Origin: Pelodera strongyloides | Lineage: Eukaryota; Nematoda; Chromadorea; Rhabditida; Rhabditidae | NCBI GenBank assembly: GCA_036852015.1 | Contig: JAANDG010000074.1 | Coordinates: 124,001-188,000, forward strand | Length of the DNA: 64,000 nucleotides | Direction of reading: 5' to 3' | Shown here: piece by piece, positions 1 to 64,000 of the stretch | Position numbering within the stretch: the stretch's first letter is position 1 | Layout of the letters: every line of letters begins with the position of its first letter | Notes under the pieces: generated by a model | Told to the model about the DNA's origin: nothing | The model's database searches: none | Seen by the model: the letters and a program-made list of their open reading frames with translations, nothing else | Translations under genes and position numbers: made by a program

Positions 1-1129
1 AGCATCAGACGTTTTTGGGTGAACTACTTTAGGGTGAAAAATAAGACAATATTTCAGAAGACCGAATCTCGACAATTATCGCCCAGGCATGCACTGAGGC
101 GCCACAACACCTCAACCAAGCCAGTAATTTAAGAGGAACATGTGAAAATCCTGCATAAATAATGAAAAAAAAACATATTCTTTGCGTTATGAGATCGGAG
201 ACAGTACACACAAAAAGTAGACAACAAGAGACACTGAAGCAAGTTCACAAAGCACCATGATAAATAAGAAACAAAACCAAAATCAAAAGTGACATCGACA
301 AAGTAACAGTCAAGAAAATGAAGAAAAAAAGTTTAAAAAATGCTGCCACTGTGTACAGTAGGTGCGGGATTCAATTCCGCGCGGAACCCATATGAGTTGC
401 GCATTGGTAGGCATTCTATAGCTTTAACAGGAAATAGAACAGCGACGGCTCTTATATTAAAATAACCCCCAGATAATGATCCTGACGCGCGAAAAATAAG
501 GGCGCTTCAAAAAAAGTATTCCTAGCCTTGTTTTTTTTTTTTAAATTGAATCAATTGAAAATTGAGGGGTAGTATGCTGATTAATTTCTGCCGATTCTGA
601 TCGCTAGCTTTCTCTAGAAAACGAAAAATGGAGACCTTTGTACAATTTATAGCACTTGTCTAGACGCGCAAGTTGTATCTTTCTTCTCTTTCCTCCTTTC
701 TTCCGCTTTTCTTGATTGGCTTCCATGCACACGCGACGAAGAGGATGCGTTGCGGATGCCGGGAATTGAAAAAGAAAAAAACCCTTCTCCCGTGCAGACT
801 GCGATCGCGGTGTTATTTTTTCCCCATTTACGTTTGTGTGAAGTTTCACAAACATACAAAAGGTGAGCCAAACGCATAAATTCAGTGACATTCCGTTTAG
901 TAAAATATTGCGTGTGCTTTCCTTCAGTGGCTCCGATGCAAAACATTTTTATCATTTATTTTGTGTGGGACGTTGTCCTTTATCAATGCCATGTCTTCGG
1001 AGGACGATACACGATCGTGGGGATCGGAACTCTCTGCGTCTGAAATATTTTTTTTTACTCAAACCACTTAAATTGTTCTTACCCGTAAGTAAAGTATCCG
1101 AGGTCCATTAAAGATTGGGATAAAACAAA
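1..1129. other. Gene-poor flank
   Basis: I see no exon here with both a coding signature and splice sites. A tRNA B-box-like stretch lies near 365-378. Short open frames on both strands show neither the four-Cys spacing nor a hydrophobic leader followed by a good donor. The sequence is AT-rich with several homopolymer runs. Confidence 0.4.
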
Positions 1130-1719
1130 TTAACTGACTGGAGGAACATAGTCGCGATCAGGCATGCAAACACCATTTTTGCCACCGTTCTCCCATCCAG
1201 TAAAGGTGCAATAGTGGTGTGGAGGACAGTCGCGCGCTGTTCTACATAGCTGAAAATATTTGAATTTTTTTAGAAAATATTTGTATCTATCATAATTCTT
1301 TCTCGGTTAACATCCGTAAATGAATACAGATTTTGTATTTGTTACGCTTCTTGTTACTTTGTTTGCAATTTCTATCTGTCGGTGACCTTAGAAGACGCTT
1401 CCAAGGTTCTTAACTAGATATTGAACATTAGGTATCATATACAGATATACATTTCTATAACCTAGATCATAGTTGCATTTAGAAGAAGTCGAGGACCAAC
1501 CTTGTACCACGGATTCCAAGGTAGTTCCTGAAACAGTGACAAAAATTAACTGCATCCATCAGTTCGAAGTATCTGTTATTGATTACTAAGAATGCCCCAT
1601 TTTTGTTAATATTACTCTATGAAGCCCGTACTTGCGTGGTTCGTAATTATTAAAATACCCACCGTTGTAGCAAACGCCGTTGTGGCACATGCAAGCAGGA
1701 TCTGTAGCAGTAGGTGCAT
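1130..1719 (-). CDS. Gene A: secreted four-Cys peptide
   Basis: Two exons: 1719-1663 (19 codons) and 1249-1130 (39 codons plus TAA). Exon 1 encodes a typical signal peptide (MHLLLQILLACATTAFATT) and ends at a GTGGGT donor. Exon 2 follows an ATATTTTCAG acceptor, so the intron is 413 bp and phase 0. Exon 2 has C-x5-C-x5-C-x13-C, with Asp before the second Cys and Gly-Val before the fourth. The predicted precursor is 58 aa, mature part about 40 aa, so a small secreted disulfide-bonded peptide is expected. Target and function are unknown. Spacing resembles the start of the Dickkopf N-terminal Cys-rich domain; homology is unproven. The family match and splice sites carry the model. Confidence 0.72.
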
Positions 1720-2233
1720 GTTGGATACTCAATTTGAACAAGGCAGTTTTTGTTGTCAACGGTTCAACGCGGTCTGCATCTACGTCAATTAGTATTCTTC
1801 ATGTTTTATTAAAAAAACCTCATATGAGCCCACGTGCATATTTTATCGGACATTCAATATAATAAGAACAATGCAAAATAGTGTATATAAACAATTATGT
1901 GCTGTCGTGGCATAGGAACAGTGCTAAATATATAATTTCCTAGGTTCAGGAGGGGTTCAAGAAGAAAATTTTATTCCGTAATTATAACCATAAAACAATG
2001 CCCCGGAGGGTCAACTGGATTTTGTACAGCAAGCGCACACATTCACCCTTCCCTTCCAACAATCCAATAATTAGCAAAAGGTGCGAGTTAAATTGCTTTG
2101 ATTTTCTGACACATCTCATGGAAAACCAGTGGGCGACTATTGAGTGGTACGGATGGCGTTTTTTTACAGTTGTCGAGCCTTTCAGGAGTTAATTTGGCAT
2201 AACTTTATGCGACTTCAAACTATACTGGTTTAA

Positions 2234-2587
2234 AGGGATCGGCTCACCTCAAATCGTGTCTGTTTATTTTGTTTCTTTATTTTCTATAAGGGATAATAAA
2301 AATTTGGAATACAAAAAGTAGTGTTCTATTTCAATACTCACGAAGATATTAGGTTATAAAGTGGGGGATCGATCGGCCCGAAATGAAAAAGTGTAATTGT
2401 CCTGCCTTGTTTGTATGGGACAATTAACACTTTTTCATTTCGGGCCGATCGATCCACCACTTTATCACCTAATATCTTCGTGAGTATTGAAATATAACAC
2501 TACTTTTTGTATTCCAAATTTTTATTATCCCTTATAGAAAATAAAGAAACAAAAAAAACAGACACAATTTAAGGTGAGCCGATCCCT
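2234..2587. mobile_element. Foldback MITE, family 1 (TTAA target)
   Basis: A near-perfect inverted repeat of about 354 bp with ends AGGGATCGGCTCACCT and its complement, flanked on each side by TTAA. The duplicated copy of this region keeps the empty site with a single TTAA at 4290-4293, in the same CTGGT/CAGAGTC context. This shows insertion with TTAA duplication, the mark of piggyBac-type transposition. No coding capacity. It lies 3' of gene B1. Confidence 0.88.
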
Positions 2588-2694
2588 TTAACAGAGTCAT
2601 CATTATGATCGTATGGTAAGGTAACAGGTACAGCGAAGAACGGTAAGTATTGTATTTAAAACTCATTTCAATGTTTTATCACGACTTATTTTTG

Positions 2695-3444
2695 CTATCC
2701 GTTGATGGGCCCGTGTATTCTTTGAACGCAATATCCCTTTTTCACTCCCGAGGGCAGCTCCATTTCGCGGTGCCAAATGTAGCAATAATGACTCTTCCAG
2801 CATTCATAGTCATAATTGCACGATACCTAAATCACAGAGATAAATAATCTAAAGTGTACCCTGTTATATCGGCCGAAAGCCGCAGAACAGGTGAGAGCGT
2901 TCGCATGTTTTCTTGCTGTGAACAATTTTGCGGGGTTGACGCCCGGAATCGAACTCTGAACTTTTATAACTCGTAAGGCATTAACGACTGCACTGGCTGT
3001 ATATACAAGCTCTATGGACGAAATACGCTACGCCCTCAAAATATTCTTTTGCACAACAAAGCTGTAGTAACTACTGTTTCACGATGCTTTAATTTTCTTC
3101 ATCCACATTCTTCATTTGATGAACACGTTAATAAATAAATAAAAAAGTGCTTTTCAATAGATAAATAAATAAATACGTTACCTGTGTTTATCATTTACTG
3201 TCGATCATTACATATGGTATATGGCATGAAAGTATGCATCTCGTGGAAATGCTTGAAAAACCACATTTCGTACTTTTTAATATTCTAGTTTGGCCCTTAC
3301 TCATTGTCAGTCAGCAATGAAAAGCAAATAGTAGACAAAAAGATAACACACCCTTGTGTACTGATGGTCGGGCCCGCCCCCATAGACCAGTGAACACGAA
3401 ATAATCAGGAGGAATAGCAGGACGCAGTTGATTTTTTCTTTCAT
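2695..3444 (-). CDS. Gene B1: secreted four-Cys peptide
   Basis: Exon 1 is 3444-3352 (31 codons) and exon 2 is 2826-2695 (43 codons plus TAG). Exon 1 encodes a leader with Lys at positions 2 and 4 and a Leu/Ile-rich core, then Gly-rich residues, ending at a GTGTGT donor. Exon 2 follows a GATTTAG acceptor, phase 0. It has C-x5-C-x5-C-x17-C, the longest last loop of the simple genes. Precursor 74 aa. B2 is a tandem paralog with the same start, donor position and stop. The intron holds a tRNA-derived repeat. I infer a small secreted disulfide-bonded peptide of unknown role. Confidence 0.75.
2850..3005 (-). mobile_element. tRNA-derived SINE fragment
   Basis: The minus strand carries tRNA-like A and B boxes (AGTTCGATTCC core near 2945-2955) with a 3' part ending in a shared GGGTACACTTT-type tail. 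It lies in the intron of B1. A related copy lies at 4525-4700 in the intron of B2, so the insertion predates the B1/B2 duplication. Confidence 0.5.
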
Positions 3445-3689
3445 TTTGAAGTGGAAGTCTCTGCGTGCACTCTGTCATTTTATCTTGCACCCGAAGCACT
3501 TAATATTCAGTCAGACAGTGGGAAATTAATATTCGCCGGTGAACCAATATTGCGCAGAACAATTCCGTCGAAAATGTTATATTGCATGATATGTATTGAA
3601 GAGAAGTACACGTTTTTGTTTAACTGAGGAAAAATTTTGATAGGAAGGTTCAGCTGGTACTGTAGCCTGCCGTCTCACAGTCTGTATCT

Positions 3690-3837
3690 GAGGCCGTATT
3701 CACCAACACACAGGGGCCCTCCCTATTGTCACGAGCGATCTGAAGCTCTTCTGCTCCCACACCTTCTAATTCTACAATCTCTTTAGCTGTCTGGGGAGGC
3801 CAGGGAGAGCTCCCTGCGTGTTGGTGAATACGGCCTC
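3690..3837. mobile_element. Foldback element, GAGGCCGTATTC ends
   Basis: A short foldback whose arms begin GAGGCCGTATTCACCAACAC and end with the complement. A longer relative with the same ends is at 39027-39605. No open frame. Confidence 0.75.
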
Positions 3838-4380
3838 TGTAGTGAGACGAGCTCTCGGGTCTTCGTGCAGTGCGACTTCAAACATTACTGAGATTGCCCC
3901 AATTTATTCAAAACTAGTTATAAGAATGAGAGCGATTTTGGATTAATTTAGTGAGTTTACTATTGGGAAGATAAAATTATTTTCCAAATGAAACATAGCG
4001 AAAAAGTGATTTGTGGGTTGAGCAACCAGTTATTTATTGCCCGCAATCAATGGGAGCCATACAGCGTGCAGATAATGTATTATTAAAAAGATATAAAGAG
4101 TACCGGGTTATATCAACCGAATCCGCAGAAACGCACCGGGGTCCAGTTCATTACTGAAGCCATCTCATGGGAAATCACTGAGCGTGTATTGTGTGTTATT
4201 TTTATTGCATTTTTTTTACAGTATTCAAGCCTTTCAAAAGTTAATTTGGCATAACGTTTTGTTTTTAAGCGAATTCAAACCATACTGGTTTAACAGAGTC
4301 AATAATTAGTATGGGTAAAAGGTTCGGCGAAGAACAGTTATTTAAAATTCGTTTCAATGTTTTATCACTACTTATTTTTG

Positions 4381-5460
4381 CTATCCGTTGATGGGTCCGT
4401 GAAATTTTCGAACGCAATATCCCTTCTTCACTCCTGGGGGCAGCTCCATTTCGCGGTGCCAAATGTAGCAATTATGACTCTTCCGGCACTCGTAGTCATA
4501 ATTACACGACACCTAAAACACAGACATGAAAAAGTGTACCCTGTTATTTCACCCGAAAGCTGCCGTTACGTTGATACTTCATGAGCTTCCTCATATTTTC
4601 TGACCGTGGACAATTTTGTGGGGCTGGCGCTGGGAATCGAACTCTCGACCGTTTTGTAGCTCGTAAGGCGTTAACGACTACACTGGCAGGCCGTTCAAAT
4701 ACATAAGCTCTATGGACGAAATGTGCCACGTCTTCCAAGTAGTTTTTTTACACAGTTGCTAATAAGCTACAGCAACCTCTATTTCAATATTCTTTCATTT
4801 TTCTTCATCCACATTCTTTTTTTGATGAACACTTTAAAGGGATCGGCTCACCTCAAATATTGTCTGTTTTTTTTTTGTTTCTTTATTTTCTATAAGGGAT
4901 AATAAAAATTTGCAAAAAGAGTAATTGTCCTGCCGGGACAATTACCCTTTCTGAATTCCGGCCCGATCAATCCACCACTTTATCACCCAATATCTTCGTG
5001 AGTATTGAAATAGAACACTACTTTTTGTATTCCAAATTTTTATTATCCCTTATAGACAATAAAGAAAGAAATACAGATACTATTTGAGGTGAGCCGATCC
5101 CTTTAAAGGGAGAGGCCCACGAGAAAAAAACCTCAATTTATTTGTACAGGAAAACCGCAATGCTTGAAGCCTAGAACTCAGTGAGTTATTCTATAGCGTT
5201 CTTCAATAAATAAATAAAGATATACTTGCGATCATTACATAGGGTATGAATGGCGCGGAAATGTTTGAAAAACCACATTTCATACTTTCTAATATTCTAG
5301 TTTAGCCCTTACTCATTGCCAGTCAGCAATGAAAAGCCAATAGTAGATAAAAAAGATAACATACCCTTGGGTACCGATGGTCGGGCAAGCCCCCATAGAC
5401 CAGTGAACAAGAAAGATGGAGAAGAAATATCAAGACGACACAGTTGATTTTTTCTTTCAT
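4381..5460 (-). CDS. Gene B2: secreted four-Cys peptide, paralog of B1
   Basis: Exon 1 is 5460-5365 (32 codons) and exon 2 is 4512-4381 (43 codons plus TAG). Exon 1 starts MKEKINC like B1, has a hydrophobic core and ends at a strong GTATGT donor. Exon 2 follows GTTTTAG, phase 0, with C-x5-C-x5-C-x17-C. B1 and B2 differ by a few residues between the third and fourth Cys and at the C terminus. The 852-bp intron holds a SINE fragment and a family-1 MITE (4838-5102) that B1 lacks. Expected product: a 75-aa precursor of a secreted disulfide-bonded peptide. Function unknown. Confidence 0.75.
4838..5102. mobile_element. Foldback MITE, family 1, short form
   Basis: Same ends as the element at 2234-2587 (AGGGATCGGCTCACCTCAAA), flanked by TTAA on both sides, with a shorter arm of about 265 bp in total. 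It lies in the intron of B2. B1 shows the uninserted site around TTAA 3128-3131 in the matching GAACAC context. Confidence 0.85.
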
Positions 5461-6663
5461 TTTGAAATGTAAGTCTCTGCGTGCACGCTGTCTTTTATTT
5501 TGCACCCGAAGCACTTAATATTCAGCCAGACAGAGGAAAATTAATATCCTCCGATGAACCAATATTGCACAGAACAATTCCGTCTAAAATTTTATATTGC
5601 GCGATATGTATCGAACAGAATTATTGCACGTTCCGGACAGTGTGTAGAAAAGTTTCGATATATTTGATTTTGCGCCTGTGTGGTCCAGGCCTGGATCCGT
5701 ACGCGGTCTTCGTGCAGAGTAAGCTTAAGGAGTTTTCCCTAGTTTCACATCTCATATTAGGGGTGCTAGGGGATTTCCGATAAGGAAAACAAAGTCCCGT
5801 TTCCAAATGAAAACAAGTCCGAATAAGTAGCTTGTTTTTAGTTACACCGCCGCTTATGCATGGCGCAGGCAAGGTATTTTTGACTTCGTCAGGACAGCTG
5901 GTAAGTGAACTATTCAATTACATTCTTCGGTTAATTATTCAATTGCATAATTATACTTTGTCAGCGCGAAGAATCGGCCTAGCTTGGATACTCTAAGAAC
6001 AGCCCGTATTCTCGAGCCCTGGGAAATCTCGTCGAAAATTTTCCGTTAGAAAAATAAATAGAAAGATGGTGGTTTAAAACTACAAAACACATGTTCCGTT
6101 TTTCTGATGCCATTCAGAGCGGAACCAAAATAGTCTAATTAACCAGAAAAACGAAGAATGGAAGTTGCCACAGGAAAAATTCATGACACTCGTCTATATG
6201 AATAAAACACACTTGAGCACAATTATTTAACTGTTTATTGCAATAAATTCAAATTTCTAGTTTCCAGACGATGCCTTCTCTTGGGTTCCATTCTTTGGTG
6301 GCTAAAAAAAAACTACTAAAATTAGATGGAATTAGATGATCTCTGGTTCAATTCCGGGTACCGACGAAGTATTTGTGGTGAAAAGCCGGACGTTATATCG
6401 CTTTAACTATTTTTCAGGCTGTTACTATATACGAAAACCTTCACACCAAAATCTCGCCGAGTGGCAACCCGACACTTCTACATCCATATTTTTCTTGAGT
6501 TTTGTTGTGCCATTATGCTCTATCGAACCCTATAGCCGCCGGTTTTTGAACCTTATGGTGATTTTTTGAAACACAGCATTCCCAGACAACCGCTTTTATG
6601 CATTGCACGTCCAAATTTCTATATACCGCACTAATTCCTCGAAGTTCACTTTCATAACTGTGT
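5461..6663. other. Spacer with a decayed foldback fragment
   Basis: No exon found. Around 5990-6060 there is a piece of the foldback family that has CCCGTATTCTCG ends (complete copy at 13156-13743). A B-box-like GGTTCAATTCC occurs near 6350. Confidence 0.35.
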
Positions 6664-7012
6664 TCATAAATGACCAACATTTTCGGGCAGGCAGAAACTC
6701 ATAGGAATAGAAGAATATCTGTTTGGTGGAGAGTGGCGGCAAGGTAGAGGCGGTTCACAATCTTCAGTTGTATTGCATGGGCGTAGTCCTGACTGAAAAA
6801 AAACCCACTGTCCGCTTTTACATCTTTGGTCAGTTGTTGTGACCGCCTGGGACCCGGGAATCGACACGGGAAGCTAATTGCAAACTAATTGTAAACAGTA
6901 CACCAGCGTACGGTCCCGAATATTCGTGTTATTGATTTGACAAAAATACCTTTGGTGCAACTCCAACGTGAAGAATGCATACAAGTAGAACAACGAATAG
7001 CAGGAAACGCAT
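6664..7012 (-). CDS. Gene C: secreted four-Cys peptide
   Basis: Exon 1 is 7012-6950 (21 codons: MRFLLFVVLLVCILHVGVAPK, written as MRFLLFVVLL then VCILHVGVAPK). Exon 2 is 6792-6664 (42 codons plus TGA). The donor is GTATTT and the acceptor TTTTTTCAG, intron 157 bp, phase 0. Exon 2 has C-x5-C-x5-C-x15-C with Asp before the second Cys and Ser-Phe before the fourth. Precursor 63 aa. A TATA box lies 43-49 bp upstream of the ATG, which supports this as the first exon. Its leader resembles that of gene H (53065). A secreted disulfide-bonded peptide is inferred; function unknown. Confidence 0.78.
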
Positions 7013-7054
7013 GTTTGATGCAGGATTTTTTAAATATAGGGTAATTTTCGGAGT

Positions 7055-7061
7055 TTTTATA
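7055..7061 (-). promoter_or_regulatory. TATA box of gene C
   Basis: TATAAAA on the minus strand, 43-49 bp upstream of the ATG at 7012. Genes J, K1 and K2 have a TATA box at a similar distance. Confidence 0.6.
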
Positions 7062-8595
7062 AGTTTACCTCGGTAATAGGATAATATCAGTCAGACAACA
7101 TATCCAATAAAATATGTAATAAAATTCGTCGAGACGGAAGTAATATGGAGCTCATAAAGGAGCAACTATCGGACAATTATTGCTCAACAAACGTGGTAAG
7201 AAAGATTTAACTCCGTGTGCTTGCGATACAGCGCCTCCCAACCCTGAATATAGGTACAACTTATTATAAGGGTTTAGGACATTTTTGCGCCGAAAACGTT
7301 TTTTTCTTATTCGTATTTTTATGGAACGTTCAATGAAAGACGCGAAGCGAAACAGTCATACAAAGTTTTGCCGGCGCTGCGCCCTGTGATGATACAATAT
7401 CACCGCGTCATTATGAGAATGCCAAACACCCGCGTCACGAGCATTCATTGGATGCTGCATCATTACATAAAACGTTCCTCGTATTCAATTTAATTCGTTT
7501 TCTTCGTGTTATGTTTTCTTTTACCAGGCAAAAACTGCATGCATATATATTTTTCATAATGAATTGAATTTGTACGCAATAAATTATTAAACGTATTAAT
7601 ATATTTCTTGATAATGGTGCAATAAAATGTTGCGGTGACATCATGCAAAGAAATGACCCAGAAAGTTCAACACACGGTTTCTCAAGTTCCTAGACCTAGT
7701 GTCTATGTTTGGATTTCACATACATGTGCACAAACCCCACCTTCTGATACTTTTGAACAGGATAAATATAAGCGTAACACTGTGTAACTGTGTACACAGA
7801 GAAACTTCGCTGTTTTGACAGCGCCGCGCGGCACATTTGCTTTGAGTTGGGCTGATTCAAAGATCGATTTACTTATTTATTTTCTAATGAAATTTATTTG
7901 CAGTTTGATGTTTCAGTAGTTGTCAATTTTTTTACACTGATTGTGAGTTTCATGCATTTTCACCATACAAACAGGTGAAAGTGCATGAAATGTATATTGC
8001 AATTTAATTGAAAAGTAGGGCTAATTCAAGGATCGCAGTTTCCATATTATTTTTATTTATTACAAATATGTATATAGCAACAAAATCATTGCGTGACTAA
8101 TAGTAAGACTAACTAGCCCCTGCGCCATGCCAGTTATGAATTTGTCTTGCAATTATTTCATAATATAAGCTATTTTTTTTTACTTTATTATTTTACCTCA
8201 CAAGGGAACAACGAGGCTCATCGATGAGCCATGGTGAAATCTTCGATACCATATGTTGGAATACATATAAAACTAGATTTTAGAAAACTTCTGACATCAG
8301 ACAATCAGACATCAGACAATCAGGAAAACAGGTTTACATCAGACAATCACGTACGATTTACGCCGAGGTCAATGATATTCAGCAATTTACAATTCTTCAT
8401 TGCATTATCAAGTTGTCATTGTCTGCTGACTTCTAAAAGTGAAATACAAATTATGAAACAAAAAGATTTAATTAGTTTCCGAATTTTCACAAATTGTACG
8501 TAGTATATTCTTATTACAAAATAATAATAAAATGTTTTATGCTAATAATTCCAGGAAGCCTAATAAAAGCTTCGAAGTTAAGAATTTCAACAACG
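7062..8595. other. Spacer and upstream region of D1
   Basis: No exon recognised. From about 8150 to 8595 the sequence is similar to the region upstream of D2 (about 14150-14447). This includes a duplicated ATCAGACAATC motif, a GTCTGCTGAC stretch and an AATAAAAG element about 30 bp before both ATGs, so it is probably promoter sequence copied with the gene. Confidence 0.45.
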
Positions 8596-9501
8596 ATGCG
8601 TGTCTACATACTGATACTTGTCATCCTGGCAACAGTTAGTTGCGGCGCATTTTCGATGGAAGTTAATGTGGCAACCAGCCCTGCCAGTACTGCCGGCCCT
8701 GCCGGCCCTACCAGCACTAATGTTTGTTTTCATATTTAATATTTTCGTTAAGGTTCGTGAGATTTGTAAGATTTGTAAAGTTACACATAATAAGCCTTGT
8801 ATTATCTTTTGTGTTTAGATAAGCTACCGCTCGAATAAAGATAAAAACATCAAAGTTGGATATAGGATTTTTTTATATATCTAGCAAGTTGTACCAAGAA
8901 CTTAAATCAAACATGTTTAAAGGAGGAGGCTCACGAGAATGAAGTGCTCAAATGGTTTAATTTTATCGAAATGTGATGGTATTCAATTCCGAAAGACATG
9001 CTTTACAAAGCAAAAGCTTTTAATTGGGAGGAGTAAATCAATATAAGACTATGAAGTCTATGCAAATTTTGGATCGTAGTAAATAGTTGATTTTCCATAG
9101 TGGGCATGCAAATTTACAAGTCATTTTCCAAGCCGGCAAAAAAATTGAATGCCCAGTATGGAAATCAACTATTTACTACGATCCAAAATTTTTATAGACT
9201 TCATAGTCGTATATTGATTTACTCCTTTCAAGTAAAAGTTTTTGCTTCGTAAAGCATGTCTTTCGGAATTTAATAACATCATATTTCGATAAAAGGAAGC
9301 CATTTGAGCACTTCATTCTCGTGAGCCTCCTCCTTTAAGAGGTCGTTGTGATATGTTTACAAACATAAATATATTTAGAAACCATGCACGAAATACAGCG
9401 ACTGTGCATTTCGCGAGGTATGCTATGGAATACCTGCAGATCGTACAAGGCGCTGCTATCCGTACCGTGGTTTCACATTGCCAAAGGACAAACAATTATA
9501 A
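8596..9501 (+). CDS. Gene D1: secreted four-Cys peptide
   Basis: Exon 1 is 8596-8721 (42 codons) and exon 2 is 9379-9501 (40 codons plus TAA). Exon 1 encodes MRVYILILVILATVSCGAFS followed by an Ala/Pro/Ser/Thr-rich stretch with repeated AGP. The donor GTTTGT is weak but identical in paralog D2. The acceptor is ATATTTAG, phase 0. Exon 2 has C-x5-C-x5-C-x10-C followed by YPYRG. The intron is enlarged by a 414-bp MITE (8921-9334) absent from D2. Precursor 82 aa. I infer a small secreted peptide with a Pro-rich pro-region; function unknown. Confidence 0.76.
8921..9334. mobile_element. Foldback MITE, family 2 (GGAGGAGGCTCACGAG ends)
   Basis: Long inverted repeat flanked by TTAA on both sides, with ends AGGAGGAGGCTCACGAGA. 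It lies inside the single intron of D1; the D2 intron has none. Other copies: 34465-35341 and 61164-61611. Confidence 0.87.
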
Positions 9502-9630
9502 TTTCAAACAAATATAATGTTCATTGTCTATGTTTTATTTTCACACACCTTACACAGAACAACATTAGTTGACGTTCAACTCATGAACAAAATCTATTCT
9601 TCTATAAATATAGAGTTCAAACAAGAGCGT

Positions 9631-9891
9631 AAAGATAAAAGATAAAAAGATAAAGTGAACCGGGTTACATCAACCGAATCCGCGGAAACGGTGCACCGGG
9701 GTCCAGCTCAGAGGCTGGACATACTGGCCATTTAAACTTCCCGGTGGCCAATCTGCGCGGGAAGTCGATTTATCTCCGCTGGTTTTACCCAGCTACCAAC
9801 TTTTACACCTTTGGTGGGGTGAGGGGGTTCCGGCCCGGGATCGAACCAGTGACCGGTAGCGTGAGCGAGGGCCTTGCCACTTGACCACGCC
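9631..9891 (-). mobile_element. tRNA-derived SINE with 9-bp target duplication
   Basis: On the minus strand a tRNA-like head (GTGGTCAAGTGGCAAGGC, then B box CTGGTTCGATCCC) starts at 9891. The element ends in a TTTATC-rich tail near 9635-9655. CAAGAGCGT occurs at 9622-9630 and 9892-9900 as a target-site duplication. The paralogous region after D2 (about 15080) shows an uninserted version. A truncated relative of the 3' half occurs near 4110-4150. Confidence 0.75.
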
Positions 9892-9993
9892 CAAGAGCGT
9901 GAATGCAACAAACAAATGGATTGGGATAGGAACTTTCTCACTCTATTGTCAGTCAGGTAAGTCGGATAAAAGCAAATTAGGTTTTTTCATTAA

Positions 9994-10903
9994 AGGGATA
10001 TTTTCATCTCAAATCACCCCTCTTTTTATTGTTTTTAATAATAATAACACAAGTATCATTCACAATGAAAAGTAAATCAACCACAGAACAATACGACCAC
10101 AGAACAAAACTTTTATTGGAAATTGGGTGATCGGAAGCTAAAATCTAAACGCAAAAACTTATACCGTATGAAGATCGCGCGGGCTGATGGCAATTAGCCA
10201 AGTTACAAACTACATTCGGCAGGACATTATTTCCCACGGTGAATTATCATTTAAAGGGTCAGGCCCAATTCAAATGACCCCTATTTTTGATGATTCCATC
10301 TGATTCTTCATGTCATATATAGTAGGATACGATATTTTTCTATTTTTCATGCGCAAAATTCACGCAGTATTCGGCAATTTACCATTGCAGTCATACCCAA
10401 CTATTTATCGCAGTTGTCACGCCCCTTCGCGCTAATTGGGCAATATGCTCTATTGGGCGTGGCAATTACGAAATTGGCCAATCAGCGCGAAGGGGCGTAC
10501 AAACTGCGATAAATAGTTGGGTATGACTGCCCACGGTAAATTGCCGAATAGTGTGTGAATTTTGCGCCTCAAAATTAGAAAAATATTGCATCCTACTACA
10601 TATGACATGAAGAATCAGATGGAATCATCAAAAATAGGGGTCATTTGAAATGGGCCTGACCCTTTAATCGCTTGGCCGAGTGTAGTTTGTAATTTGGCTA
10701 ATTGCCATTAGCCCGCGCGAGCTGTGTACGGTATTAGTTTTTGCGTTTAGATTTTGGCTTCCGATCACCTAGTTTCCAATAAAGGAAGCTTCTTCTGCGA
10801 GGCGTATGGTTCTGTGATTGATTTAATTCTATTGTGAGTGATATTTGTGCTATTATTAATAAAAACACTAAAAAGAGAGCTGATTTGAGGTGAACCTATC
10901 CCT
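9994..10903. mobile_element. Foldback MITE, family 3, split by an inserted MITE
   Basis: Outer element flanked by TTAA, with ends AGGGATATTTTCATCTC and the complement of AGGGATAGGTTCACCTC. Its arms (GATCGGAAGCTAAAATC and so on) pair across an inserted element at 10255-10663. Confidence 0.82.
10255..10663. mobile_element. Foldback MITE, family 4, nested
   Basis: Ends AGGGTCAGGCCCA and complement, TTAA on both sides, inserted into the family-3 element at 9994-10903. The arms contain GGGGTCATTTGAA and GATAAATAGTTGGGTATG. Partial relatives at 51290-51539 and about 62780-62900. Confidence 0.86.
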
Positions 10904-11383
10904 TTAAGCTTGGTTACTTTACAAAGCGTTCCAGTTGAAAAGCGTTTATTTGTTTATTTCTGTAGATGTGAACACAAAAATCTATTTTATTACAAAAAAA
11001 TTATGTATTTATCAGTAGGGAACTTGAAGTAATGATGAGTATATTATTGAAGTAGTAATGTTATTTTATGGTTGAATACAGTGTCGAGAGGTGTAAGTGT
11101 TAGTAGGCGAATACATCATTGATCATTATCCCTGAAATTACTTAAAAATTGCAATTTATTCACTTATTGTTTACATACAGCGAGACATACGCAATCAATT
11201 ATCAATTACATCTAATAATTATAAAGTTACCAGATGGCTCTCGCCGCCTGAGGCGACTACGTAGGCGACTACGAAAAAGGGGCATATTTATAAAGAAACG
11301 ACTGCCTTATTTTTAAGAGTTGCCAAAAGCATGAAACGTATTCTTTTTTATGTTTCCGACATTGTGGCAAATAAACCTTTCTC

Positions 11384-11954
11384 CTAGTAAGATCTCACAA
11401 TGAATGGAGGCTTCAAGTCGCAGTATCCAGAGGTTTGACCATCGCCCAATCTGCATAATTCGTAATCTGATTGACAATCGGTCGCTCTTCGGCAAGATTT
11501 CTGAAAGGGAAAGAAAAATGCGTCTGGCTTGTAATTTTATTTTTCAGACACTGAAGGCTTACTTTTTTCTTGTTGAGAATGATGGTTGGCCTTCTAGACA
11601 CATAGGAATATCAAATCATCAAAACACTTCAAGCAGAGTTGATACGTTTCTATCGTTATTGCAATTATATAGTTACGCGGTCACCGTTTTGTCTCTTATG
11701 TCGCTTACTTTGCGTTTTTATTATCTGCATAATACATGAGCCATAGTGTTGGAAAAAATGTTTTGCATGAAATGCGGTATCATCGAGTAAAATGGTGGCG
11801 GGCAGGGCTGGGTTGCCTCTTTCGGCGAATCTACCCGATTTAATAGCAGGCCTTCATAACCTCTTAACTGACTTACAAATAGTCCTGGAGCTCCGACTAC
11901 AGCGTCGAACAAGCTAGACACTACAAGAATAGTCAATAGTAAGAAGGATCGCAT
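11384..11954 (-). CDS. Gene E1: secreted four-Cys peptide
   Basis: Exon 1 is 11954-11877 (26 codons) and exon 2 is 11500-11384 (38 codons plus TAG). Exon 1 encodes MRSFLLLTILVVSS and the rest of a signal peptide, and ends at a consensus GTAAGT donor after GAPGLF. Exon 2 follows CCCTTTCAG, phase 0. Spacing is C-x5-C-x6-C-x10-C: the second loop has six residues rather than five, the only such case in the family here. It then reads DLKPPF. Precursor 64 aa. It faces D1 (convergent), and the D1-E1 pair is duplicated as D2-E2. Function unknown. Confidence 0.78.
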
Positions 11955-12044
11955 ATTGTATAACAGAGAAAAGCATGAACTTCCGTCTCTTTCATATGGT
12001 ACGTCCGAGAAACAATTGATCAGTATTCATAAATGCATCTCAAC

Positions 12045-12050
12045 CACGTG
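12045..12050. promoter_or_regulatory. CACGTG motif upstream of E1
   Basis: A palindromic E-box about 90 bp upstream of the E1 ATG, inside a stretch shared with the upstream region of E2 (CACGTG at 20478-20483). Conservation between paralogs suggests a regulatory site, but they are recent duplicates, so this is weak evidence. Confidence 0.35.
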
Positions 12051-12495
12051 GTGTTCTATATTAAAACAAATTGTCTTCATGATTACGACAAAAGGCTGAT
12101 AATACCAGGAGAGAAAAAACTAATTACAAGCCAAATAGGAACAAGAGCTCATCTGCTTATGATAAACTTCCCTGCATATTTGCCTTGATTTTAAACAAGA
12201 GATAAAACTTCTAATCTCGAGACAATAGAATGCGTTTTCAGCGATGATTGAATAAACGCAAAACGATATATAAAATTTAATAACACGGAAAAAAAATTTA
12301 AGACAAATAAAATAAAACAAAAAAAGTCACAAGCCGGTCAACGAATTAGGGCAACAGAGAAAACGGTACCGGAAACGAAATAACTGAACAAAAGAAGCGC
12401 TTCGGACCCCCACCACGGAAACTTTAAAAAGCGTCAGGAGTCAGGAGTCGCTTATGTGAAACAGGAGGGAAGCGTGGCCAAGAGTACCCACCTTA

Positions 12496-13016
12496 GGGCG
12501 CGTTCGGGTTGCTCTTTCCGAAAGGAAAAGAGGCAAAAACCAGTGCTTTGGTGAAAGTAAAAACATAGGATCCAATGCTTTCACTGTATGAATCAATGAA
12601 TCTGTACTTTCACCCTTGAATAAAGGTGCACGCTCTTGAAGCGTAAAGCAAATTTTTTAATATTAAAATGCTTGATGAAAGTAAAACAATACAGTACACA
12701 CTTTCCACTGAACACGCAGGGTTTTCGTTGTAGGATGTGAATCTATTTACGTTGTGCAAAATTACCTTCCGGTCATGTGCCTGCGGGCAGGTCGGCGGTC
12801 GGGAAAAAAGTCAATGCCGAAATTGTGCACACGTGGGCAGACCGTGCACATTCAAATAAAAATCCTGCAATAAAAAAATCCCTGAGTGTTCAGTGGAAAG
12901 TGTGTACTGTGTACTGTAATTCTTACTTTCACCAAGCATTGGATCCTTTCGGAAAGGTCCAACCCGAACGGGGTGTTTGCCTCTTTCCTTTCGGAGAGGG
13001 CAACCCGAACCCGCAC
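12496..13016. mobile_element. Foldback element, GGGCGCGTTCGGGTTG ends
   Basis: Arms read GGGCGCGTTCGGGTTGCTC with CTTTCCGAAAGG and pair with 12940-13016. Internal parts (TGGATCCTATG-like, ACTTTCACC) also pair. No open frame. A partial copy with the same end lies in an intron of the STAR gene near 48127-48215. Confidence 0.7.
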
Positions 13017-13155
13017 TTATCTCGCATCTCATATACCGTAATCTCGTTTAAATTCTGTGAACCACGAGTTTATCAATTTGAATGTTGATATAGTTTGTAG
13101 CTTGCTCAGCATCAATATTTGTCTTAGCAATTGCCTTTTTGCCCCGCGGCTCAAT

Positions 13156-13743
13156 AGCCCGTATTCTCGGGCGCACGGAAATTTTCCGTCGCGGAACATG
13201 TTCCGTTCCGCGAAAAGTGTGGTATTCTCGGACAAACGGAGCGTGTAGTTTGTAGCCTGCAAATTTCCGCTCGGCCAAACGGAAATTTTTTCCATACAAA
13301 AATTTCCCCGAGGTTTTTGTGTGGGAAATCACGACGGAAATTTTCCGTTCGTTTATTTTTACTTTATTTCTTTTGTAAATTTTTGTTATTTGTTTTTCTT
13401 TCAGCTTTTTTATTTTTAAAGAATAATTTTCGTTAAATTTACAATTCGTTAATGAAAAATTAAGCACATATATGCCTGAAATTTGCTATAACTCTTTAAA
13501 CAAAGAACAAATGTGTTAAGTTATATATAAAAACAAAAAAAATATTATGATATAAACTCAAAATATGAAAGAAAATTAATGGTAAAGTCAAAGTGTTAAA
13601 CTACATGGAACGTTTTCCGTTTGATTCGTATTCTGGCACCCATCCAGAGCGGAATCAGTTCCGCAGCGGAAGATTTCCGTGCGGATATTTTCCCGGAACA
13701 TGTTCCCATTTGTGAAGTTCCGTGCGGCCCGAGAATACGGGCT
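13156..13743. mobile_element. Foldback element, AGCCCGTATTCTCGGG ends
   Basis: Inverted arms (AGCCCGTATTCTCGGGC and complement, with repeated GGAAATTTTCCGT and GGAACATGTTCC palindromes). A 38-bp direct repeat flanks it (13114-13151 and 13744-13781, ending GCCCCGCGGCT). That is far longer than a normal target duplication. Confidence 0.75.
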
Positions 13744-13781
13744 AATATTTTTCTTAGCAATTGCCTTTTTGCCCCGCGGCT

Positions 13782-14447
13782 ATTTTACAATTGTTTTAAT
13801 GGTCATTGGTTCCCGTTCCCGCACTTTCTCAACTATATAAATAGTTTTAGGTTGTTCTAGAGTTCGTCTCTCGAAACTTTTCTGTTTTTCGGTTGTTAGT
13901 TTATGAAGTCGCCCTTTTGGTTGCTTCTTTCGTTTCAATGATTCTTTTGTAACTGACTTAAGCTCACCTTGAGATCTCACCATGTCTTACCGTGTTCATT
14001 CACGCAATCTTTCTGGTTAAGTCTTCGCATGTCTTTTCTAATAAAACTTTAGTATTTATTCAAAAACTGTACTTACTTGTTTGAAGCTTGCGGATGTTAA
14101 CTAATACTGTACTCACTTACATTGTCTACATAGGCTATAATTTATTAACACAATGTTTTGCAATTATTTCATAAAATAATCTACGCTTTTTGTCTTTATT
14201 GGTTTACATCAGACAAAGACGTACGATCAATGATATCCAGCAATTTACAATTCTTTATTGCTTTATCAAATTGTTTTTGTCTGCTGACTACAGGTTATGA
14301 GACAAAACGATTTAATTATTTTTCCAATGTTTGAGAAGTTGTATATAGTATGTGTACGTGTCTAATATAAAATAATAATAAAACGTTTTATGCTAATAAT
14401 CCCAGGAGGCCCAATAAAAGTTCCGAAGTTAAGAATTTCGGGTAACA
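13782..14447. other. Spacer and upstream region of D2
   Basis: No exon with both splice signals was found. A basic open frame at 13983-13780 (minus) has no recognisable domain. From about 14150 the sequence matches the D1 upstream region. Confidence 0.35.
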
Positions 14448-14890
14448 ATGCGTGTCTACATACTACTTATCATGCTCGTCTGTTACATGGGATTTTCTAT
14501 AGACGTTACTGTTGCGGCCAGCCCTACGAGCGATAATGTTTGTTATAATATTTATTATTTTCGAATTGTAATATTTGTGAACTTTGTAAAGTTACACATA
14601 ATACGCCTTGCATTAGTTAGGTATAGTTTCAGCTCGATAATTGACAGCATCATAGTCTCATAGTTGTATATAGGATTTTTTGTATTAAAGTTGTCTAGCA
14701 AATTGCACCAAGAACTTAAACCAAATATCGATATAGTTGTGATATGTTTGCAAACATAAATTAATTTTCCTTTATTTAGGAACCATGTGCGGATTACCGC
14801 GACTGTGCATTTGGCGAGATTTGCCGTCGTGGAACACCCGCAGATCGAACAAAACGTTGTTACCCGTACCGTGGTGAAATTTCATTCTAA
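14448..14890 (+). CDS. Gene D2: secreted four-Cys peptide, paralog of D1
   Basis: Exon 1 is 14448-14537 (30 codons) and exon 2 is 14780-14890 (36 codons plus TAA). Exon 1 starts MRVYILLIML like D1 but lacks the AGP repeats. It ends at the same GTTTGT donor position. Exon 2 follows CTTTATTTAG, phase 0. Spacing is C-x5-C-x5-C-x11-C followed by YPYRG. The 242-bp intron lacks the MITE seen in D1. Precursor 66 aa, secreted; function unknown. Two paralogs sharing reading frame, splice sites and Cys spacing, while silent and linker positions differ, support real coding. Confidence 0.8.
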
Positions 14891-15007
14891 TTCTAATTTC
14901 AAACAAATATAATGTCCAATGTCTTGTTTCAATATTTTCATACTTCTTACACAGAACAACATCAGTTGACGCGCAACTCATGAACAACACCTATTCTCCT
15001 ATTAAAG

Positions 15008-15095
15008 CGATATGCGGGCCGGTTTTTGAAAGACATCGAGTACGCCAGCATTCTTATGCAGTTTATGCAAATGAACATAAATTATAATAAGCATG
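15008..15095. mobile_element. Half copy of family-5 MITE
   Basis: Begins AAAGCGATATGCGGG and carries the CCGGTTTTTGAAA core of the family described at 46654-46826. Only one arm is clear. Confidence 0.45.
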
Positions 15096-15197
15096 TGAAT
15101 GTAACAAACAAATTGATTGAGATAGGAACTTCCTCACCCTATTGTCAGGTAAGTCGGATAAAAGTGTGTTAGGTTGCACTGTTAGTGTGCTCATTAA

Positions 15198-15587
15198 AGG
15201 GACAGGCCCATCAAAGTAAACCTATATTTATGATACGTCCATAGTGACTATCAAGCATTTTTATTACAATATATACAAACTAAATTTCACATTTATTTGC
15301 CATTGAAAACTTTTTTCCGATGCGCTCTGCTCAAATGTATACCGTAGAGCCGCAAATAACCTTGTCGTCAATGCAAATTTATCGTGAAATTATAATGCGA
15401 TTAAAATTAGCATATATAGCTTTGAAATCTGCAGTTTTATGGTATACATTTGAGCAGAGCGCATTGGAAAAAAAGTTGTCTAGGGCGAATAATGGTGAAA
15501 TTTAGTTTGTATATATTGTAATAAAAATGCTTGATAGTCATTATGAACGTATCGTAAATATAGGTTTATTTTGATGGGCCTGTCCCT
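15198..15587. mobile_element. Foldback MITE, family 6
   Basis: Ends AGGGACAGGCCCATCAAA and complement, TTAA on both sides. Arms share GCGCTCTGCTCAAATG. Long near-perfect hairpin, no coding frame. Confidence 0.85.
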
Positions 15588-15651
15588 TTAAACATGGTCA
15601 ATAAGTTCAAGGGTTTTCTGCGAATTATTTGGCGCATCATTTCACGCATAG

Positions 15652-16405
15652 GGCTCTATTCAAGAATAGCCGTCCCAAGAAAGTATAGCCGTCCGATAAA
15701 AAAATAACCGTCCCATGTGAGGGACAACCGTCCCAAAAAAGTATAGCCGTCCCATGGAGAGGCCAACCGTCCCATGGAGAGGCCAACCGTCCCATTTTAA
15801 TTTTTATGTTTTTAGTTAACCAATAGACCGTGTATTTGTGTTTGAGTTTGTGAACGCTGTTCATAAAAGAAAGCATCGTGGTCAGATGGGCGGCATCAAC
15901 ATCAACACCTTACAACAACAATACTACCACCGTTGGGTCAACCATGAGACGCACTTTGTCAACGGTTCCGACCCAGCGGCTCATACCCAAAGCCAAAGCA
16001 TCGAAGCTACATGGGGTGCTTTGAAACGTTCCATGAAACATCTGTATGGTACCAGCGAAGACCTGCTCCCATCTTACCTCTATAATTATCTGTTCAGACG
16101 TGTGCATGGAAAAGATTTTAAATCACTTATTACTTGAGATAGTCAATAACTACGGATTTTAACTAGGTCTTAGAATGTTGATAAGAAATAAAAAATTTGT
16201 TAAGGTTGATGTTTTCATGTTCAAAAGCCCCAGACGTACTGCACATTCAATTCTGTGGGATGTTTGGGACGGTTATTTTTTATTGGGACGGCTATACTTT
16301 TTTGGGACGGTTGGCCCCGCCATGGGACGGTTGGTTTCTCCATGGGACGGTTGAGAATCTTGGGACGGCTATACTTTCTTGGGACGGCTATTCTTGAATA
16401 GAGCC
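15652..16405 (+). mobile_element. Merlin-type (ISXO2/IS1595-like) DNA transposon, internally shortened
   Basis: Terminal inverted repeats GGCTCTATTCAAGAATAG and complement. The flanking 8-bp direct repeat ACGCATAG (15644-15651, 16406-16413) fits the 8-9 bp duplications known for Merlin. Each subterminal region holds seven copies of (A)CCGTCCCA or its complement in mirror order. The centre holds a transposase C-terminal fragment. At 754 bp it is too short for a full transposase of that family, so it is probably non-autonomous. Confidence 0.85.
15838..16137 (+). pseudogene. Merlin/ISXO2-like transposase, C-terminal fragment
   Basis: A 99-codon open frame. From about residue 30 it has the features of the C-terminal half of ISXO2-like DDE transposases: a VNH motif followed by HFV, then AHTQSQSIEATWGALKRSMK, then an LLPSYLYNYLFRR segment. 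In the family this is the region after the second catalytic Asp, carrying the HT-x-IE-x-W-x-LK block. The N-terminal HTH or zinc region and first catalytic residues are missing, and the first 15 residues come from non-coding transposon sequence. It lies centrally in the element at 15652-16405. It is not expected to be active. Confidence 0.85.
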
Positions 16406-16892
16406 ACGCATAGTTCGTCATTGTGGCACGCGTATAATAGTAATAATTTATTGACACATTATATATAAGATACGTGTGCGTCATATAAAATGATGATAAG
16501 AGGTTTGCAAAGTAAGCCACATGCAACGATGAGCTTGAGTTTCCTTGAGAAAAAAGTAATGCCTTGCTAGAAATCAATTCACCAATAAGCTTGAGTGTTT
16601 CGCCCCGTAGAGATTATTTTGGATTCGTGCATTACGTCAGAAAAATAACAGAAAAAGAGCGTAAATATTATAACATGCATGTATACTACGGTATGCCTAA
16701 GTATCATTATCTATCTAGCCACCTTCCTCAAATTCTAGCATCCGTAATATACCGCAGTAATTCGAATGCACTACGCACAAAAATTCACGTTCCGCATATG
16801 GTAATTTTTGTGGATAACCCACCGGCGTACTCAATATCGCGGATAAATTGACTAAGACAAGTGCATTGTGAGTTGTTCACTGACGTAGCATT

Positions 16893-17157
16893 ATGGGGTT
16901 TGCAAGTATGCCCGACTTTCTTTGCAAGTATCGAAAAATTTACCGTATCTTGGCACTACACGGGAATATCTACAGGCAGTTTTTACGACCAATCGCCACG
17001 GGACCATTTCTCAACAAAAAATGTCTTTGATGGCGGATTTTCTATAGTGCGGATGTGTCAACATTACGCAAAATTACGGTAGATTGGCACACTATTTTGC
17101 AATTGATACTTGCAAGGAAAACTCGCGGTTTTTAGCATACTTGCAAGCCCCATAAAG
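16893..17157. mobile_element. Foldback element, TTATGGGG ends
   Basis: Arms TTATGGGGTTTGCAAGTATG and complement GCATACTTGCAAGCCCCATAA enclose a short centre with a second TTGCAAGTATC pair. No open frame. Confidence 0.7.
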
Positions 17158-18177
17158 TGTGTTTGATACTTATATAATTCTTGTGAAACGCAGAGTAACA
17201 TAAGAAAGATAGTTCGATGTAAATAACAGCTTGGAAAAACAATAACGAAAAAAAACAAAGGTGAAAATAAATAATTAGGCAGTTCGTTTAGCCATCTGAC
17301 CGTACGCAAAAAGAAACTGATAAAATGGTTTACGCTTTGCCAAAGAACATGATATATAAATGAAGATATCGCCCACGAGCACGAGTATACATACATACAT
17401 ACTTCATTACATAATATTTGCTGAATGAGTTTTCTAATTCTCCTTTCAAACGTTTAAATGTGAATATAAGATCGTGTTTCTCTGTTGCAAGGAACTCGTG
17501 TCGAGGAATCAAGGTGTCAAGGAAAGTCAGAAGGAAGGTCAAGCCGGTTTTGCATTTGAAGGAAAGTGAAAGTGAAAATAAAAATAAACAAAAACTTTTT
17601 GATAAGAAGAAAATCAATTTCAAACCCCTCTCAAAAATTCCTTCAACACGTGATTCGGATCGTGTGCACAGAGCTAAGCCAAATCGCTGTACGAGGGACG
17701 TCCGAATTACCGGCTCGCCGCAACGCACCGTTTGCGTGCGTTGCGGCGGGTTTTGTTCACGTTTATGACAAAATTTCAAATACTTTATTCTGGCGCCATT
17801 GTTATGGGTATACTGTATTGGGCGCCATTCGAGATTTACTTAGTTTACGCCAGGAGATGCCTTCTGCGCAGTATCCCCCTTGACTCTTCACATTTCCTTT
17901 AAACTTATGTAATCCTTCTGACTAAGATGAGATCAGGGTGCATTTTGGGCAACACTAAAAATCAAGAAGCATTTTACTGTGCAACACATTGTATTTTTAG
18001 GGTCAGAAACTCAAGCTCAAACTGCGGTACATTACTGAGGATCTTCTTTCGCGAATATTTTCCCCTCTCTTGCACACAAAGCAAAATGTTTTCCACAGCC
18101 ACGTTTGAGTAGTCTGGGAGGTTTACCATACAGGAAAAATAGGGGAAAGCTTTTTTTAAGTGAGCCAGTGCCTTTAA
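17158..18177. other. Spacer with open frames of no known family
   Basis: Overlapping open frames at 17779-17330 (minus) and 17418-17768 (plus) show no domain or splice context I recognise. A GC-rich hairpin (CCGCAACGCAC paired with GTGCGTTGCGG) lies at 17718-17746. Confidence 0.3.
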
Positions 18178-18645
18178 AGGGATAGGTTCACTAGGATTTG
18201 CACCTTTTTGAATGCTTTCTATTGATAGTATGGCCGAAAACCTTCACAATGCGAAAATTACATAAAATTACCTTTTCTCCCCGAGGTAGGAGAGCTTTCT
18301 CAAAAAGCTAAACTACCTCGAATTTATAAAACAATTGGAGTACCGCAGCTTAGATAAATGGGCAATAGTGTGACTTGGAGGTGCAGAGATTGTTCTGATA
18401 GACAGAGGATGATTAAAAGGGCCATGTATCTTCTAGCGTCTCCAGCCCTGCCACGCTATTTCCCACTTACCAGGGCTGCGGAACTCCAATTGTTTTATAA
18501 ATTCGAGGTAGTTTAGCTTTTTGAGCAAGCTCTCCTACTTCGGGGAGCAAAGGAAATTTACTGCAAGTTTCGCATTTTGACCATCATAGGCCATACTATC
18601 AATATAAATTATAAAAAAGGTGCAATTCGAGGTGAACCTATCGCT
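18178..18645. mobile_element. Foldback MITE, family 3-like
   Basis: Ends AGGGATAGGTTCACTA and the complement of AGCGATAGGTTCACCT, TTAA on both sides. Arms share TTTGCACCTTTTT and ATGGCC blocks. Its right TTAA (18646-18649) also starts the next element. Confidence 0.78.
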
Positions 18646-18649
18646 TTAA

Positions 18650-18830
18650 AGCGAAATACTTTCCAGTTTTTGAAACGCATCGCGGACAACTGAAATCCAA
18701 CGTATTTATGCACAGTTGCTCGAATTGAGCTAAATTTTTTAATCTAATTTATGTTCATTTGTATACCGCATACGCTGCATAAGGATGAAGGTCTACTCGA
18801 TGAGTTTGGGAACTGGGAACGATAAGTTGG
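18650..18830. mobile_element. Family-5 MITE abutting the preceding element
   Basis: Starts AGCGAAATAC directly after the TTAA shared with the element at 18178-18645 and carries the TTTTTGAAACGCATCGCGG core. The right end has decayed. Confidence 0.6.
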
Positions 18831-19305
18831 TAACATCACGGATTTTTATAAATTTTAAACATGATGTAGAGTTTGCTGTGCTGAAAAAGAAAATCGAAAA
18901 ATTAGCAGCTTAAATTTAGGGAGAAAGAAGTTATGAGCCCTCAAACACAGATCACAAAACATGGATTTCAAAGCAATTTTTGATTTTTTTCTGAATCGGC
19001 TTACATTTTATTCTGTGTAGTTGAAAATTGACATACTCAATTACAAAATTTTTATTCATTTATTTCTGTAACTATGAATACAAAACAGCTACTTTATTAC
19101 AAAACAAATAGTTTAGTTGTACTGAAGTTGTAGTATGAAGTGATACAATTATTTTTTATGGCTGAGAATCCAGTGTCCAGACATGTAGACGAGTCAATCA
19201 TTATCCCTGAAATTAAAGTAATCTACTGTGCGCACATAACGAGTTAGAGTTATACATATTCACATAGAAGTAATATAGTATTCTATCTAACCGCTAAAAC
19301 TAAAG

Positions 19306-20386
19306 TTAACTCCTTACAAATGGTGGCTTGAAGTCGCAGAACCCATAGCTTTCCCCATCACCCAATCGGAACCTGCATAACTCGTAATATTCACAATCGT
19401 CCGCTTTTCTGCAGAATTTCTGAAAGAAGGAAAAGTTTGGCTTGTCATATGAAGTGGATAATTTTCCAGACACTATGTTTTTTTCTTTCTTGCAGAGAAT
19501 GAGGTTGGCCTTGTCACTTAAGATTATCACATTCGCAAAGTAGTTCCAATCCAAGCAGAGATAGTACACTAGTACACACGGCTTTTCCTAAAGCGACATA
19601 CGGGCCAGTGTTTGAAACACATCGAGAATGCACATAAATTAGAATAAAAATCGAGATAATTCGAGCAACTTAGCATAAATAACTAAGAATTCAGTTGTCC
19701 ACGATGCGTTTCAAAAACCGGACGGTATTTCTCTTTAAGAAAATCCCCTTCTTCCTTGCTATTCCTCTTGCAAATTTAAACGGAATGATCTGCATTGAGG
19801 TTTACCTTCAATTAGCACTACGAATCTACAGTAATTCTCGGGCCTACATACTGCCAACATAAAAGACTAAATTTTAGATCTTGCTTACATATTATTATAA
19901 TTTTATGTAGACTACTCACCCTCGGTTTGCACTTCTTCGTATTTATATCACACATTTCTGAAGGTATACACGACACTTTACATGGCGATGACTGAATTTG
20001 AACTTATCATTAGCGTTTTTTTTATTAATTATTGAGTTTTGCATTCGGCCAAGCAATTTAGTAAACAAAGCTACCGTACAGCTTACCAGACGGCTGTACC
20101 CGCCTGAGGCGTCGTTTGAAGCGTAAAAATTTCGCGGTCGTAAAAAAACCTTCAAACTTCACTTTAACTATAATCTTATTTATAAGTAATGGGAGGAATT
20201 TTCTTTGCGTTACATGCTTTATGAGAACCAACAAAGTGTTAGGCTATTGTTTGGAGTGGAAAGTCACGTTGAAGACATTTTGCACACTTATAAGTTCAGA
20301 AGACTTACAAATAGTCCTGGAGCTCCGACTACAGCGTCGAACAAGCTAGACACTATAAGAATTGGCAATAATAAGAAGGAGCGCAT
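19306..20386 (-). CDS. Gene E2: secreted four-Cys peptide, paralog of E1
   Basis: Exon 1 is 20386-20309 (26 codons) and exon 2 is 19419-19306 (37 codons plus TAA). The leader differs from E1 at two residues, ending at the same GAPGLF / GTAAGT donor. Exon 2 follows TTCTTTCAG, phase 0. Spacing is C-x5-C-x5-C-x12-C, then DFKPPF. E1 and E2 thus differ in the second and third loop lengths, so the loops vary while the frame holds. The 889-bp intron contains a family-5 MITE (19590-19734). Precursor 63 aa. Function unknown. Confidence 0.79.
19590..19734. mobile_element. Family-5 MITE in the E2 intron
   Basis: Begins AAAGCGACATACGGG and ends CGGTATTTCTCT before TTAA. Inverted arms with TTTGAAACACATCG and CGATGCGTTTCAAA. 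Confidence 0.75.
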
Positions 20387-20477
20387 ATTGTATAACTGAG
20401 AAAACCAGGTACTTCCTTCTTTTTCATATGATACGACCGAGAAATAAACTGATCAGTATTCATAAAGCGCCTCAACC

Positions 20478-20483
20478 CACGTG
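20478..20483. promoter_or_regulatory. CACGTG motif upstream of E2
   Basis: Counterpart of the E1 site at 12045-12050, about 90 bp upstream of the ATG in a stretch conserved between the two genes. Confidence 0.35.
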
Positions 20484-21603
20484 ATGTTCCTATATTAAAC
20501 AATCATGTTGGCTTTTGTGCGCATCCCCCTGATGTATTAAATTATTATTATTAAATTGTCTTTATTATTGAGACAACTTGCTGACATTACAACTATAAAA
20601 AAGTCATTGAAAAACATTAAAGGATTCATGCTTATGGTACAGTGTCCTCCTGTAGTAGAAATGGCAATGACTTCTAAATTAGAAGGAAAAATACGTTTTC
20701 GGACAGAACACGGAAGGATACATAAAAAAAACTGTTTTTGGCAAATATGAACAAAAGAAAGTAGACCAAAAAATATACCGAAAGATGCAAAACGGACAAA
20801 CAGTGCTAGTGATAACAAAAGCGAAACACTTGCAACAACCGTGCTTATATGCATGAAGAGCCGATGCGGAAGTTACCTCTATCTGCTTTTTAGAAACCTC
20901 GACTTTGTGGGACTAATACTAAAACGCCACCGACAGAAAGAAAAACAATATCGGAAGGTGGAAATCGTGTTGCCAGTAAAACAAGGCTCAAAAAGAAGAT
21001 TTTTAGTGAACATACATTGTACAAAAAAAATTACATTATCGATTAATTAAATAGCGTGCTTTCACATTTATTTAGTTTTTAATATGATATTTTGTGTGTG
21101 CGTGAGTGTTTGGATACTTTTCATTTATAGGCTTACGTGTAACTTGCTTGTCTACTTTTTCATTGATAATAAAGTTTTGACTAAAAAGGTACTTCAACTG
21201 TGAACCGAGTATTTAGTCTTTAGTGAATCGGGAGGTGTCCAGAATAAAAAAAAGTAAGTTTACTTCAATAAAGATTTTATTTATAATGTAACATTAATTC
21301 ATGCTCGGTGTCCTATAGATACGGTGGACCAGCAGGTGCTTTTTCATTCTGAAATTATGTACTTGTTTGCAACTTATACTAATATTGCGCGCGAGGAAAT
21401 TGTTTCTAGCGCATGGAAAAAAACTGCCTACACATATTGGATAGATGTCAGTGGGATTTTTTTGTGGCCCGAAAAAATTACGGCCACCTGTCTTTTGCTC
21501 GTGCCTGTGAAGTAAAAGTCAATGTACATATTCGAATATGGTGACTTTTTAAGATGTTAAGATCTAGTAAGTATCGTCCTTGAATTCTTGAATTGAAGTT
21601 TCT

Positions 21604-21949
21604 TTAATATGATGAACATACGATATTCCTTGTCTTGGGTCTGCACCATCCGATATTTGTGTTTGTGTTCTTGAAGAAGCAGAACTGTTCGTTACCACAT
21701 CCTTCGTCTCCGAAACACGTCTTCTGGAAATTTATAGAGATGCAATATAATAAAGAATAAAATAATACTTGCTTGCTAAAAACATTCTGTAATGAATTTT
21801 AAAATATTCCGAAGCTGGATGGTCGATACGTCATTTTACGCACAAGCTTTACACCAATGATAATTGTAAATGCAAAACATTGTTTGCTTATTGTTAGTGC
21901 AACGTACCTTCGGTGTATCAGTTACCGTTGGGTGAGCTCTTTTAGTTAC
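21604..21949 (-). CDS. Modular gene G, exons at 21.6-21.9 kb (copy 1)
   Basis: Two exons: 21949-21908 (42 bp, VTKRAHPTVTDTPK, between TTGTTCCAG and GTACGT) and 21723-21622 (102 bp) with C-x5-C-x5-C-x11-C. The second is near-identical in length and plan to the Cys exon at 37392-37291 (both begin KTC-FGDEGC and have IGWC). It ends at a GTATGT, which could be a donor. If not spliced there, the frame adds VCSSY and stops at 21604, so this may be the 3' end; an AATAAA lies downstream near 21285 on the minus strand. It belongs to the chain of phase-0 exons starting at 43984, or to a separate transcript whose leader I have not fixed. Confidence 0.6.
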
Positions 21950-22045
21950 CTGGAACAAACAAATTCAACAAAACAATTGTTTTTCTCTCTCTCACATGAA
22001 CATATGTATTGTAGTTTGATTGCATGAACGAAAAATTGGGGTATT

Positions 22046-22114
22046 GGACGAGTGGGGGTCGAACCCACGACCTCTGGATTACCGGTCCAGTATGCTAACC
22101 ACTACACTACCGCC
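22046..22114 (-). other. tRNA-like sequence (pseudo-tRNA or SINE head), copy 1
   Basis: On the minus strand: A-box-like TAGTGTAGTGGTTAGCAT, an anticodon arm CTGGA-CCGGTAA-TCCAG (anticodon GGT, Thr) and a perfect T arm GTGGG-TTCGACC-CCCAC. The acceptor stem does not pair well and the flanks form an extra inverted repeat (AACGAAATTTGGG and CCCAATTTTTCGTT). I therefore call it tRNA-derived rather than a working tRNA gene. A second copy is at 24541-24609. Confidence 0.55.
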
Positions 22115-22664
22115 ACCCACACCCAAATTTCGTTCTTGCTAGCGACTTATACGGCTCGCCTGCAACACACAGTGGGCGCATAGCACCACAACTATGTATT
22201 GTAAATTTATGTCCAGCCTTAAGAAAAATCGCTGGAACTACATAGTGTCCCATTTGTGTATTTGATATGAATAATTTGAAAAGGAACGAGTTACCGAATA
22301 AGTTAGGCCCCTAATTTAGTCAACGAAAATAAGTCTCAACATACAAAACGCATATCGTCCCCCCATGGATAGTTGGTAATCTAAAGAAAAAAGGTTAAGA
22401 AAGAGTATTGTTGTACGGAACAATAGGAAAGAATAGCACTTTTTAGGTCTGACGGCGTATTAATTCCCATACAACACAAATATAGTATTCTTTTTTTCTT
22501 ATTTTACCATACGTCAATTCGTTCTTGGAATATAGGTATATTCCTTAAACCCGACTGTGATATCATTTTCTTCGAAACTATTTAGAATTTGAGTAATGTC
22601 TGATGATTTCAATAGTCTTTTAAAGTTTTCTTACAAACAAGATACAAAACAAAGTACAAACAAG

Positions 22665-23190
22665 ATGAGTTCGGGCTGTTCAGTGATGGTTAGTGTCGAG
22701 CGGCCCGCCCTCCCTCCCAGTAATCACCCCTATGCTGATATGTTTGGTGTGCAGCGTATTATGATGAGTTCGGGCTGTTCAGTGATGGTTAGTGTCGAGC
22801 GGCCCGCCCTCCCTCCCAGTAATCACCCCTATGCTGATATGTTTGGTGTGCAGCGTATTATGATGAGTTCGGGCTGTTCAGTGATGGTTAGTGTCGAGCG
22901 GCCCGCCCTCCCTCCCAGTAATCACCCCTATGCTGATATGTTTGGTGTGCAGCGTATTATGATGAGTTCGGGCTGTTCAGTGATGGTTAGTGTCGAGCGG
23001 CCCGCCCTCCCTCCCAGTAATCACCCCTATGCTGATATGTTTGGTGTGCAGCGTATTATGATGAGTTCGGGCTGTTCAGTGATGGTTAGTGTCGAGCGGC
23101 CCGCGGTGGTCTCCGCGGTGGCATGTGACATCTTATCAGCAATATCATCGTCCTCCCTCCCAGTAATCACCCCTATGCTGATATGTTTGG
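22665..23190 (+). repeat. 99-bp minisatellite, block 1
   Basis: About five head-to-tail units beginning ATGAGTTCGGGCTGTTCAG. The last unit carries an extra stretch (GCGGTGGTCTCCGCGGTGG) before joining the second copy of the 2492-bp duplication. Confidence 0.9.
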
Positions 23191-24095
23191 TGTGACAGAA
23201 CACGGAAGGATACATAAAAAAAACTGTTTTTGGCAAATATGAACAAAAGAAAGTAGACCAAAAAATATACCGAAAGATGCAAAACGGACAAACAGTGCTA
23301 GTGATAACAAAAGCGAAACACTTGCAACAACCGTGCTTATATGCATGAAGAGCCGATGCGGAAGTTACCTCTATCTGCTTTTTAGAAACCTCGACTTTGT
23401 GGGACTAATACTAAAACGCCACCGACAGAAAGAAAAACAATATCGGAAGGTGGAAATCGTGTTGCCAGTAAAACAAGGCTCAAAAAGAAGATTTTTAGTG
23501 AACATACATTGTACAAAAAAAATTACATTATCGATTAATTAAATAGCGTGCTTTCACATTTATTTAGTTTTTAATATGATATTTTGTGTGTGCGTGAGTG
23601 TTTGGATACTTTTCATTTATAGGCTTACGTGTAACTTGCTTGTCTACTTTTTCATTGATAATAAAGTTTTGACTAAAAAGGTACTTCAACTGTGAACCGA
23701 GTATTTAGTCTTTAGTGAATCGGGAGGTGTCCAGAATAAAAAAAAGTAAGTTTACTTCAATAAAGATTTTATTTATAATGTAACATTAATTCATGCTCGG
23801 TGTCCTATAGATACGGTGGACCAGCAGGTGCTTTTTCATTCTGAAATTATGTACTTGTTTGCAACTTATACTAATATTGCGCGCGAGGAAATTGTTTCTA
23901 GCGCATGGAAAAAAACTGCCTACACATATTGGATAGATGTCAGTGGGATTTTTTTGTGGCCCGAAAAAATTACGGCCACCTGTCTTTTGCTCGTGCCTGT
24001 GAAGTAAAAGTCAATGTACATATTCGAATATGGTGACTTTTTAAGATGTTAAGATCTAGTAAGTATCGTCCTTGAATTCTTGAATTGAAGTTTCT

Positions 24096-24441
24096 TTAAT
24101 ATGATGAACATACGATATTCCTTGTCTTGGGTCTGCACCATCCGATATTTGTGTTTGTGTTCTTGAAGAAGCAGAACTGTTCGTTACCACATCCTTCGTC
24201 TCCGAAACACGTCTTCTGGAAATTTATAGAGATGCAATATAATAAAGAATAAAATAATACTTGCTTGCTAAAAACATTCTGTAATGAATTTTAAAATATT
24301 CCGAAGCTGGATGGTCGATACGTCATTTTACGCACAAGCTTTACACCAATGATAATTGTAAATGCAAAACATTGTTTGCTTATTGTTAGTGCAACGTACC
24401 TTCGGTGTATCAGTTACCGTTGGGTGAGCTCTTTTAGTTAC
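24096..24441 (-). CDS. Modular gene G, exons at 24.1-24.4 kb (copy 2)
   Basis: Duplicate of the exons at 21.6-21.9 kb: 24441-24400 (42 bp linker, VTKRAHPTVTDTPK) and 24215-24114 (102 bp, four-Cys with x11 last loop), with the same splice sites. They lie 5' of copy 1 on the minus strand. If transcribed through, they would add a further linker and Cys module in frame. The nearest upstream exon I recognise is 29981-29940, across the minisatellite, so linkage to it needs a very long intron. Confidence 0.58.
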
Positions 24442-24540
24442 CTGGAACAAACAAATTCAACAAAACAATTGTTTTTTTCTCTCTCTCACATGAACATATG
24501 TATTGTAGTTTGATTGCATGAACGAAAAAATTGGGGTATT

Positions 24541-24609
24541 GGACGAGTGGGGGTCGAACCCACGACCTCTGGATTACCGGTCCAGTATGCTAACCACTAC
24601 ACTACCGCC
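24541..24609 (-). other. tRNA-like sequence, copy 2
   Basis: Second copy of the tRNA-derived sequence at 22046-22114, identical through the A box, anticodon arm and T arm. Confidence 0.55.
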
Positions 24610-25159
24610 ACCCACACCCAAATTTCGTTCTTGCTAGCGACTTATACGGCTCGCCTGCAAAACACAGTGGGCGCATAGCACCACAACTATGTATTGTAAA
24701 TTTATGTCCAGCCTTAAGAAAAATCGCTGGAACTACATAGTGTCCCATTTGTGTATTTGATATGAATAATTTGAAAAGGAACGAGTTACCGAATAAGTTA
24801 GGCCCCTAATTTAGTCAACGAAAATAAGTCTCAACATACAAAACGCATATCGTCCCCCCATGGATAGTTGGTAATCTAAAGAAAAAAGGTTAAGAAAGAG
24901 TATTGTTGTACGGAACAATAGGAAAGAATAGCACTTTTTAGGTCTGACGGCGTATTAATTCCCATACAACACAAATATAGTATTCTTTTTTTCTTATTTT
25001 ACCATACGTCAATTCGTTCTTGGAATATAGGTATATTCCTTAAACCCGACTGTGATATCATTTTCTTCGAAACTATTTAGAATTTGAGTAATGTCTGATG
25101 ATTTCAATAGTCTTTTAAAGTTTTCTTACAAACAAGATACAAAACAAAGTACAAACAAG

Positions 25160-26009
25160 ATGAGTTCGGGCTGTTCAGTGATGGTTAGTGTCGAGCGGCC
25201 CTCCCTCCCAGTAATCACCCCTATGCTGATATGTTTGGTGTGCAGCGTATTATGATGAGTTCGGGCTGTTCAGTGATGGTTAGTGTCGAGCGGCCCTCCC
25301 TCCCAGTAATCACCCCTATGCTGATATGTTTGGTGTGCAGCGTATTATGATGAGTTCGGGCTGTTCAGTGATGGTTAGTGTCGAGCGGCCCGCCCTCCCT
25401 CCCAGTAATCACCCCTATGCTGATATGTTTGGTGTGCAGCGTATTATGATGAGTTCGGGCTGTTCAGTGATGGTTAGTGTCGAGCGGCCCGCCCTCCCTC
25501 CCAGTAATCACCCCTATGCTGATATGTTTGGTGTGCAGCGTATTATGATGAGTTCGGGCTGTTCAGTGATGGTTAGTGTCGAGCGGCCCGCCCTCCCTCC
25601 CAGTAATCACCCCTATGCTGATATGTTTGGTGTGCAGCGTATTATGATGAGTTCGGGCTGTTCAGTGATGGTTAGTGTCGAGCGGCCCGCCCTCCCTCCC
25701 AGTAATCACCCCTATGCTGATATGTTTGGTGTGCAGCGTATTATGATGAGTTCGGGCTGTTCAGTGATGGTTAGTGTCGAGCGCGGGCTGTTCAGTGATG
25801 GTTAGTGTCGAGCGGCCCGCCCTCCCTCCCAGTAATCACCCCTATGCTGATATGTTTGGTGTGCAGCGTATTATGATGAGTTCGGGCTGTTCAGTGATGG
25901 TTAGTGTCGAGCGCGGGCTGTTCAGTGATGGTTAGTGTCGAGCGGCCCGCCCTCCCTCCCAGTAATCACCCCTATGCTGATATGTTTGGTGTGCAGCGTA
26001 TTATGATGA
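25160..26009 (+). repeat. 99-bp minisatellite, block 2
   Basis: About nine units in plus orientation. The first two lack four bases in the CCCGCCC stretch and two others are fused at GAGCGCGGGCTG, so the 33-codon frame is not preserved. Unique sequence (26010-26116) follows. Confidence 0.9.
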
Positions 26010-26116
26010 GTTATCCGTATACTGTAACTTTTGATGATTCTCAATTTAGGCCTTTCTTTTCTTTAATTTTGTTATTTTACCAGCAAGCAGCTTGTACTCC
26101 AATTGAATATGTTTAT

Positions 26117-29100
26117 TGAATTGAATGTTTGGTGTGCAGCGTATTATGATGAGTTCGGGCTGTTCAGTGATGGTTAGTGTCGAGCTCGCTCGACACTAAC
26201 CATCACTGAACAGCCCGAACTCATCAATAATACGCTGCACACCAAACATATCAGCATAGGGGTGATTACTGGGAGGGAGGGCGGGCCGCTCGACACTAAC
26301 CATCACTGAACAGCCCGAACTCATCATAATACGCTGCACACCAAACATATCAGCATAGGGGTGATTACTGGGAGGGAGGGCGGGCCGCTCGACACTAACC
26401 ATCACTGAACAGCCCGAACTCATCATAATACGCTGCACACCAAACATATCAGCATAGGGGTGATTACTGGGAGGGAGGGCGGGCCGCTCGACACTAACCA
26501 TCACTGAACAGCCCGAACTCATCATAATACGCTGCACACCAAACATATCAGCATAGGGGTGATTACTGGGAGGGAGGGCGGGCCGCTCGACACTAACCAT
26601 CACTGAACAGCCCGAACTCATCATAATACGCTGCACACCAAACATATCAGCATAGGGGGTGATTACTGGGAGGGAGGGCGGGCCGCTCGACACTAACCAT
26701 CACTGAACAGCCCGAACTCATCATAATACGCTGCACACCAAACATATCAGCATAGGGGTGATTACTGGGAGGGAGGGGCGGGCCGCTCGACACTAACCAT
26801 CACTGAACAGCCCGAACTCATCATAATACGCTGCACACCAAACATATCAGCATAGGGGTGATTACTGGGAGGGAGGGCGGGCCGCTCGACACTAACCATC
26901 ACTGAACAGCCCGAACTCATCATAATACGCTGCACACCAAACATATCAGCATAGGGGTGATTACTGGGAGGGAGGGCGGGCCGCTCGACACTAACCATCA
27001 CTGAACAGCCCGAACTCATCATAATACGCTGCACACCAAACATATCAGCATAGGGGTGATTACTGGGAGGGAGGGCGGGCCGCTCGACACTAACCATCAC
27101 TGAACAGCCCGAACTCATCATAATACGCTGCACACACCAAACATATCAGCATAGGGGTGATTACTGGGAGGGAGGGCGGGCCGCTCGACACTAACCATCA
27201 CTGAACAGCCCGAACTCATCATAATACGCTGCACACCAAACATATCAGCATAGGGGTGATTACTGGGAGGGAGGGCGGGCCGCTCGACACTAACCATCAC
27301 TGAACAGCCCGAACTCATCATAATACGCTGCACACCAAACATATCAGCATAGGGGTGATTACTGGGAGGGAGGGCGGGGCCGCTCGACACTAACCAACAC
27401 CATCAACTGAACACTACAAACATCAGCCCGAACTCATCATAATATCATACGCTGCACACCAAACATATCAGCATAGGGGTGATTACTGGGAGGGAGGGCG
27501 GGCCGCTCGACACTAACCATCACTGAACAGCCCGAACTCATCATAATACGCTGCACACCAAACATATCAGCATAGGGGTGATTACTGGGAGGGAGGGCGG
27601 GCCGCTCGACACTAACCATCACTGAACAGCCCGAACTCATCATAATACGCTGCACAAAAACATAATATTAGGGATAGGGGGATGACTACTCACTGGCTGA
27701 GGGGGAGGGAGCGGGGCCGCTCGACACTAACCATCACTGAACAGCCCGAACTCATCATAATACGCTGCACACCAAACATATCAGCATAGGGGTGATTACT
27801 GGGAGGGAGGGCGGGCCGCTCGACACTAACCATCACTGAACAGCCCGAACTCATCAGCCCGAATATCATAATACGCTGCACACAAAACATATCAGCATGC
27901 AGGGGTGGGTGATTACTGGGAGGGGGGGGGCGGGCCGCTCGACACTAACCATCACTGAACAGCCCGAACTCATCATAATACGCTGCACACCAAACATATC
28001 AGCATAGGGGTGATTACTGGGAGGGAGGGCGGGCCGCTCGACACTAACCATCACTGAACAGCCCGAACTCATCATAATACGCTGCACACCAAACATATCA
28101 GCATAGGGGTGATTACTGGGAGGGAGGGCGGGCCGCTCGACACTAACCATCACTGAACAGCCCGAACTCATCATAATACGCTGCACACCAAACATATCAG
28201 CATAGGGGTGATTACTGGGAGGGAGGGCGGGCCGCTCGACACTAACCATCACTGAACAGCCCGAACTCATCATAATACGCTGCACACCAAACATATCAGC
28301 ATAGGGGTGATTACTGGGAGGGAGGGCGGGCCGCTCGACACTAACCATCACTGAACAGCCCGAACTCATCATAATACGCTGCACACCAAACATATCAGCA
28401 TAGGGGTGATTACTGGGAGGGAGGGCGGGCCGCTCGACACTAACCATCACTGAACAGCCCGAACTCATCATAATACGCTGCACACCAAACATATCAGCAT
28501 AGGGGTGATTACTGGGAGGGAGGGCGGGCCGCTCGACACTAACCATCACTGAACAGCCCGAACTCATCATAATACGCTGCACACCAAACATATCAGCATA
28601 GGGGTGATTACTGGGAGGGAGGGCGGGCCGCTCGACACTAACCATCACTGAACAGCCCGAACTCATCATAATACGCTGCACACCAAACATATCAGCATAG
28701 GGGTGATTACTGGGAGGGAGGGCGGGCCGCTCGACACTAACCATCACTGAACAGCCCGAACTCATCATAATACGCTGCACACCAAAACATATCAGCATAG
28801 GGGTGATTACTGGGAGGGAGGGCGGGCCGCTCGACACTAACCATCACTGAACAGCCCGAACTCATCATAATACGCTGCACACCAAACATATCAGCATAGG
28901 GGTGATTACTGGGAGGGAGGGCGGGCCGCTCGACACTAACCATCACTGAACAGCCCGAACTCATCATAATACGCTGCACACCAAACATATCAGCATAGGG
29001 GTGATTACTGGGAGGGAGGGCGGGCCGCTCGACACTAACCATCACTGAACAGCCCGAACTCATCATAATACGCTGCACACCAAACATATCAGCATAGGGG

Positions 29101-29398
29101 TGATTACTGGGAGGGAGGGCGGGCCGCTCGACACTAACCATCACTGAACAGCCCGAACTCATCATAATACGCTGCACACCAAACATATCAGCATAGGGGT
29201 GATTACTGGGAAGGAGGGCGGGCCGCTCGACACTAACCATCACTGAACAGCCCGAACTCATCATAATACGCTGCACACCAAACATATCAGCATAGGGGTG
29301 ATTACTGGGAAGGAGGGCGGGCCGCTCGACACTAACCATCACTGAACAGCCCGAACTCATCATAATACGCTGCACACCAAACATTCAATTCAATAAAC
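26117..29398. repeat. 99-bp minisatellite, inverted block
   Basis: Starts with a plus-strand piece (26117-26184), turns over at GTCGAGCTCGCTCGAC near 26185 and continues as about 30 units in minus orientation to about 29384. The distal edge (29385-29409) repeats, inverted, the AT-rich edge at 26101-26125 (CAATTCAATAAACATATTCAA). Several units have indels (for example near 26650, 26775, 27130, 27380-27450, 27660-27720 and 27850-27930). Confidence 0.9.
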
Positions 29399-29409
29399 AT
29401 ATTCAATTT

Positions 29410-29939
29410 CCTCTTCAAAAGGGTGGGCATGACCCTTTAAGAAAATTTGACGTATGGTAAAATTCTGGGAACACAAATTCTTAGGCATGCCGTAGTATAT
29501 ACATTTATGTTACTATAATTTACTCTTGTGTGGTTATGTTATTGCTTTATTTCCTGAGGTAATGCACGAAAATTCAAAAAATCTTAACTATGGCGAAACA
29601 CTTAATCTTATTGGTAATTGATTTGTAGCAAGGTGTTACTCTTTTCTTATAAACGAACCTCAAGCAATCGTTGCATGTGGCTTAATTTGCCAACCTTCTC
29701 ATCATCATTTTATATGATGCACACTTATATATTTTATATAATGTGTCAATAAATTATTATTATTATAACAGAGATGGTCGAATATGGATAGTCTTACAGC
29801 TTACAACTTACAGCTTACAGCAGTCATACAGCTTTACAGCTTTATTCTTGTCTTTTCCCCTGCGACTCTCACTCAGTTCCGAAGCGAGACTAAAAATTGC
29901 AGGCAACACCAGTTTTATATTCAGTAAAATTAAACTTAC
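29410..29939. other. Spacer 3' of the 30-33 kb exon array
   Basis: No exon seen. Contains a short AT-rich stretch and a TTACAGC short tandem repeat near 29800-29835. Confidence 0.35.
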
Positions 29940-32900
29940 GTAAATCGGTTTACCAAATGGGGTTGGATCTGGACGAGTTGTCTGAAGAGAATAAAGAAAG
30001 TTAGTGAAAATTAGCAATACTTTATGGTTGTAGTTAAGTCATTCGTTAAAGCGAAATACCGGCCGTTTTTTGAAACGCCTCGCGGACAACTGAGTTATTA
30101 GGTATTTATGCCCATTGATTCCCATTCAAATCGGTGTTTTATTCCAATTTATGTTCATTTGTAATGTAAAATTGAAAAAGAAATACTTCTTGTAAATTAA
30201 ATAAATAGGAGCCCATTAATAAGAACAGCATCTTCAGCACGGAATGTGAAAGATGCAAAGATCGTGGTTCAGAAGCCATTTCTATTATGCGTCTCTCTCT
30301 ATCTCTATCACATCTAAGTGGATATTCGCGACCCCGATGTATTGCCAGCGCTGGTAGGTTACATTCTACCATTACGTTTGGTATACCTTTGGAGTAGACT
30401 TTTTAGGTTTAGATAGAAAATCGATTGCCGCCGGCTCACCTGGCTCTGTGTCTCAATTATGTCCGATTTTCTTCGACACCAACCCGTTTTTTCTTGTCGT
30501 GATTTGAAAAAGCAAAACTCGTCGTGTCTGCATCCTTCGTCTTCTTCACAGTTTCGTCTCTAAAGTGGATTGTTGTTCCGGTTATCATTCTATGACAGAC
30601 GAAGAGACATAGCGAATCAAAGAAGTTCTCAAGAGCGTGGAACATACCACAGGCTGCCAAACTGGACGCGGCTGAAAATATGTTTTATATAGAAAGATAT
30701 TGGTTGTAACCAAATGTAAAAATTAGCTTCTAGTCTGGTTTGTGCGCGCTGCTCGCCATCAAGAGCATAAGCTTGTGGAAATCCGTAAGTAGGAATACGT
30801 ACACGTGCCTAGTAAACTTTCTAGGAAACAGTCACTATACTCTATCTTTTTTCTATTCGTCATGAATAGCAACACATTATTCTGTCACACAAACCAACTA
30901 ATGTGAGAGGCACAGAGGAAAACGCAGGAGTTCTCAAGAGCATGGAACATACCAAAGGCAGCACATCCGGCGGAGCAGTTGGGCGGCTGGGTGTCTGAAG
31001 AAAGAACAGATCAGAACTTGCCCCGACTTCTATATTCAAGGAACAAGCTAGCTTACTTCAAACAAATCTATATTTTTTTGCTAAACTTTGGAATAGATAT
31101 GTTACCCAATTGTTTCTCACTCCCATCTCTCTCCCTTCTCTCTCCCCCCCTCTCTCTCTCTCTTTTCTCTCTCTCCCTCTCTCTCTCCCTCTCGCTGTCT
31201 ATTAGAGGTGTTAGAGGTGTGCTCTTCTCAAGAGAAGAGAGCTCATGCACTTGAATGCATATTCGCGACCCATATGTACTGTCAGCTCTGGTAAGTTACT
31301 ACCTTTACCATTGGTAAACCTTTGGAATGGACTGTTTAGGTTTAGATAGAAAAAGGATTGCCGCTCGCTCACCTGAGATTGATTCTGAATTTCGTCCGAC
31401 TTGCTTCGACACCAGCCCGTTTTTTCGTGTCGTGTTTTCAAAAAGCAAACTTCGTCGTTTCGGCATCCTTCGTCTCCTTCACACGTTCGTCTCTAACGTG
31501 GATTTTTTTCGGTTGTCATGGATAGCAAAGGAAGGTTCTGTCACAGACGAAGAAGCAAAGAAAATCAAAGAAGTTGTCAAGAGCGTGGAACATACCACAG
31601 GCTGCCAAGTTGGACGTGGCTGAAAAGATTTTTTATATAGAAAGGTCATTAATTGTAACCAATGTAAAAGTTGCCTTCTAGTCTGGTTTGTGCGCGCTGC
31701 TCGCCATCAAGAGCATAAGCTTGTGGAAATCCGTAAGTAGGAATACGTACACATGCCTAGTAAACTTTCTAGGAAACAGTCACTATACTCTATCTTTTTC
31801 TAGGCGTCATGAATAGCAACACATTATTCTGTCACAGAAACAAACTAATGTGAGAGGCACAGAGGAAAACGCAGGAGTTCTCAAGAGCATGGAACATACC
31901 AAAGGCAGCACATCCGGCGGAGCAGTTGGGCGGCTGGGTGTCTGAAGAAGAAACTTACAGAAAAGATCAGAACTTGCCCCGACTTCTATATTCAAGGAAC
32001 ACGCTAGCTTACTTCAAACAAATCTATATTTTTTGCAAACCTTTGGAATAGATATGTTACCCAATTGTACTCATTCCCATCTCTCTCCCTTCTCTCTCCC
32101 CCCCTCTCTCTCTCTTCTCTCTCTCCCTCTCTCTCCCCCTCTCGCTGTCTATTAGAGGTGTTAGAGGTGTGGTCTTCTCAAGAGAAGAGAGCTCATGCAC
32201 TTCGAATGCATATTCGCGACCCAGATGTACTGTCAGCGTTGGCAAGTTACTACCTTTTCCATTGGTATACTTTTGGAATAGGCTGTTTAGGTTTAGATAG
32301 AAAAAGGATTGCCGCTCGCTCACCTGAGATTGATTCTGAATTTTGTCCGACTTGCTTCGACACCATCCCGTTTTTTCGTGTCGTGTTTTCAAAAAGCAAA
32401 TTTCGTCCTTTCTGCATCCTTCGTCTCCTTCACACGTTCGTCTCTAAAGTGGATTTTTTGTTCCGGTTGTCATGGATAGCAAAGGAAAGTTCTGTCACAG
32501 ACGAAGAAGCAAAGAAATTCAAAGAAGTTGTCAAGAACGTGGAACATACCACATGCTGCCAAGTTGGACGTGGCTGAAAAGATTTTTTTATATAGAAAGG
32601 TCATTAATTGTAACCAATGTAAAAGTTACCTGCTAGTCTGGTTTGTGCTCGCCACTAAGAGTGTAGCCATGTAAGTAATTCATTCGTGGGAATACGTACA
32701 CAAAGCTCAGTAAACGTTCTAGGAAACATTCACTATTCTATATCTTGTTCCAGGCGCCACGAATAACAAAACATTATTCTGTCACACAAATAAGCTACTA
32801 ATGTGAGAGGCACAGAGGAAAACGCAGGAGTTCTCAAGAGCGTGGAACATACCAAAGGCAGCAGAGCCGGCGGTTCAGTTGGGCGGCCAGATGTCTGAAG

Positions 32901-33839
32901 AAGAAACTCGCAGAAAAGATCAGAACCTTCTATATTCAAATGTGAACACGCTAGCTTACTTCAAACAAATCTACATTTTTTGCTAACCTTTGGAATAGGT
33001 ATATTGTCCAACTGTGTCTCACTCCCACCTCTCACTCCCATATCTCTCTCTCTCTCTTTCGCTTTCTCTCTCTCTCTGTCACTGTCTACCTTTATCTTTG
33101 GTATACATTTCGACTTTGGAACAGCCTATATAGGATAAGTCAGAAAAATGATTGCCGCTCGCACACCTGACTCTGTGTCATATCCGTCTTTCTTCGACAC
33201 CAGCCCGTTTTTTCTTGTCGCGTTTTCAAAACGCAAACTTCGTCGTTTCTGCATCCTTCGTCTCCTTCACACGTTCTTCTCTGAAGTTGTTTTTTTGTTC
33301 CGGATGTCATGGATAGCAAAGCATGAGACTGTCACACAATTCGACTAGAGGGGCAAAGCAAATCAAAGAAGTTTGGAACATACAAAAGGCAGCGTGCCAA
33401 CAGGGCGACGTGTTGTCTCTGTCTGAAAAACAAAACGTAAAGAAAAGGTTACTGACACAAAGCTAAAGTGAGTTCTAGTCGGGATTGAGCGTGTGAACTA
33501 TTGTCAACAACCCATCGAAGACAGAAACCGCTGTGTACGAATACATATGTCGAGGTGATATTGCAAGTAATCTGCCGATAACTTTTCTCAAGTGAGTTGA
33601 ACTTACCCGCATCTCTATAACCCGGTCATCTGGTTTGCGAGTTGTCTGAAAAATAGAGAAAACTAATTGTTTATATCTCGTTTACATCATGATTCCATGT
33701 ACTCTCGGAAGAGAGCACACACGCTATATTCGCGATCTCGAGGTACTGGCCCCACTTCTTATTTCAAACAAATCTGTAAAGTTGTGTTGGTGCATACCTG
33801 TGGAATAGGCAGGATACCGGGAATGGGGAAGCCAGTTTC
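29940..33839 (-). CDS. Modular gene G, tandem micro-exon/Cys-exon array
   Basis: Phase-0 exons, 5' to 3': 33839-33798, 33645-33607, 33422-33384, 33280-33167 (Cys), 33011-32988, 32894-32853, 32573-32550, 32443-32324 (Cys), 32282-32271, 31941-31900, 31619-31596, 31492-31373 (Cys), 31331-31320, 30994-30953, 30671-30648, 30559-30440 (Cys), 30398-30387, 29981-29940. The four Cys exons (38 or 40 codons) have C-x5-C-x5-C-x11-C with EGDEGC and TGWC motifs. Linkers are 12 bp (SIPK, PIPK), 24 bp (PRPTWQPV, LDNIPIPK), 39 bp and 42 bp (TPSRPTAPPDVLPL). Nearly all have acceptors like TTTCAG and donors GTATGT, GTGAGC or GTACGT. The cassette repeats about every 0.9 kb, so it grew by tandem duplication. The exon set is inferred from sequence; transcription and exact joining are not shown. 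Confidence 0.68.
30050..30166. mobile_element. Family-5 MITE, partial
   Basis: Starts after TTAA with AGCGAAATACCGGCCG and the TTTTTTGAAACGCCTCGCGG core; the right arm is missing. Confidence 0.55.
31110..31195. repeat. CT-rich microsatellite
   Basis: CTCTCTCC-type run within the exon array. Homologous runs occur at 32083-32145 and 33020-33085 at the same place in each duplicated cassette. Confidence 0.85.
32083..32145. repeat. CT-rich microsatellite
   Basis: Second copy, same cassette position as 31110-31195. Confidence 0.85.
33020..33085. repeat. CT-rich microsatellite
   Basis: Third copy, more interrupted. Confidence 0.8.
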
Positions 33840-34009
33840 CTGAAGCAAACGTTAAGTGTTACAAAGGAAAATAGCACTTCGAGCTCACAGAATGCGAGCA
33901 TCTAATTGAAGCTTGTATAGGCAAACTAGACGTCGTTTTGACAAAGTGCACTGGATCTCATACGGATTAATAAGAAAAAAAAAACAGAAGATTTGTTAAG
34001 GAAGGTCAC

Positions 34010-37000
34010 CTTTGGTTCAGATGTGCGGTCCTTCGTGAAGCAGACGCCGACAGCTCGGGAATATGTCAAAAGGCAAAACTCGCCCGTTCTACACTCTTTG
34101 TCTGCATTACACTTTCTCTAAATTAGAGGGCATGGGCACGAAACTAAAAGGTTACTGGCTATAGGTTCTTCAGACAAAATCCGTGATGACTCAAAGCATG
34201 AAGTCATCTCCATGGTAGGCACCTCGTTAATATATATACGCAAGAAGTATTTTTTTGTATGTGAGTTTTATCAATATTACGTACCAATCTTGGCATGGTG
34301 GAAGGGAAAGGACGCAATTCAGGACGGGAACCTGTCTGAAAAATAAATAAACGCTAGGTGAGAATTGTAGGCCCTCCTATGAAGCTAACATCGTCCTAGA
34401 GTGAATAGGCTCTCCTCGTGAGCTCTGAGTGCTTTATCGGTGTTCGAAGAAAGACGCGAGAAAAAGGAGGAGGCTCACGAGTTTTAAGTGTTCGATTACT
34501 TTCCTTTTTTCGAAAAACATGGTAAATAAGCACCCACAACATGCATAACCAAGCGCGGAAACACACTTTAAAGAAATTATTTATTTAAGAAAATAATTTA
34601 ATTTAAAAAAACGACCGTATGTGTTTAAAACCACCAATGAAACAAAACAAATATGCGCGCAGCGTGCATAACAGTAAACAGGTGTGCCTTTCTTTTGAAC
34701 TACAAAGTACACAGGCGGTTCGTGCGCATATTTTCAGCAACATATTAGCCCGATGTGGCCGGTTATTTACACGGAGGCTGTTTTTGTATGTGTTGTCTTA
34801 CCCTGAAAAATAACTATAAGTATAAACTGTGGTTTTTTTTAATTGATTTTTTTAGATAAAATTTTATATTTACTTTAAAGGGAATATGTATGCCCTTTTT
34901 GAAGTTAAGCTGTATTAATAGAATGTGTGTTCCTCATTAAGGAAACAACAACAAAAATTGTTAAAAGTTTCCCATTTAAAAGAAAATGATTTTCAAAGTT
35001 CATCTTTTCCATAGTAAACGCGTTGCTTGACCCCCTGGCTTACACGGCAGTGCTGATGGAGCAAAAAATTTTGCATATGTGTGCATACATCGGCATATAG
35101 CATGCAACAGCGACATATTTGCATGCAAATGAGAATATTCGAATTTACATATTCAGTCGCCTACTTAAATTCATGTCTGGTGTGGAAACTCTAGTTTCGC
35201 AGTTGTTTTGCTCATTTTGAGTGCCTACATATTCCCTTTAAAGTGTATTTCCGCGCTTTTTTCTGCATTTTACTGGTGTTTATTTACCATATCTTTCGAT
35301 AAAAGGAAATGAATCGAACACTTAAAACTCGTGAGCCTCCTGCGTACCAGATTAGCAACAGCTGACAGATAACTTTTCATAAAAATGGAAAGTGCTAGCT
35401 GAAAAAATTAAGATAGTATAAGATAGTATAAGTTAACCTCAACGTACAAGCGACGTACGGAAAACATTGTCATGCTTCAGTATCAAGGGTAAAGTGGCTT
35501 CAAGCCATATGTTGAAATACGCAAATTTTACTGATGTTATTTTCGCTGTATAGGCAGAGAGCTCGATGAATCTGGAGTCAGAAACAAGCTCAATGTCGAA
35601 CTAACTATTTAATGGACATTTCTGTTCATTCGAATCATGCATTTCGAAAGCGCCGTCAAGAGCCTCAATCGATACATCAACACTAACTAACTAGTAGCTA
35701 CTAGCTATGTGAGTGCATTCACCTTTTTGGCATCTTCCTTTTTAGCTTCTTCACTGGAGCTAGACTTATCCTTGGGCTAAAATTGCGATTACGTTAGAGG
35801 CGAATGAGCCTTTTGTATGAAGAACCTGCCACTGGACCACCCGGCCCAGTGGCAGATTCTTCATACAAAATCCGTGAAGACATCTCTTTAATGATGGGTA
35901 CTTCGTTAATACATACGCAATGTGTATGCATATGTATATATGTATATACGCAAGAAGTATTTTTTTGAGGTACGTAAGAGTTATATTATACGTACCAATC
36001 TCGGCACAGTAGAAGGGGAAGGGCGCAATTCAGTAAGGGCGCCTGTCTAAAAAAAACGCTAAGTCAGAACTGTACACTCCCTAAGGAAGCTAACATCATC
36101 CTAGGAAAAACCAATTCACTAATGCAGCACCATGTGCATGTATGCTCAAGCATATACGGGCTTATACGTTAGACTCTTGAAGAATAATCAGAAGGAGGTT
36201 CTACATAAACAGTTAACCCTTTTATTATACATTTATAAGTTGTTTAGCTACGTAGCGCATGCGGACTCCTGCGGGTGGAGGGTAGTGACGATGCTAGGCC
36301 CCTACTTCACTTGTGTGATGGCCCTGAGAGCGTATTTGCTTGTTGATTACTGTGGTTGTGTACTTTTATGTGTTGCACGTTTAGGTTTGTTGAGAACGTG
36401 AACACGTAGTTCTTTTGTTGAGGTAACGTGGCTAAATTAAACTAAAAACAAAATACGGGTTGGCTGTGTATGTGGGACCAAATTCTTTGTTTCGCTTTCA
36501 ACATTTTCTTTGTGAACTCTTGTGGATTTACATCTATATACATATACTGTTGGTGGAATTATTTCCAAGTATCTATATTATCTACTTTGATTTTTTCTTT
36601 TCATCGTCTCTCACGGCGTTGCGCTCTTTTAATGAGTATAATAAATATTCAAATATTCAATAGGCTCTCCTCGCGAGCTCTCAGTGTTGAAACCGGAGTT
36701 CGAAGGAATACGCAAATTAACGTACCAGATTACCACTTCCCGATAGCACCCTTTCCAGAAGGGAGAAAAATGATCGCTGAAAAAATATATAAAGAAAGCA
36801 TAATTTAAAGAAGGCCTGTGGTGCAGCGGTACAAGCGACGTATAGAAAACATAGTCAAGCTTCAGCGATTCAAGCCATGTTGAGATACGCAAATGTTACT
36901 GATGTTCACTGAATAGCTAGAGTGTTCGACTTTAAATCTGGAGTCTAGCTCAATATCGAACTAACTAATTGTTGGACGTTTCTGTTCAATCGAATTATGC

Positions 37001-38170
37001 ATTTCGAAAGCGCCCTCGATAGCCTTACTCGGTACACCATCACTAACTGACTACTAGTTATGTAAGTAAGTGCATTCACCTTTTTGGTACCTTCCTTTTT
37101 AGTTTCCTCACTGGAGCTAGACTTATCCTTGGACTAAAATTGCCAAAAAATAATAATAAAACAAAGACGAGCTTTAGGATTGCCTGCTGCTTCGCCTCAT
37201 ACCGGTCAGGTGCACAGGCGGAGTAAAATTAGGTGAATATGTATTAATATAATCATAATCACATCGTTTTATTTTAAAGAATACACCTACGATATGCCTC
37301 TTCTTCGAACGGCACCATCCGATATGAATAGAAGACTTTTTGAAGTTGCAGAATTTGTGGCCCGGGCAGCCTTCATCTCCGAAGCAGGTCTTCTGCAGTA
37401 ACTTTTACGATGCAAATCAAATCAACTGAATTGTCAATCTTTTTTTTCCAATGTGGAAAAAAATGAAAGAAAAGGTCTGTTTAGATTCCCACTAGGAAAG
37501 CCTGTAAAGCACTGTCTTCGCTTACACAATTTGAACGAATGAAACGGAACTTACTCTATGTCTGTGTCTACGTGAGGTATTTACTGTAAGCATGGCATCA
37601 GCGGAGTTTGCAGGATTCTGAATATGCAATCCGTAAGTTCAATAGCATAAGACAAGGATGTATGTACTAGTCAGATTTTAAACGTGCTACCGTCATCCTT
37701 CTGAACTATTTATGCGACATTGTCAATTTCTTGTCTTTTTTATTAAAAAAATAACGAAAAGATTAGCTCACGAGATGCCTTTTCGAACGACACCATCCGA
37801 TATTTGTAGTTTTGTGTTGGAAGTAGCAGAATTTATGGTCCGGACAGCCTTCATCTCCGAAACACATTTTCTGCAATTCATGTTACATGAAGTTTACTCC
37901 ACACAACTTCATGTGAAGGTTTATAATAAGTAAGTTTAGAATGAATTAGTTATATGCTACTGTGTGTAATAAACCCTTTGCACAATGTGGCTACCCTTCT
38001 AAATAAGTAGTGAGTCTTCGTTTTCCGTTTGTTCAAGATATTTTTTTGCAAGCGCGTCTTATGATACGTAATTGACTCACTCTATGTCTGAATCTGCGCT
38101 TGTTATTTTCTTCGTTTCCTCGTACTGCGGTCTCAGATTCAGGTGCAAACTTACCGCCGGGTGCTAGAGA
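34010..38170 (-). CDS. Modular gene G, middle exon block
   Basis: Phase-0 exons, 5' to 3': 38170-38081 (90 bp, ends RRFRHR), 37870-37772 (Cys), 37617-37555 (63 bp, ends RRHRHR), 37392-37291 (Cys), 37133-37080 (SKDKSSSSEETKKEGTKK), 36776-36726, 36046-35996, 35776-35723 (PKDKSSSSEEAKKEDAKK), 35398-35348, 34335-34285, 34117-34010 (Cys). The three Cys exons show C-x5-C-x5-C-x(10-11)-C. The basic RRxRHR ends may be protease sites or charged linkers; that is a guess. The 54, 51, 51 bp trio occurs twice in order, so it is a duplicated three-exon cassette. Splice sites are mostly GTAAGT, GTGAGT, GTACGT or GTGAAT with T-rich TTCAG or TTTAG acceptors. Confidence 0.68.
34465..35341. mobile_element. Family-2 MITE, long form
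   Basis: Ends AGGAGGAGGCTCACGAGT and complement. It lies in an intron of gene G (between 35398-35348 and 34335-34285). The paralogous intron near 36715-36720 has an uninserted TTAA, so the target duplication here has been lost. The arms contain GAACACTTAAAACTCG and long AT-rich centres. Confidence 0.8.
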
Positions 38171-38338
38171 CTGAAAGCTATCCACTTGTATGACAAATAC
38201 GCACGACAAACGTTTTCTTTGTAAACAACACAAAATTCATATACAAAAATAGTACACATTCTCTGTTTTCCGAATCAGATTAAAAAATTTTACAGTACTG
38301 AATTGATACTTGTATTATATGTACTTTTATTTACAACC

Positions 38339-38477
38339 GTATTGTACCTACTTTGGGAAATTTGCATATGCTACGAAAATCCTATCCTATGCCGGAAGCT
38401 CATCGGACGCCAAACATTTTCATAGGATAAATAGGAAATTTGTATCATATGAAAATTTTCTAAATTAGGTACAATAC
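38339..38477. mobile_element. Foldback element, GTATTGTACCTA ends
   Basis: Short hairpin element with arms GTATTGTACCTA and TAGGTACAATAC and an inner ATTTGCATATG/CATATGAAAAT pair. Its internal CCTATCC/GGATA words are also found in the element at 40950-41120. Confidence 0.65.
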
Positions 38478-39026
38478 TGCTTTAAAGAATAATCTTTCCA
38501 ATATTCAATTATAGTCGAAGTAAAATGACGAATTTGAAGTGAATGCCTTCCTTTAACGACATTAAATGGTCAAGCCCCATATGAAACTCACTAAAGCTGA
38601 CAATGTGAGAGTTTTGTAGGTAATTCATGGTTCACGATCAGCAAATATGCATATTGGTAAGCACCACACATACCAACGGGTACTTGTGCAAAATAAGGAT
38701 TGTTGTGGAAGCATGAGATAGTTGCAATTATTGTTGATCAATACATTTCTGCTTATAAATTAGGCTGCATTTTTTTAAACTTTCCATAACAGCGGACCCC
38801 GTATTGTAGTGTATGTTGTAAATGTAAAATCCGACTATGACGGGTTGGAAAGCATACCATACATCATAAGTTAGCCTCAAATTGCTTTTAAACAGTCGCA
38901 CAAGTAGGTTGTGAAACATCAACTAACAAAGGTTCTCACTATTCTCACATACAACCCGAAGCCCGCACGAAGCCGAACTAGCCCGAAGAAGTCGAGCAAT
39001 TTGTCACCTGGAACTCGTCGCCTACT

Positions 39027-39605
39027 GAGGCCATTTTCACCAACATTTACTTCTGTCAAAAAGGGTACTAAGCCGACTAAGCGCGCGGTACATCCGGTTT
39101 CACCAACATTTACTTCTGTCAAAAAAGTACTTTGGTTAAGTATCTTTTGACAGAAGTACGCCTATGGCATGGCAGGCGTACTTAGACCAAAAAGGTGGAA
39201 GTATCCCGGTACTTCGGTTTTTTCTCCATTATGAGAGCTGATCAACTCAACTTGTTTAATAATTGCATGGTTTTTATGGTAAATGACTTTGTAAACATTA
39301 GATAACAATGATTTCACTTTTTGAATCACTTTTCACATATTAATAAAGTCATTACACACTTGATTATTTAGCTATTTCTTGTTTACATGGTAAATAACTT
39401 TTAGCAATTAGTTAGATGTATAGTATATTCGAGTTAAAAAGTAATCTATCTCTTATCCAAAGTTTTCCTTCAAAACAAGTAAATGTTGGTGAAATCCATC
39501 AAAAAGTGTGTTGCAGCGCACTTCAGTCATAAACTTACTCAACCTAACTACCTTTTTGATGGTCAAAAATTTATGACAGAAGTAAATGTTGGTGAAAACG
39601 GCCTC
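39027..39605. mobile_element. Foldback element, GAGGCC ends
   Basis: Arms contain TTTCACCAACATTTACTTC and complement; related to 3690-3837. An extra internal copy of the CACCAACATTTACTTCTGTC word occurs near 39098. It lies between gene G exons 39990-39850 and 38170-38081. Confidence 0.75.
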
Positions 39606-39849
39606 TGCTCAGTACCTCTGCGGAACGTGTCATAAGCGAACCTTCAAACTGTCTTTTCACCCCTGAATAAAGATGCACGCTCTTGAAGCGTAAAAAGGAC
39701 TTAAAAGGAATAGAATTTAAATAACAGTGAAAATTGTTGCTAGCCTGGACCAGAAGCGCGCTTATTGGTATAATAATAATAAAGTTTGCGCAATTAGCCC
39801 GTATTACACCACCGCTAGTTGCATTTCGTCTGAATACAAATTGACCTAC

Positions 39850-42800
39850 GAGCTGAGTGATCTTTTTCGCACAGAAACCAGTCGGTCTACCAATCGGTCT
39901 ATCGAACTTCTTGATACGTCGACAATATTCGTCTTCTTTACAATCTTCATTAACCCGACATCTACCATGCGGACCTCCTTGAGAAGGCATCTTAAGATTT
40001 AATCATTTTCTGAAGCTAGTGGTTTTATGGAATTCTAAAAATAAAGCTCAAGTTGCAACCAATCAGCCACGTGTGTAACGTGCACGTAGAATGAATGCCT
40101 TTGGACCGGCTATACACGACCCTCGTTTGAGTTTAGAAGTTTACACTCTTTTGATTTTATAACTGGTAACAGGTAAAGACAAATTCGAAAAAGTTGTTTA
40201 GTGTCCCAAAAAAAAATAGAGCGTCATGTCATCGCTAGGTTCATGTTATGGGGCTGCTGAGCGAGTTTATTTATGTTTTGGACTTATGAGCTTGACTGGT
40301 CCCTATGTGGATGCTGTGAAACACATTAACATACGGGTTTGGTGGCCACTTCCTTCTTTTTCACACAGTAACCACTTGGTACATAGGAACGGCGGTAATA
40401 TCGACAACGTTCGTCCTTCGCACAATCACTAGACCAGCGACATTTTCCAAATGGATTTCGTTGTTTACTTGTAGCAGGAGGGCTTACTGTTGATGACTGA
40501 AATCGGTAATCATTCGTTGCACAAAATTTTGTTTCTACCTTTCAACAATAGAAAAATATAAAAAGGGACTGATTCAGGAGAAAAAGTTTTTCCCAACTTA
40601 TCTGAAAAAAATATCCGGAATTTTAGTAATATTACTGTAAAAACCGCATTGTTTGAAGCCTAGAACTCACAGAGTTATCCCACGGCAAACAGTTTCGTCA
40701 GGTACCGTAGTCTGAACCAATTTTTTTTTTGCGCTTTCAGGCCATTCCTGTATTGGAAACGCCTCCTCTTTAGAATCGTCAGAATGGTCTTTATTCGTTT
40801 CAACATGTTGAAAAAGAATGCAAACGCATATTAATAGGTTTGGGGTTACTGACTACGGTATCTGGCCGAACTGTTTGCCGGCGAGTTGAAATTCCGTACA
40901 TTCGGTACAAGTAAATTGAGGAACAGTTTTACTCTCGAGAGCTTGTTAAAGCGAAATGCTAGCCCCTTTGGAAAATTTGCATATGATAAGCAAATCCTAT
41001 GTATCCTTTTAGGATTTGGCAATTTCGTACGATCGTCCACGGCAATCGTACAAAATTAGCATAGGATACATATGATTTGCTTATCATCTGCAAATTTTCC
41101 TAAGAGGCTAACATTTCGCTTTAAATAAATAATAAACAAATAATAAACAAATAATAAATAAATAATAAACAAACAAATAAATAAATAATAAATAAATAAT
41201 AAATAAATAATAAATAAATAATAAATAATAAAAATAATAAATAATAATATAATAATAAATAATAAATAATAAATAATAAATAAATAATAAATAAATAAAT
41301 AATAAATAATAATATAATAATATCCCCTACCTACTAAATCCCTAAATACCCTCCTCCCTAAATCATCCCTCATAATCCTAAATAAATAATAAATAATAAA
41401 TAAATAATAAATAAATAATAAATAAACAAATGAGCCTTTAATATTTTTTAGAAGTGAAGAATTGTTGCAGAATACGGGCTTGCTGGCGACTTCATTCTTT
41501 TTCGCTAACTCAAGACCCACTTGTGTAATATGCACAAAGTAAGAAAGCCAATGAAAGGACTCTATGTTCCATAGGTCACCCTTAGTTTGAGCTTGGGGTG
41601 ACCGGTAAAGAAAGATGCATAATTTTCGGAAGGGATTACCGGTGTCTGGTTATGTTTGCGCCAAAAATGCTATGTTTCGGCTCCAAATCGATATGCAAGG
41701 CATACCGACTCTCATAGAGAGAATGAGTAAATACTAATAAAAGATTTAGAATCTGTGGCATATAATTCTCACGAATTCCAGAAAATCTAATGAAATTCCA
41801 GACACTAACGTTCAATATACATGGTTATGAGCTTTCATCGCAATTTTGGTGATTGATCCAACGGGATGTCTAACAGGTTGAAAAAAAACTAGCTGAGATA
41901 CTTCTCTAGTAAGGGCAGATTCATTCATATAGTGAAGCATTAAAAATTAACATACGGTCATCGTCAACAGGCAACGGCCAAACGAAACGTCTCCCCTAGG
42001 CTTGAGGGGAAATGAACAATATTCGTCCTTCCTGCATTGTCTACTCGAGAGGCATGAATTAAGAGACGAAGTTCGTCGTGTTGTTCCAGTTTCTTGTACA
42101 TCACTGGGCTTCCTTGTAAACGGCACAGGGTTGCGTCGAAACTAAATTTAGTTAATTTCGTAAAAGGCAGAGAAAATACGCCAAATTAATGCATACTACA
42201 CTAAGAAAACCAGACTGGAATGTGTGTTAAAATAAAATAAAAAGCTGGTTGTAAATTATGTGGTTTGTCACTTATGCACACATGCACAGACAAAACTTCG
42301 GTGCTACTGCCGTTGGGGGGGGGGGGGCACCAATTTTTTTTGAAGGGGTTCTTCGATCGGTCTGAAACTTCACCCAGATGGATAACAGGCCACGCCGAAT
42401 CGATCTACGCTATCAATTTTATCAAATTATCGATTTATTGATTTTTTTTTCAAATTTTTTTCCGGCTCCAAAAAGGGTTCTGGTCACCCAATTTCGCTGA
42501 ACCTTCTTCCCAACGTTGTAAGAAACTAAGCGTAACTGATCTAAATCGTTAAAGCCAATGTTTTCTGTCTGTTTTCTATTTATTGATTTTCAAGTAAAGT
42601 CTAGAGTCTATATAAGGCTCGGGTTCAGGTCCAGAGTGGTAAGGATAGGACGCATCGAGGGACTTGTAGAGTGGAAAGGAAACGCAGTGTATGTTCATGA
42701 CTGTGACCAGCCCTCACAGTGCCTATTCTTTAAATTCTACTGATTGATTGTGGTTTACGACTAGCCGGGTGTACCCCCGAAGACGGAAAATCAATAAATA

Positions 42801-43984
42801 GATGATTTGACTGAACATGTTGGCTTATATCGATTGTAGTCAGTGTGGGGTCAGTTACTCCCTTGGAGAAAAGATCAGCGAAATTGGGCAACCAGAACCA
42901 TTTTTGGAGCTGAAACAAATTTTGAAAAAAAATCAATAAATCGATAATTTCATAAAACTGATAGCGCAGATCGATTCGGCGTGGCCTGTTATCCATCTGG
43001 GTGAAGTTTCAGCTCGATCGGCTAGCCCTTTACAAAAAAAATTTGGTGCCCCCCCCCCCCCCCCCAACGGCAGTAGCACCAAAACTTCTAAAACAACGGC
43101 AGATTAAACCGGACGCAAAATATTTAACTAATCGTGTCAGAAGTAGTCAAAGTGTCAAAGGGCACCTAAGAAAAAGAAAGCACAAGCACGACAGTTAATT
43201 GTTGATCCATCGTCTCATGCAGTTGCAAAAAAATAGTGGATGGACTACCCTATTTAGGTTTGGCGAAACGCCAGCGACTTTCATTTTCTTTCCTTTGAGA
43301 AATATTCCTATTCCTCCCCTTCCACATATACATTCAATGTACAATATCCTCTATGAAGCTGAAACCTAATCAACTTTGCGAGTTCACTGCAGTACAACAT
43401 TACAGGTTTGTTGAACTGGTTTTTCAACAGTCCACATGTCTAGGTAACACACTGATAATATTAGTGAAGGAATAAAAAAAAACATACCACATCTTGTGTG
43501 ATCTTATATCTGCAATACCCAAGCGTACGATTGTAAAAGTTAAATGTACAGTGTTCGAACTTTTCGCATTCTTTACTCGATAGGCATCTCTTCTACAAGG
43601 AAATCTTTGAAAAATGAATCAGGCGCAACTATGTTTAACCAATTGTGTCAAAAGCGTCAAAGCCATCACAAGAAAAAGCAAGCACAAGCACGTCGTTTAT
43701 TGACGGTTGATTAATCGTCTTATGAGGCTTTCAAAAACAGCGGATGGACCACACCGTTTAGTTTTGGCAAATCGCCCGCGTCAAAATTTTAATTGGCGAT
43801 CTCGCTGCTACACATAAAGAAAATATTTTTAGTTGGCTAGGACAATTTTGCTTGGCTAGGACGATTTAACAATACTAACCTTAGTATTTAAGTTAAACAT
43901 ACTGCACTAAAATTGTTATACCTCTAATCCAAATACGTTTGCAAGGCATATCGCCAAGCAAAGAGAGAAAAGCAGCCCTCGCAT
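39850..43984 (-). CDS. Modular gene G, 5' block with signal peptide
   Basis: Exon 1, 43984-43922 (21 codons), encodes a signal peptide (MRGLLFSLCLAICLANVFG) and ends at GTATAA. Then four Cys exons, all phase 0: 43592-43488 (35 codons, last loop x11), 42141-41956 (62 codons, x14), 40496-40335 (54 codons, x12) and 39990-39850 (47 codons, x16). The last three carry Arg/Pro/Thr/Ser-rich sequence before the first Cys, so a linker and Cys module share one exon. Donors are GTATGT three times and GTAGGT; acceptors TTGTAG, AATTTAG, GATTTCAG and a poor CTTAAG for 39990. This is the only leader exon I found upstream of the array, so the chain 43984 to 21604 may be one gene of about 870 codons with up to 13 Cys modules, or several overlapping transcripts. 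Expected to be secreted; function unknown. Confidence 0.7.
40950..41120. mobile_element. Foldback MITE, TTAA-flanked
   Basis: Ends AGCGAAATGCTAGCC and complement, TTAA on both sides, 171 bp; inner ATAGGATACATATG-type words pair. Confidence 0.82.
41121..41430. repeat. AAATAAT simple repeat
   Basis: Long (AAATAAT)n/(AAAT)n run with a short non-repetitive break near 41325-41375. The 159-codon minus-strand open frame over it is low-complexity Tyr/Ile/Leu and not a gene. Confidence 0.9.
41475..41525 (-). pseudogene. Decayed partial copy of the Cys exon at 40496-40335
   Basis: The minus-strand reading KKNEVASKP matches the C-terminal end of that exon (KKKEVATKP), followed by GTATTC where the real exon has GTATGT. 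The Cys codon before it is lost and the flanking intron sequence is also similar. It looks like a remnant of an exon duplication. Confidence 0.5.
42300..43080. mobile_element. Foldback DNA element with 8-bp target duplication
   Basis: Arms GGTGCTACTGCCGTTGGGGG and complement, with poly(G)/poly(C) tracts and about 200 bp of imperfect pairing (CATCTGGGTGAAG, CGATTCGGCGTGGCC). AAAACTTC occurs on both sides (42292-42299, 43081-43088). An 8-bp duplication suggests hAT- or Merlin-type mobilisation; I cannot tell which. No transposase frame. It lies in a gene G intron. Confidence 0.82.
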
Positions 43985-44014
43985 AGCAGCATAAAAATCT
44001 CGGTCATGATCCGT

Positions 44015-44021
44015 ATTTATG
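44015..44021 (-). promoter_or_regulatory. TATA-like element of gene G
   Basis: CATAAAT on the minus strand, about 31-37 bp upstream of the ATG at 43984. Position fits a core promoter if the 5' UTR is very short, as in the other genes of the family. Confidence 0.35.
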
Positions 44022-45155
44022 CCTTCTACGCTCCAGTCAATCAGTATTCTAGAAAACTCAATTACAGCTATTATTAAAAATGTTAGAGGACGAGTTTATG
44101 TCCTTTCAACTGCACATTTAGTTCAGTAATAAAGGTTACGTGACCTAGATTTAAAATAATAACCTACAAATCTGCAATAATAAACAACGAAACAGGCTAA
44201 TAATGTTAAACTGTAAACGTGTATAAAATGTAGCAAGACATTTTATACCTAATACCTGAAACGAAGCTACTATAGATACTAAAATAGCGAATAATTTTAG
44301 GCCCCACAGAGGAATACGGTATCACGTATCAGGTTAAATATTTGAAAATTTCAAATTTGCGTCGCACAGTCTACGGTAATAGTAGCGTGTTTTAGAGCGG
44401 TCATGCAACTTGCGGCGACCTCCAATACAGTGAAAACAAAATTAAAAATGAATTACTCAAAATTATCAAATTTCAAAATGAATAAAATACTTCAAAAAAA
44501 AAATTTTACCGCCACAAATTGACTTTTTTACATAAAATATATAATACATTTAAAATGAAGAACAAAACAATGAACACCGCTTTGCAGTATACTTTATTCC
44601 ATATTTTTTTAATTCGCAAGTAACGAGCCCATAGCATAGAACAACACGAACAATGATCGCTCATTTTAAAAGTGGAAACGAAATTGGAAAATATAAAAGA
44701 GATCGTCCGTGTTCATAGACTATTGTAAACAACTATAGTACGTTGCATAAGCTTACCCTCTCAAATTTAACCCCGAGTATTTTATGAAACTCGCTCTCCT
44801 ACTACACAAAATGAACTTTTCTTATAATGAACTAAAAAAGCCTATGTAGCGCACGGGATTGTTGGATGATCGGCTTTTCGGCCCAAGGGGTAATAACTCA
44901 TCACCAATAAATATTATACGTGGATCAAGTACGATGCGTATACGTAACCGAGTAACTATTCAAGATATTGAACATACTGGCAGGCACATAAATAGTTACT
45001 CGGATACCACCGCGAGTCAGCTAGACCCAATACACATACAAGGACACACGTGACAATGAGAAAACCAATGTCATCACGATCGACAAATAATTAACAGGAA
45101 ACAATGTGGCCATGGCCATATTCACGAAGTTGGGACGTCAAACCCGGTCGAACTC

Positions 45156-45199
<44 letters not shown>

Positions 45200-45248
45200 G
45201 AGAGAGAGAGGCAGACACCTAATTCGTGAATACAGTTCCACAAGACAT
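44022..45248. other. Spacer with AG microsatellite
   Basis: No exon found. An (AG)n run lies at 45158-45210. The region is AT-rich from 44100 to 44860. Confidence 0.4.
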
Positions 45249-48200
45249 TTATGGAGACTGTTGATGATCGTCACTTCTGTAGGTTCCGTTGATAATGGCC
45301 AACTGAAATTGAGAAATGCTGTGTAAATTTAAAACAATATAAAGACCTAAGTATCAAAAAAGCCTTGATGACAAACTTTCTCTTTTCTTGGCAAAATCTG
45401 ATCGTAAAGATTTGATAGGCTAAATTTGTGATGAGAAAACACATAAACGAAAATCAATAGAATAGTTAATTTAGCAGTGTTTTAGTGGAATAAATAATAG
45501 CAATGACAAGGTATTTATTTATTTATTTATTAAACACCAAGAGTTACGCATCAGAGGATGAAAAAAAGATCATCTTGAGAAATAAATAATAAAGTCCACC
45601 TGAATCAATTGTTTCTTCTTATGTTCGTCGTTGAGCGGAGTTAGAAGACGCTTGACAGCTTCAATTGCTACGCGCATCTTGTCCTCGCATCTGTGAATTA
45701 AAGTTTACTAGCTAGTAGACTAGTAAAAAAGCCCGAGCTGCGCAGTTTGATCAACAGGAAAAAAACTAAGCCAATTATTTGTTAATTCAATGTTATTCAT
45801 TGAAATTTACTTTACGTTGCCTTGTTAGCAATTGGTAAGTGCCGAAAGGCACATTGTCAAAGAAAAGAAAGCATTTGGCGCTGAACTCAGAATTAGCGCG
45901 TTTTGCTCACTCAGACACTTCGTCACATTTTGGGGCATTTTGCTTTACGTTTTCTTCAAACAAACATATTTTCCAAACCTATGCTTTTCCGGATCTGTCG
46001 CAGTGATCAGTACATGAAGTGGTTCAGTGAGGTGTTCCCAACCAGGTCGTCCAATTAGTCTTTGCTCGTGGCGTGTATCCTAAAGTCCTCTAATATTTCG
46101 CAAATCAACGAAAATAACTTTATCTTTATGCGCACTTTATAATGATCGGCTAGTGGACCAAAGCCTGGAGTTTTCCGGATATTGTCTGTCGAATATTTTC
46201 CGGACAGTACTCTATCCATACGTGTGAGAGCAGGAGCTAGAGTGTAAGTATCGTTGTACATCAGTTAGAGAAGCTTTACTTTTAGTTATTAGTCTTGTTT
46301 AGTCGAACACTACACAACTAAAGAATCTATCCACCTTCACTGATCCTTGTCCGCGAATCAGTATCTGGCAGTCCGTTTCCGCTTCGAGTTGTTTAACGGA
46401 AATCCCACGAGGGCCGAGAATACGACCAATGTAGTTGCACTTTGCACTAGAACTATGACAAACAATTGCCGGATTTGATGTGAATGGAGAAACCATCCTT
46501 TTTTCATAATTGAACCTTATAGCATTTATTGAGCAATTGGCGTGGGAGCTTCTTGTGTAGAGAGTTTTTTTAATATACATAGAGTGCACGGTCCTGAATA
46601 ATCGCCCGAAAGACGCCAGGTGAGTGCGGAGTCCCAGGACGATGTATTTTTAAAGGGAAATACCGGTCGGTTTTTGAAACGCATCGCGGACAACTGAATT
46701 CCTACGTACTTATGAAAAGTTGCTCGAATTGAGCTCGATTTTTTATTCTAATTTATGTTCATTTGTATGAGCTGCATAAGAATGCTGGTGTTCTCGATGT
46801 GTTTCAGAAACCCGCCGGTTTTCGCTTTAACAAAGTGTTAAGGCACAACTCAATCACTTATTCAATAGACACTCTGTCTCTGGACACACTCTGAAACACT
46901 CTGACATACTCTGGATTCTTTGGGATCGGAATCTTTTCTGTGATACTGTGTGGAGTGAGATCGTCATGTTCACTAGGAGAGAGCGACTTCATAAGTGGAG
47001 AGGCAGACGGCTAGAAAGGTATATCAAATATTTTTCGGTTTACCAAATCAACACGGAATGTCTATTTTATGCCTCCAAACAAGGCAAAATTTGATGCTAG
47101 TACGAATCACGTGAATCTCGTTGAATTTTCAAGTTTTATAAAAGCGGGAATTTTATGCTAATGTCTGCTAATTTTCAAGTTTTATAAAAGCGGGAATTTT
47201 ATGCTAATGTCTGGGGGCCCAGCTTAGTCATTTTTGACTATATTATTAATTTGTTCCGTAGCATACAACTTACCCTAGCATTATTTTTGGGTGTCGACTG
47301 TAGCACAGGTACTGGACGTGAGAGCGAGGGCAAAGAGGGCGGGCTCGCCTAAATTAGCTTTATTTATGACTTTAACAACATATGCATCGCATTTCTGATA
47401 AGCTTAAATGTCATATAGTTTGTCCAGAATTACCTATGGCGGAACGCTAACAACGACATAACTCGCACTCATAATTCCACAAAGGTTGTGATCTTCTTCT
47501 TGCTCATTGTTCAAAAATCAATAAAGTATTGATTGATGATTTGATAATTTGATCGATTGATTAGCGATTACCAACCTGTCGGTTTGTTGTTGGTGTCCAA
47601 GGTGGCGAAGGTGAATTGAATGAGCTCACTGGGTTCCATATCGGGGAGCACTGAGCAGAAGAACGCTGTTCATGATGTGCCGGAGTAGAGAGCGCGGACG
47701 GCGAGAAACGGTTCACGTAGATAGAGTTCCAGACCCTGAATTAGTTATTGATTTATTTTATCAAGGGATTTGTGTTCTTACCAACCAATAGAATATCAGC
47801 ACTACAATAAACCAGTCTCCAATAAATTGAGAGCCGCAGCTCTAGTATGATGGCTTTTCGCCCGGAGAACGTCCTAAGAAATCTTTGTTAGATTTCTTTC
47901 TAGTTCAGTGCCATGAATGCGACCTTGAATAAGAACTGTTTTCATAAAAATTAGCATAGAGAACCTGTCAATTTCGGTGCTCAGCAGGAGTGACACATGT
48001 CTGAAGGCCGCAGGTCGGTGCAATTGTACTTGGTTTAGCGTGTGCATATCGCGAACCAGTTCGTCCAGGTATCTAAAATTGGAAGTTGACTGGTTTCAGT
48101 ATACAAATACACTCTGTGGGCTCTTAGGGCGCGTTCGGGTTGCTCTTTCCGAAGGAAAACATGCAAATTTACGTTCGGGATGGACATTTCCGAAAGGTTT

Positions 48201-48423
48201 CGGAGAAAGTAAAAAAAATACAGTATACATTTGCATGTATGATTTTAGCATGTGTACCTTGCAGATTCAGTTAGAATCAGTACATCAGGTACAACCAAAA
48301 GCGCCATAAGGTGAAAAAAAAAGAAACTAACTTTGCATTATCGTCCGTGACATATCGTTGACTGTGGTCCAAATCCGCTTGAGATACGTGGCTGTCGCCA
48401 CCCGCTTCGGCAAGACGCATCAT
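45249..48423 (-). CDS. STAR-family (GLD-1/Quaking-like) KH RNA-binding protein
   Basis: Nine exons: 48423-48332, 48072-47965, 47735-47576, 47348-47274, 47010-46910, 46446-46335, 46079-45979, 45690-45600, 45302-45249. All junction phases agree and give 297 aa. Residues 32-75 are a QUA1 dimerisation segment ([21 protein letters not shown]). Residues 170-250 are the KH domain ([19 protein letters not shown] with GPRG at 190-193, [25 protein letters not shown]). Residues 251-292 are QUA2 ([25 protein letters not shown]). STAR proteins bind short UA-rich motifs in mRNA and control splicing, stability or translation. Loop and tail are short next to vertebrate Quaking, as in several nematode members. 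The start MMRLAE is chosen because it is the first in-frame Met with no leader; MVHKW 13 codons upstream is possible. Divergent to the kinase gene. Confidence 0.9.
46654..46826. mobile_element. Family-5 MITE, complete copy
   Basis: 173 bp between two TTAA sites, ends AGGGAAATACCGGTCGG and complement of AGCGAAAACCGGCGGG, core TTTTTGAAACGCATCGCGG. It lies in the STAR gene intron between 47010-46910 and 46446-46335. Relatives: 15008, 18650, 19590, 30050, 58346 and 62182. Confidence 0.85.
47124..47213. repeat. 46-bp tandem duplication
   Basis: Two copies of a unit beginning AATTTTCAAGTTTTATAAAA in a STAR gene intron. Confidence 0.9.
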
Positions 48424-48929
48424 TCTTACTTCGGCCCACGTAACACACCACTTATGAACCACGAATATGGTATTCTAATTTTGGTTCCGTCTGATAATAC
48501 CAATCATTCGTGTACTTTGACATATTAGTTTCAGAATTCATTGCCACATATTTGTCTTGAAGCACGTTTCAAGGAAAATTCGCTAAAAGAGATAAACGTC
48601 TTCTAGGAGAAAAGCTTTTGAAACTTCATAAATTGTCCTAATTTTGTCCAGAAGATTCCTATGTAGACGAAATTTGAATGGCAAATTTGTAATAAATTCT
48701 TGAAAGCTGACAAGCTCAGGCATTGATTAGTACTTTTTCTTCTTAGAAAGGTGAGTTGTGAGCTTTCGGGTAAGCTTTGCCTCAGCTTGTGTCACATTTT
48801 TTGGCAGACACGACACACATCACCATAAACGCCACATCACCGTACAGCCGTAAAGCTTGACGCACCTATCCCAAGTAATATGACACCGCCTTTAGGTGTG
48901 ACACGCCTATCCCTTCTTCATCTCCTCGC
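48424..48929. promoter_or_regulatory. Shared upstream region of divergent STAR and kinase genes
   Basis: About 0.5 kb separates the two start codons on opposite strands. No TATA box is clear on either side. Both families are often germline-expressed in animals, so joint regulation is possible; the sequence alone does not show it. Confidence 0.35.
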
Positions 48930-50686
48930 ATGATGCCGTCGGATAACAGCAGAAAGAAACTAAAAAGGAAGGAAGAGGTCATCTTTATCTTTTATTTCGT
49001 GACGGTTATTTTTGTAGGTTTTTCGGCTTTGTGCCATAGCATTCTGAGTAATTGACGGCTGCGTGCCGGGCAGAAGCTCGATTATCGATTAAAGTTAATT
49101 TGCTTATATATTGATTTGCTTATCGATTTTTGCTTTCAGGAAGAGGGTGAGACGGACTCAGAATTGGAGCCGAACTCTCATTCGGAGCTCGTCGTCAGCT
49201 GTCTCACACCGTTTCTCACACAAAACCACATTGAAATCGTAAAGCTTATAGGTGGGCATTATTTTGTTGAACAGGGTACCTTGCACTCTTCACATCTAAA
49301 TATGAGTAATTGCACTCCTATAAGTCAGGTATAAGTCAGGTGGTTGCAGACGTTAGAGAGAAAGAGAGGGAGCGAGAAGGTTAAGAGAGAACAACTCGAA
49401 ATCTAATAAACACTATCAGGAAGCATTGTGTTTCCGTTAACGATTGCAGAACTTTGACTCATTGACACTTACAATTCGTTGGCATACATTGACACTTATT
49501 TTGACATACATTGACACATGCTTTGACATACAATGACACTTCAATTTCAGGAAGAGGTACATATTCGCACGTCTACTTGGCCATGATATCGATGGAAATG
49601 ACCACCGGAACGTCTGAAATGGTCAAACTGAAAACGGCACTTAAGGTCATTGATAAGAGGTTAGCGACATTTATGTAACGCTCCCTATCTTCCCGCAGTG
49701 TTAACATACGTCTGCGTGTCGTACCTTATTTATATTTTACGTCACGCCGTTACTTGACGTTTATTATGCGACAAATAAATGTGCTTCCACAAAAATTTAA
49801 GAGAAGAAATCATATAGTACTAATACTTTAGCGCAAGTTTATCAAGTGAATACGTCAAGAAATTCCTTCCGCGTGAATTGGAAATTGTAAAAAAGTTAAA
49901 GCACGACAATGTTATTCGCGCCTATACGGTAATTATTTATGAAAATATGCCTTGTTATATTAAATGGGCCGTTGTTGGTTGTAATTAGCCGTTTTTAGCA
50001 AGATTTAGAGGAACTAGAAAACACTGGGGACGTTTGCTAGAAACTCTTCCCATCTCTCTCTCTATCTCTCTATCTCTCTTCCAAACTATTCTCTCCCTCT
50101 ATCTCTCTCTGTCTCTACCCCGTCGGTCATCTCTCCGTATTCCACTTTAAATAAGAGTCGTCTAAATTAGAGAATTTTAGGTCCGCGAGCACGAATCTTT
50201 CGTGCTAATCGCTCAGGAATTCGCGGCAAACGGCGATTTATTGCAAAGAATTAAAGAATCGCGGCGACTTTCAGAGCGAGAGGCGCAGCGAATGTTTAGA
50301 CAATTGATTGAGTCGCTCAAGGTGAGCCATATTCATTTTATTTTTGAGAACTCCATGTGCACGATACACAACATTTCTGATAAGGGTTATGTGATATGTT
50401 GTTGGGCGACACGTTTGTGTATCTATCCATACACGCGTACTGTGGTTACCAAGTTTTGCCTACAATAAGCCCGATGTGGCTGGGCTGGATAAGCATGAAA
50501 TGTATAAAATCCATTCCTGTCGTTTTATTTCAGTACCTACATTCACTGGAGATTGTACATCGAGATCTCAAGTGTGAGAATATTTTGTTGGATTCATTTG
50601 ATAATATCAAACTCGGAGACTTTGGATTCTCACGATATCTACGGAAAGGAGAGGTTAGTACAGAAAAAGGAAGATTCTTTGGAAAC

Positions 50687-50733
<47 letters not shown>

Positions 50734-52003
50734 GTGAGGGAGAGGAGAGCGACGTATATCATTTACAAAAAAAACGGGTACTAGACTACGGTCGGTACAG
50801 AAGGTGATACTTTTAGGTCTCAAAGACATTCTGTGGCAGCAAAGCCTATGTTGCTCCGGAGATTCTCAGGGCACAGGAATATACTGGAAATGGGGTTGGT
50901 TCATTATGTTTCAAGCAAAACCTAATGCATAATTCGAATGCATGCCACAACACATATCCACCAGCAAAGATGTACTCAACCTGCGCAGCAAATTAAAGTA
51001 TTTAGGTAAAGACCAAGCTGAAGAAATAGCTAGTGGCTAAACTTCGTGAACTACGGCCAAGTCCTCCAAACAGATACGCGGCTGAGACGCCGAAATCTGA
51101 TGCCCGATACCTACTTTCGACGAATCTCAAATGTTTATTTTACGGAGAAAACATTTTACCATTTTTTATAGGTGGACATTTGGAGTGCGGGCATTGTTTT
51201 GTTCGTAATGGTCACAGGAAGTATGCCATTCGATGACCGAGATCACACGAAAATGGTCACCAGAATGTTGCAGCATAAAGTCAAGTAAGCTGACTTCCTG
51301 CAATCTATCGTAGTTGTCACGTCCATTCGCGCTGATTGTCCAATATGCCATATTGGGCGTGTTGATTGCGTTATTGGCCAATCAGCGCGAATGGGCGTGA
51401 CAACTGCGAAAGATTGTTGGGTATTACTGACTATGGTAAATTGCTGAACACTGCGTGAATATCGTACATGAAAATTGGAAAAAAATTTAATCCTAGTGCA
51501 CAATCATCTATGGATTCATCAAAAAAAGGGCCTGACCCTTTAACCCCAATATTATTCAGGTTTCCGCGCTCCGTTTCCCTCACAGTCGAGGTGCGGGTAC
51601 TAATTCTGGAGATTCTGCATCCTCATCCGCCAAGTCGTCCAACATTTGACCAAATGACCCAAGATAGTCCGTGGCTTCGTGATGTACCGTACATACTTAG
51701 GAAGGAGCCGCCGGCTTCACAGGTGGGCAACACACGTATATTCTTCAAAACATTTTAATACTCTCTTCAATAACAGCACTGCGACATACATTCTGCATAT
51801 TGTTTTTTTTATTGCCTCTCTGGCGAACGTTCTATACTTATACCATTTCGGGGTTAATTCGAGGCATCATAATTCAATTTATTTTGTAATGTATTATAAA
51901 ATAAGTAAGTATTGCCTAGGTACAAGAGAGTGCGCAGCCAAGCAGTAGCGGGAGTGACAGCGACAGCAAGAGTGACGACGAGAAGACGAAACGGAACATG
52001 TAG
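48930..52003 (+). CDS. Testis-specific (TSSK-type) Ser/Thr protein kinase
   Basis: Ten exons: 48930-48977, 49140-49251, 49551-49659, 49847-49928, 50181-50321, 50534-50653, 50817-50894, 51172-51284, 51560-51722, 51920-52003; all phases agree, 349 aa. Kinase landmarks: Gly loop [10 protein letters not shown] (54-63), ALK with catalytic Lys 85, helix-C Glu 100, HRDLKCEN (173-180, catalytic Asp 175), DFG 193-195, APE 217-219, DIWSAG (232-237). HRDLKCEN in place of HRDLKPEN is typical of TSSK kinases, which act in sperm formation. The C-terminal 27 residues are Ser/Asp/Lys-rich. Exon 1 is the least certain: its GTCATC donor is poor, though [16 protein letters not shown] joins in phase. Introns hold a GA microsatellite and a MITE. 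AATAAA lies at 52054. Confidence 0.92.
50693..50730. repeat. GA microsatellite
   Basis: (AG)n run in the kinase intron just after the exon with HRDLKCEN. Confidence 0.9.
51290..51539. mobile_element. Family-4 MITE, partial, in a kinase intron
   Basis: Shares ATTGGGCGTG, AATCAGCGCGAA and the AGGGTCAGGCCC end (right end, followed by TTAA) with the element at 10255-10663; the left end is eroded. Confidence 0.7.
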
Positions 52004-52053
52004 AAGAGGAGAGAGGGAAAAGATACAGGAGAAAAGTGCTGAAACTTCTATGA

Positions 52054-52059
52054 AATAAA
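52054..52059 (+). terminator. Poly(A) signal of the kinase gene
   Basis: AATAAA 51 bp after the stop codon. Confidence 0.6.
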
Positions 52060-52446
52060 TTCTGTTTCCTTTCTGGTGCTTTTATTTCATCATGCTTTTT
52101 GTTGTAATATTCTGGTCACAACCGTAGCTGAGGTGGAGAATATGTGTTTTCTTGTTTTCATGTTTCCGCGCGATAATACTAATACTGCGTAAAGTAACCG
52201 AAAAAGCTTTTAAGAAGTAAGAAATTTATTCGGAACAACTTTTTATGTTGTTTTTACTATTAGTTTGACCATTCGTGTGTTTCTCCTAAAAAATGCAGTA
52301 TATAAATTATCAAAAGGGATAGCACATGGACATGTTTCACCAATTTGTGTGCGTTTATGAGCCGTTTCCGCACAGATTGGAAAACAAGAAACAGCCTAGA
52401 ATGGCACCCTCAGACCTCGAAGTCAAGAACCATGTGCCATACCGCT

Positions 52447-53065
52447 TTAAAAATTACATTTCTGATAGGTTTCCTTTTTGCAAACACCTCTTGGTTCATG
52501 TGGACGTCTAGCACAATATTCTCCCGATCCACATTCCTTGTTGAAGAAACACTGAAGAAAAAACGTTTGATTTATTGTGAGAAAAAAAAAAGAAATTTGC
52601 GTAATCCCACAGTGAAAGCATTTTTTGGCGGAAATTGAAATTGTTTTTTCTTTTCATCTAAAAGTTTTTGTTTACTTTTGTTTTCACTTTCCTTACCTGC
52701 AAAAGGTAAGCTTTTTTTGAGCCCAACATGCAAAACCGAGTTGAGATTACCTTTAATACAGGTAAATGTTTAACGACTTTCAATACGTTGTGTTAATTTA
52801 TATCAAAATCAAAGAGAAAAATCGGAACGCGAAAACATTTTCTTGATATAATGTGCAAAGGATTTCTGCTAACTTTAATCAAGTAGATCTCCACTAGTTA
52901 GTTGTGACTTCAGCAGAGTGCTTGCCGAATTTTAAAGTTTTTAGGAAGTTATAAAGTTTTCAGTTTTCAGCTAATAATTAGTAAGAAGGGACTTGCCTCC
53001 CCAATAGCAGTTACACGTGCAATACATACAACTAATAGCAGAACAACGGTGAATAGGAATCGCAT
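52447..53065 (-). CDS. Gene H: secreted four-Cys peptide
   Basis: Exon 1 is 53065-52997 (23 codons, leader MRFLFTVVLLLVVCIARVTA) and exon 2 is 52551-52447 (34 codons plus TAA). The exon 1 end reads GAG then GCAAGT, so this looks like a GC-AG intron; no GT donor nearby keeps the frame. The acceptor is TTTCTTCAG. Exon 2 has C-x5-C-x5-C-x10-C (GEYC, RGVC) and a fifth Cys near the C terminus (KCNF). The leader resembles gene C. Precursor 57 aa. The spacing and the GEYC motif are the closest here to Dickkopf N-terminal sequences, which is a resemblance only. The odd Cys might allow dimers. Confidence 0.72.
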
Positions 53066-53759
53066 GTTATAAATGATAGATATCAATGATAGTAAACTTC
53101 AGCCTTGTTTGCCAAATAGTAAAATATATTAATATTCCTAACAACATGTAAGTCCTTTTAATTAGATTTTCTGTTCTTTATTATCAAAAGGGATCGTTTT
53201 ATTTTCCTATATTGTATACTGTGAAAAAAACTTAAGATGTGTAATATCCAGCAATAAGATAAATAGTTTTAAGTTATCAGTTAAATTTGAAATTCTGACT
53301 TGAAAGGAAATACATATCAGTTTCGAAAACGTGGAAAGCTCTCAAGCTCAATTTTTGTTGTGAACTCTCACAACCTTTTAATTAACTTTGTTGTTGCTTA
53401 CCGTAATCCACGTGTTTGAATTCCCGCTAACAATTATCTAAACCATTTCACTTTGTTATTTGAATTACCTGCACATCACTAATTGTCTACCTAAGGTCTA
53501 GGAGCTTCGTTTTATCTTTGAACTCGGAACGGCTGAACTACTCGAATCTTCTAGAGTAGGGATTGTACCGATTATACTTTGTTGGATACTCTATCCAGTC
53601 ATTATCGTTACACGGGAGGAATCTTCTACTTCCGTTGTTAGCTATTGAGGGTTACGTACCCGAGAGACCTTGAACGTTTTAGTACTCTGTACTTACCTGT
53701 TACTGAATAAATACATTTAATTTAACACTCGTGCAAGTGCTTACATTCCTGGCGTTGGA
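53066..53759. other. Spacer
   Basis: No exon recognised. Some short inverted words but no complete MITE. Confidence 0.3.
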
Positions 53760-53990
53760 GCCTGAGACAGTACATGAATATTCACCACTCGATTTTCTGA
53801 GCAAATCACGAGAAACGATTCCTTTGTGCTTTGTGCCATATGTATTTTGGTGCAGTGATTCGTTCGTGTGTAGTTTTATGCTACCAAAACACAGCAAGTA
53901 ACAAAACCCTTTGCCGAAAAGTTCATTATTGTTTCCCTGAATCACTGTGAGTGCCCATTGTGCAACGGTTGGTGAAATTCTTATAAAAGG
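53760..53990 (+). promoter_or_regulatory. Conserved upstream region and TATA box of K1
   Basis: About 230 bp aligns with 60285-60515 upstream of K2, including CACGAGAAAC, TATTTTGGT, GTGACTCGTTC-like and GTGCCCATTGTG words, then TATAAAAGGGAGA. The TATA box is at 53982-53988, 50-56 bp before the ATG. Confidence 0.6.
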
Positions 53991-54037
53991 GAGATTTAAG
54001 CTAAGGTGATAATGTATCAATCCAACAATCTAACAAA

Positions 54038-54578
54038 ATGAGTCTTCTCTTGATTCTTCTTGTGGCGCTTTGCACTGTATTTGGAACTGGCAACGCCTAT
54101 CAGAGAGTGAGTTTTGAATAAATTGCAAATCGATGATGTAGTTTCTGTAGAGTATTCAGAGCCAGAATTATGTCAGCGTCAGAGTCAGAAATCTGCAGTC
54201 TGATGATGAGTGAGTTTCCCAATGACTACCGCTAGCATGACCATGGTTCGAGGCCGCCGCATACCATCGACTAGTAGGCAGTTCGGAAGTATACCTAGGT
54301 GTTAAAACGACTAACTCAGCAAGCATCCTGTTCCTTTCTAATATCTGAAGCTGTGGTCGTCATGCTGGTTTACCCTATACTAGCAATCCTTCGTTTATGA
54401 CAGGGAGCCAAACGGGGTGTCAGTGCTCTTCTTGTATAGACTCGTTCCGTGTCTTCGAAATTTATATTGTGTATAACGTTTTCTTCTTATTTAGCGTTGT
54501 AACACAGTAGCTGATTGTCAACCTGGGCAAGTGTGCACTACCCGTGGAAGAGCTGTCTTCCGCGCATGTTATGATTGA
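54038..54578 (+). CDS. Gene K1: secreted four-Cys peptide
   Basis: Exon 1 is 54038-54106 (23 codons, leader MSLLLILLVALCTVFGTGNA then YQR) with donor GTGAGT. Exon 2 is 54495-54578 (27 codons plus TGA) after CTTATTTAG, phase 0. Spacing is C-x5-C-x5-C-x10-C with QPGQVC, and Ala before the fourth Cys. Precursor 50 aa, mature part about 30 aa. Paralog K2 shares the promoter, exon plan, QPGQVC motif and 3' UTR. A secreted disulfide-bonded peptide; function unknown. Confidence 0.82.
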
Positions 54579-54814
54579 TGCGCAGTCAGAACACGTATAA
54601 TGTTTTAAGTATTTTTACGACTACGTAAGCGAACGTGCCCAATGATCTTACCGTTGGGGCCTTAGGCCCTTAGGCGTTACTTTAGGCAAAACGATATAAT
54701 GAGCAGTTTTTTGATTGTACTCGGGTGCTGTTTAGTTTGCCATTTATTTGTTTCCAGAAAATCTTCCGGGCTTCAAAGGGGACGACCATAAAGTACAGCT
54801 TTTCTGTTTCTTTG

Positions 54815-54820
54815 AATAAA
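54815..54820 (+). terminator. Poly(A) signal of K1
   Basis: AATAAA in a 3' stretch (AAAATCTTCCG to AATAAATAATG) that is conserved after K2 (61142-61147). Confidence 0.55.
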
Positions 54821-55749
54821 TAATGTTCTTTGAATTGAAATTTCTCCAATTGAATGTTCTTTTGATCGACAACATATACACTAAATGAATGTTTATCGAG
54901 AAATGTAGGCTTGAAGAACAAAACCCTTGATCTTGATCAAGGTATATCCACATATAGTAGGACGAAGCGAAGTCACCCGAGGTTTATCATAATCCTCCTA
55001 AGAAAAGTGTATGTAACATATTAAAACCTAAAATATATTAGTGCAAACGAGGTAAGTCCAGCATAGCCTGCATAGCTACCTACTTAAAATAACATATCAT
55101 CAAGGTAAGCGAGGTAATACTTATTATAACTTACGTTGGCTTTGTGTTGGCTTTTGTGCGCATCTCTCTGATGTAATAAATTATTATTAATTATTATTAC
55201 GAAAACATCGTCAAGGTCATCAAGGTAATACTTATTACTTATTGTTAGAGAACAAAACATATCGCACAAGTTTTGTCAATATATAGGAGCCACTTGTTGA
55301 TGTCTCATTATAATATTCCCAGAGTCATATAAATCATTTGCGTTAGATTTTTTGTTCTTCGTGGTTAAAACTGGCCGTTCCTGTTTTGTTTATTTTATGA
55401 TATGAAATACGTATGTGTAATAATAAGATGGTGTCTGTTTAGTATTACGTCAGCAGCGCTTACATGCAACAGTGCAATTCTTGGACTGGAAGTATATCAC
55501 ATAAAGATAGTGTAACCTTATTTAAGCACAGAAAAACAACGACTTCGCAGATCAGTTTGCAAGCAACTTTATTACTTTTCCAATTGTTTACAGTAATATG
55601 TGGGATTGATTATTATTGAATACAAAGAGTGAAATAATGATGATCAAAACTAGGAGAATATCAGTTTAGAAAACATGGAAAGCAGTAAAGCAACACTGTT
55701 ATTTCAGCAAGCTACAACATTCAGAGACATCCTCTCTTGGTCACAACTT
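54821..55749. other. Spacer
   Basis: No exon seen. GGCTTTTGTGCGCATC near 55150 repeats a sequence at 20510, so it is a dispersed repeat. Confidence 0.3.
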
Positions 55750-57940
55750 CTAATCTTGTTTTGGTCTTTGTTTCACAGCATTCGCGAGGTCACCACAGAA
55801 ACTTTCGACAGCTTTGTGCATCTGAAACGAAACTAGTAAACACAAACTAAGAGTATTCAAATTATTTTTGCCCATCAAAAATGACTCCTTGCTTGGTGGG
55901 TGAGACTAATCTGCTTGATAAGTGAGACAATGACAAGTGAGACTGATCTGCTTCGTGGTTATTATGTAAACCACTTCCCTGCGTTTGTCCATATCAAATA
56001 TAACTGTGCTCACCTTTATTGTGCTGTCCCTGGTGTCCTTGAATTGCACTTCGAGAGATGAGATATCTGTCTGAGCTAATAGCGTTTGAATCCAATCGCG
56101 ATCGTCACTGCTAATCGTTGCATCTGCGAATACATCTCCAAGAGCACGGCACAGTTGTTTGAAGGCCTTTTCGTTCTAAAAAACTTTATTCCTTTGACCT
56201 TTATAGGCAGAAAAGTGCGGTAGATAGATCCCCTTGATAATAGGGACCTACGGTAGTCTAGAGACGCGCCTGGGCGCACGCGTTTTGTGGTGCCGCGCAC
56301 CCAACGTCAGTTAGGATTTGTGGTGCCGCGCACCCAACGTCAGTTAAAATTTGTGGTGCCGCGCACCCAACGTCAGTACCCTGCGCGCACCTAACTGAGG
56401 TTAAGCGCACTTTCGGTGTTCCTAACTAGACTAGACTAACTAGACTAACTAGACGGTGACTAGAAATCGCCAAAAAAAGGTAAAATGATAAAAATGGAAT
56501 ATTTACCTCTTGATTTAGTTCCTTGGCCTGTTCCGACCACGTTGTAAGTTTGTGCAGTGTGGATTCCGAATGAGTATTGATCTTGCTTACAGCCAACATC
56601 TTAACTGCGTCTTGAATCTCATGTCCCCAATGGTTCCGGGCCAGACAAAGAGAGCATATACCGTACGCAGAACAAGTAGTGCAAACGAAAACGTTCGAAA
56701 TCTCTTCTTCACGCCCACATGGGCAACTGTAAAGGAACACGGTATTATGTATATTAAAATAAACTTAATAGTAATTTACATTACATTCCCTCATAGCGTG
56801 TGCCCGGAAAATGACTTGGTCGTATGTGGTTTCCTAAAGCGGACTGATAATTGGTTACTTTTCAAAGTAGCGTGTCATTCAGCAAAAAAATGGCATGTTT
56901 TGAAATGAAGAGAGAGAGCACTGTGTCAGTAGTTACTAAATTGCAAGTCTTCTCATTAGTGAATAAATATAATTAAGTAAAACTCACACAACCCGCTTCT
57001 TAACCACGGTAAGCGTTGTTGATACGTCCACTGTTGCTAACGCCAATGTAAGTTTCTGAATATCATTTGCACTGGGAGTAGGGGTCGCAGCGGAGTTCAG
57101 AATAGGTGACGGCACGTCCGCGGAATATTCAGGCTTGAAGAAATCTCTGAGCTTTTGTTTTCTAGAGCCGTCGGAACTTACAGCCGTCAGTTCATTTAGG
57201 ATATCCTGATGAAGTTCACAATCAACAGCTTTCACCCACTCTGAATATGTGAGTAGGTGGAGTTGATTTTCAGGAATACAGCCAACACACTCCATAAATT
57301 TACGAACACAGTAGCATCGCTGTGACTTTGGAAAATAATTGTAAAGCTTCGGGCCGCAGTCGTAACAGTACGGTGCGCCGTCCAGTAAGAAAGGTCTGCC
57401 GGATATTCTGTCTTTCATCCAAATTTCCTGGCTACACTGCTTGCAATTAAGATCAACGATTCTTACGGGCCGCACGCCAGCGGTTCCGGAAATTTGTGTG
57501 CGTAGTCTGGGCATACCGTTTTCACGTATCAAGTTGATTATCTGGCAAAAAACGTCCTCCTCTATTCCTGGGATAGTCCACAGGCCGTTCCGCCCCAGCG
57601 CATCGCAATAAGAGCAGAAACCAAGCTGTATTTCGAACCGGTACATCTTTATATACGTATATTTGATATGACATCTATCACAGTAAGTCTTCAGGCCCGT
57701 TTGTAGATCTATGAGTTTCGCTTCCTCTTCAGGGGCGTTATTTATAAATGTGAATATCTTTGAAAGTAAAGGCAGTTCCCGTAGTTCTCCACCAGTGCAA
57801 CACGTCTTTGAGCGTGCACAATTTCCACAAAATAGTTTTCCACACAAGCAAAGCTTCACTTCATAAAGGATCCCATCGACGATTACTGTGTCGCAGATTA
57901 CATTACACTGCATGCATAGTACCTGCATTTGCACAGTTTC
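55750..57940 (-). CDS. RING/B-box-like multi-zinc-binding protein
   Basis: Four exons: 57940-56988, 56726-56507, 56175-56014, 55821-55750, with agreeing phases; about 464 aa if translation begins at the ATG at 57928. A TTATTTCAG acceptor directly before 57940 means a further 5' exon is possible. The N-terminal 45 residues have a RING-like Cys set (CMQC, CLCG, FCGNC, then CC). More CxxC pairs follow (CDRC, CSYC, CKQC, CYDC). Exon 2 has CPCG, CTTC, CSLC-x4-H-x2-H, a B-box-like pattern. The C-terminal part is helical and acidic. Proteins built this way are usually E3 ubiquitin ligases or scaffolds; activity is inferred only. Long exon 1 and no MITE inside suggest a conserved cellular gene. Confidence 0.72.
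56285..56380. repeat. 33-bp tandem repeat, three copies
   Basis: Unit TTGTGGTGCCGCGCACCCAA plus 13 bases, GC-rich, in the intron between the second and third exons of the RING-like gene. Confidence 0.9.
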
Positions 57941-58345
57941 CTGAAATAACGTCGAATTATGTTAGACCAAGTTAGCAGCAAAGCCAGAAGAGTATAAATG
58001 GTAATGTCAATGTCACATAGTAGACAGCCCAATGCAAGGAAGGAAACCATAACTAATAAGGAAATGCTAGAGAACTGCGAAAAACCCAGAAAATTGAAAT
58101 GTATGTAATGCTTACAATAAGACCACGATTTGCAGAAGATGGTCGAATTAGCTCACGCAGGCTCACTCAGGATAACTCAACGAGGTACTACGGACTTTTG
58201 ACACTAGGCTGTTGGCTTCCTGGTGTTTAGGTAAATTCAATAAAAAATCGATTGGAATAGGTTAAAAAAGGACCATCCTCATTTTGACATATTTTAGCTT
58301 AGTTAGGATTGAGCAATTTGATAATACGTAAATAATAAAGGTTAA

Positions 58346-58519
58346 AGCGCAGCACCGTTTTTTTAGACACGCATCGTGGACAATTATGTTCTTACGTACT
58401 TGTGCTAACGATAAGTGCGGTCGAATCGGGGTCTATTTTCCTTCTAAAGTATGTTAATTTGCGTATTATGCATAACAACACGGATGCCCACGATGCGTTT
58501 CAAAAGCGGTCGGTATAAA
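58346..58519. mobile_element. Family-5 MITE
   Basis: TTAA on both sides; core GACACGCATCGTGGACAA and CACGATGCGTTTCAAAAG. Confidence 0.78.
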
Positions 58520-58587
58520 TTAAACAAAAACAACAAGTATTTATCCACGTTCTTCGTCAAGCTAATAAGAAAAGTGTGTTCCTATTG

Positions 58588-58880
58588 CGGGTTTCCATGT
58601 AAGCGATTCGCACTTGCGAAACTGACAAACCGCTGTCCATGTTCAAGTCATTTTACATACATGTCAACTGCCTACCGTAACCCATGCGAATCGCACGTTT
58701 GACATGGTCCTGCAGCGAAAGTGTATCAGATCCATACTATTTGAAATAGATCCGTACTATTTTGAAATAGATCCATACTAGATCCAAAATCGCTGCGGGA
58801 CCATGTCACTTACATCGACTTGAACATGGACAGCGGTTTGTCATTTTCGCAAGTGCGAATCGCAAACATGGAAACCCCAT
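58588..58880. mobile_element. Foldback element, GGGTTTCCATG ends
   Basis: Arms pair over about 60 bp (GCGATTCGCACTTGCGAAA, CAAACCGCTGTCCATGTT) and again at CATGGTCC(T/C)GCAGCG. A triplicated GATCC(A/G)TACTA word fills the centre. Confidence 0.78.
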
Positions 58881-59224
58881 TAATTAGAAATAGATAAGCG
58901 ATCGATAAGCATAAAGGAAGATTGGATATATTATAAATGAATGATATGGTTTGTCCCATCCATGTCGGACGGTGTGCCCAAGTGATATACAGTTCACTCG
59001 AACGACGTAACTGCGGGACATGGTTTGCCCTTGGCACCTTTTATCATTTGCAACCGCACTCTGACTCTAACATCTGCTAGAATCTTGCAGTCGCGAGTTT
59101 TGTTCAAATTCAAAAGAATAGAAAAATTAGTTAGACGCAGAGACTTATAAGTGACGAAAATGACAATCAAAGGTAGAAAGCAACCCTCATCCAATCAATT
59201 GCTTTATTATTAGTGAAATGAACG

Positions 59225-59822
59225 TTATCTTGGGCGACAAAATCCAGTTTTCTTACGGTAGCGCCGTTTACATCGTTCTCCTTTTGCGCATTCGGATGTG
59301 TAGGAACATTCCTAAACAAGGGTACTTAGAACGTATAGTTAAATGTGTACGAGCTTGCCTGAGACCTTTAAAGCTAACTAAGGAACAGTTTTTGAAAGGC
59401 ATTTGTGCTTGTACGGCTTCACGTGTTGTTTGCAAATTAATGAAAAATAACCTAACAATCGTATACACTAACTTGCATACACTAATAAAGAGGGTCGTAG
59501 TACTGAGTTCTCAGCCGCACAGCGCGGACATCTCTATTTCCCGCGTCCGCGGGAAAGAGATGGCTTTGCGGATTTGCATGTCCGCGTTGCGTGCTTAATA
59601 TGGTGATTTAAAAGCCAGCTATACGGTGATTTAAAAACTTATACAGCTTATACTAGCATGCGCATTTGAGTAGACGCAGTTCTATTGCATGACAATGTTT
59701 CAATAAGAATAATTTTTTGATATAGGCCTGGCCGATTATTAGAGATAAATTACTACCTTTGGCTCAATTGCTATTACTTGCGCAACGCAGATGACGAAAA
59801 GGAGAGCAAGGAAGACACGCAT
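59225..59822 (-). CDS. Gene I: secreted four-Cys peptide, basic
   Basis: Exon 1 is 59822-59757 (22 codons, leader MRVFLALLFVICVAQVIA then IEPK) with donor GTAGTA. Exon 2 is 59311-59225 (28 codons plus TAA) after CTTGTTTAG, phase 0. Spacing is C-x5-C-x5-C-x10-C with a very basic last loop (KRRYRKKTGF). Precursor 50 aa; the mature peptide is about 32 aa and cationic. The charge is unusual in the family and might mean binding to acidic surfaces; that is speculation. No TATA box is clear. Confidence 0.77.
59529..59562. other. GC-rich hairpin
   Basis: CATCTCTATTTCCCGCG pairs with CGCGGGAAAGAGATG around a short loop. Possible structured RNA or MITE core; no gene context. Confidence 0.4.
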
Positions 59823-60284
59823 CCTGCTGGAAGTCTGATCGGAATTGGATTTTCCCGTATCATTTTCAAAAAACAAGATACTTGGTATTCCCATCATCGT
59901 TTTGAAAACGCTTTATTATTTCTTAACTAGGGCAGTTCAGCACTGACCATAAACATAACACTCTTAAATATATACCCGATATATCGTTGTTTGTTAGTTC
60001 ATTAGCAAACAAAAAACAATAACAGGGAACCGTTGTCTTCCATACTTGGTTCAAAATATATATTTACCGACTTCTACATGACAACTGTCAACTGTGAAAG
60101 GCAAAAAAAAGTTTCGTCGTTGGGGCCTAGAGTTATTTTTTACGCGACGGGGAATATAATTTTCAATCTGAGTAATTCCTACACACTGAATAACGTCAAT
60201 GAAAGTAATTTTCGTGAAGTTATTTTATTATATTAATTTATTTTATCCCGTAATTATCGGATAGAATTCTCCTACGCCTTTTGT

Positions 60285-60515
60285 GCCGAATGATCCATTC
60301 GTATATTCACCACACACCACGCAATTTTCTGCGCGAATCACGAGAAACAATTCCTTTCCTTTATGCCAGGTATTTTGGTTAGTGACTCGTTCTTGTTTAA
60401 CTTCATGTTATCAGAACACAACAGTAACAAAACATTTCGTCGAAAGTTCGTTATTTTTTCTGAGTCACTATGAATGCCCATTGTGGAAGGTCTGGTGAAG
60501 TTATTTCTATAAAAG
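60285..60515 (+). promoter_or_regulatory. Conserved upstream region and TATA box of K2
   Basis: Aligns with 53760-53990. TATAAAA at 60508-60514, 40-46 bp before the ATG, followed by GGGAGA as in K1. Confidence 0.6.
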
Positions 60516-60553
60516 GGAGACCTGAGATGTTTATCAATCCAACATCCGACAAA

Positions 60554-60818
60554 ATGCGTCTTTTAATGGTTATTCTCGTGGTTCTTTGCGCTGTCGTTGC
60601 AACCGGTAGCGCCTATATAAGGCTTCCAGGGGTGAATTTTAACCATAAATTTATTTCTGTTGGAACTCTTTGTGGTAAACCGAAAACCACGATGTTCTAA
60701 CCTGTATCTAAATCAGTTGTAATAAGGTTTCATATCAATTTCTTAGCGTTGTAACCGAGATTCTGATTGTCAACCCGGGCAGGTGTGCAAAAAAGCCGTT
60801 TTCGGATTCTGTTATTAA
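60554..60818 (+). CDS. Gene K2: secreted four-Cys peptide, paralog of K1
   Basis: Exon 1 is 60554-60631 (26 codons, leader MRLLMVILVVLCAVVATGSA then YIRLPG) with donor GTGAAT. Exon 2 is 60747-60818 (23 codons plus TAA) after TTTCTTAG, phase 0. Spacing is C-x5-C-x5-C-x7-C, the shortest last loop in the family, with QPGQVC and GFC. The donor has moved three codons 3' relative to K1. Precursor 49 aa. Promoter and 3' UTR are shared with K1. The intron is only 115 bp. Confidence 0.8.
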
Positions 60819-61141
60819 CTAGCATCTTGCAGTGACCAACTGACAGTGTTATTAGTTACAGTGAGTGAGTGAGATATTTTTCTTATTTGACAAAAATGGA
60901 CAAAAACACCAGCAGTAGTTGTTTCACTCTTCGAGCAGGAATTAGTAGCTATTTTCACAAAAAAAAATTAATTTAAAAGGGGTGTAACATGTTCGAAATG
61001 CCATTCGTCTGGTTTGCAGTTTGTTTATTTACTTCGTTATTATGTATTTACGGTTAAGTCGCATACTGTGCGTTTATCTTTAGAAAATCTTCCGTGATTC
61101 AAAGGGCACAAACATAAAATACAGCTTTTCTGTTTCTTTTC

Positions 61142-61147
61142 AATAAA
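61142..61147 (+). terminator. Poly(A) signal of K2
   Basis: AATAAA in the 3' stretch shared with K1. Confidence 0.55.
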
Positions 61148-61163
61148 TAATGCATATGGTTAA

Positions 61164-61611
61164 AGGAGGGGGCTCACGAGATTTAAGTGTACGATTTCTC
61201 TCTTCTTATCGAGAGATGACGGTATTTGCTTAAAATAAACATGCCATATGAAGCAAAAGCTTTTAATTAGAAGCAATAAATCAATATACTATTTACAATT
61301 TTATCAAAATTCTTGACCGTAGCCACGTAGCCTTTGTGTCCCGAGGGTATCTGGCTCTTATTGTATGTGTCCCGGGGTGGCCAGCTATATTTGCACCCTT
61401 ATTTTCTTATTTTGTGTCCCCAGATACCCTCGGGACACACACAATTACGAAGGCTATGGTGAAAAATTTTGATGGAATGCAAAGCATAATATTGATTTAT
61501 TCCTTCTAATTAAAAGCTCTGCTTCATAAGGCATATTTCTCAGAAGCAAATCCCATCATCTATCGATACGAAGAAAGGTATCGTAAGCTTAAATATCGTG
61601 AGCCTCCTCAT
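61164..61611. mobile_element. Family-2 MITE
   Basis: Ends AGGAGGGGGCTCACGAGA and complement, TTAA on both sides. The centre also has a GTGTCCCGAGGGTATCTGG palindrome. Confidence 0.84.
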
Positions 61612-62022
61612 TTAAGTTTTTTTCCGTAAGCAAACAGACAGACTGCATGACTTTTTATTGAGAAATGTAGCTTTTCAATCCTTCGACGGGAGATTTTGAA
61701 TAGACACACGATGTCAACCTCCTAGACATAAAACACATAAAACAAAACATTTACAAGGAAAACAAAAACCAATACATACGCATGGTGATCGCATTACTTC
61801 TAGAAGAATATATAACTTATCGTAATAAGCTGAAAACTGTTCCATATCGCGCTTTATCTGAGGCCGGGTCCATGCATCATAATATCCTTGTAATAAATTG
61901 TAATGGGCGCTGGTGTACGGACGCCCACATTGCAGCGAATATTCATTTTTATCGTAAATTAATATCCCCCAAAGTAGTACGGTATTTTTGTGTAGTACGG
62001 TATTTTTAGCGTGTAATATATT
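61612..62022. other. Spacer
   Basis: Nothing recognised; short open frames only. Confidence 0.3.
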
Positions 62023-62665
62023 TTAGAGGTAGAAGCCAATAAAAATGAATTGTATCTTGGGAAACATACTATTCGCTATCTTCACGCATTTGTAGGGCAA
62101 ACTTGGACGGTAGGCGCAATACTCATCCTTCTTACAGTCGGAATCCTTTTTGCAAAGTGTCTGCAAGAATAGAGGTTTTAAAGCAAAGTACCAGCCGGTT
62201 TTCGAAACGCATCGTGTATAGCTTCATTTTATGGATTTGTGATTAGGGTCCAGTTATCATTCTAATTAATACTCATTTGCATATGCTACATTAGGAAGTA
62301 GGTGCACTCGAAGTGTTTCAAAAACCTTAACCGGCGTTTAGTATGACTCGCAATCAGCTTCGAAACGAACGGCTTGGATTACTTGGTTAAAAAAAACTTT
62401 CATGCGGTTTCCAAGTATTCCAAAAATTAGGTGTGGTTCTGTCAATACTACCGTTTTCCTGCACGAAGCCTGCATATATACTACGAAAAAGCTAAAAAAT
62501 GCTCGCGTAGATCCAAATTTCTGCAATTTTCATCATACTTGGAAACCCCATAAATGCATAGAAAATTACCGGCTTTGGATAGTTGGATAGGTCTGGGGGG
62601 CCAGGGCGCACTCCTCTGGCCTGAATGCCGCAGAAGATCAGAAATAGCACGATGATAATACGCAT
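62023..62665 (-). CDS. Gene J: secreted four-Cys peptide with hydrophobic tail
   Basis: Exon 1 is 62665-62570 (32 codons, leader MRIIIVLFLIFCGIQA then an Arg/Gly/Pro-rich stretch) with donor GTAATT. Exon 2 is 62160-62023 (45 codons plus TAA) after TATTCTTGCAG, phase 0. Spacing is C-x5-C-x5-C-x9-C with KKDEYC. After the fourth Cys the frame runs 20 residues and ends in a hydrophobic segment (FIFIGFYL), unlike other members, which might be a tail anchor or read-through of lost sequence. A TATA box lies at 62700-62706. The intron holds a family-5 MITE. Precursor 77 aa. Confidence 0.75.
62182..62336. mobile_element. Family-5 MITE in the gene J intron
   Basis: Starts after TTAA with AGCAAAGTACCAGCCGG, core TTTTCGAAACGCATCG; the right TTAA has decayed to TTTAG. 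Confidence 0.7.
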
Positions 62666-62699
62666 GGTGTTGTAGCTTGCAACAAACTTCCAACTCGCC

Positions 62700-62706
62700 T
62701 TTTATA
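62700..62706 (-). promoter_or_regulatory. TATA box of gene J
   Basis: TATAAAAGG on the minus strand, about 35-41 bp upstream of the ATG. Confidence 0.62.
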
Positions 62707-63106
62707 GGGAACCGATAATTAACAATTCATTTTACCGGACACACAATATCAGACGAATTAACAATTACCATTATTATTGTGCCTATATTTCTAGGTCAAT
62801 CAATAGAGTAAATTGCAAATAGGCGTGACATTTCGATAGATTTTATGTGTACCGCTATGGTAAATTGCTTGAATGTTGCGTATGAAAATTGGAAAAATTA
62901 TTTTGCATGGAAATAAATGGGCTTGTACGATCCGCCATACATTGGACTCGACAGAAATCGTACGATGGTGTCACGCCCCTAAAAATTAAATCTCCTGCTT
63001 AGCCATTCCAAGATTTGTAATTTGGATTTACTCGTAGTGTTGATTTCAAATCGGTTGCTATACTGAAGCGTTCCTTCGTCAATTTCCTAATGCAAGGCCC
63101 CGTCAT
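62707..63106. other. Spacer with decayed family-4 MITE
   Basis: GGTAAATTGC, TGAAAATTGGAAAAA and related words from the family-4 MITE occur at about 62780-62910. No exon seen. Confidence 0.4.
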
Positions 63107-63178
63107 GGAAGCTATAGCCGAGTGGTAGCGCTCTTAACTTTGGGGCGAGCGGTCCGTGGTTCGACCCTGCCTGGCCAC
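63107..63178 (+). mobile_element. tRNA-derived SINE head
   Basis: A box TAGCCGAGTGGTAGCGC, B box GTGGTTCGACCC and a CTGGCCA end. The long variable arm (GGGGCGAGCGGTCC) points to a Leu/Ser-type tRNA ancestor. The body may extend to about 63480. A 214-codon minus-strand frame runs through it and is not a gene. Confidence 0.55.
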
Positions 63179-63773
63179 TAACTAATTTGCATGATATATT
63201 ACCTTCCGAAAAAGGGCACGGATAATTTTCCGTACGGAGCCGGCCTGGTTTCCCTACCCGAGCGACCGGGACCAGGTGCGAAGATAGTCTGAGACGTCGC
63301 TCAACCTGACTCGTAACCCGGTCGACGATGCTGCTTTCCGACTCACGCTTAGCTGGTTGTTTCCCTCGCCAACTTTTGAAAAGCTGCGTAGTCTGCAGAC
63401 GCTTCGTCAGCTGCGCCGCAAAACTGCTCCTTTTCGCGGATAAAGTCCCAAAAGGAGGTCTGCGAGGACAATGTGACCATTCCTCCTCTTGAGCTTTCCA
63501 ATTGCTTTCCAAAGCTTGTCCCTGAATTAACCGATATTTACTGCATCTGACCAGGGTACTGAAATGTGCATAAACCGAGTGCAACTCCACCAAATACCAA
63601 AAATGCATATAATTCACAAAGGAAACACACGTATCATCAGCCAAAAGGGGGGCATAAGCAACAAAACCCGACCCAAGACCAAACACCTCTGAACAAATGT
63701 AGCAAAATGAACTTTCCGGACGCGGCATCATCGAGAGGGATCGACTCCAAAAGAGCCAACACTTCCGTTTTAA

Positions 63774-64000
63774 AGGGATGGGTTCACTACAAAATCACCA
63801 TGTTTTTATGCTTTATTTTGATTGTACAAAGGAAAACTTAAACAAAGAGCATAAAAAATATTCCTTGCATTATTCCCTAGGGCAGATATTAGATAAAAAA
63901 GGTGAGTTTGCAGTACAACTTTATCGGAAGGTCGATCAATACTCACCTTTTTTACCTAATATATTCCCTAGGGAATAATTCAAGGAATATTTTTATGCTC
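63774..64000. mobile_element. Foldback MITE cut by the window end
   Basis: Begins after TTAA with AGGGATGGGTTCACTAC (family-3-like) and contains an inner palindrome (ATTCCCTAGGG and GGTGAGTTT/AATACTCACC). Only the left arm and part of the right are inside the window. Confidence 0.7.

Follow-up and report, generated by a model that had tools for sequence, protein, structure and literature searches.

In the insect Nasonia, nasonin-2 and nasonin-6 are described as repeats of a small Cys-rich secreted domain with 4-5 defensin-like domains, and each domain of nasonin-6 lies on its own exon with single-domain relatives alongside, an arrangement that its authors credit to exon duplication (PMC2853521, partial text). 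In schistosome micro-exon genes, symmetric exons of 6-36 bp make up about 80% of the coding sequence according to one account (PMC5825161), and another gives exons of 6-81 bp, most of 15 bp (PMC10526429), both available in part. The tropoelastin gene (ELN), described in a partially available report, has 34 exons and two domain kinds, each encoded by a single exon, and is alternatively spliced (PMC7947355).

The gene described here lies in a 64,000-nucleotide stretch of Pelodera strongyloides DNA (the window), on the minus strand between 43984 and 23805, and is known from DNA alone, in contrast to schistosome micro-exon genes, for which protein variants are documented. It resembles the nasonins, judging from their described architecture, in repeating one small Cys-rich secreted domain in the company of single-domain relatives. 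By contrast, the nasonins have phase-1 introns, 4-5 domains of a defensin-like type and, in the available part of the report, no mention of separate linker exons, while the nematode gene has phase-0 introns, 12 four-Cys domains and 21 linkers. With schistosome micro-exon genes it shares a leader exon (predicted signal peptide), runs of symmetric, mostly multiple-of-three exons and a secreted product; however, its internal exons have a median length of 51 nt, and its four-Cys exons are 99-186 nt long. Exons of up to 36 nt number 6/35 and hold 162/2499 nt (6.5% of the coding sequence), against the roughly 80% given in the available text on schistosomes, and those of up to 81 nt number 22/35 and hold 930 nt; assignment to the micro-exon class, as proposed in a sequence-only reading of this DNA, is thus not supported. 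ELN differs in encoding a vertebrate elastic matrix protein without the four-Cys domain.

The model is a single intact gene of 35 exons over about 20 kb (Table 1), comprising one signal-peptide exon, 12 four-Cys exons, 21 short linkers (18, 24, 36, 39, 42, 51, 54, 63 or 90 nt) and one terminal exon, with a coding length of 2499 nt including the stop and a predicted product of 832 amino acids. All 35 exon lengths are divisible by three and every join is in phase 0, in a model for which 34 exons were selected partly for being in frame and the 35th (33839-33798) came from a model-independent scan. Both acceptor and donor are in phase 0 for 12/12 four-Cys exons, and no exon (0/35) contains an internal stop or frameshift. 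The signal peptide in exon 1 is predicted from hydropathy. A leader scan restricted to phase-0 donors found no leader-like exon inside the 20-kb gene interior and gave 21 minus-strand entries across contig 124-204 kb, where a single ATG may yield several entries. Exons 29940 and 24875 are set apart by a 5-kb intron with a repeat array inside it, so that the 3' part could come from a different transcript. A dispersed 99-bp repeat forms one block in this intron (29939-24876) and another below the terminal exon.

The sequence-only reading had described one leader followed by minus-strand, multiple-of-three, phase-0 exons, and this arrangement is borne out in the DNA; mixed exon phases, which it had named beforehand as counting against it, do not occur in the model, and its statement that any exon subset stays in frame holds for the modelled exons, all being phase-0 multiples of three. 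Its leader and chain of about 37 exons are reduced to 35 exons in all, the stretch below the terminal exon being a tandem copy and not part of the chain, and its 13 four-Cys exons of 99-186 nt are accounted for by 12 in the gene and one in the duplicated 3' end. Linkers of 24, 39, 42, 51, 54, 63 and 90 nt were recovered as it had listed them, while its 12-nt linker is absent from the model: a relaxed intron scan gave three extra rows, one being 12 nt at 34813-34802 and the other two being versions of a single stretch at 41099. The secreted Cys-rich product that it had proposed is likewise supported.

Table 1. Exons of the multi-domain gene and neighbouring features (window positions, all on the minus strand; model, gene model; scan, generic splice scan)
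Feature	Position	Length (nt)	Support	Remarks
Exon 1, signal peptide	43922-43984	63		MRGLLFSLCLAICLANVFGLE; phase-0 donor gtataa; similar leaders precede small cluster genes
Four-Cys exon 1	43488-43592	105	model, strict motif	
Four-Cys exon 2	41956-42141	186	model, strict motif	
Four-Cys exon 3	40335-40496	162	model, strict motif	
Four-Cys exon 4	39850-39990	141	model, strict motif	acceptor ttaag
Linker	38081-38170	90	model	missed by scan
Four-Cys exon 5	37772-37870	99	model, strict motif	
Linker	37555-37617	63	model	missed by scan
Four-Cys exon 6	37291-37392	102	model, strict motif	
Linker	37080-37133	54	model	three-linker block copy 1; missed by scan
Linker	36726-36776	51	model, scan	three-linker block copy 1
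Linker	35996-36046	51	model, scan	three-linker block copy 1
Linker	35723-35776	54	model	three-linker block copy 2; missed by scan
Linker	35348-35398	51	model, scan	three-linker block copy 2
Linker	34285-34335	51	model, scan	three-linker block copy 2
Four-Cys exon 7	34010-34117	108	model, strict motif	
Linker	33798-33839	42	scan	ETGFPIPGILPIPQ
Linker	33607-33645	39	model, scan	
Linker	33384-33422	39	model, scan	
Four-Cys exon 8	33167-33280	114	model, strict motif	
Linker	32853-32894	42	model, scan	tandem unit A
Linker	32550-32573	24	model, scan	tandem unit A
Four-Cys exon 9	32324-32443	120	model	tandem unit A
Linker	31900-31941	42	model, scan	tandem unit B
Linker	31596-31619	24	model, scan	tandem unit B
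Four-Cys exon 10	31373-31492	120	model	tandem unit B; domain modelled with AlphaFold2
Linker	30953-30994	42	model, scan	tandem unit C
Linker	30648-30671	24	model, scan	tandem unit C
Four-Cys exon 11	30440-30559	120	model	tandem unit C
Linker	29940-29981	42	model, scan	
Linker	24840-24875	36	model, scan	
Linker	24400-24441	42	model, scan	
Linker	24261-24278	18	model	weak donor, least certain exon; missed by scan
Four-Cys exon 12	24114-24215	102	model, strict motif	
Terminal exon	23805-23840			NEKAPAGPPYL, stop in exon; AATAAA at 23773
Duplicated 3' end	21313-22380			repeats three linkers, the last four-Cys exon (21723-21622) and the terminal exon
Four-Cys exon, separate small neighbour gene	19318-19419			leader candidate start 20386
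Four-Cys terminal exon, small cluster gene	59231-59311			leader candidate start 59822
Four-Cys exon, small cluster gene	62074-62160			leader candidate start 62665

When a generic splice consensus was applied with the four-Cys exons masked, the minus strand gave 19 multiple-of-three pairs, 16 of them open, versus 5 and 4 pairs, with 1 and 2 open, for the two other length classes; on the plus strand of this region the three classes had 9, 5 and 9 pairs (1, 1 and 6 open). Open multiple-of-three pairs averaged 2.0 with a maximum of 8 in 54 half-overlapping control windows, and jittering the donors gave a mean of 4.8 and a maximum of 11, with 0/400 reaching 16. The excess of multiple-of-three lengths that was to be looked for is therefore present, with the reservation that the 16 open linkers are not independent because several are tandem copies.

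About 17 small four-Cys genes, of one domain each, share an 80-kb cluster with the multi-domain gene. The strict motif Cx5Cx5Cx7-18C occurs at 31 places in contig 124-204 kb, 13 of them in the studied gene and its 3' copy, and at none in the other 198 kb of the contig scanned, which excludes its last 90 kb. Leader candidates, some of them weak, were found for 18/20 four-Cys anchors. In an all-phase scan of the small genes, the closest good acceptor ahead of the four-Cys exon was in phase 0 in 12/18, absent in 6/18 and never in another phase; a consensus donor is present in 9/15 of their leader candidates, and in all of these (9/9) the first such donor is in phase 0, these leaders having been chosen by a phase-0 scan. 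Several small paralogues end shortly past Cys4, unlike the 12 two-sided phase-0 exons of the multi-domain gene. This surrounding cluster of single-domain genes with the same motif had been overlooked in the sequence-only reading.

The position of the gene among these neighbours points to exon duplication as its most likely mode of growth, and marks of this route are found here: one domain per exon, a common intron phase and single-domain paralogues nearby. The cluster suggests itself as the likely source of the cassettes, and the Nasonia multi-domain defensins provide a precedent for this route. The sole other genome match of four-Cys exon 3 at E <= 1 is the adjoining four-Cys exon 4. Below the terminal exon, a tandem copy of the last exons of the gene, about 2.4 kb long, reaches to 21313 (2406 columns, 99.5%, 1 mismatch, the remainder gaps). 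The 2.5 kb upstream of the four-Cys exon in this copy contain no leader candidate; judged by its sequence, this duplication is very recent.

Tandem units A, B and C differ by 0 exon indels versus 11, 17 and 12 intron indels, showing that exon lengths are preserved while introns accumulate indels. Protein-level constraint on the tandem four-Cys exons is shown weakly: dN is below dS in 6/6 pairs among four such exons (first 33 codons), on 4-15 changes per pair. Per-base substitution in the four-Cys exon versus the intron is 0.042/0.074 for A-B, 0.175/0.219 for A-C and 0.183/0.161 for B-C, not clearly below the intron rate. Units A and B differ by 0.167 in their 42-nt linker, and the linker pair RSFF/LALS has a dN of 0.69 versus a dS of 0.40.

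Within the gene the domain follows Cx5Cx5Cx10-16C. No homologue of the four-Cys family was detected in the proteins searched, and the family therefore looks lineage-restricted. COX1, which matches Litoditis at 94% and a C. briggsae cluster at 91%, identifies the organism as a rhabditid nematode, in line with the nematode origin assumed in the sequence-only reading. When 20 exons were scanned singly against Pfam, 10 gave a weak match (E <= 1) to Dickkopf_N (PF04706), mostly over about half of its model and with a best score of 23.9 bits (E 5.2e-5), and 5 matched DX (PF01666) at the same threshold (best 14.2 bits). Like the four-Cys domain, these two are short Cys modules. Membership in either is not supported, with 0/20 exons reaching the curated cut-off of 25 bits for each and 0/21 genome places reaching it for Dickkopf_N; a genome search with DX gave no match, nor did the control genomes. 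The small cluster gene at 60747-60812 scored 21.0 bits against Squash inhibitors (cut-off 22) and 15.9 against Toxin_12 (cut-off 21). A fold search with the AlphaFold2 domain model gave no match at E <= 0.001, and its solved-structure neighbours, all short of that level, are largely small disulfide-rich proteins, including evasin-3, a two-disulfide MCoTI-II form, tachystatin B, the Dkk4 N-domain and defensins. In the two-disulfide (DDH)/knottin consensus the second loop has Gly or Pro at its middle; this residue is G or P in 10/29 and D in 10/29 motif sequences (the strict-motif places minus one duplicate and one likely chance match).

We consider it fairly probable that this is a multi-domain secreted gene grown by exon duplication, whose precursor is cut into many four-Cys peptides. 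A phase-0 exon carrying one four-Cys domain would have been duplicated repeatedly within a cluster of small single-domain genes for secreted products, together with short linker exons rich in Pro, Thr and Arg. The primary product would be a long secreted precursor that contains most or all of the cassettes, and cleavage at basic pairs just before most domains would release many four-Cys peptides with Pro/Thr-rich tails, which may, from their architecture, be defence-type or other extracellular ligands. Of the 12 domains, 8 carry a basic pair no more than 3 residues ahead of Cys1, versus a 9% background (binomial 1.6e-6), and 5/9 do so when the four tandem copies are counted once (5.5e-4), which suggests cleavage into separate peptides. 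Against this, 4/12 domains have no basic pair before Cys1, 3/8 pairs are of the RK type, a weaker site for cleavage, and five domain cores themselves contain basic pairs. In the available part of the report, the Nasonia multi-domain defensins are described as lacking processing signals (PMC2853521).

Putative exon skipping, always in frame, probably occurs to some degree. That it follows micro-exon-gene logic, with free skipping of cassettes producing many variants that have signal peptide and last exon in common, is doubtful. All 33 internal exons of the model are symmetric in phase 0, but this symmetry is already predicted by exon duplication without any alternative splicing; linker splice sites score below four-Cys sites, but partly because the splice model was trained on the latter; and the short linkers with the 51-nt median, like the second terminal exon supplied by the duplicated 3' end, fit such skipping, but the small share of coding sequence in exons of up to 36 nt does not. 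An extension, in which freely combinable phase-0 cassettes would form a splice-generated library of disulfide mini-domain proteins from a single gene, further diversified by basic-pair cleavage, is rather unlikely.

Exons of ELN share a common intron phase. A constitutive, uncut structural protein of matrix, cuticle or mucus, comparable to tropoelastin or to other matrix proteins built by exon duplication, would fit the 832 amino acids running in domain-linker order and the Pro/Thr/Ser/Arg-rich linkers, as well as the single-exon domains of the 34-exon tropoelastin gene in the available report (PMC7947355). However, the same-motif neighbours resemble single small secreted peptides and not matrix proteins, and basic pairs are enriched ahead of domains, leaving this explanation unlikely. 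A mutually exclusive choice of one or few four-Cys exons per transcript, giving a library of single-domain peptides, is less probable still: single-domain candidates are the local norm, the 12 domains differ from one another in sequence, and leader and last exon are common to all, but the linkers kept between domains, their lengths preserved in the tandem units, suggest domains joined within a single product. Lastly, a decaying array, whose tandem four-Cys copies would be remnants that yield no functional long transcript, would agree with the very recent 3'-end duplication, the repeat array within an intron and the tandem-unit substitution rates near those of introns, but is highly improbable given 35/35 exons without stop or frameshift, dN below dS in every tandem pair and no exon indels.

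In the favoured reading, that of growth by exon duplication, small single-domain genes and a 12-domain gene of common intron phase would represent the likely source and product side by side, making multi-domain growth directly readable. Its recent steps are still visible in the tandem units and the 99.5% identical 3' copy. If it is true that splicing mixes the cassettes, the locus would represent a micro-exon-like diversity system outside flatworms.

A first, 34-exon minus-strand model of the large gene was read from the sequence, with its splice sites refined by script, in an assembly of 160 Mb and 1171 contigs where the window spans bases 124001-188000 of contig JAANDG010000074.1 (C74). All 34 exons of the first model had lengths divisible by three. 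Given that these exons had been picked partly for being in frame, a separate chance test was made. Splice scores trained on the four-Cys exons were dropped because they are circular, and a generic consensus (acceptor TTN[CT]AG-like with at least 4 T; donor GTRNG) was instead run over the gene interval with every four-Cys exon masked. On the minus strand, 19 pairs had a length divisible by three (16 with an open frame), 5 left a remainder of 1 (1 open) and 4 a remainder of 2 (2 open); the same classes on the plus strand of this region held 9, 5 and 9 pairs (1, 1 and 6 open). In 54 half-overlapping control windows elsewhere on the contig, open multiple-of-three pairs had a mean of 2.0 and a maximum of 8. 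In line with the claim of the sequence-only reading that exon lengths are multiples of three, jittered donor positions gave a mean of 4.8 and a maximum of 11, with none of 400 runs reaching 16, the 16 open pairs themselves being non-independent because several are tandem copies.

Of the 20 linkers in the first model, the generic scan found 15, together with a new one of 42 nt, and missed the 90-nt, the 63-nt, both 54-nt and the 18-nt linkers. The resulting 35-exon model totals 2499 nt including the stop and encodes 832 aa with 50 Cys. Its 12 domains all possess the spacing Cx5Cx5Cx10-16C, and the donor is phase 0 in every one of the 12 four-Cys exons, while 20 of the 21 linkers (293 aa) are rich in Pro, Thr, Arg and Ser, at 14.7%, 10.9%, 10.2% and 9.6%, respectively. 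A relaxed intron scan listed three further rows, which were left out of the model. One of these, 12 nt in length, is perhaps the 12-bp linker that had been listed from sequence alone and that is absent from the model. A further stretch, noticed by eye, reads NEVASKP followed by GT, like the end (EVATKP) of the four-Cys exon at 40335, and is possibly a relic exon copy.

Features of the large gene and its surroundings (window coordinates)
Feature	Position	Strand	Remark
Signal-peptide exon	43984-43922	minus	63 nt
NEVASKP stretch	41527-41470	minus	
Three-linker block	37133-35996		
Repeat of three-linker block	35776-34285		
In-frame exon candidate between two linkers	34813-34802	minus	12 nt; relaxed scan only
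Linker	33839-33798	minus	42 nt; added by scan independent of model
Tandem units A, B and C	32894-30440		about 950 bp each
Dispersed element, about 118 bp	30046-30163; 18646-18763		many contigs, often inverted pairs
5-kb intron	29939-24876		
99-bp tandem arrays	22664-29384	both orientations	long open frames on both strands
Tandem duplication, about 2.4 kb	20702-23104; 23194-25591		
tRNA-like sequence	22044-22115; 24539-24610	minus	one per duplication copy; Rfam 48 bits
Terminal exon with stop	23840-23805	minus	AATAAA 32 nt beyond
Small secreted four-Cys gene candidates	1-20400; 44000-64000	both	continue to about contig base 203000
Single open frame, Cys-rich	56984-57934	minus	316 aa

Comparison between pairs of units A, B and C, each a group of two linkers and a four-Cys exon, showed 11, 17 and 12 intron indel events and no exon indel in 186 aligned exon bases a pair. 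Likewise, the repeated three-linker block kept all of its linker lengths (54, 51 and 51), with aligned stretches 74-82% identical and many gaps. At the sequence level, dN was lower than dS in all six pairs of four tandem four-Cys exons (0.026-0.129 versus 0.106-0.451), based on the first 33 codons with few changes, and the fifth and sixth four-Cys exons gave a dN of 0.183 and a dS of 0.824. Per-base change was 0.042, 0.175 and 0.183 in tandem four-Cys exons versus 0.074, 0.219 and 0.161 in introns. Two linker pairs had dN of 0.096 and 0.151 with dS of 0.111 and 0.462, and another had a dN of 0.69 and a dS of 0.40. This last pair and the near-intron exon change argue against strong constraint; exon length and frame are preserved more clearly than sequence.

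On the question of whether the chain is a single gene, a scan for leader exons limited to phase-0 donors found no leader inside the 20-kb interior of the large gene. In contig 124-204 kb the same scan gave 21 entries on the gene's strand and 5 on the other; the corresponding numbers in the other 198 kb were 15 and 12. The one-gene model is weakest at the 5-kb intron and at the 18-nt linker, which is the least certain. This intron holds part of the 99-bp repeat array, whose coding potential was rejected despite frames open on both strands: because fragments of the unit, most of them 60-300 bp long, are scattered over dozens of further contigs, it was taken as a non-coding dispersed repeat. At the 3' end, the two copies of the 2.4-kb duplication are 99.5% identical (1 mismatch in 2406 columns, the rest gaps), and the copy below the terminal exon contains this exon again, together with the last four-Cys exon and the last linkers. 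The duplication is either very recent or an assembly artefact; besides an artefact, its extra copy may represent a second 3' end or a dead duplicate. The 13 four-Cys exons and the lower bound first assigned to the gene are thus revised: 12 exons stand, and the duplicated 3' copy explains both the thirteenth and the lower bound. The tRNA-like sequence at 24539 sits within an intron of the large gene, and ARAGORN reported no tRNA for either tRNA-like copy.

The strict motif Cx5Cx5Cx7-18C was found at 31 places on both strands of contig 124-204 kb and at none in the other 198 kb, a count covering 278,000 of the 367,917 bases of C74. Thirteen of these places lie in the large gene and its duplicated 3' end and one is apparently due to chance, leaving about 17 for the small genes, neighbouring candidates with a single four-Cys domain. 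At 18 of 20 anchors, one of them the large gene's own first domain, leader candidates with phase-0 donors, some weak, were present within 2.5 kb upstream; the two anchors having none within this distance were the duplicated 3' end and one plus-strand anchor. With all phases scanned at 18 small-gene places, the nearest good acceptor was phase 0 in 12, none was found in 6, and no place had another phase as its nearest. A consensus donor accompanied 9 of 15 small-gene leader candidates, the first donor being phase 0 in all 9. Several small genes stop shortly past the fourth Cys, predicting secreted peptides of about 50-60 aa. Genome searches with four protein queries matched C74 only (8, 2, 2 and 3 places), in a first pass that keeps few candidates and that distant paralogues on other contigs could escape. 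This cluster of phase-0 small genes with relatives on C74 only suggests that the large gene most likely arose from a small relative, through duplication of exons already sharing phase 0. The 316-aa Cys-rich frame had no Pfam match at E <= 1.

In the protein database search, a joined 609-aa query had 6393 word-sharing candidates, none at E <= 0.01, and an alignment of 13 small cluster proteins had 170, none at E <= 10; such searches reach relatives with shared 5-residue words within length limits and miss others. The database includes nematode proteins, since nematode COX1 was returned from nr and UniRef: the COX1 control, using the invertebrate mitochondrial code, matched a Litoditis cluster at 94% identity and a Caenorhabditis briggsae cluster at 91%, and on this ground the source was placed among the rhabditid nematodes. 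Three equal-scoring COX1 copies in two orientations on contig C892 (L031-L033) probably represent mitochondrial DNA that was assembled as a concatemer. Dickkopf_N matched the genome weakly at 21 places, none of them over the cut-off and many outside C74 (C72, C273 and others). Among solved structures, the best match by sequence was a conotoxin (E 0.024, about 20 residues), read as a chance likeness in Cys spacing. Two-disulfide folds are treated in PMC4942781 and PMC3694633.

In 8 of 12 domains, the three residues ahead of Cys1 include a basic pair (KR, RR or RK), compared with a background of 9% of triplets (binomial 1.6e-6); when tandem copies are counted a single time, the values are 5 of 9 domains and 5.5e-4. 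From these pairs we infer that a secreted precursor would be cut ahead of most domains, yielding single four-Cys peptides with Pro/Thr-rich tails. Against this reading, RK accounts for three of the eight pairs, basic pairs are also present within five domain cores, four domains have none at that position, and the multi-domain defensins of Nasonia are reported in PMC2853521 without processing signals. As the phase rule permits in-frame skipping at every modelled exon, some exon skipping would be expected.

The proposal of a schistosome-like micro-exon gene does not fit the published size rule: exons of up to 36 nt make up 162 of 2499 nt (6.5%), compared with about 80% of coding sequence in small exons as stated for schistosomes (PMC5825161) and exons of 6-81 bp, most 15 bp, in one review (PMC10526429). 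PMC4413821 names microexon genes in its methods text. The large gene could still work like a micro-exon gene. The companion claim that no nematode system of this form has been described agrees with the open-licence literature searched (titles and abstract starts), in which no nematode system of this form was among the matches listed, either for micro-exon genes in nematodes or for nematode Cys-rich exon duplication; the name Litoditis was likewise absent among those listed in a loose search. The closest described route is that of the exon-duplicated nasonins of Nasonia (PMC2853521), and tropoelastin is closest in exon plan (PMC7947355). With its family having no relative among the proteins searched, we rate the gene as a large example of secreted domains multiplied by exon duplication and interleaved with linkers.
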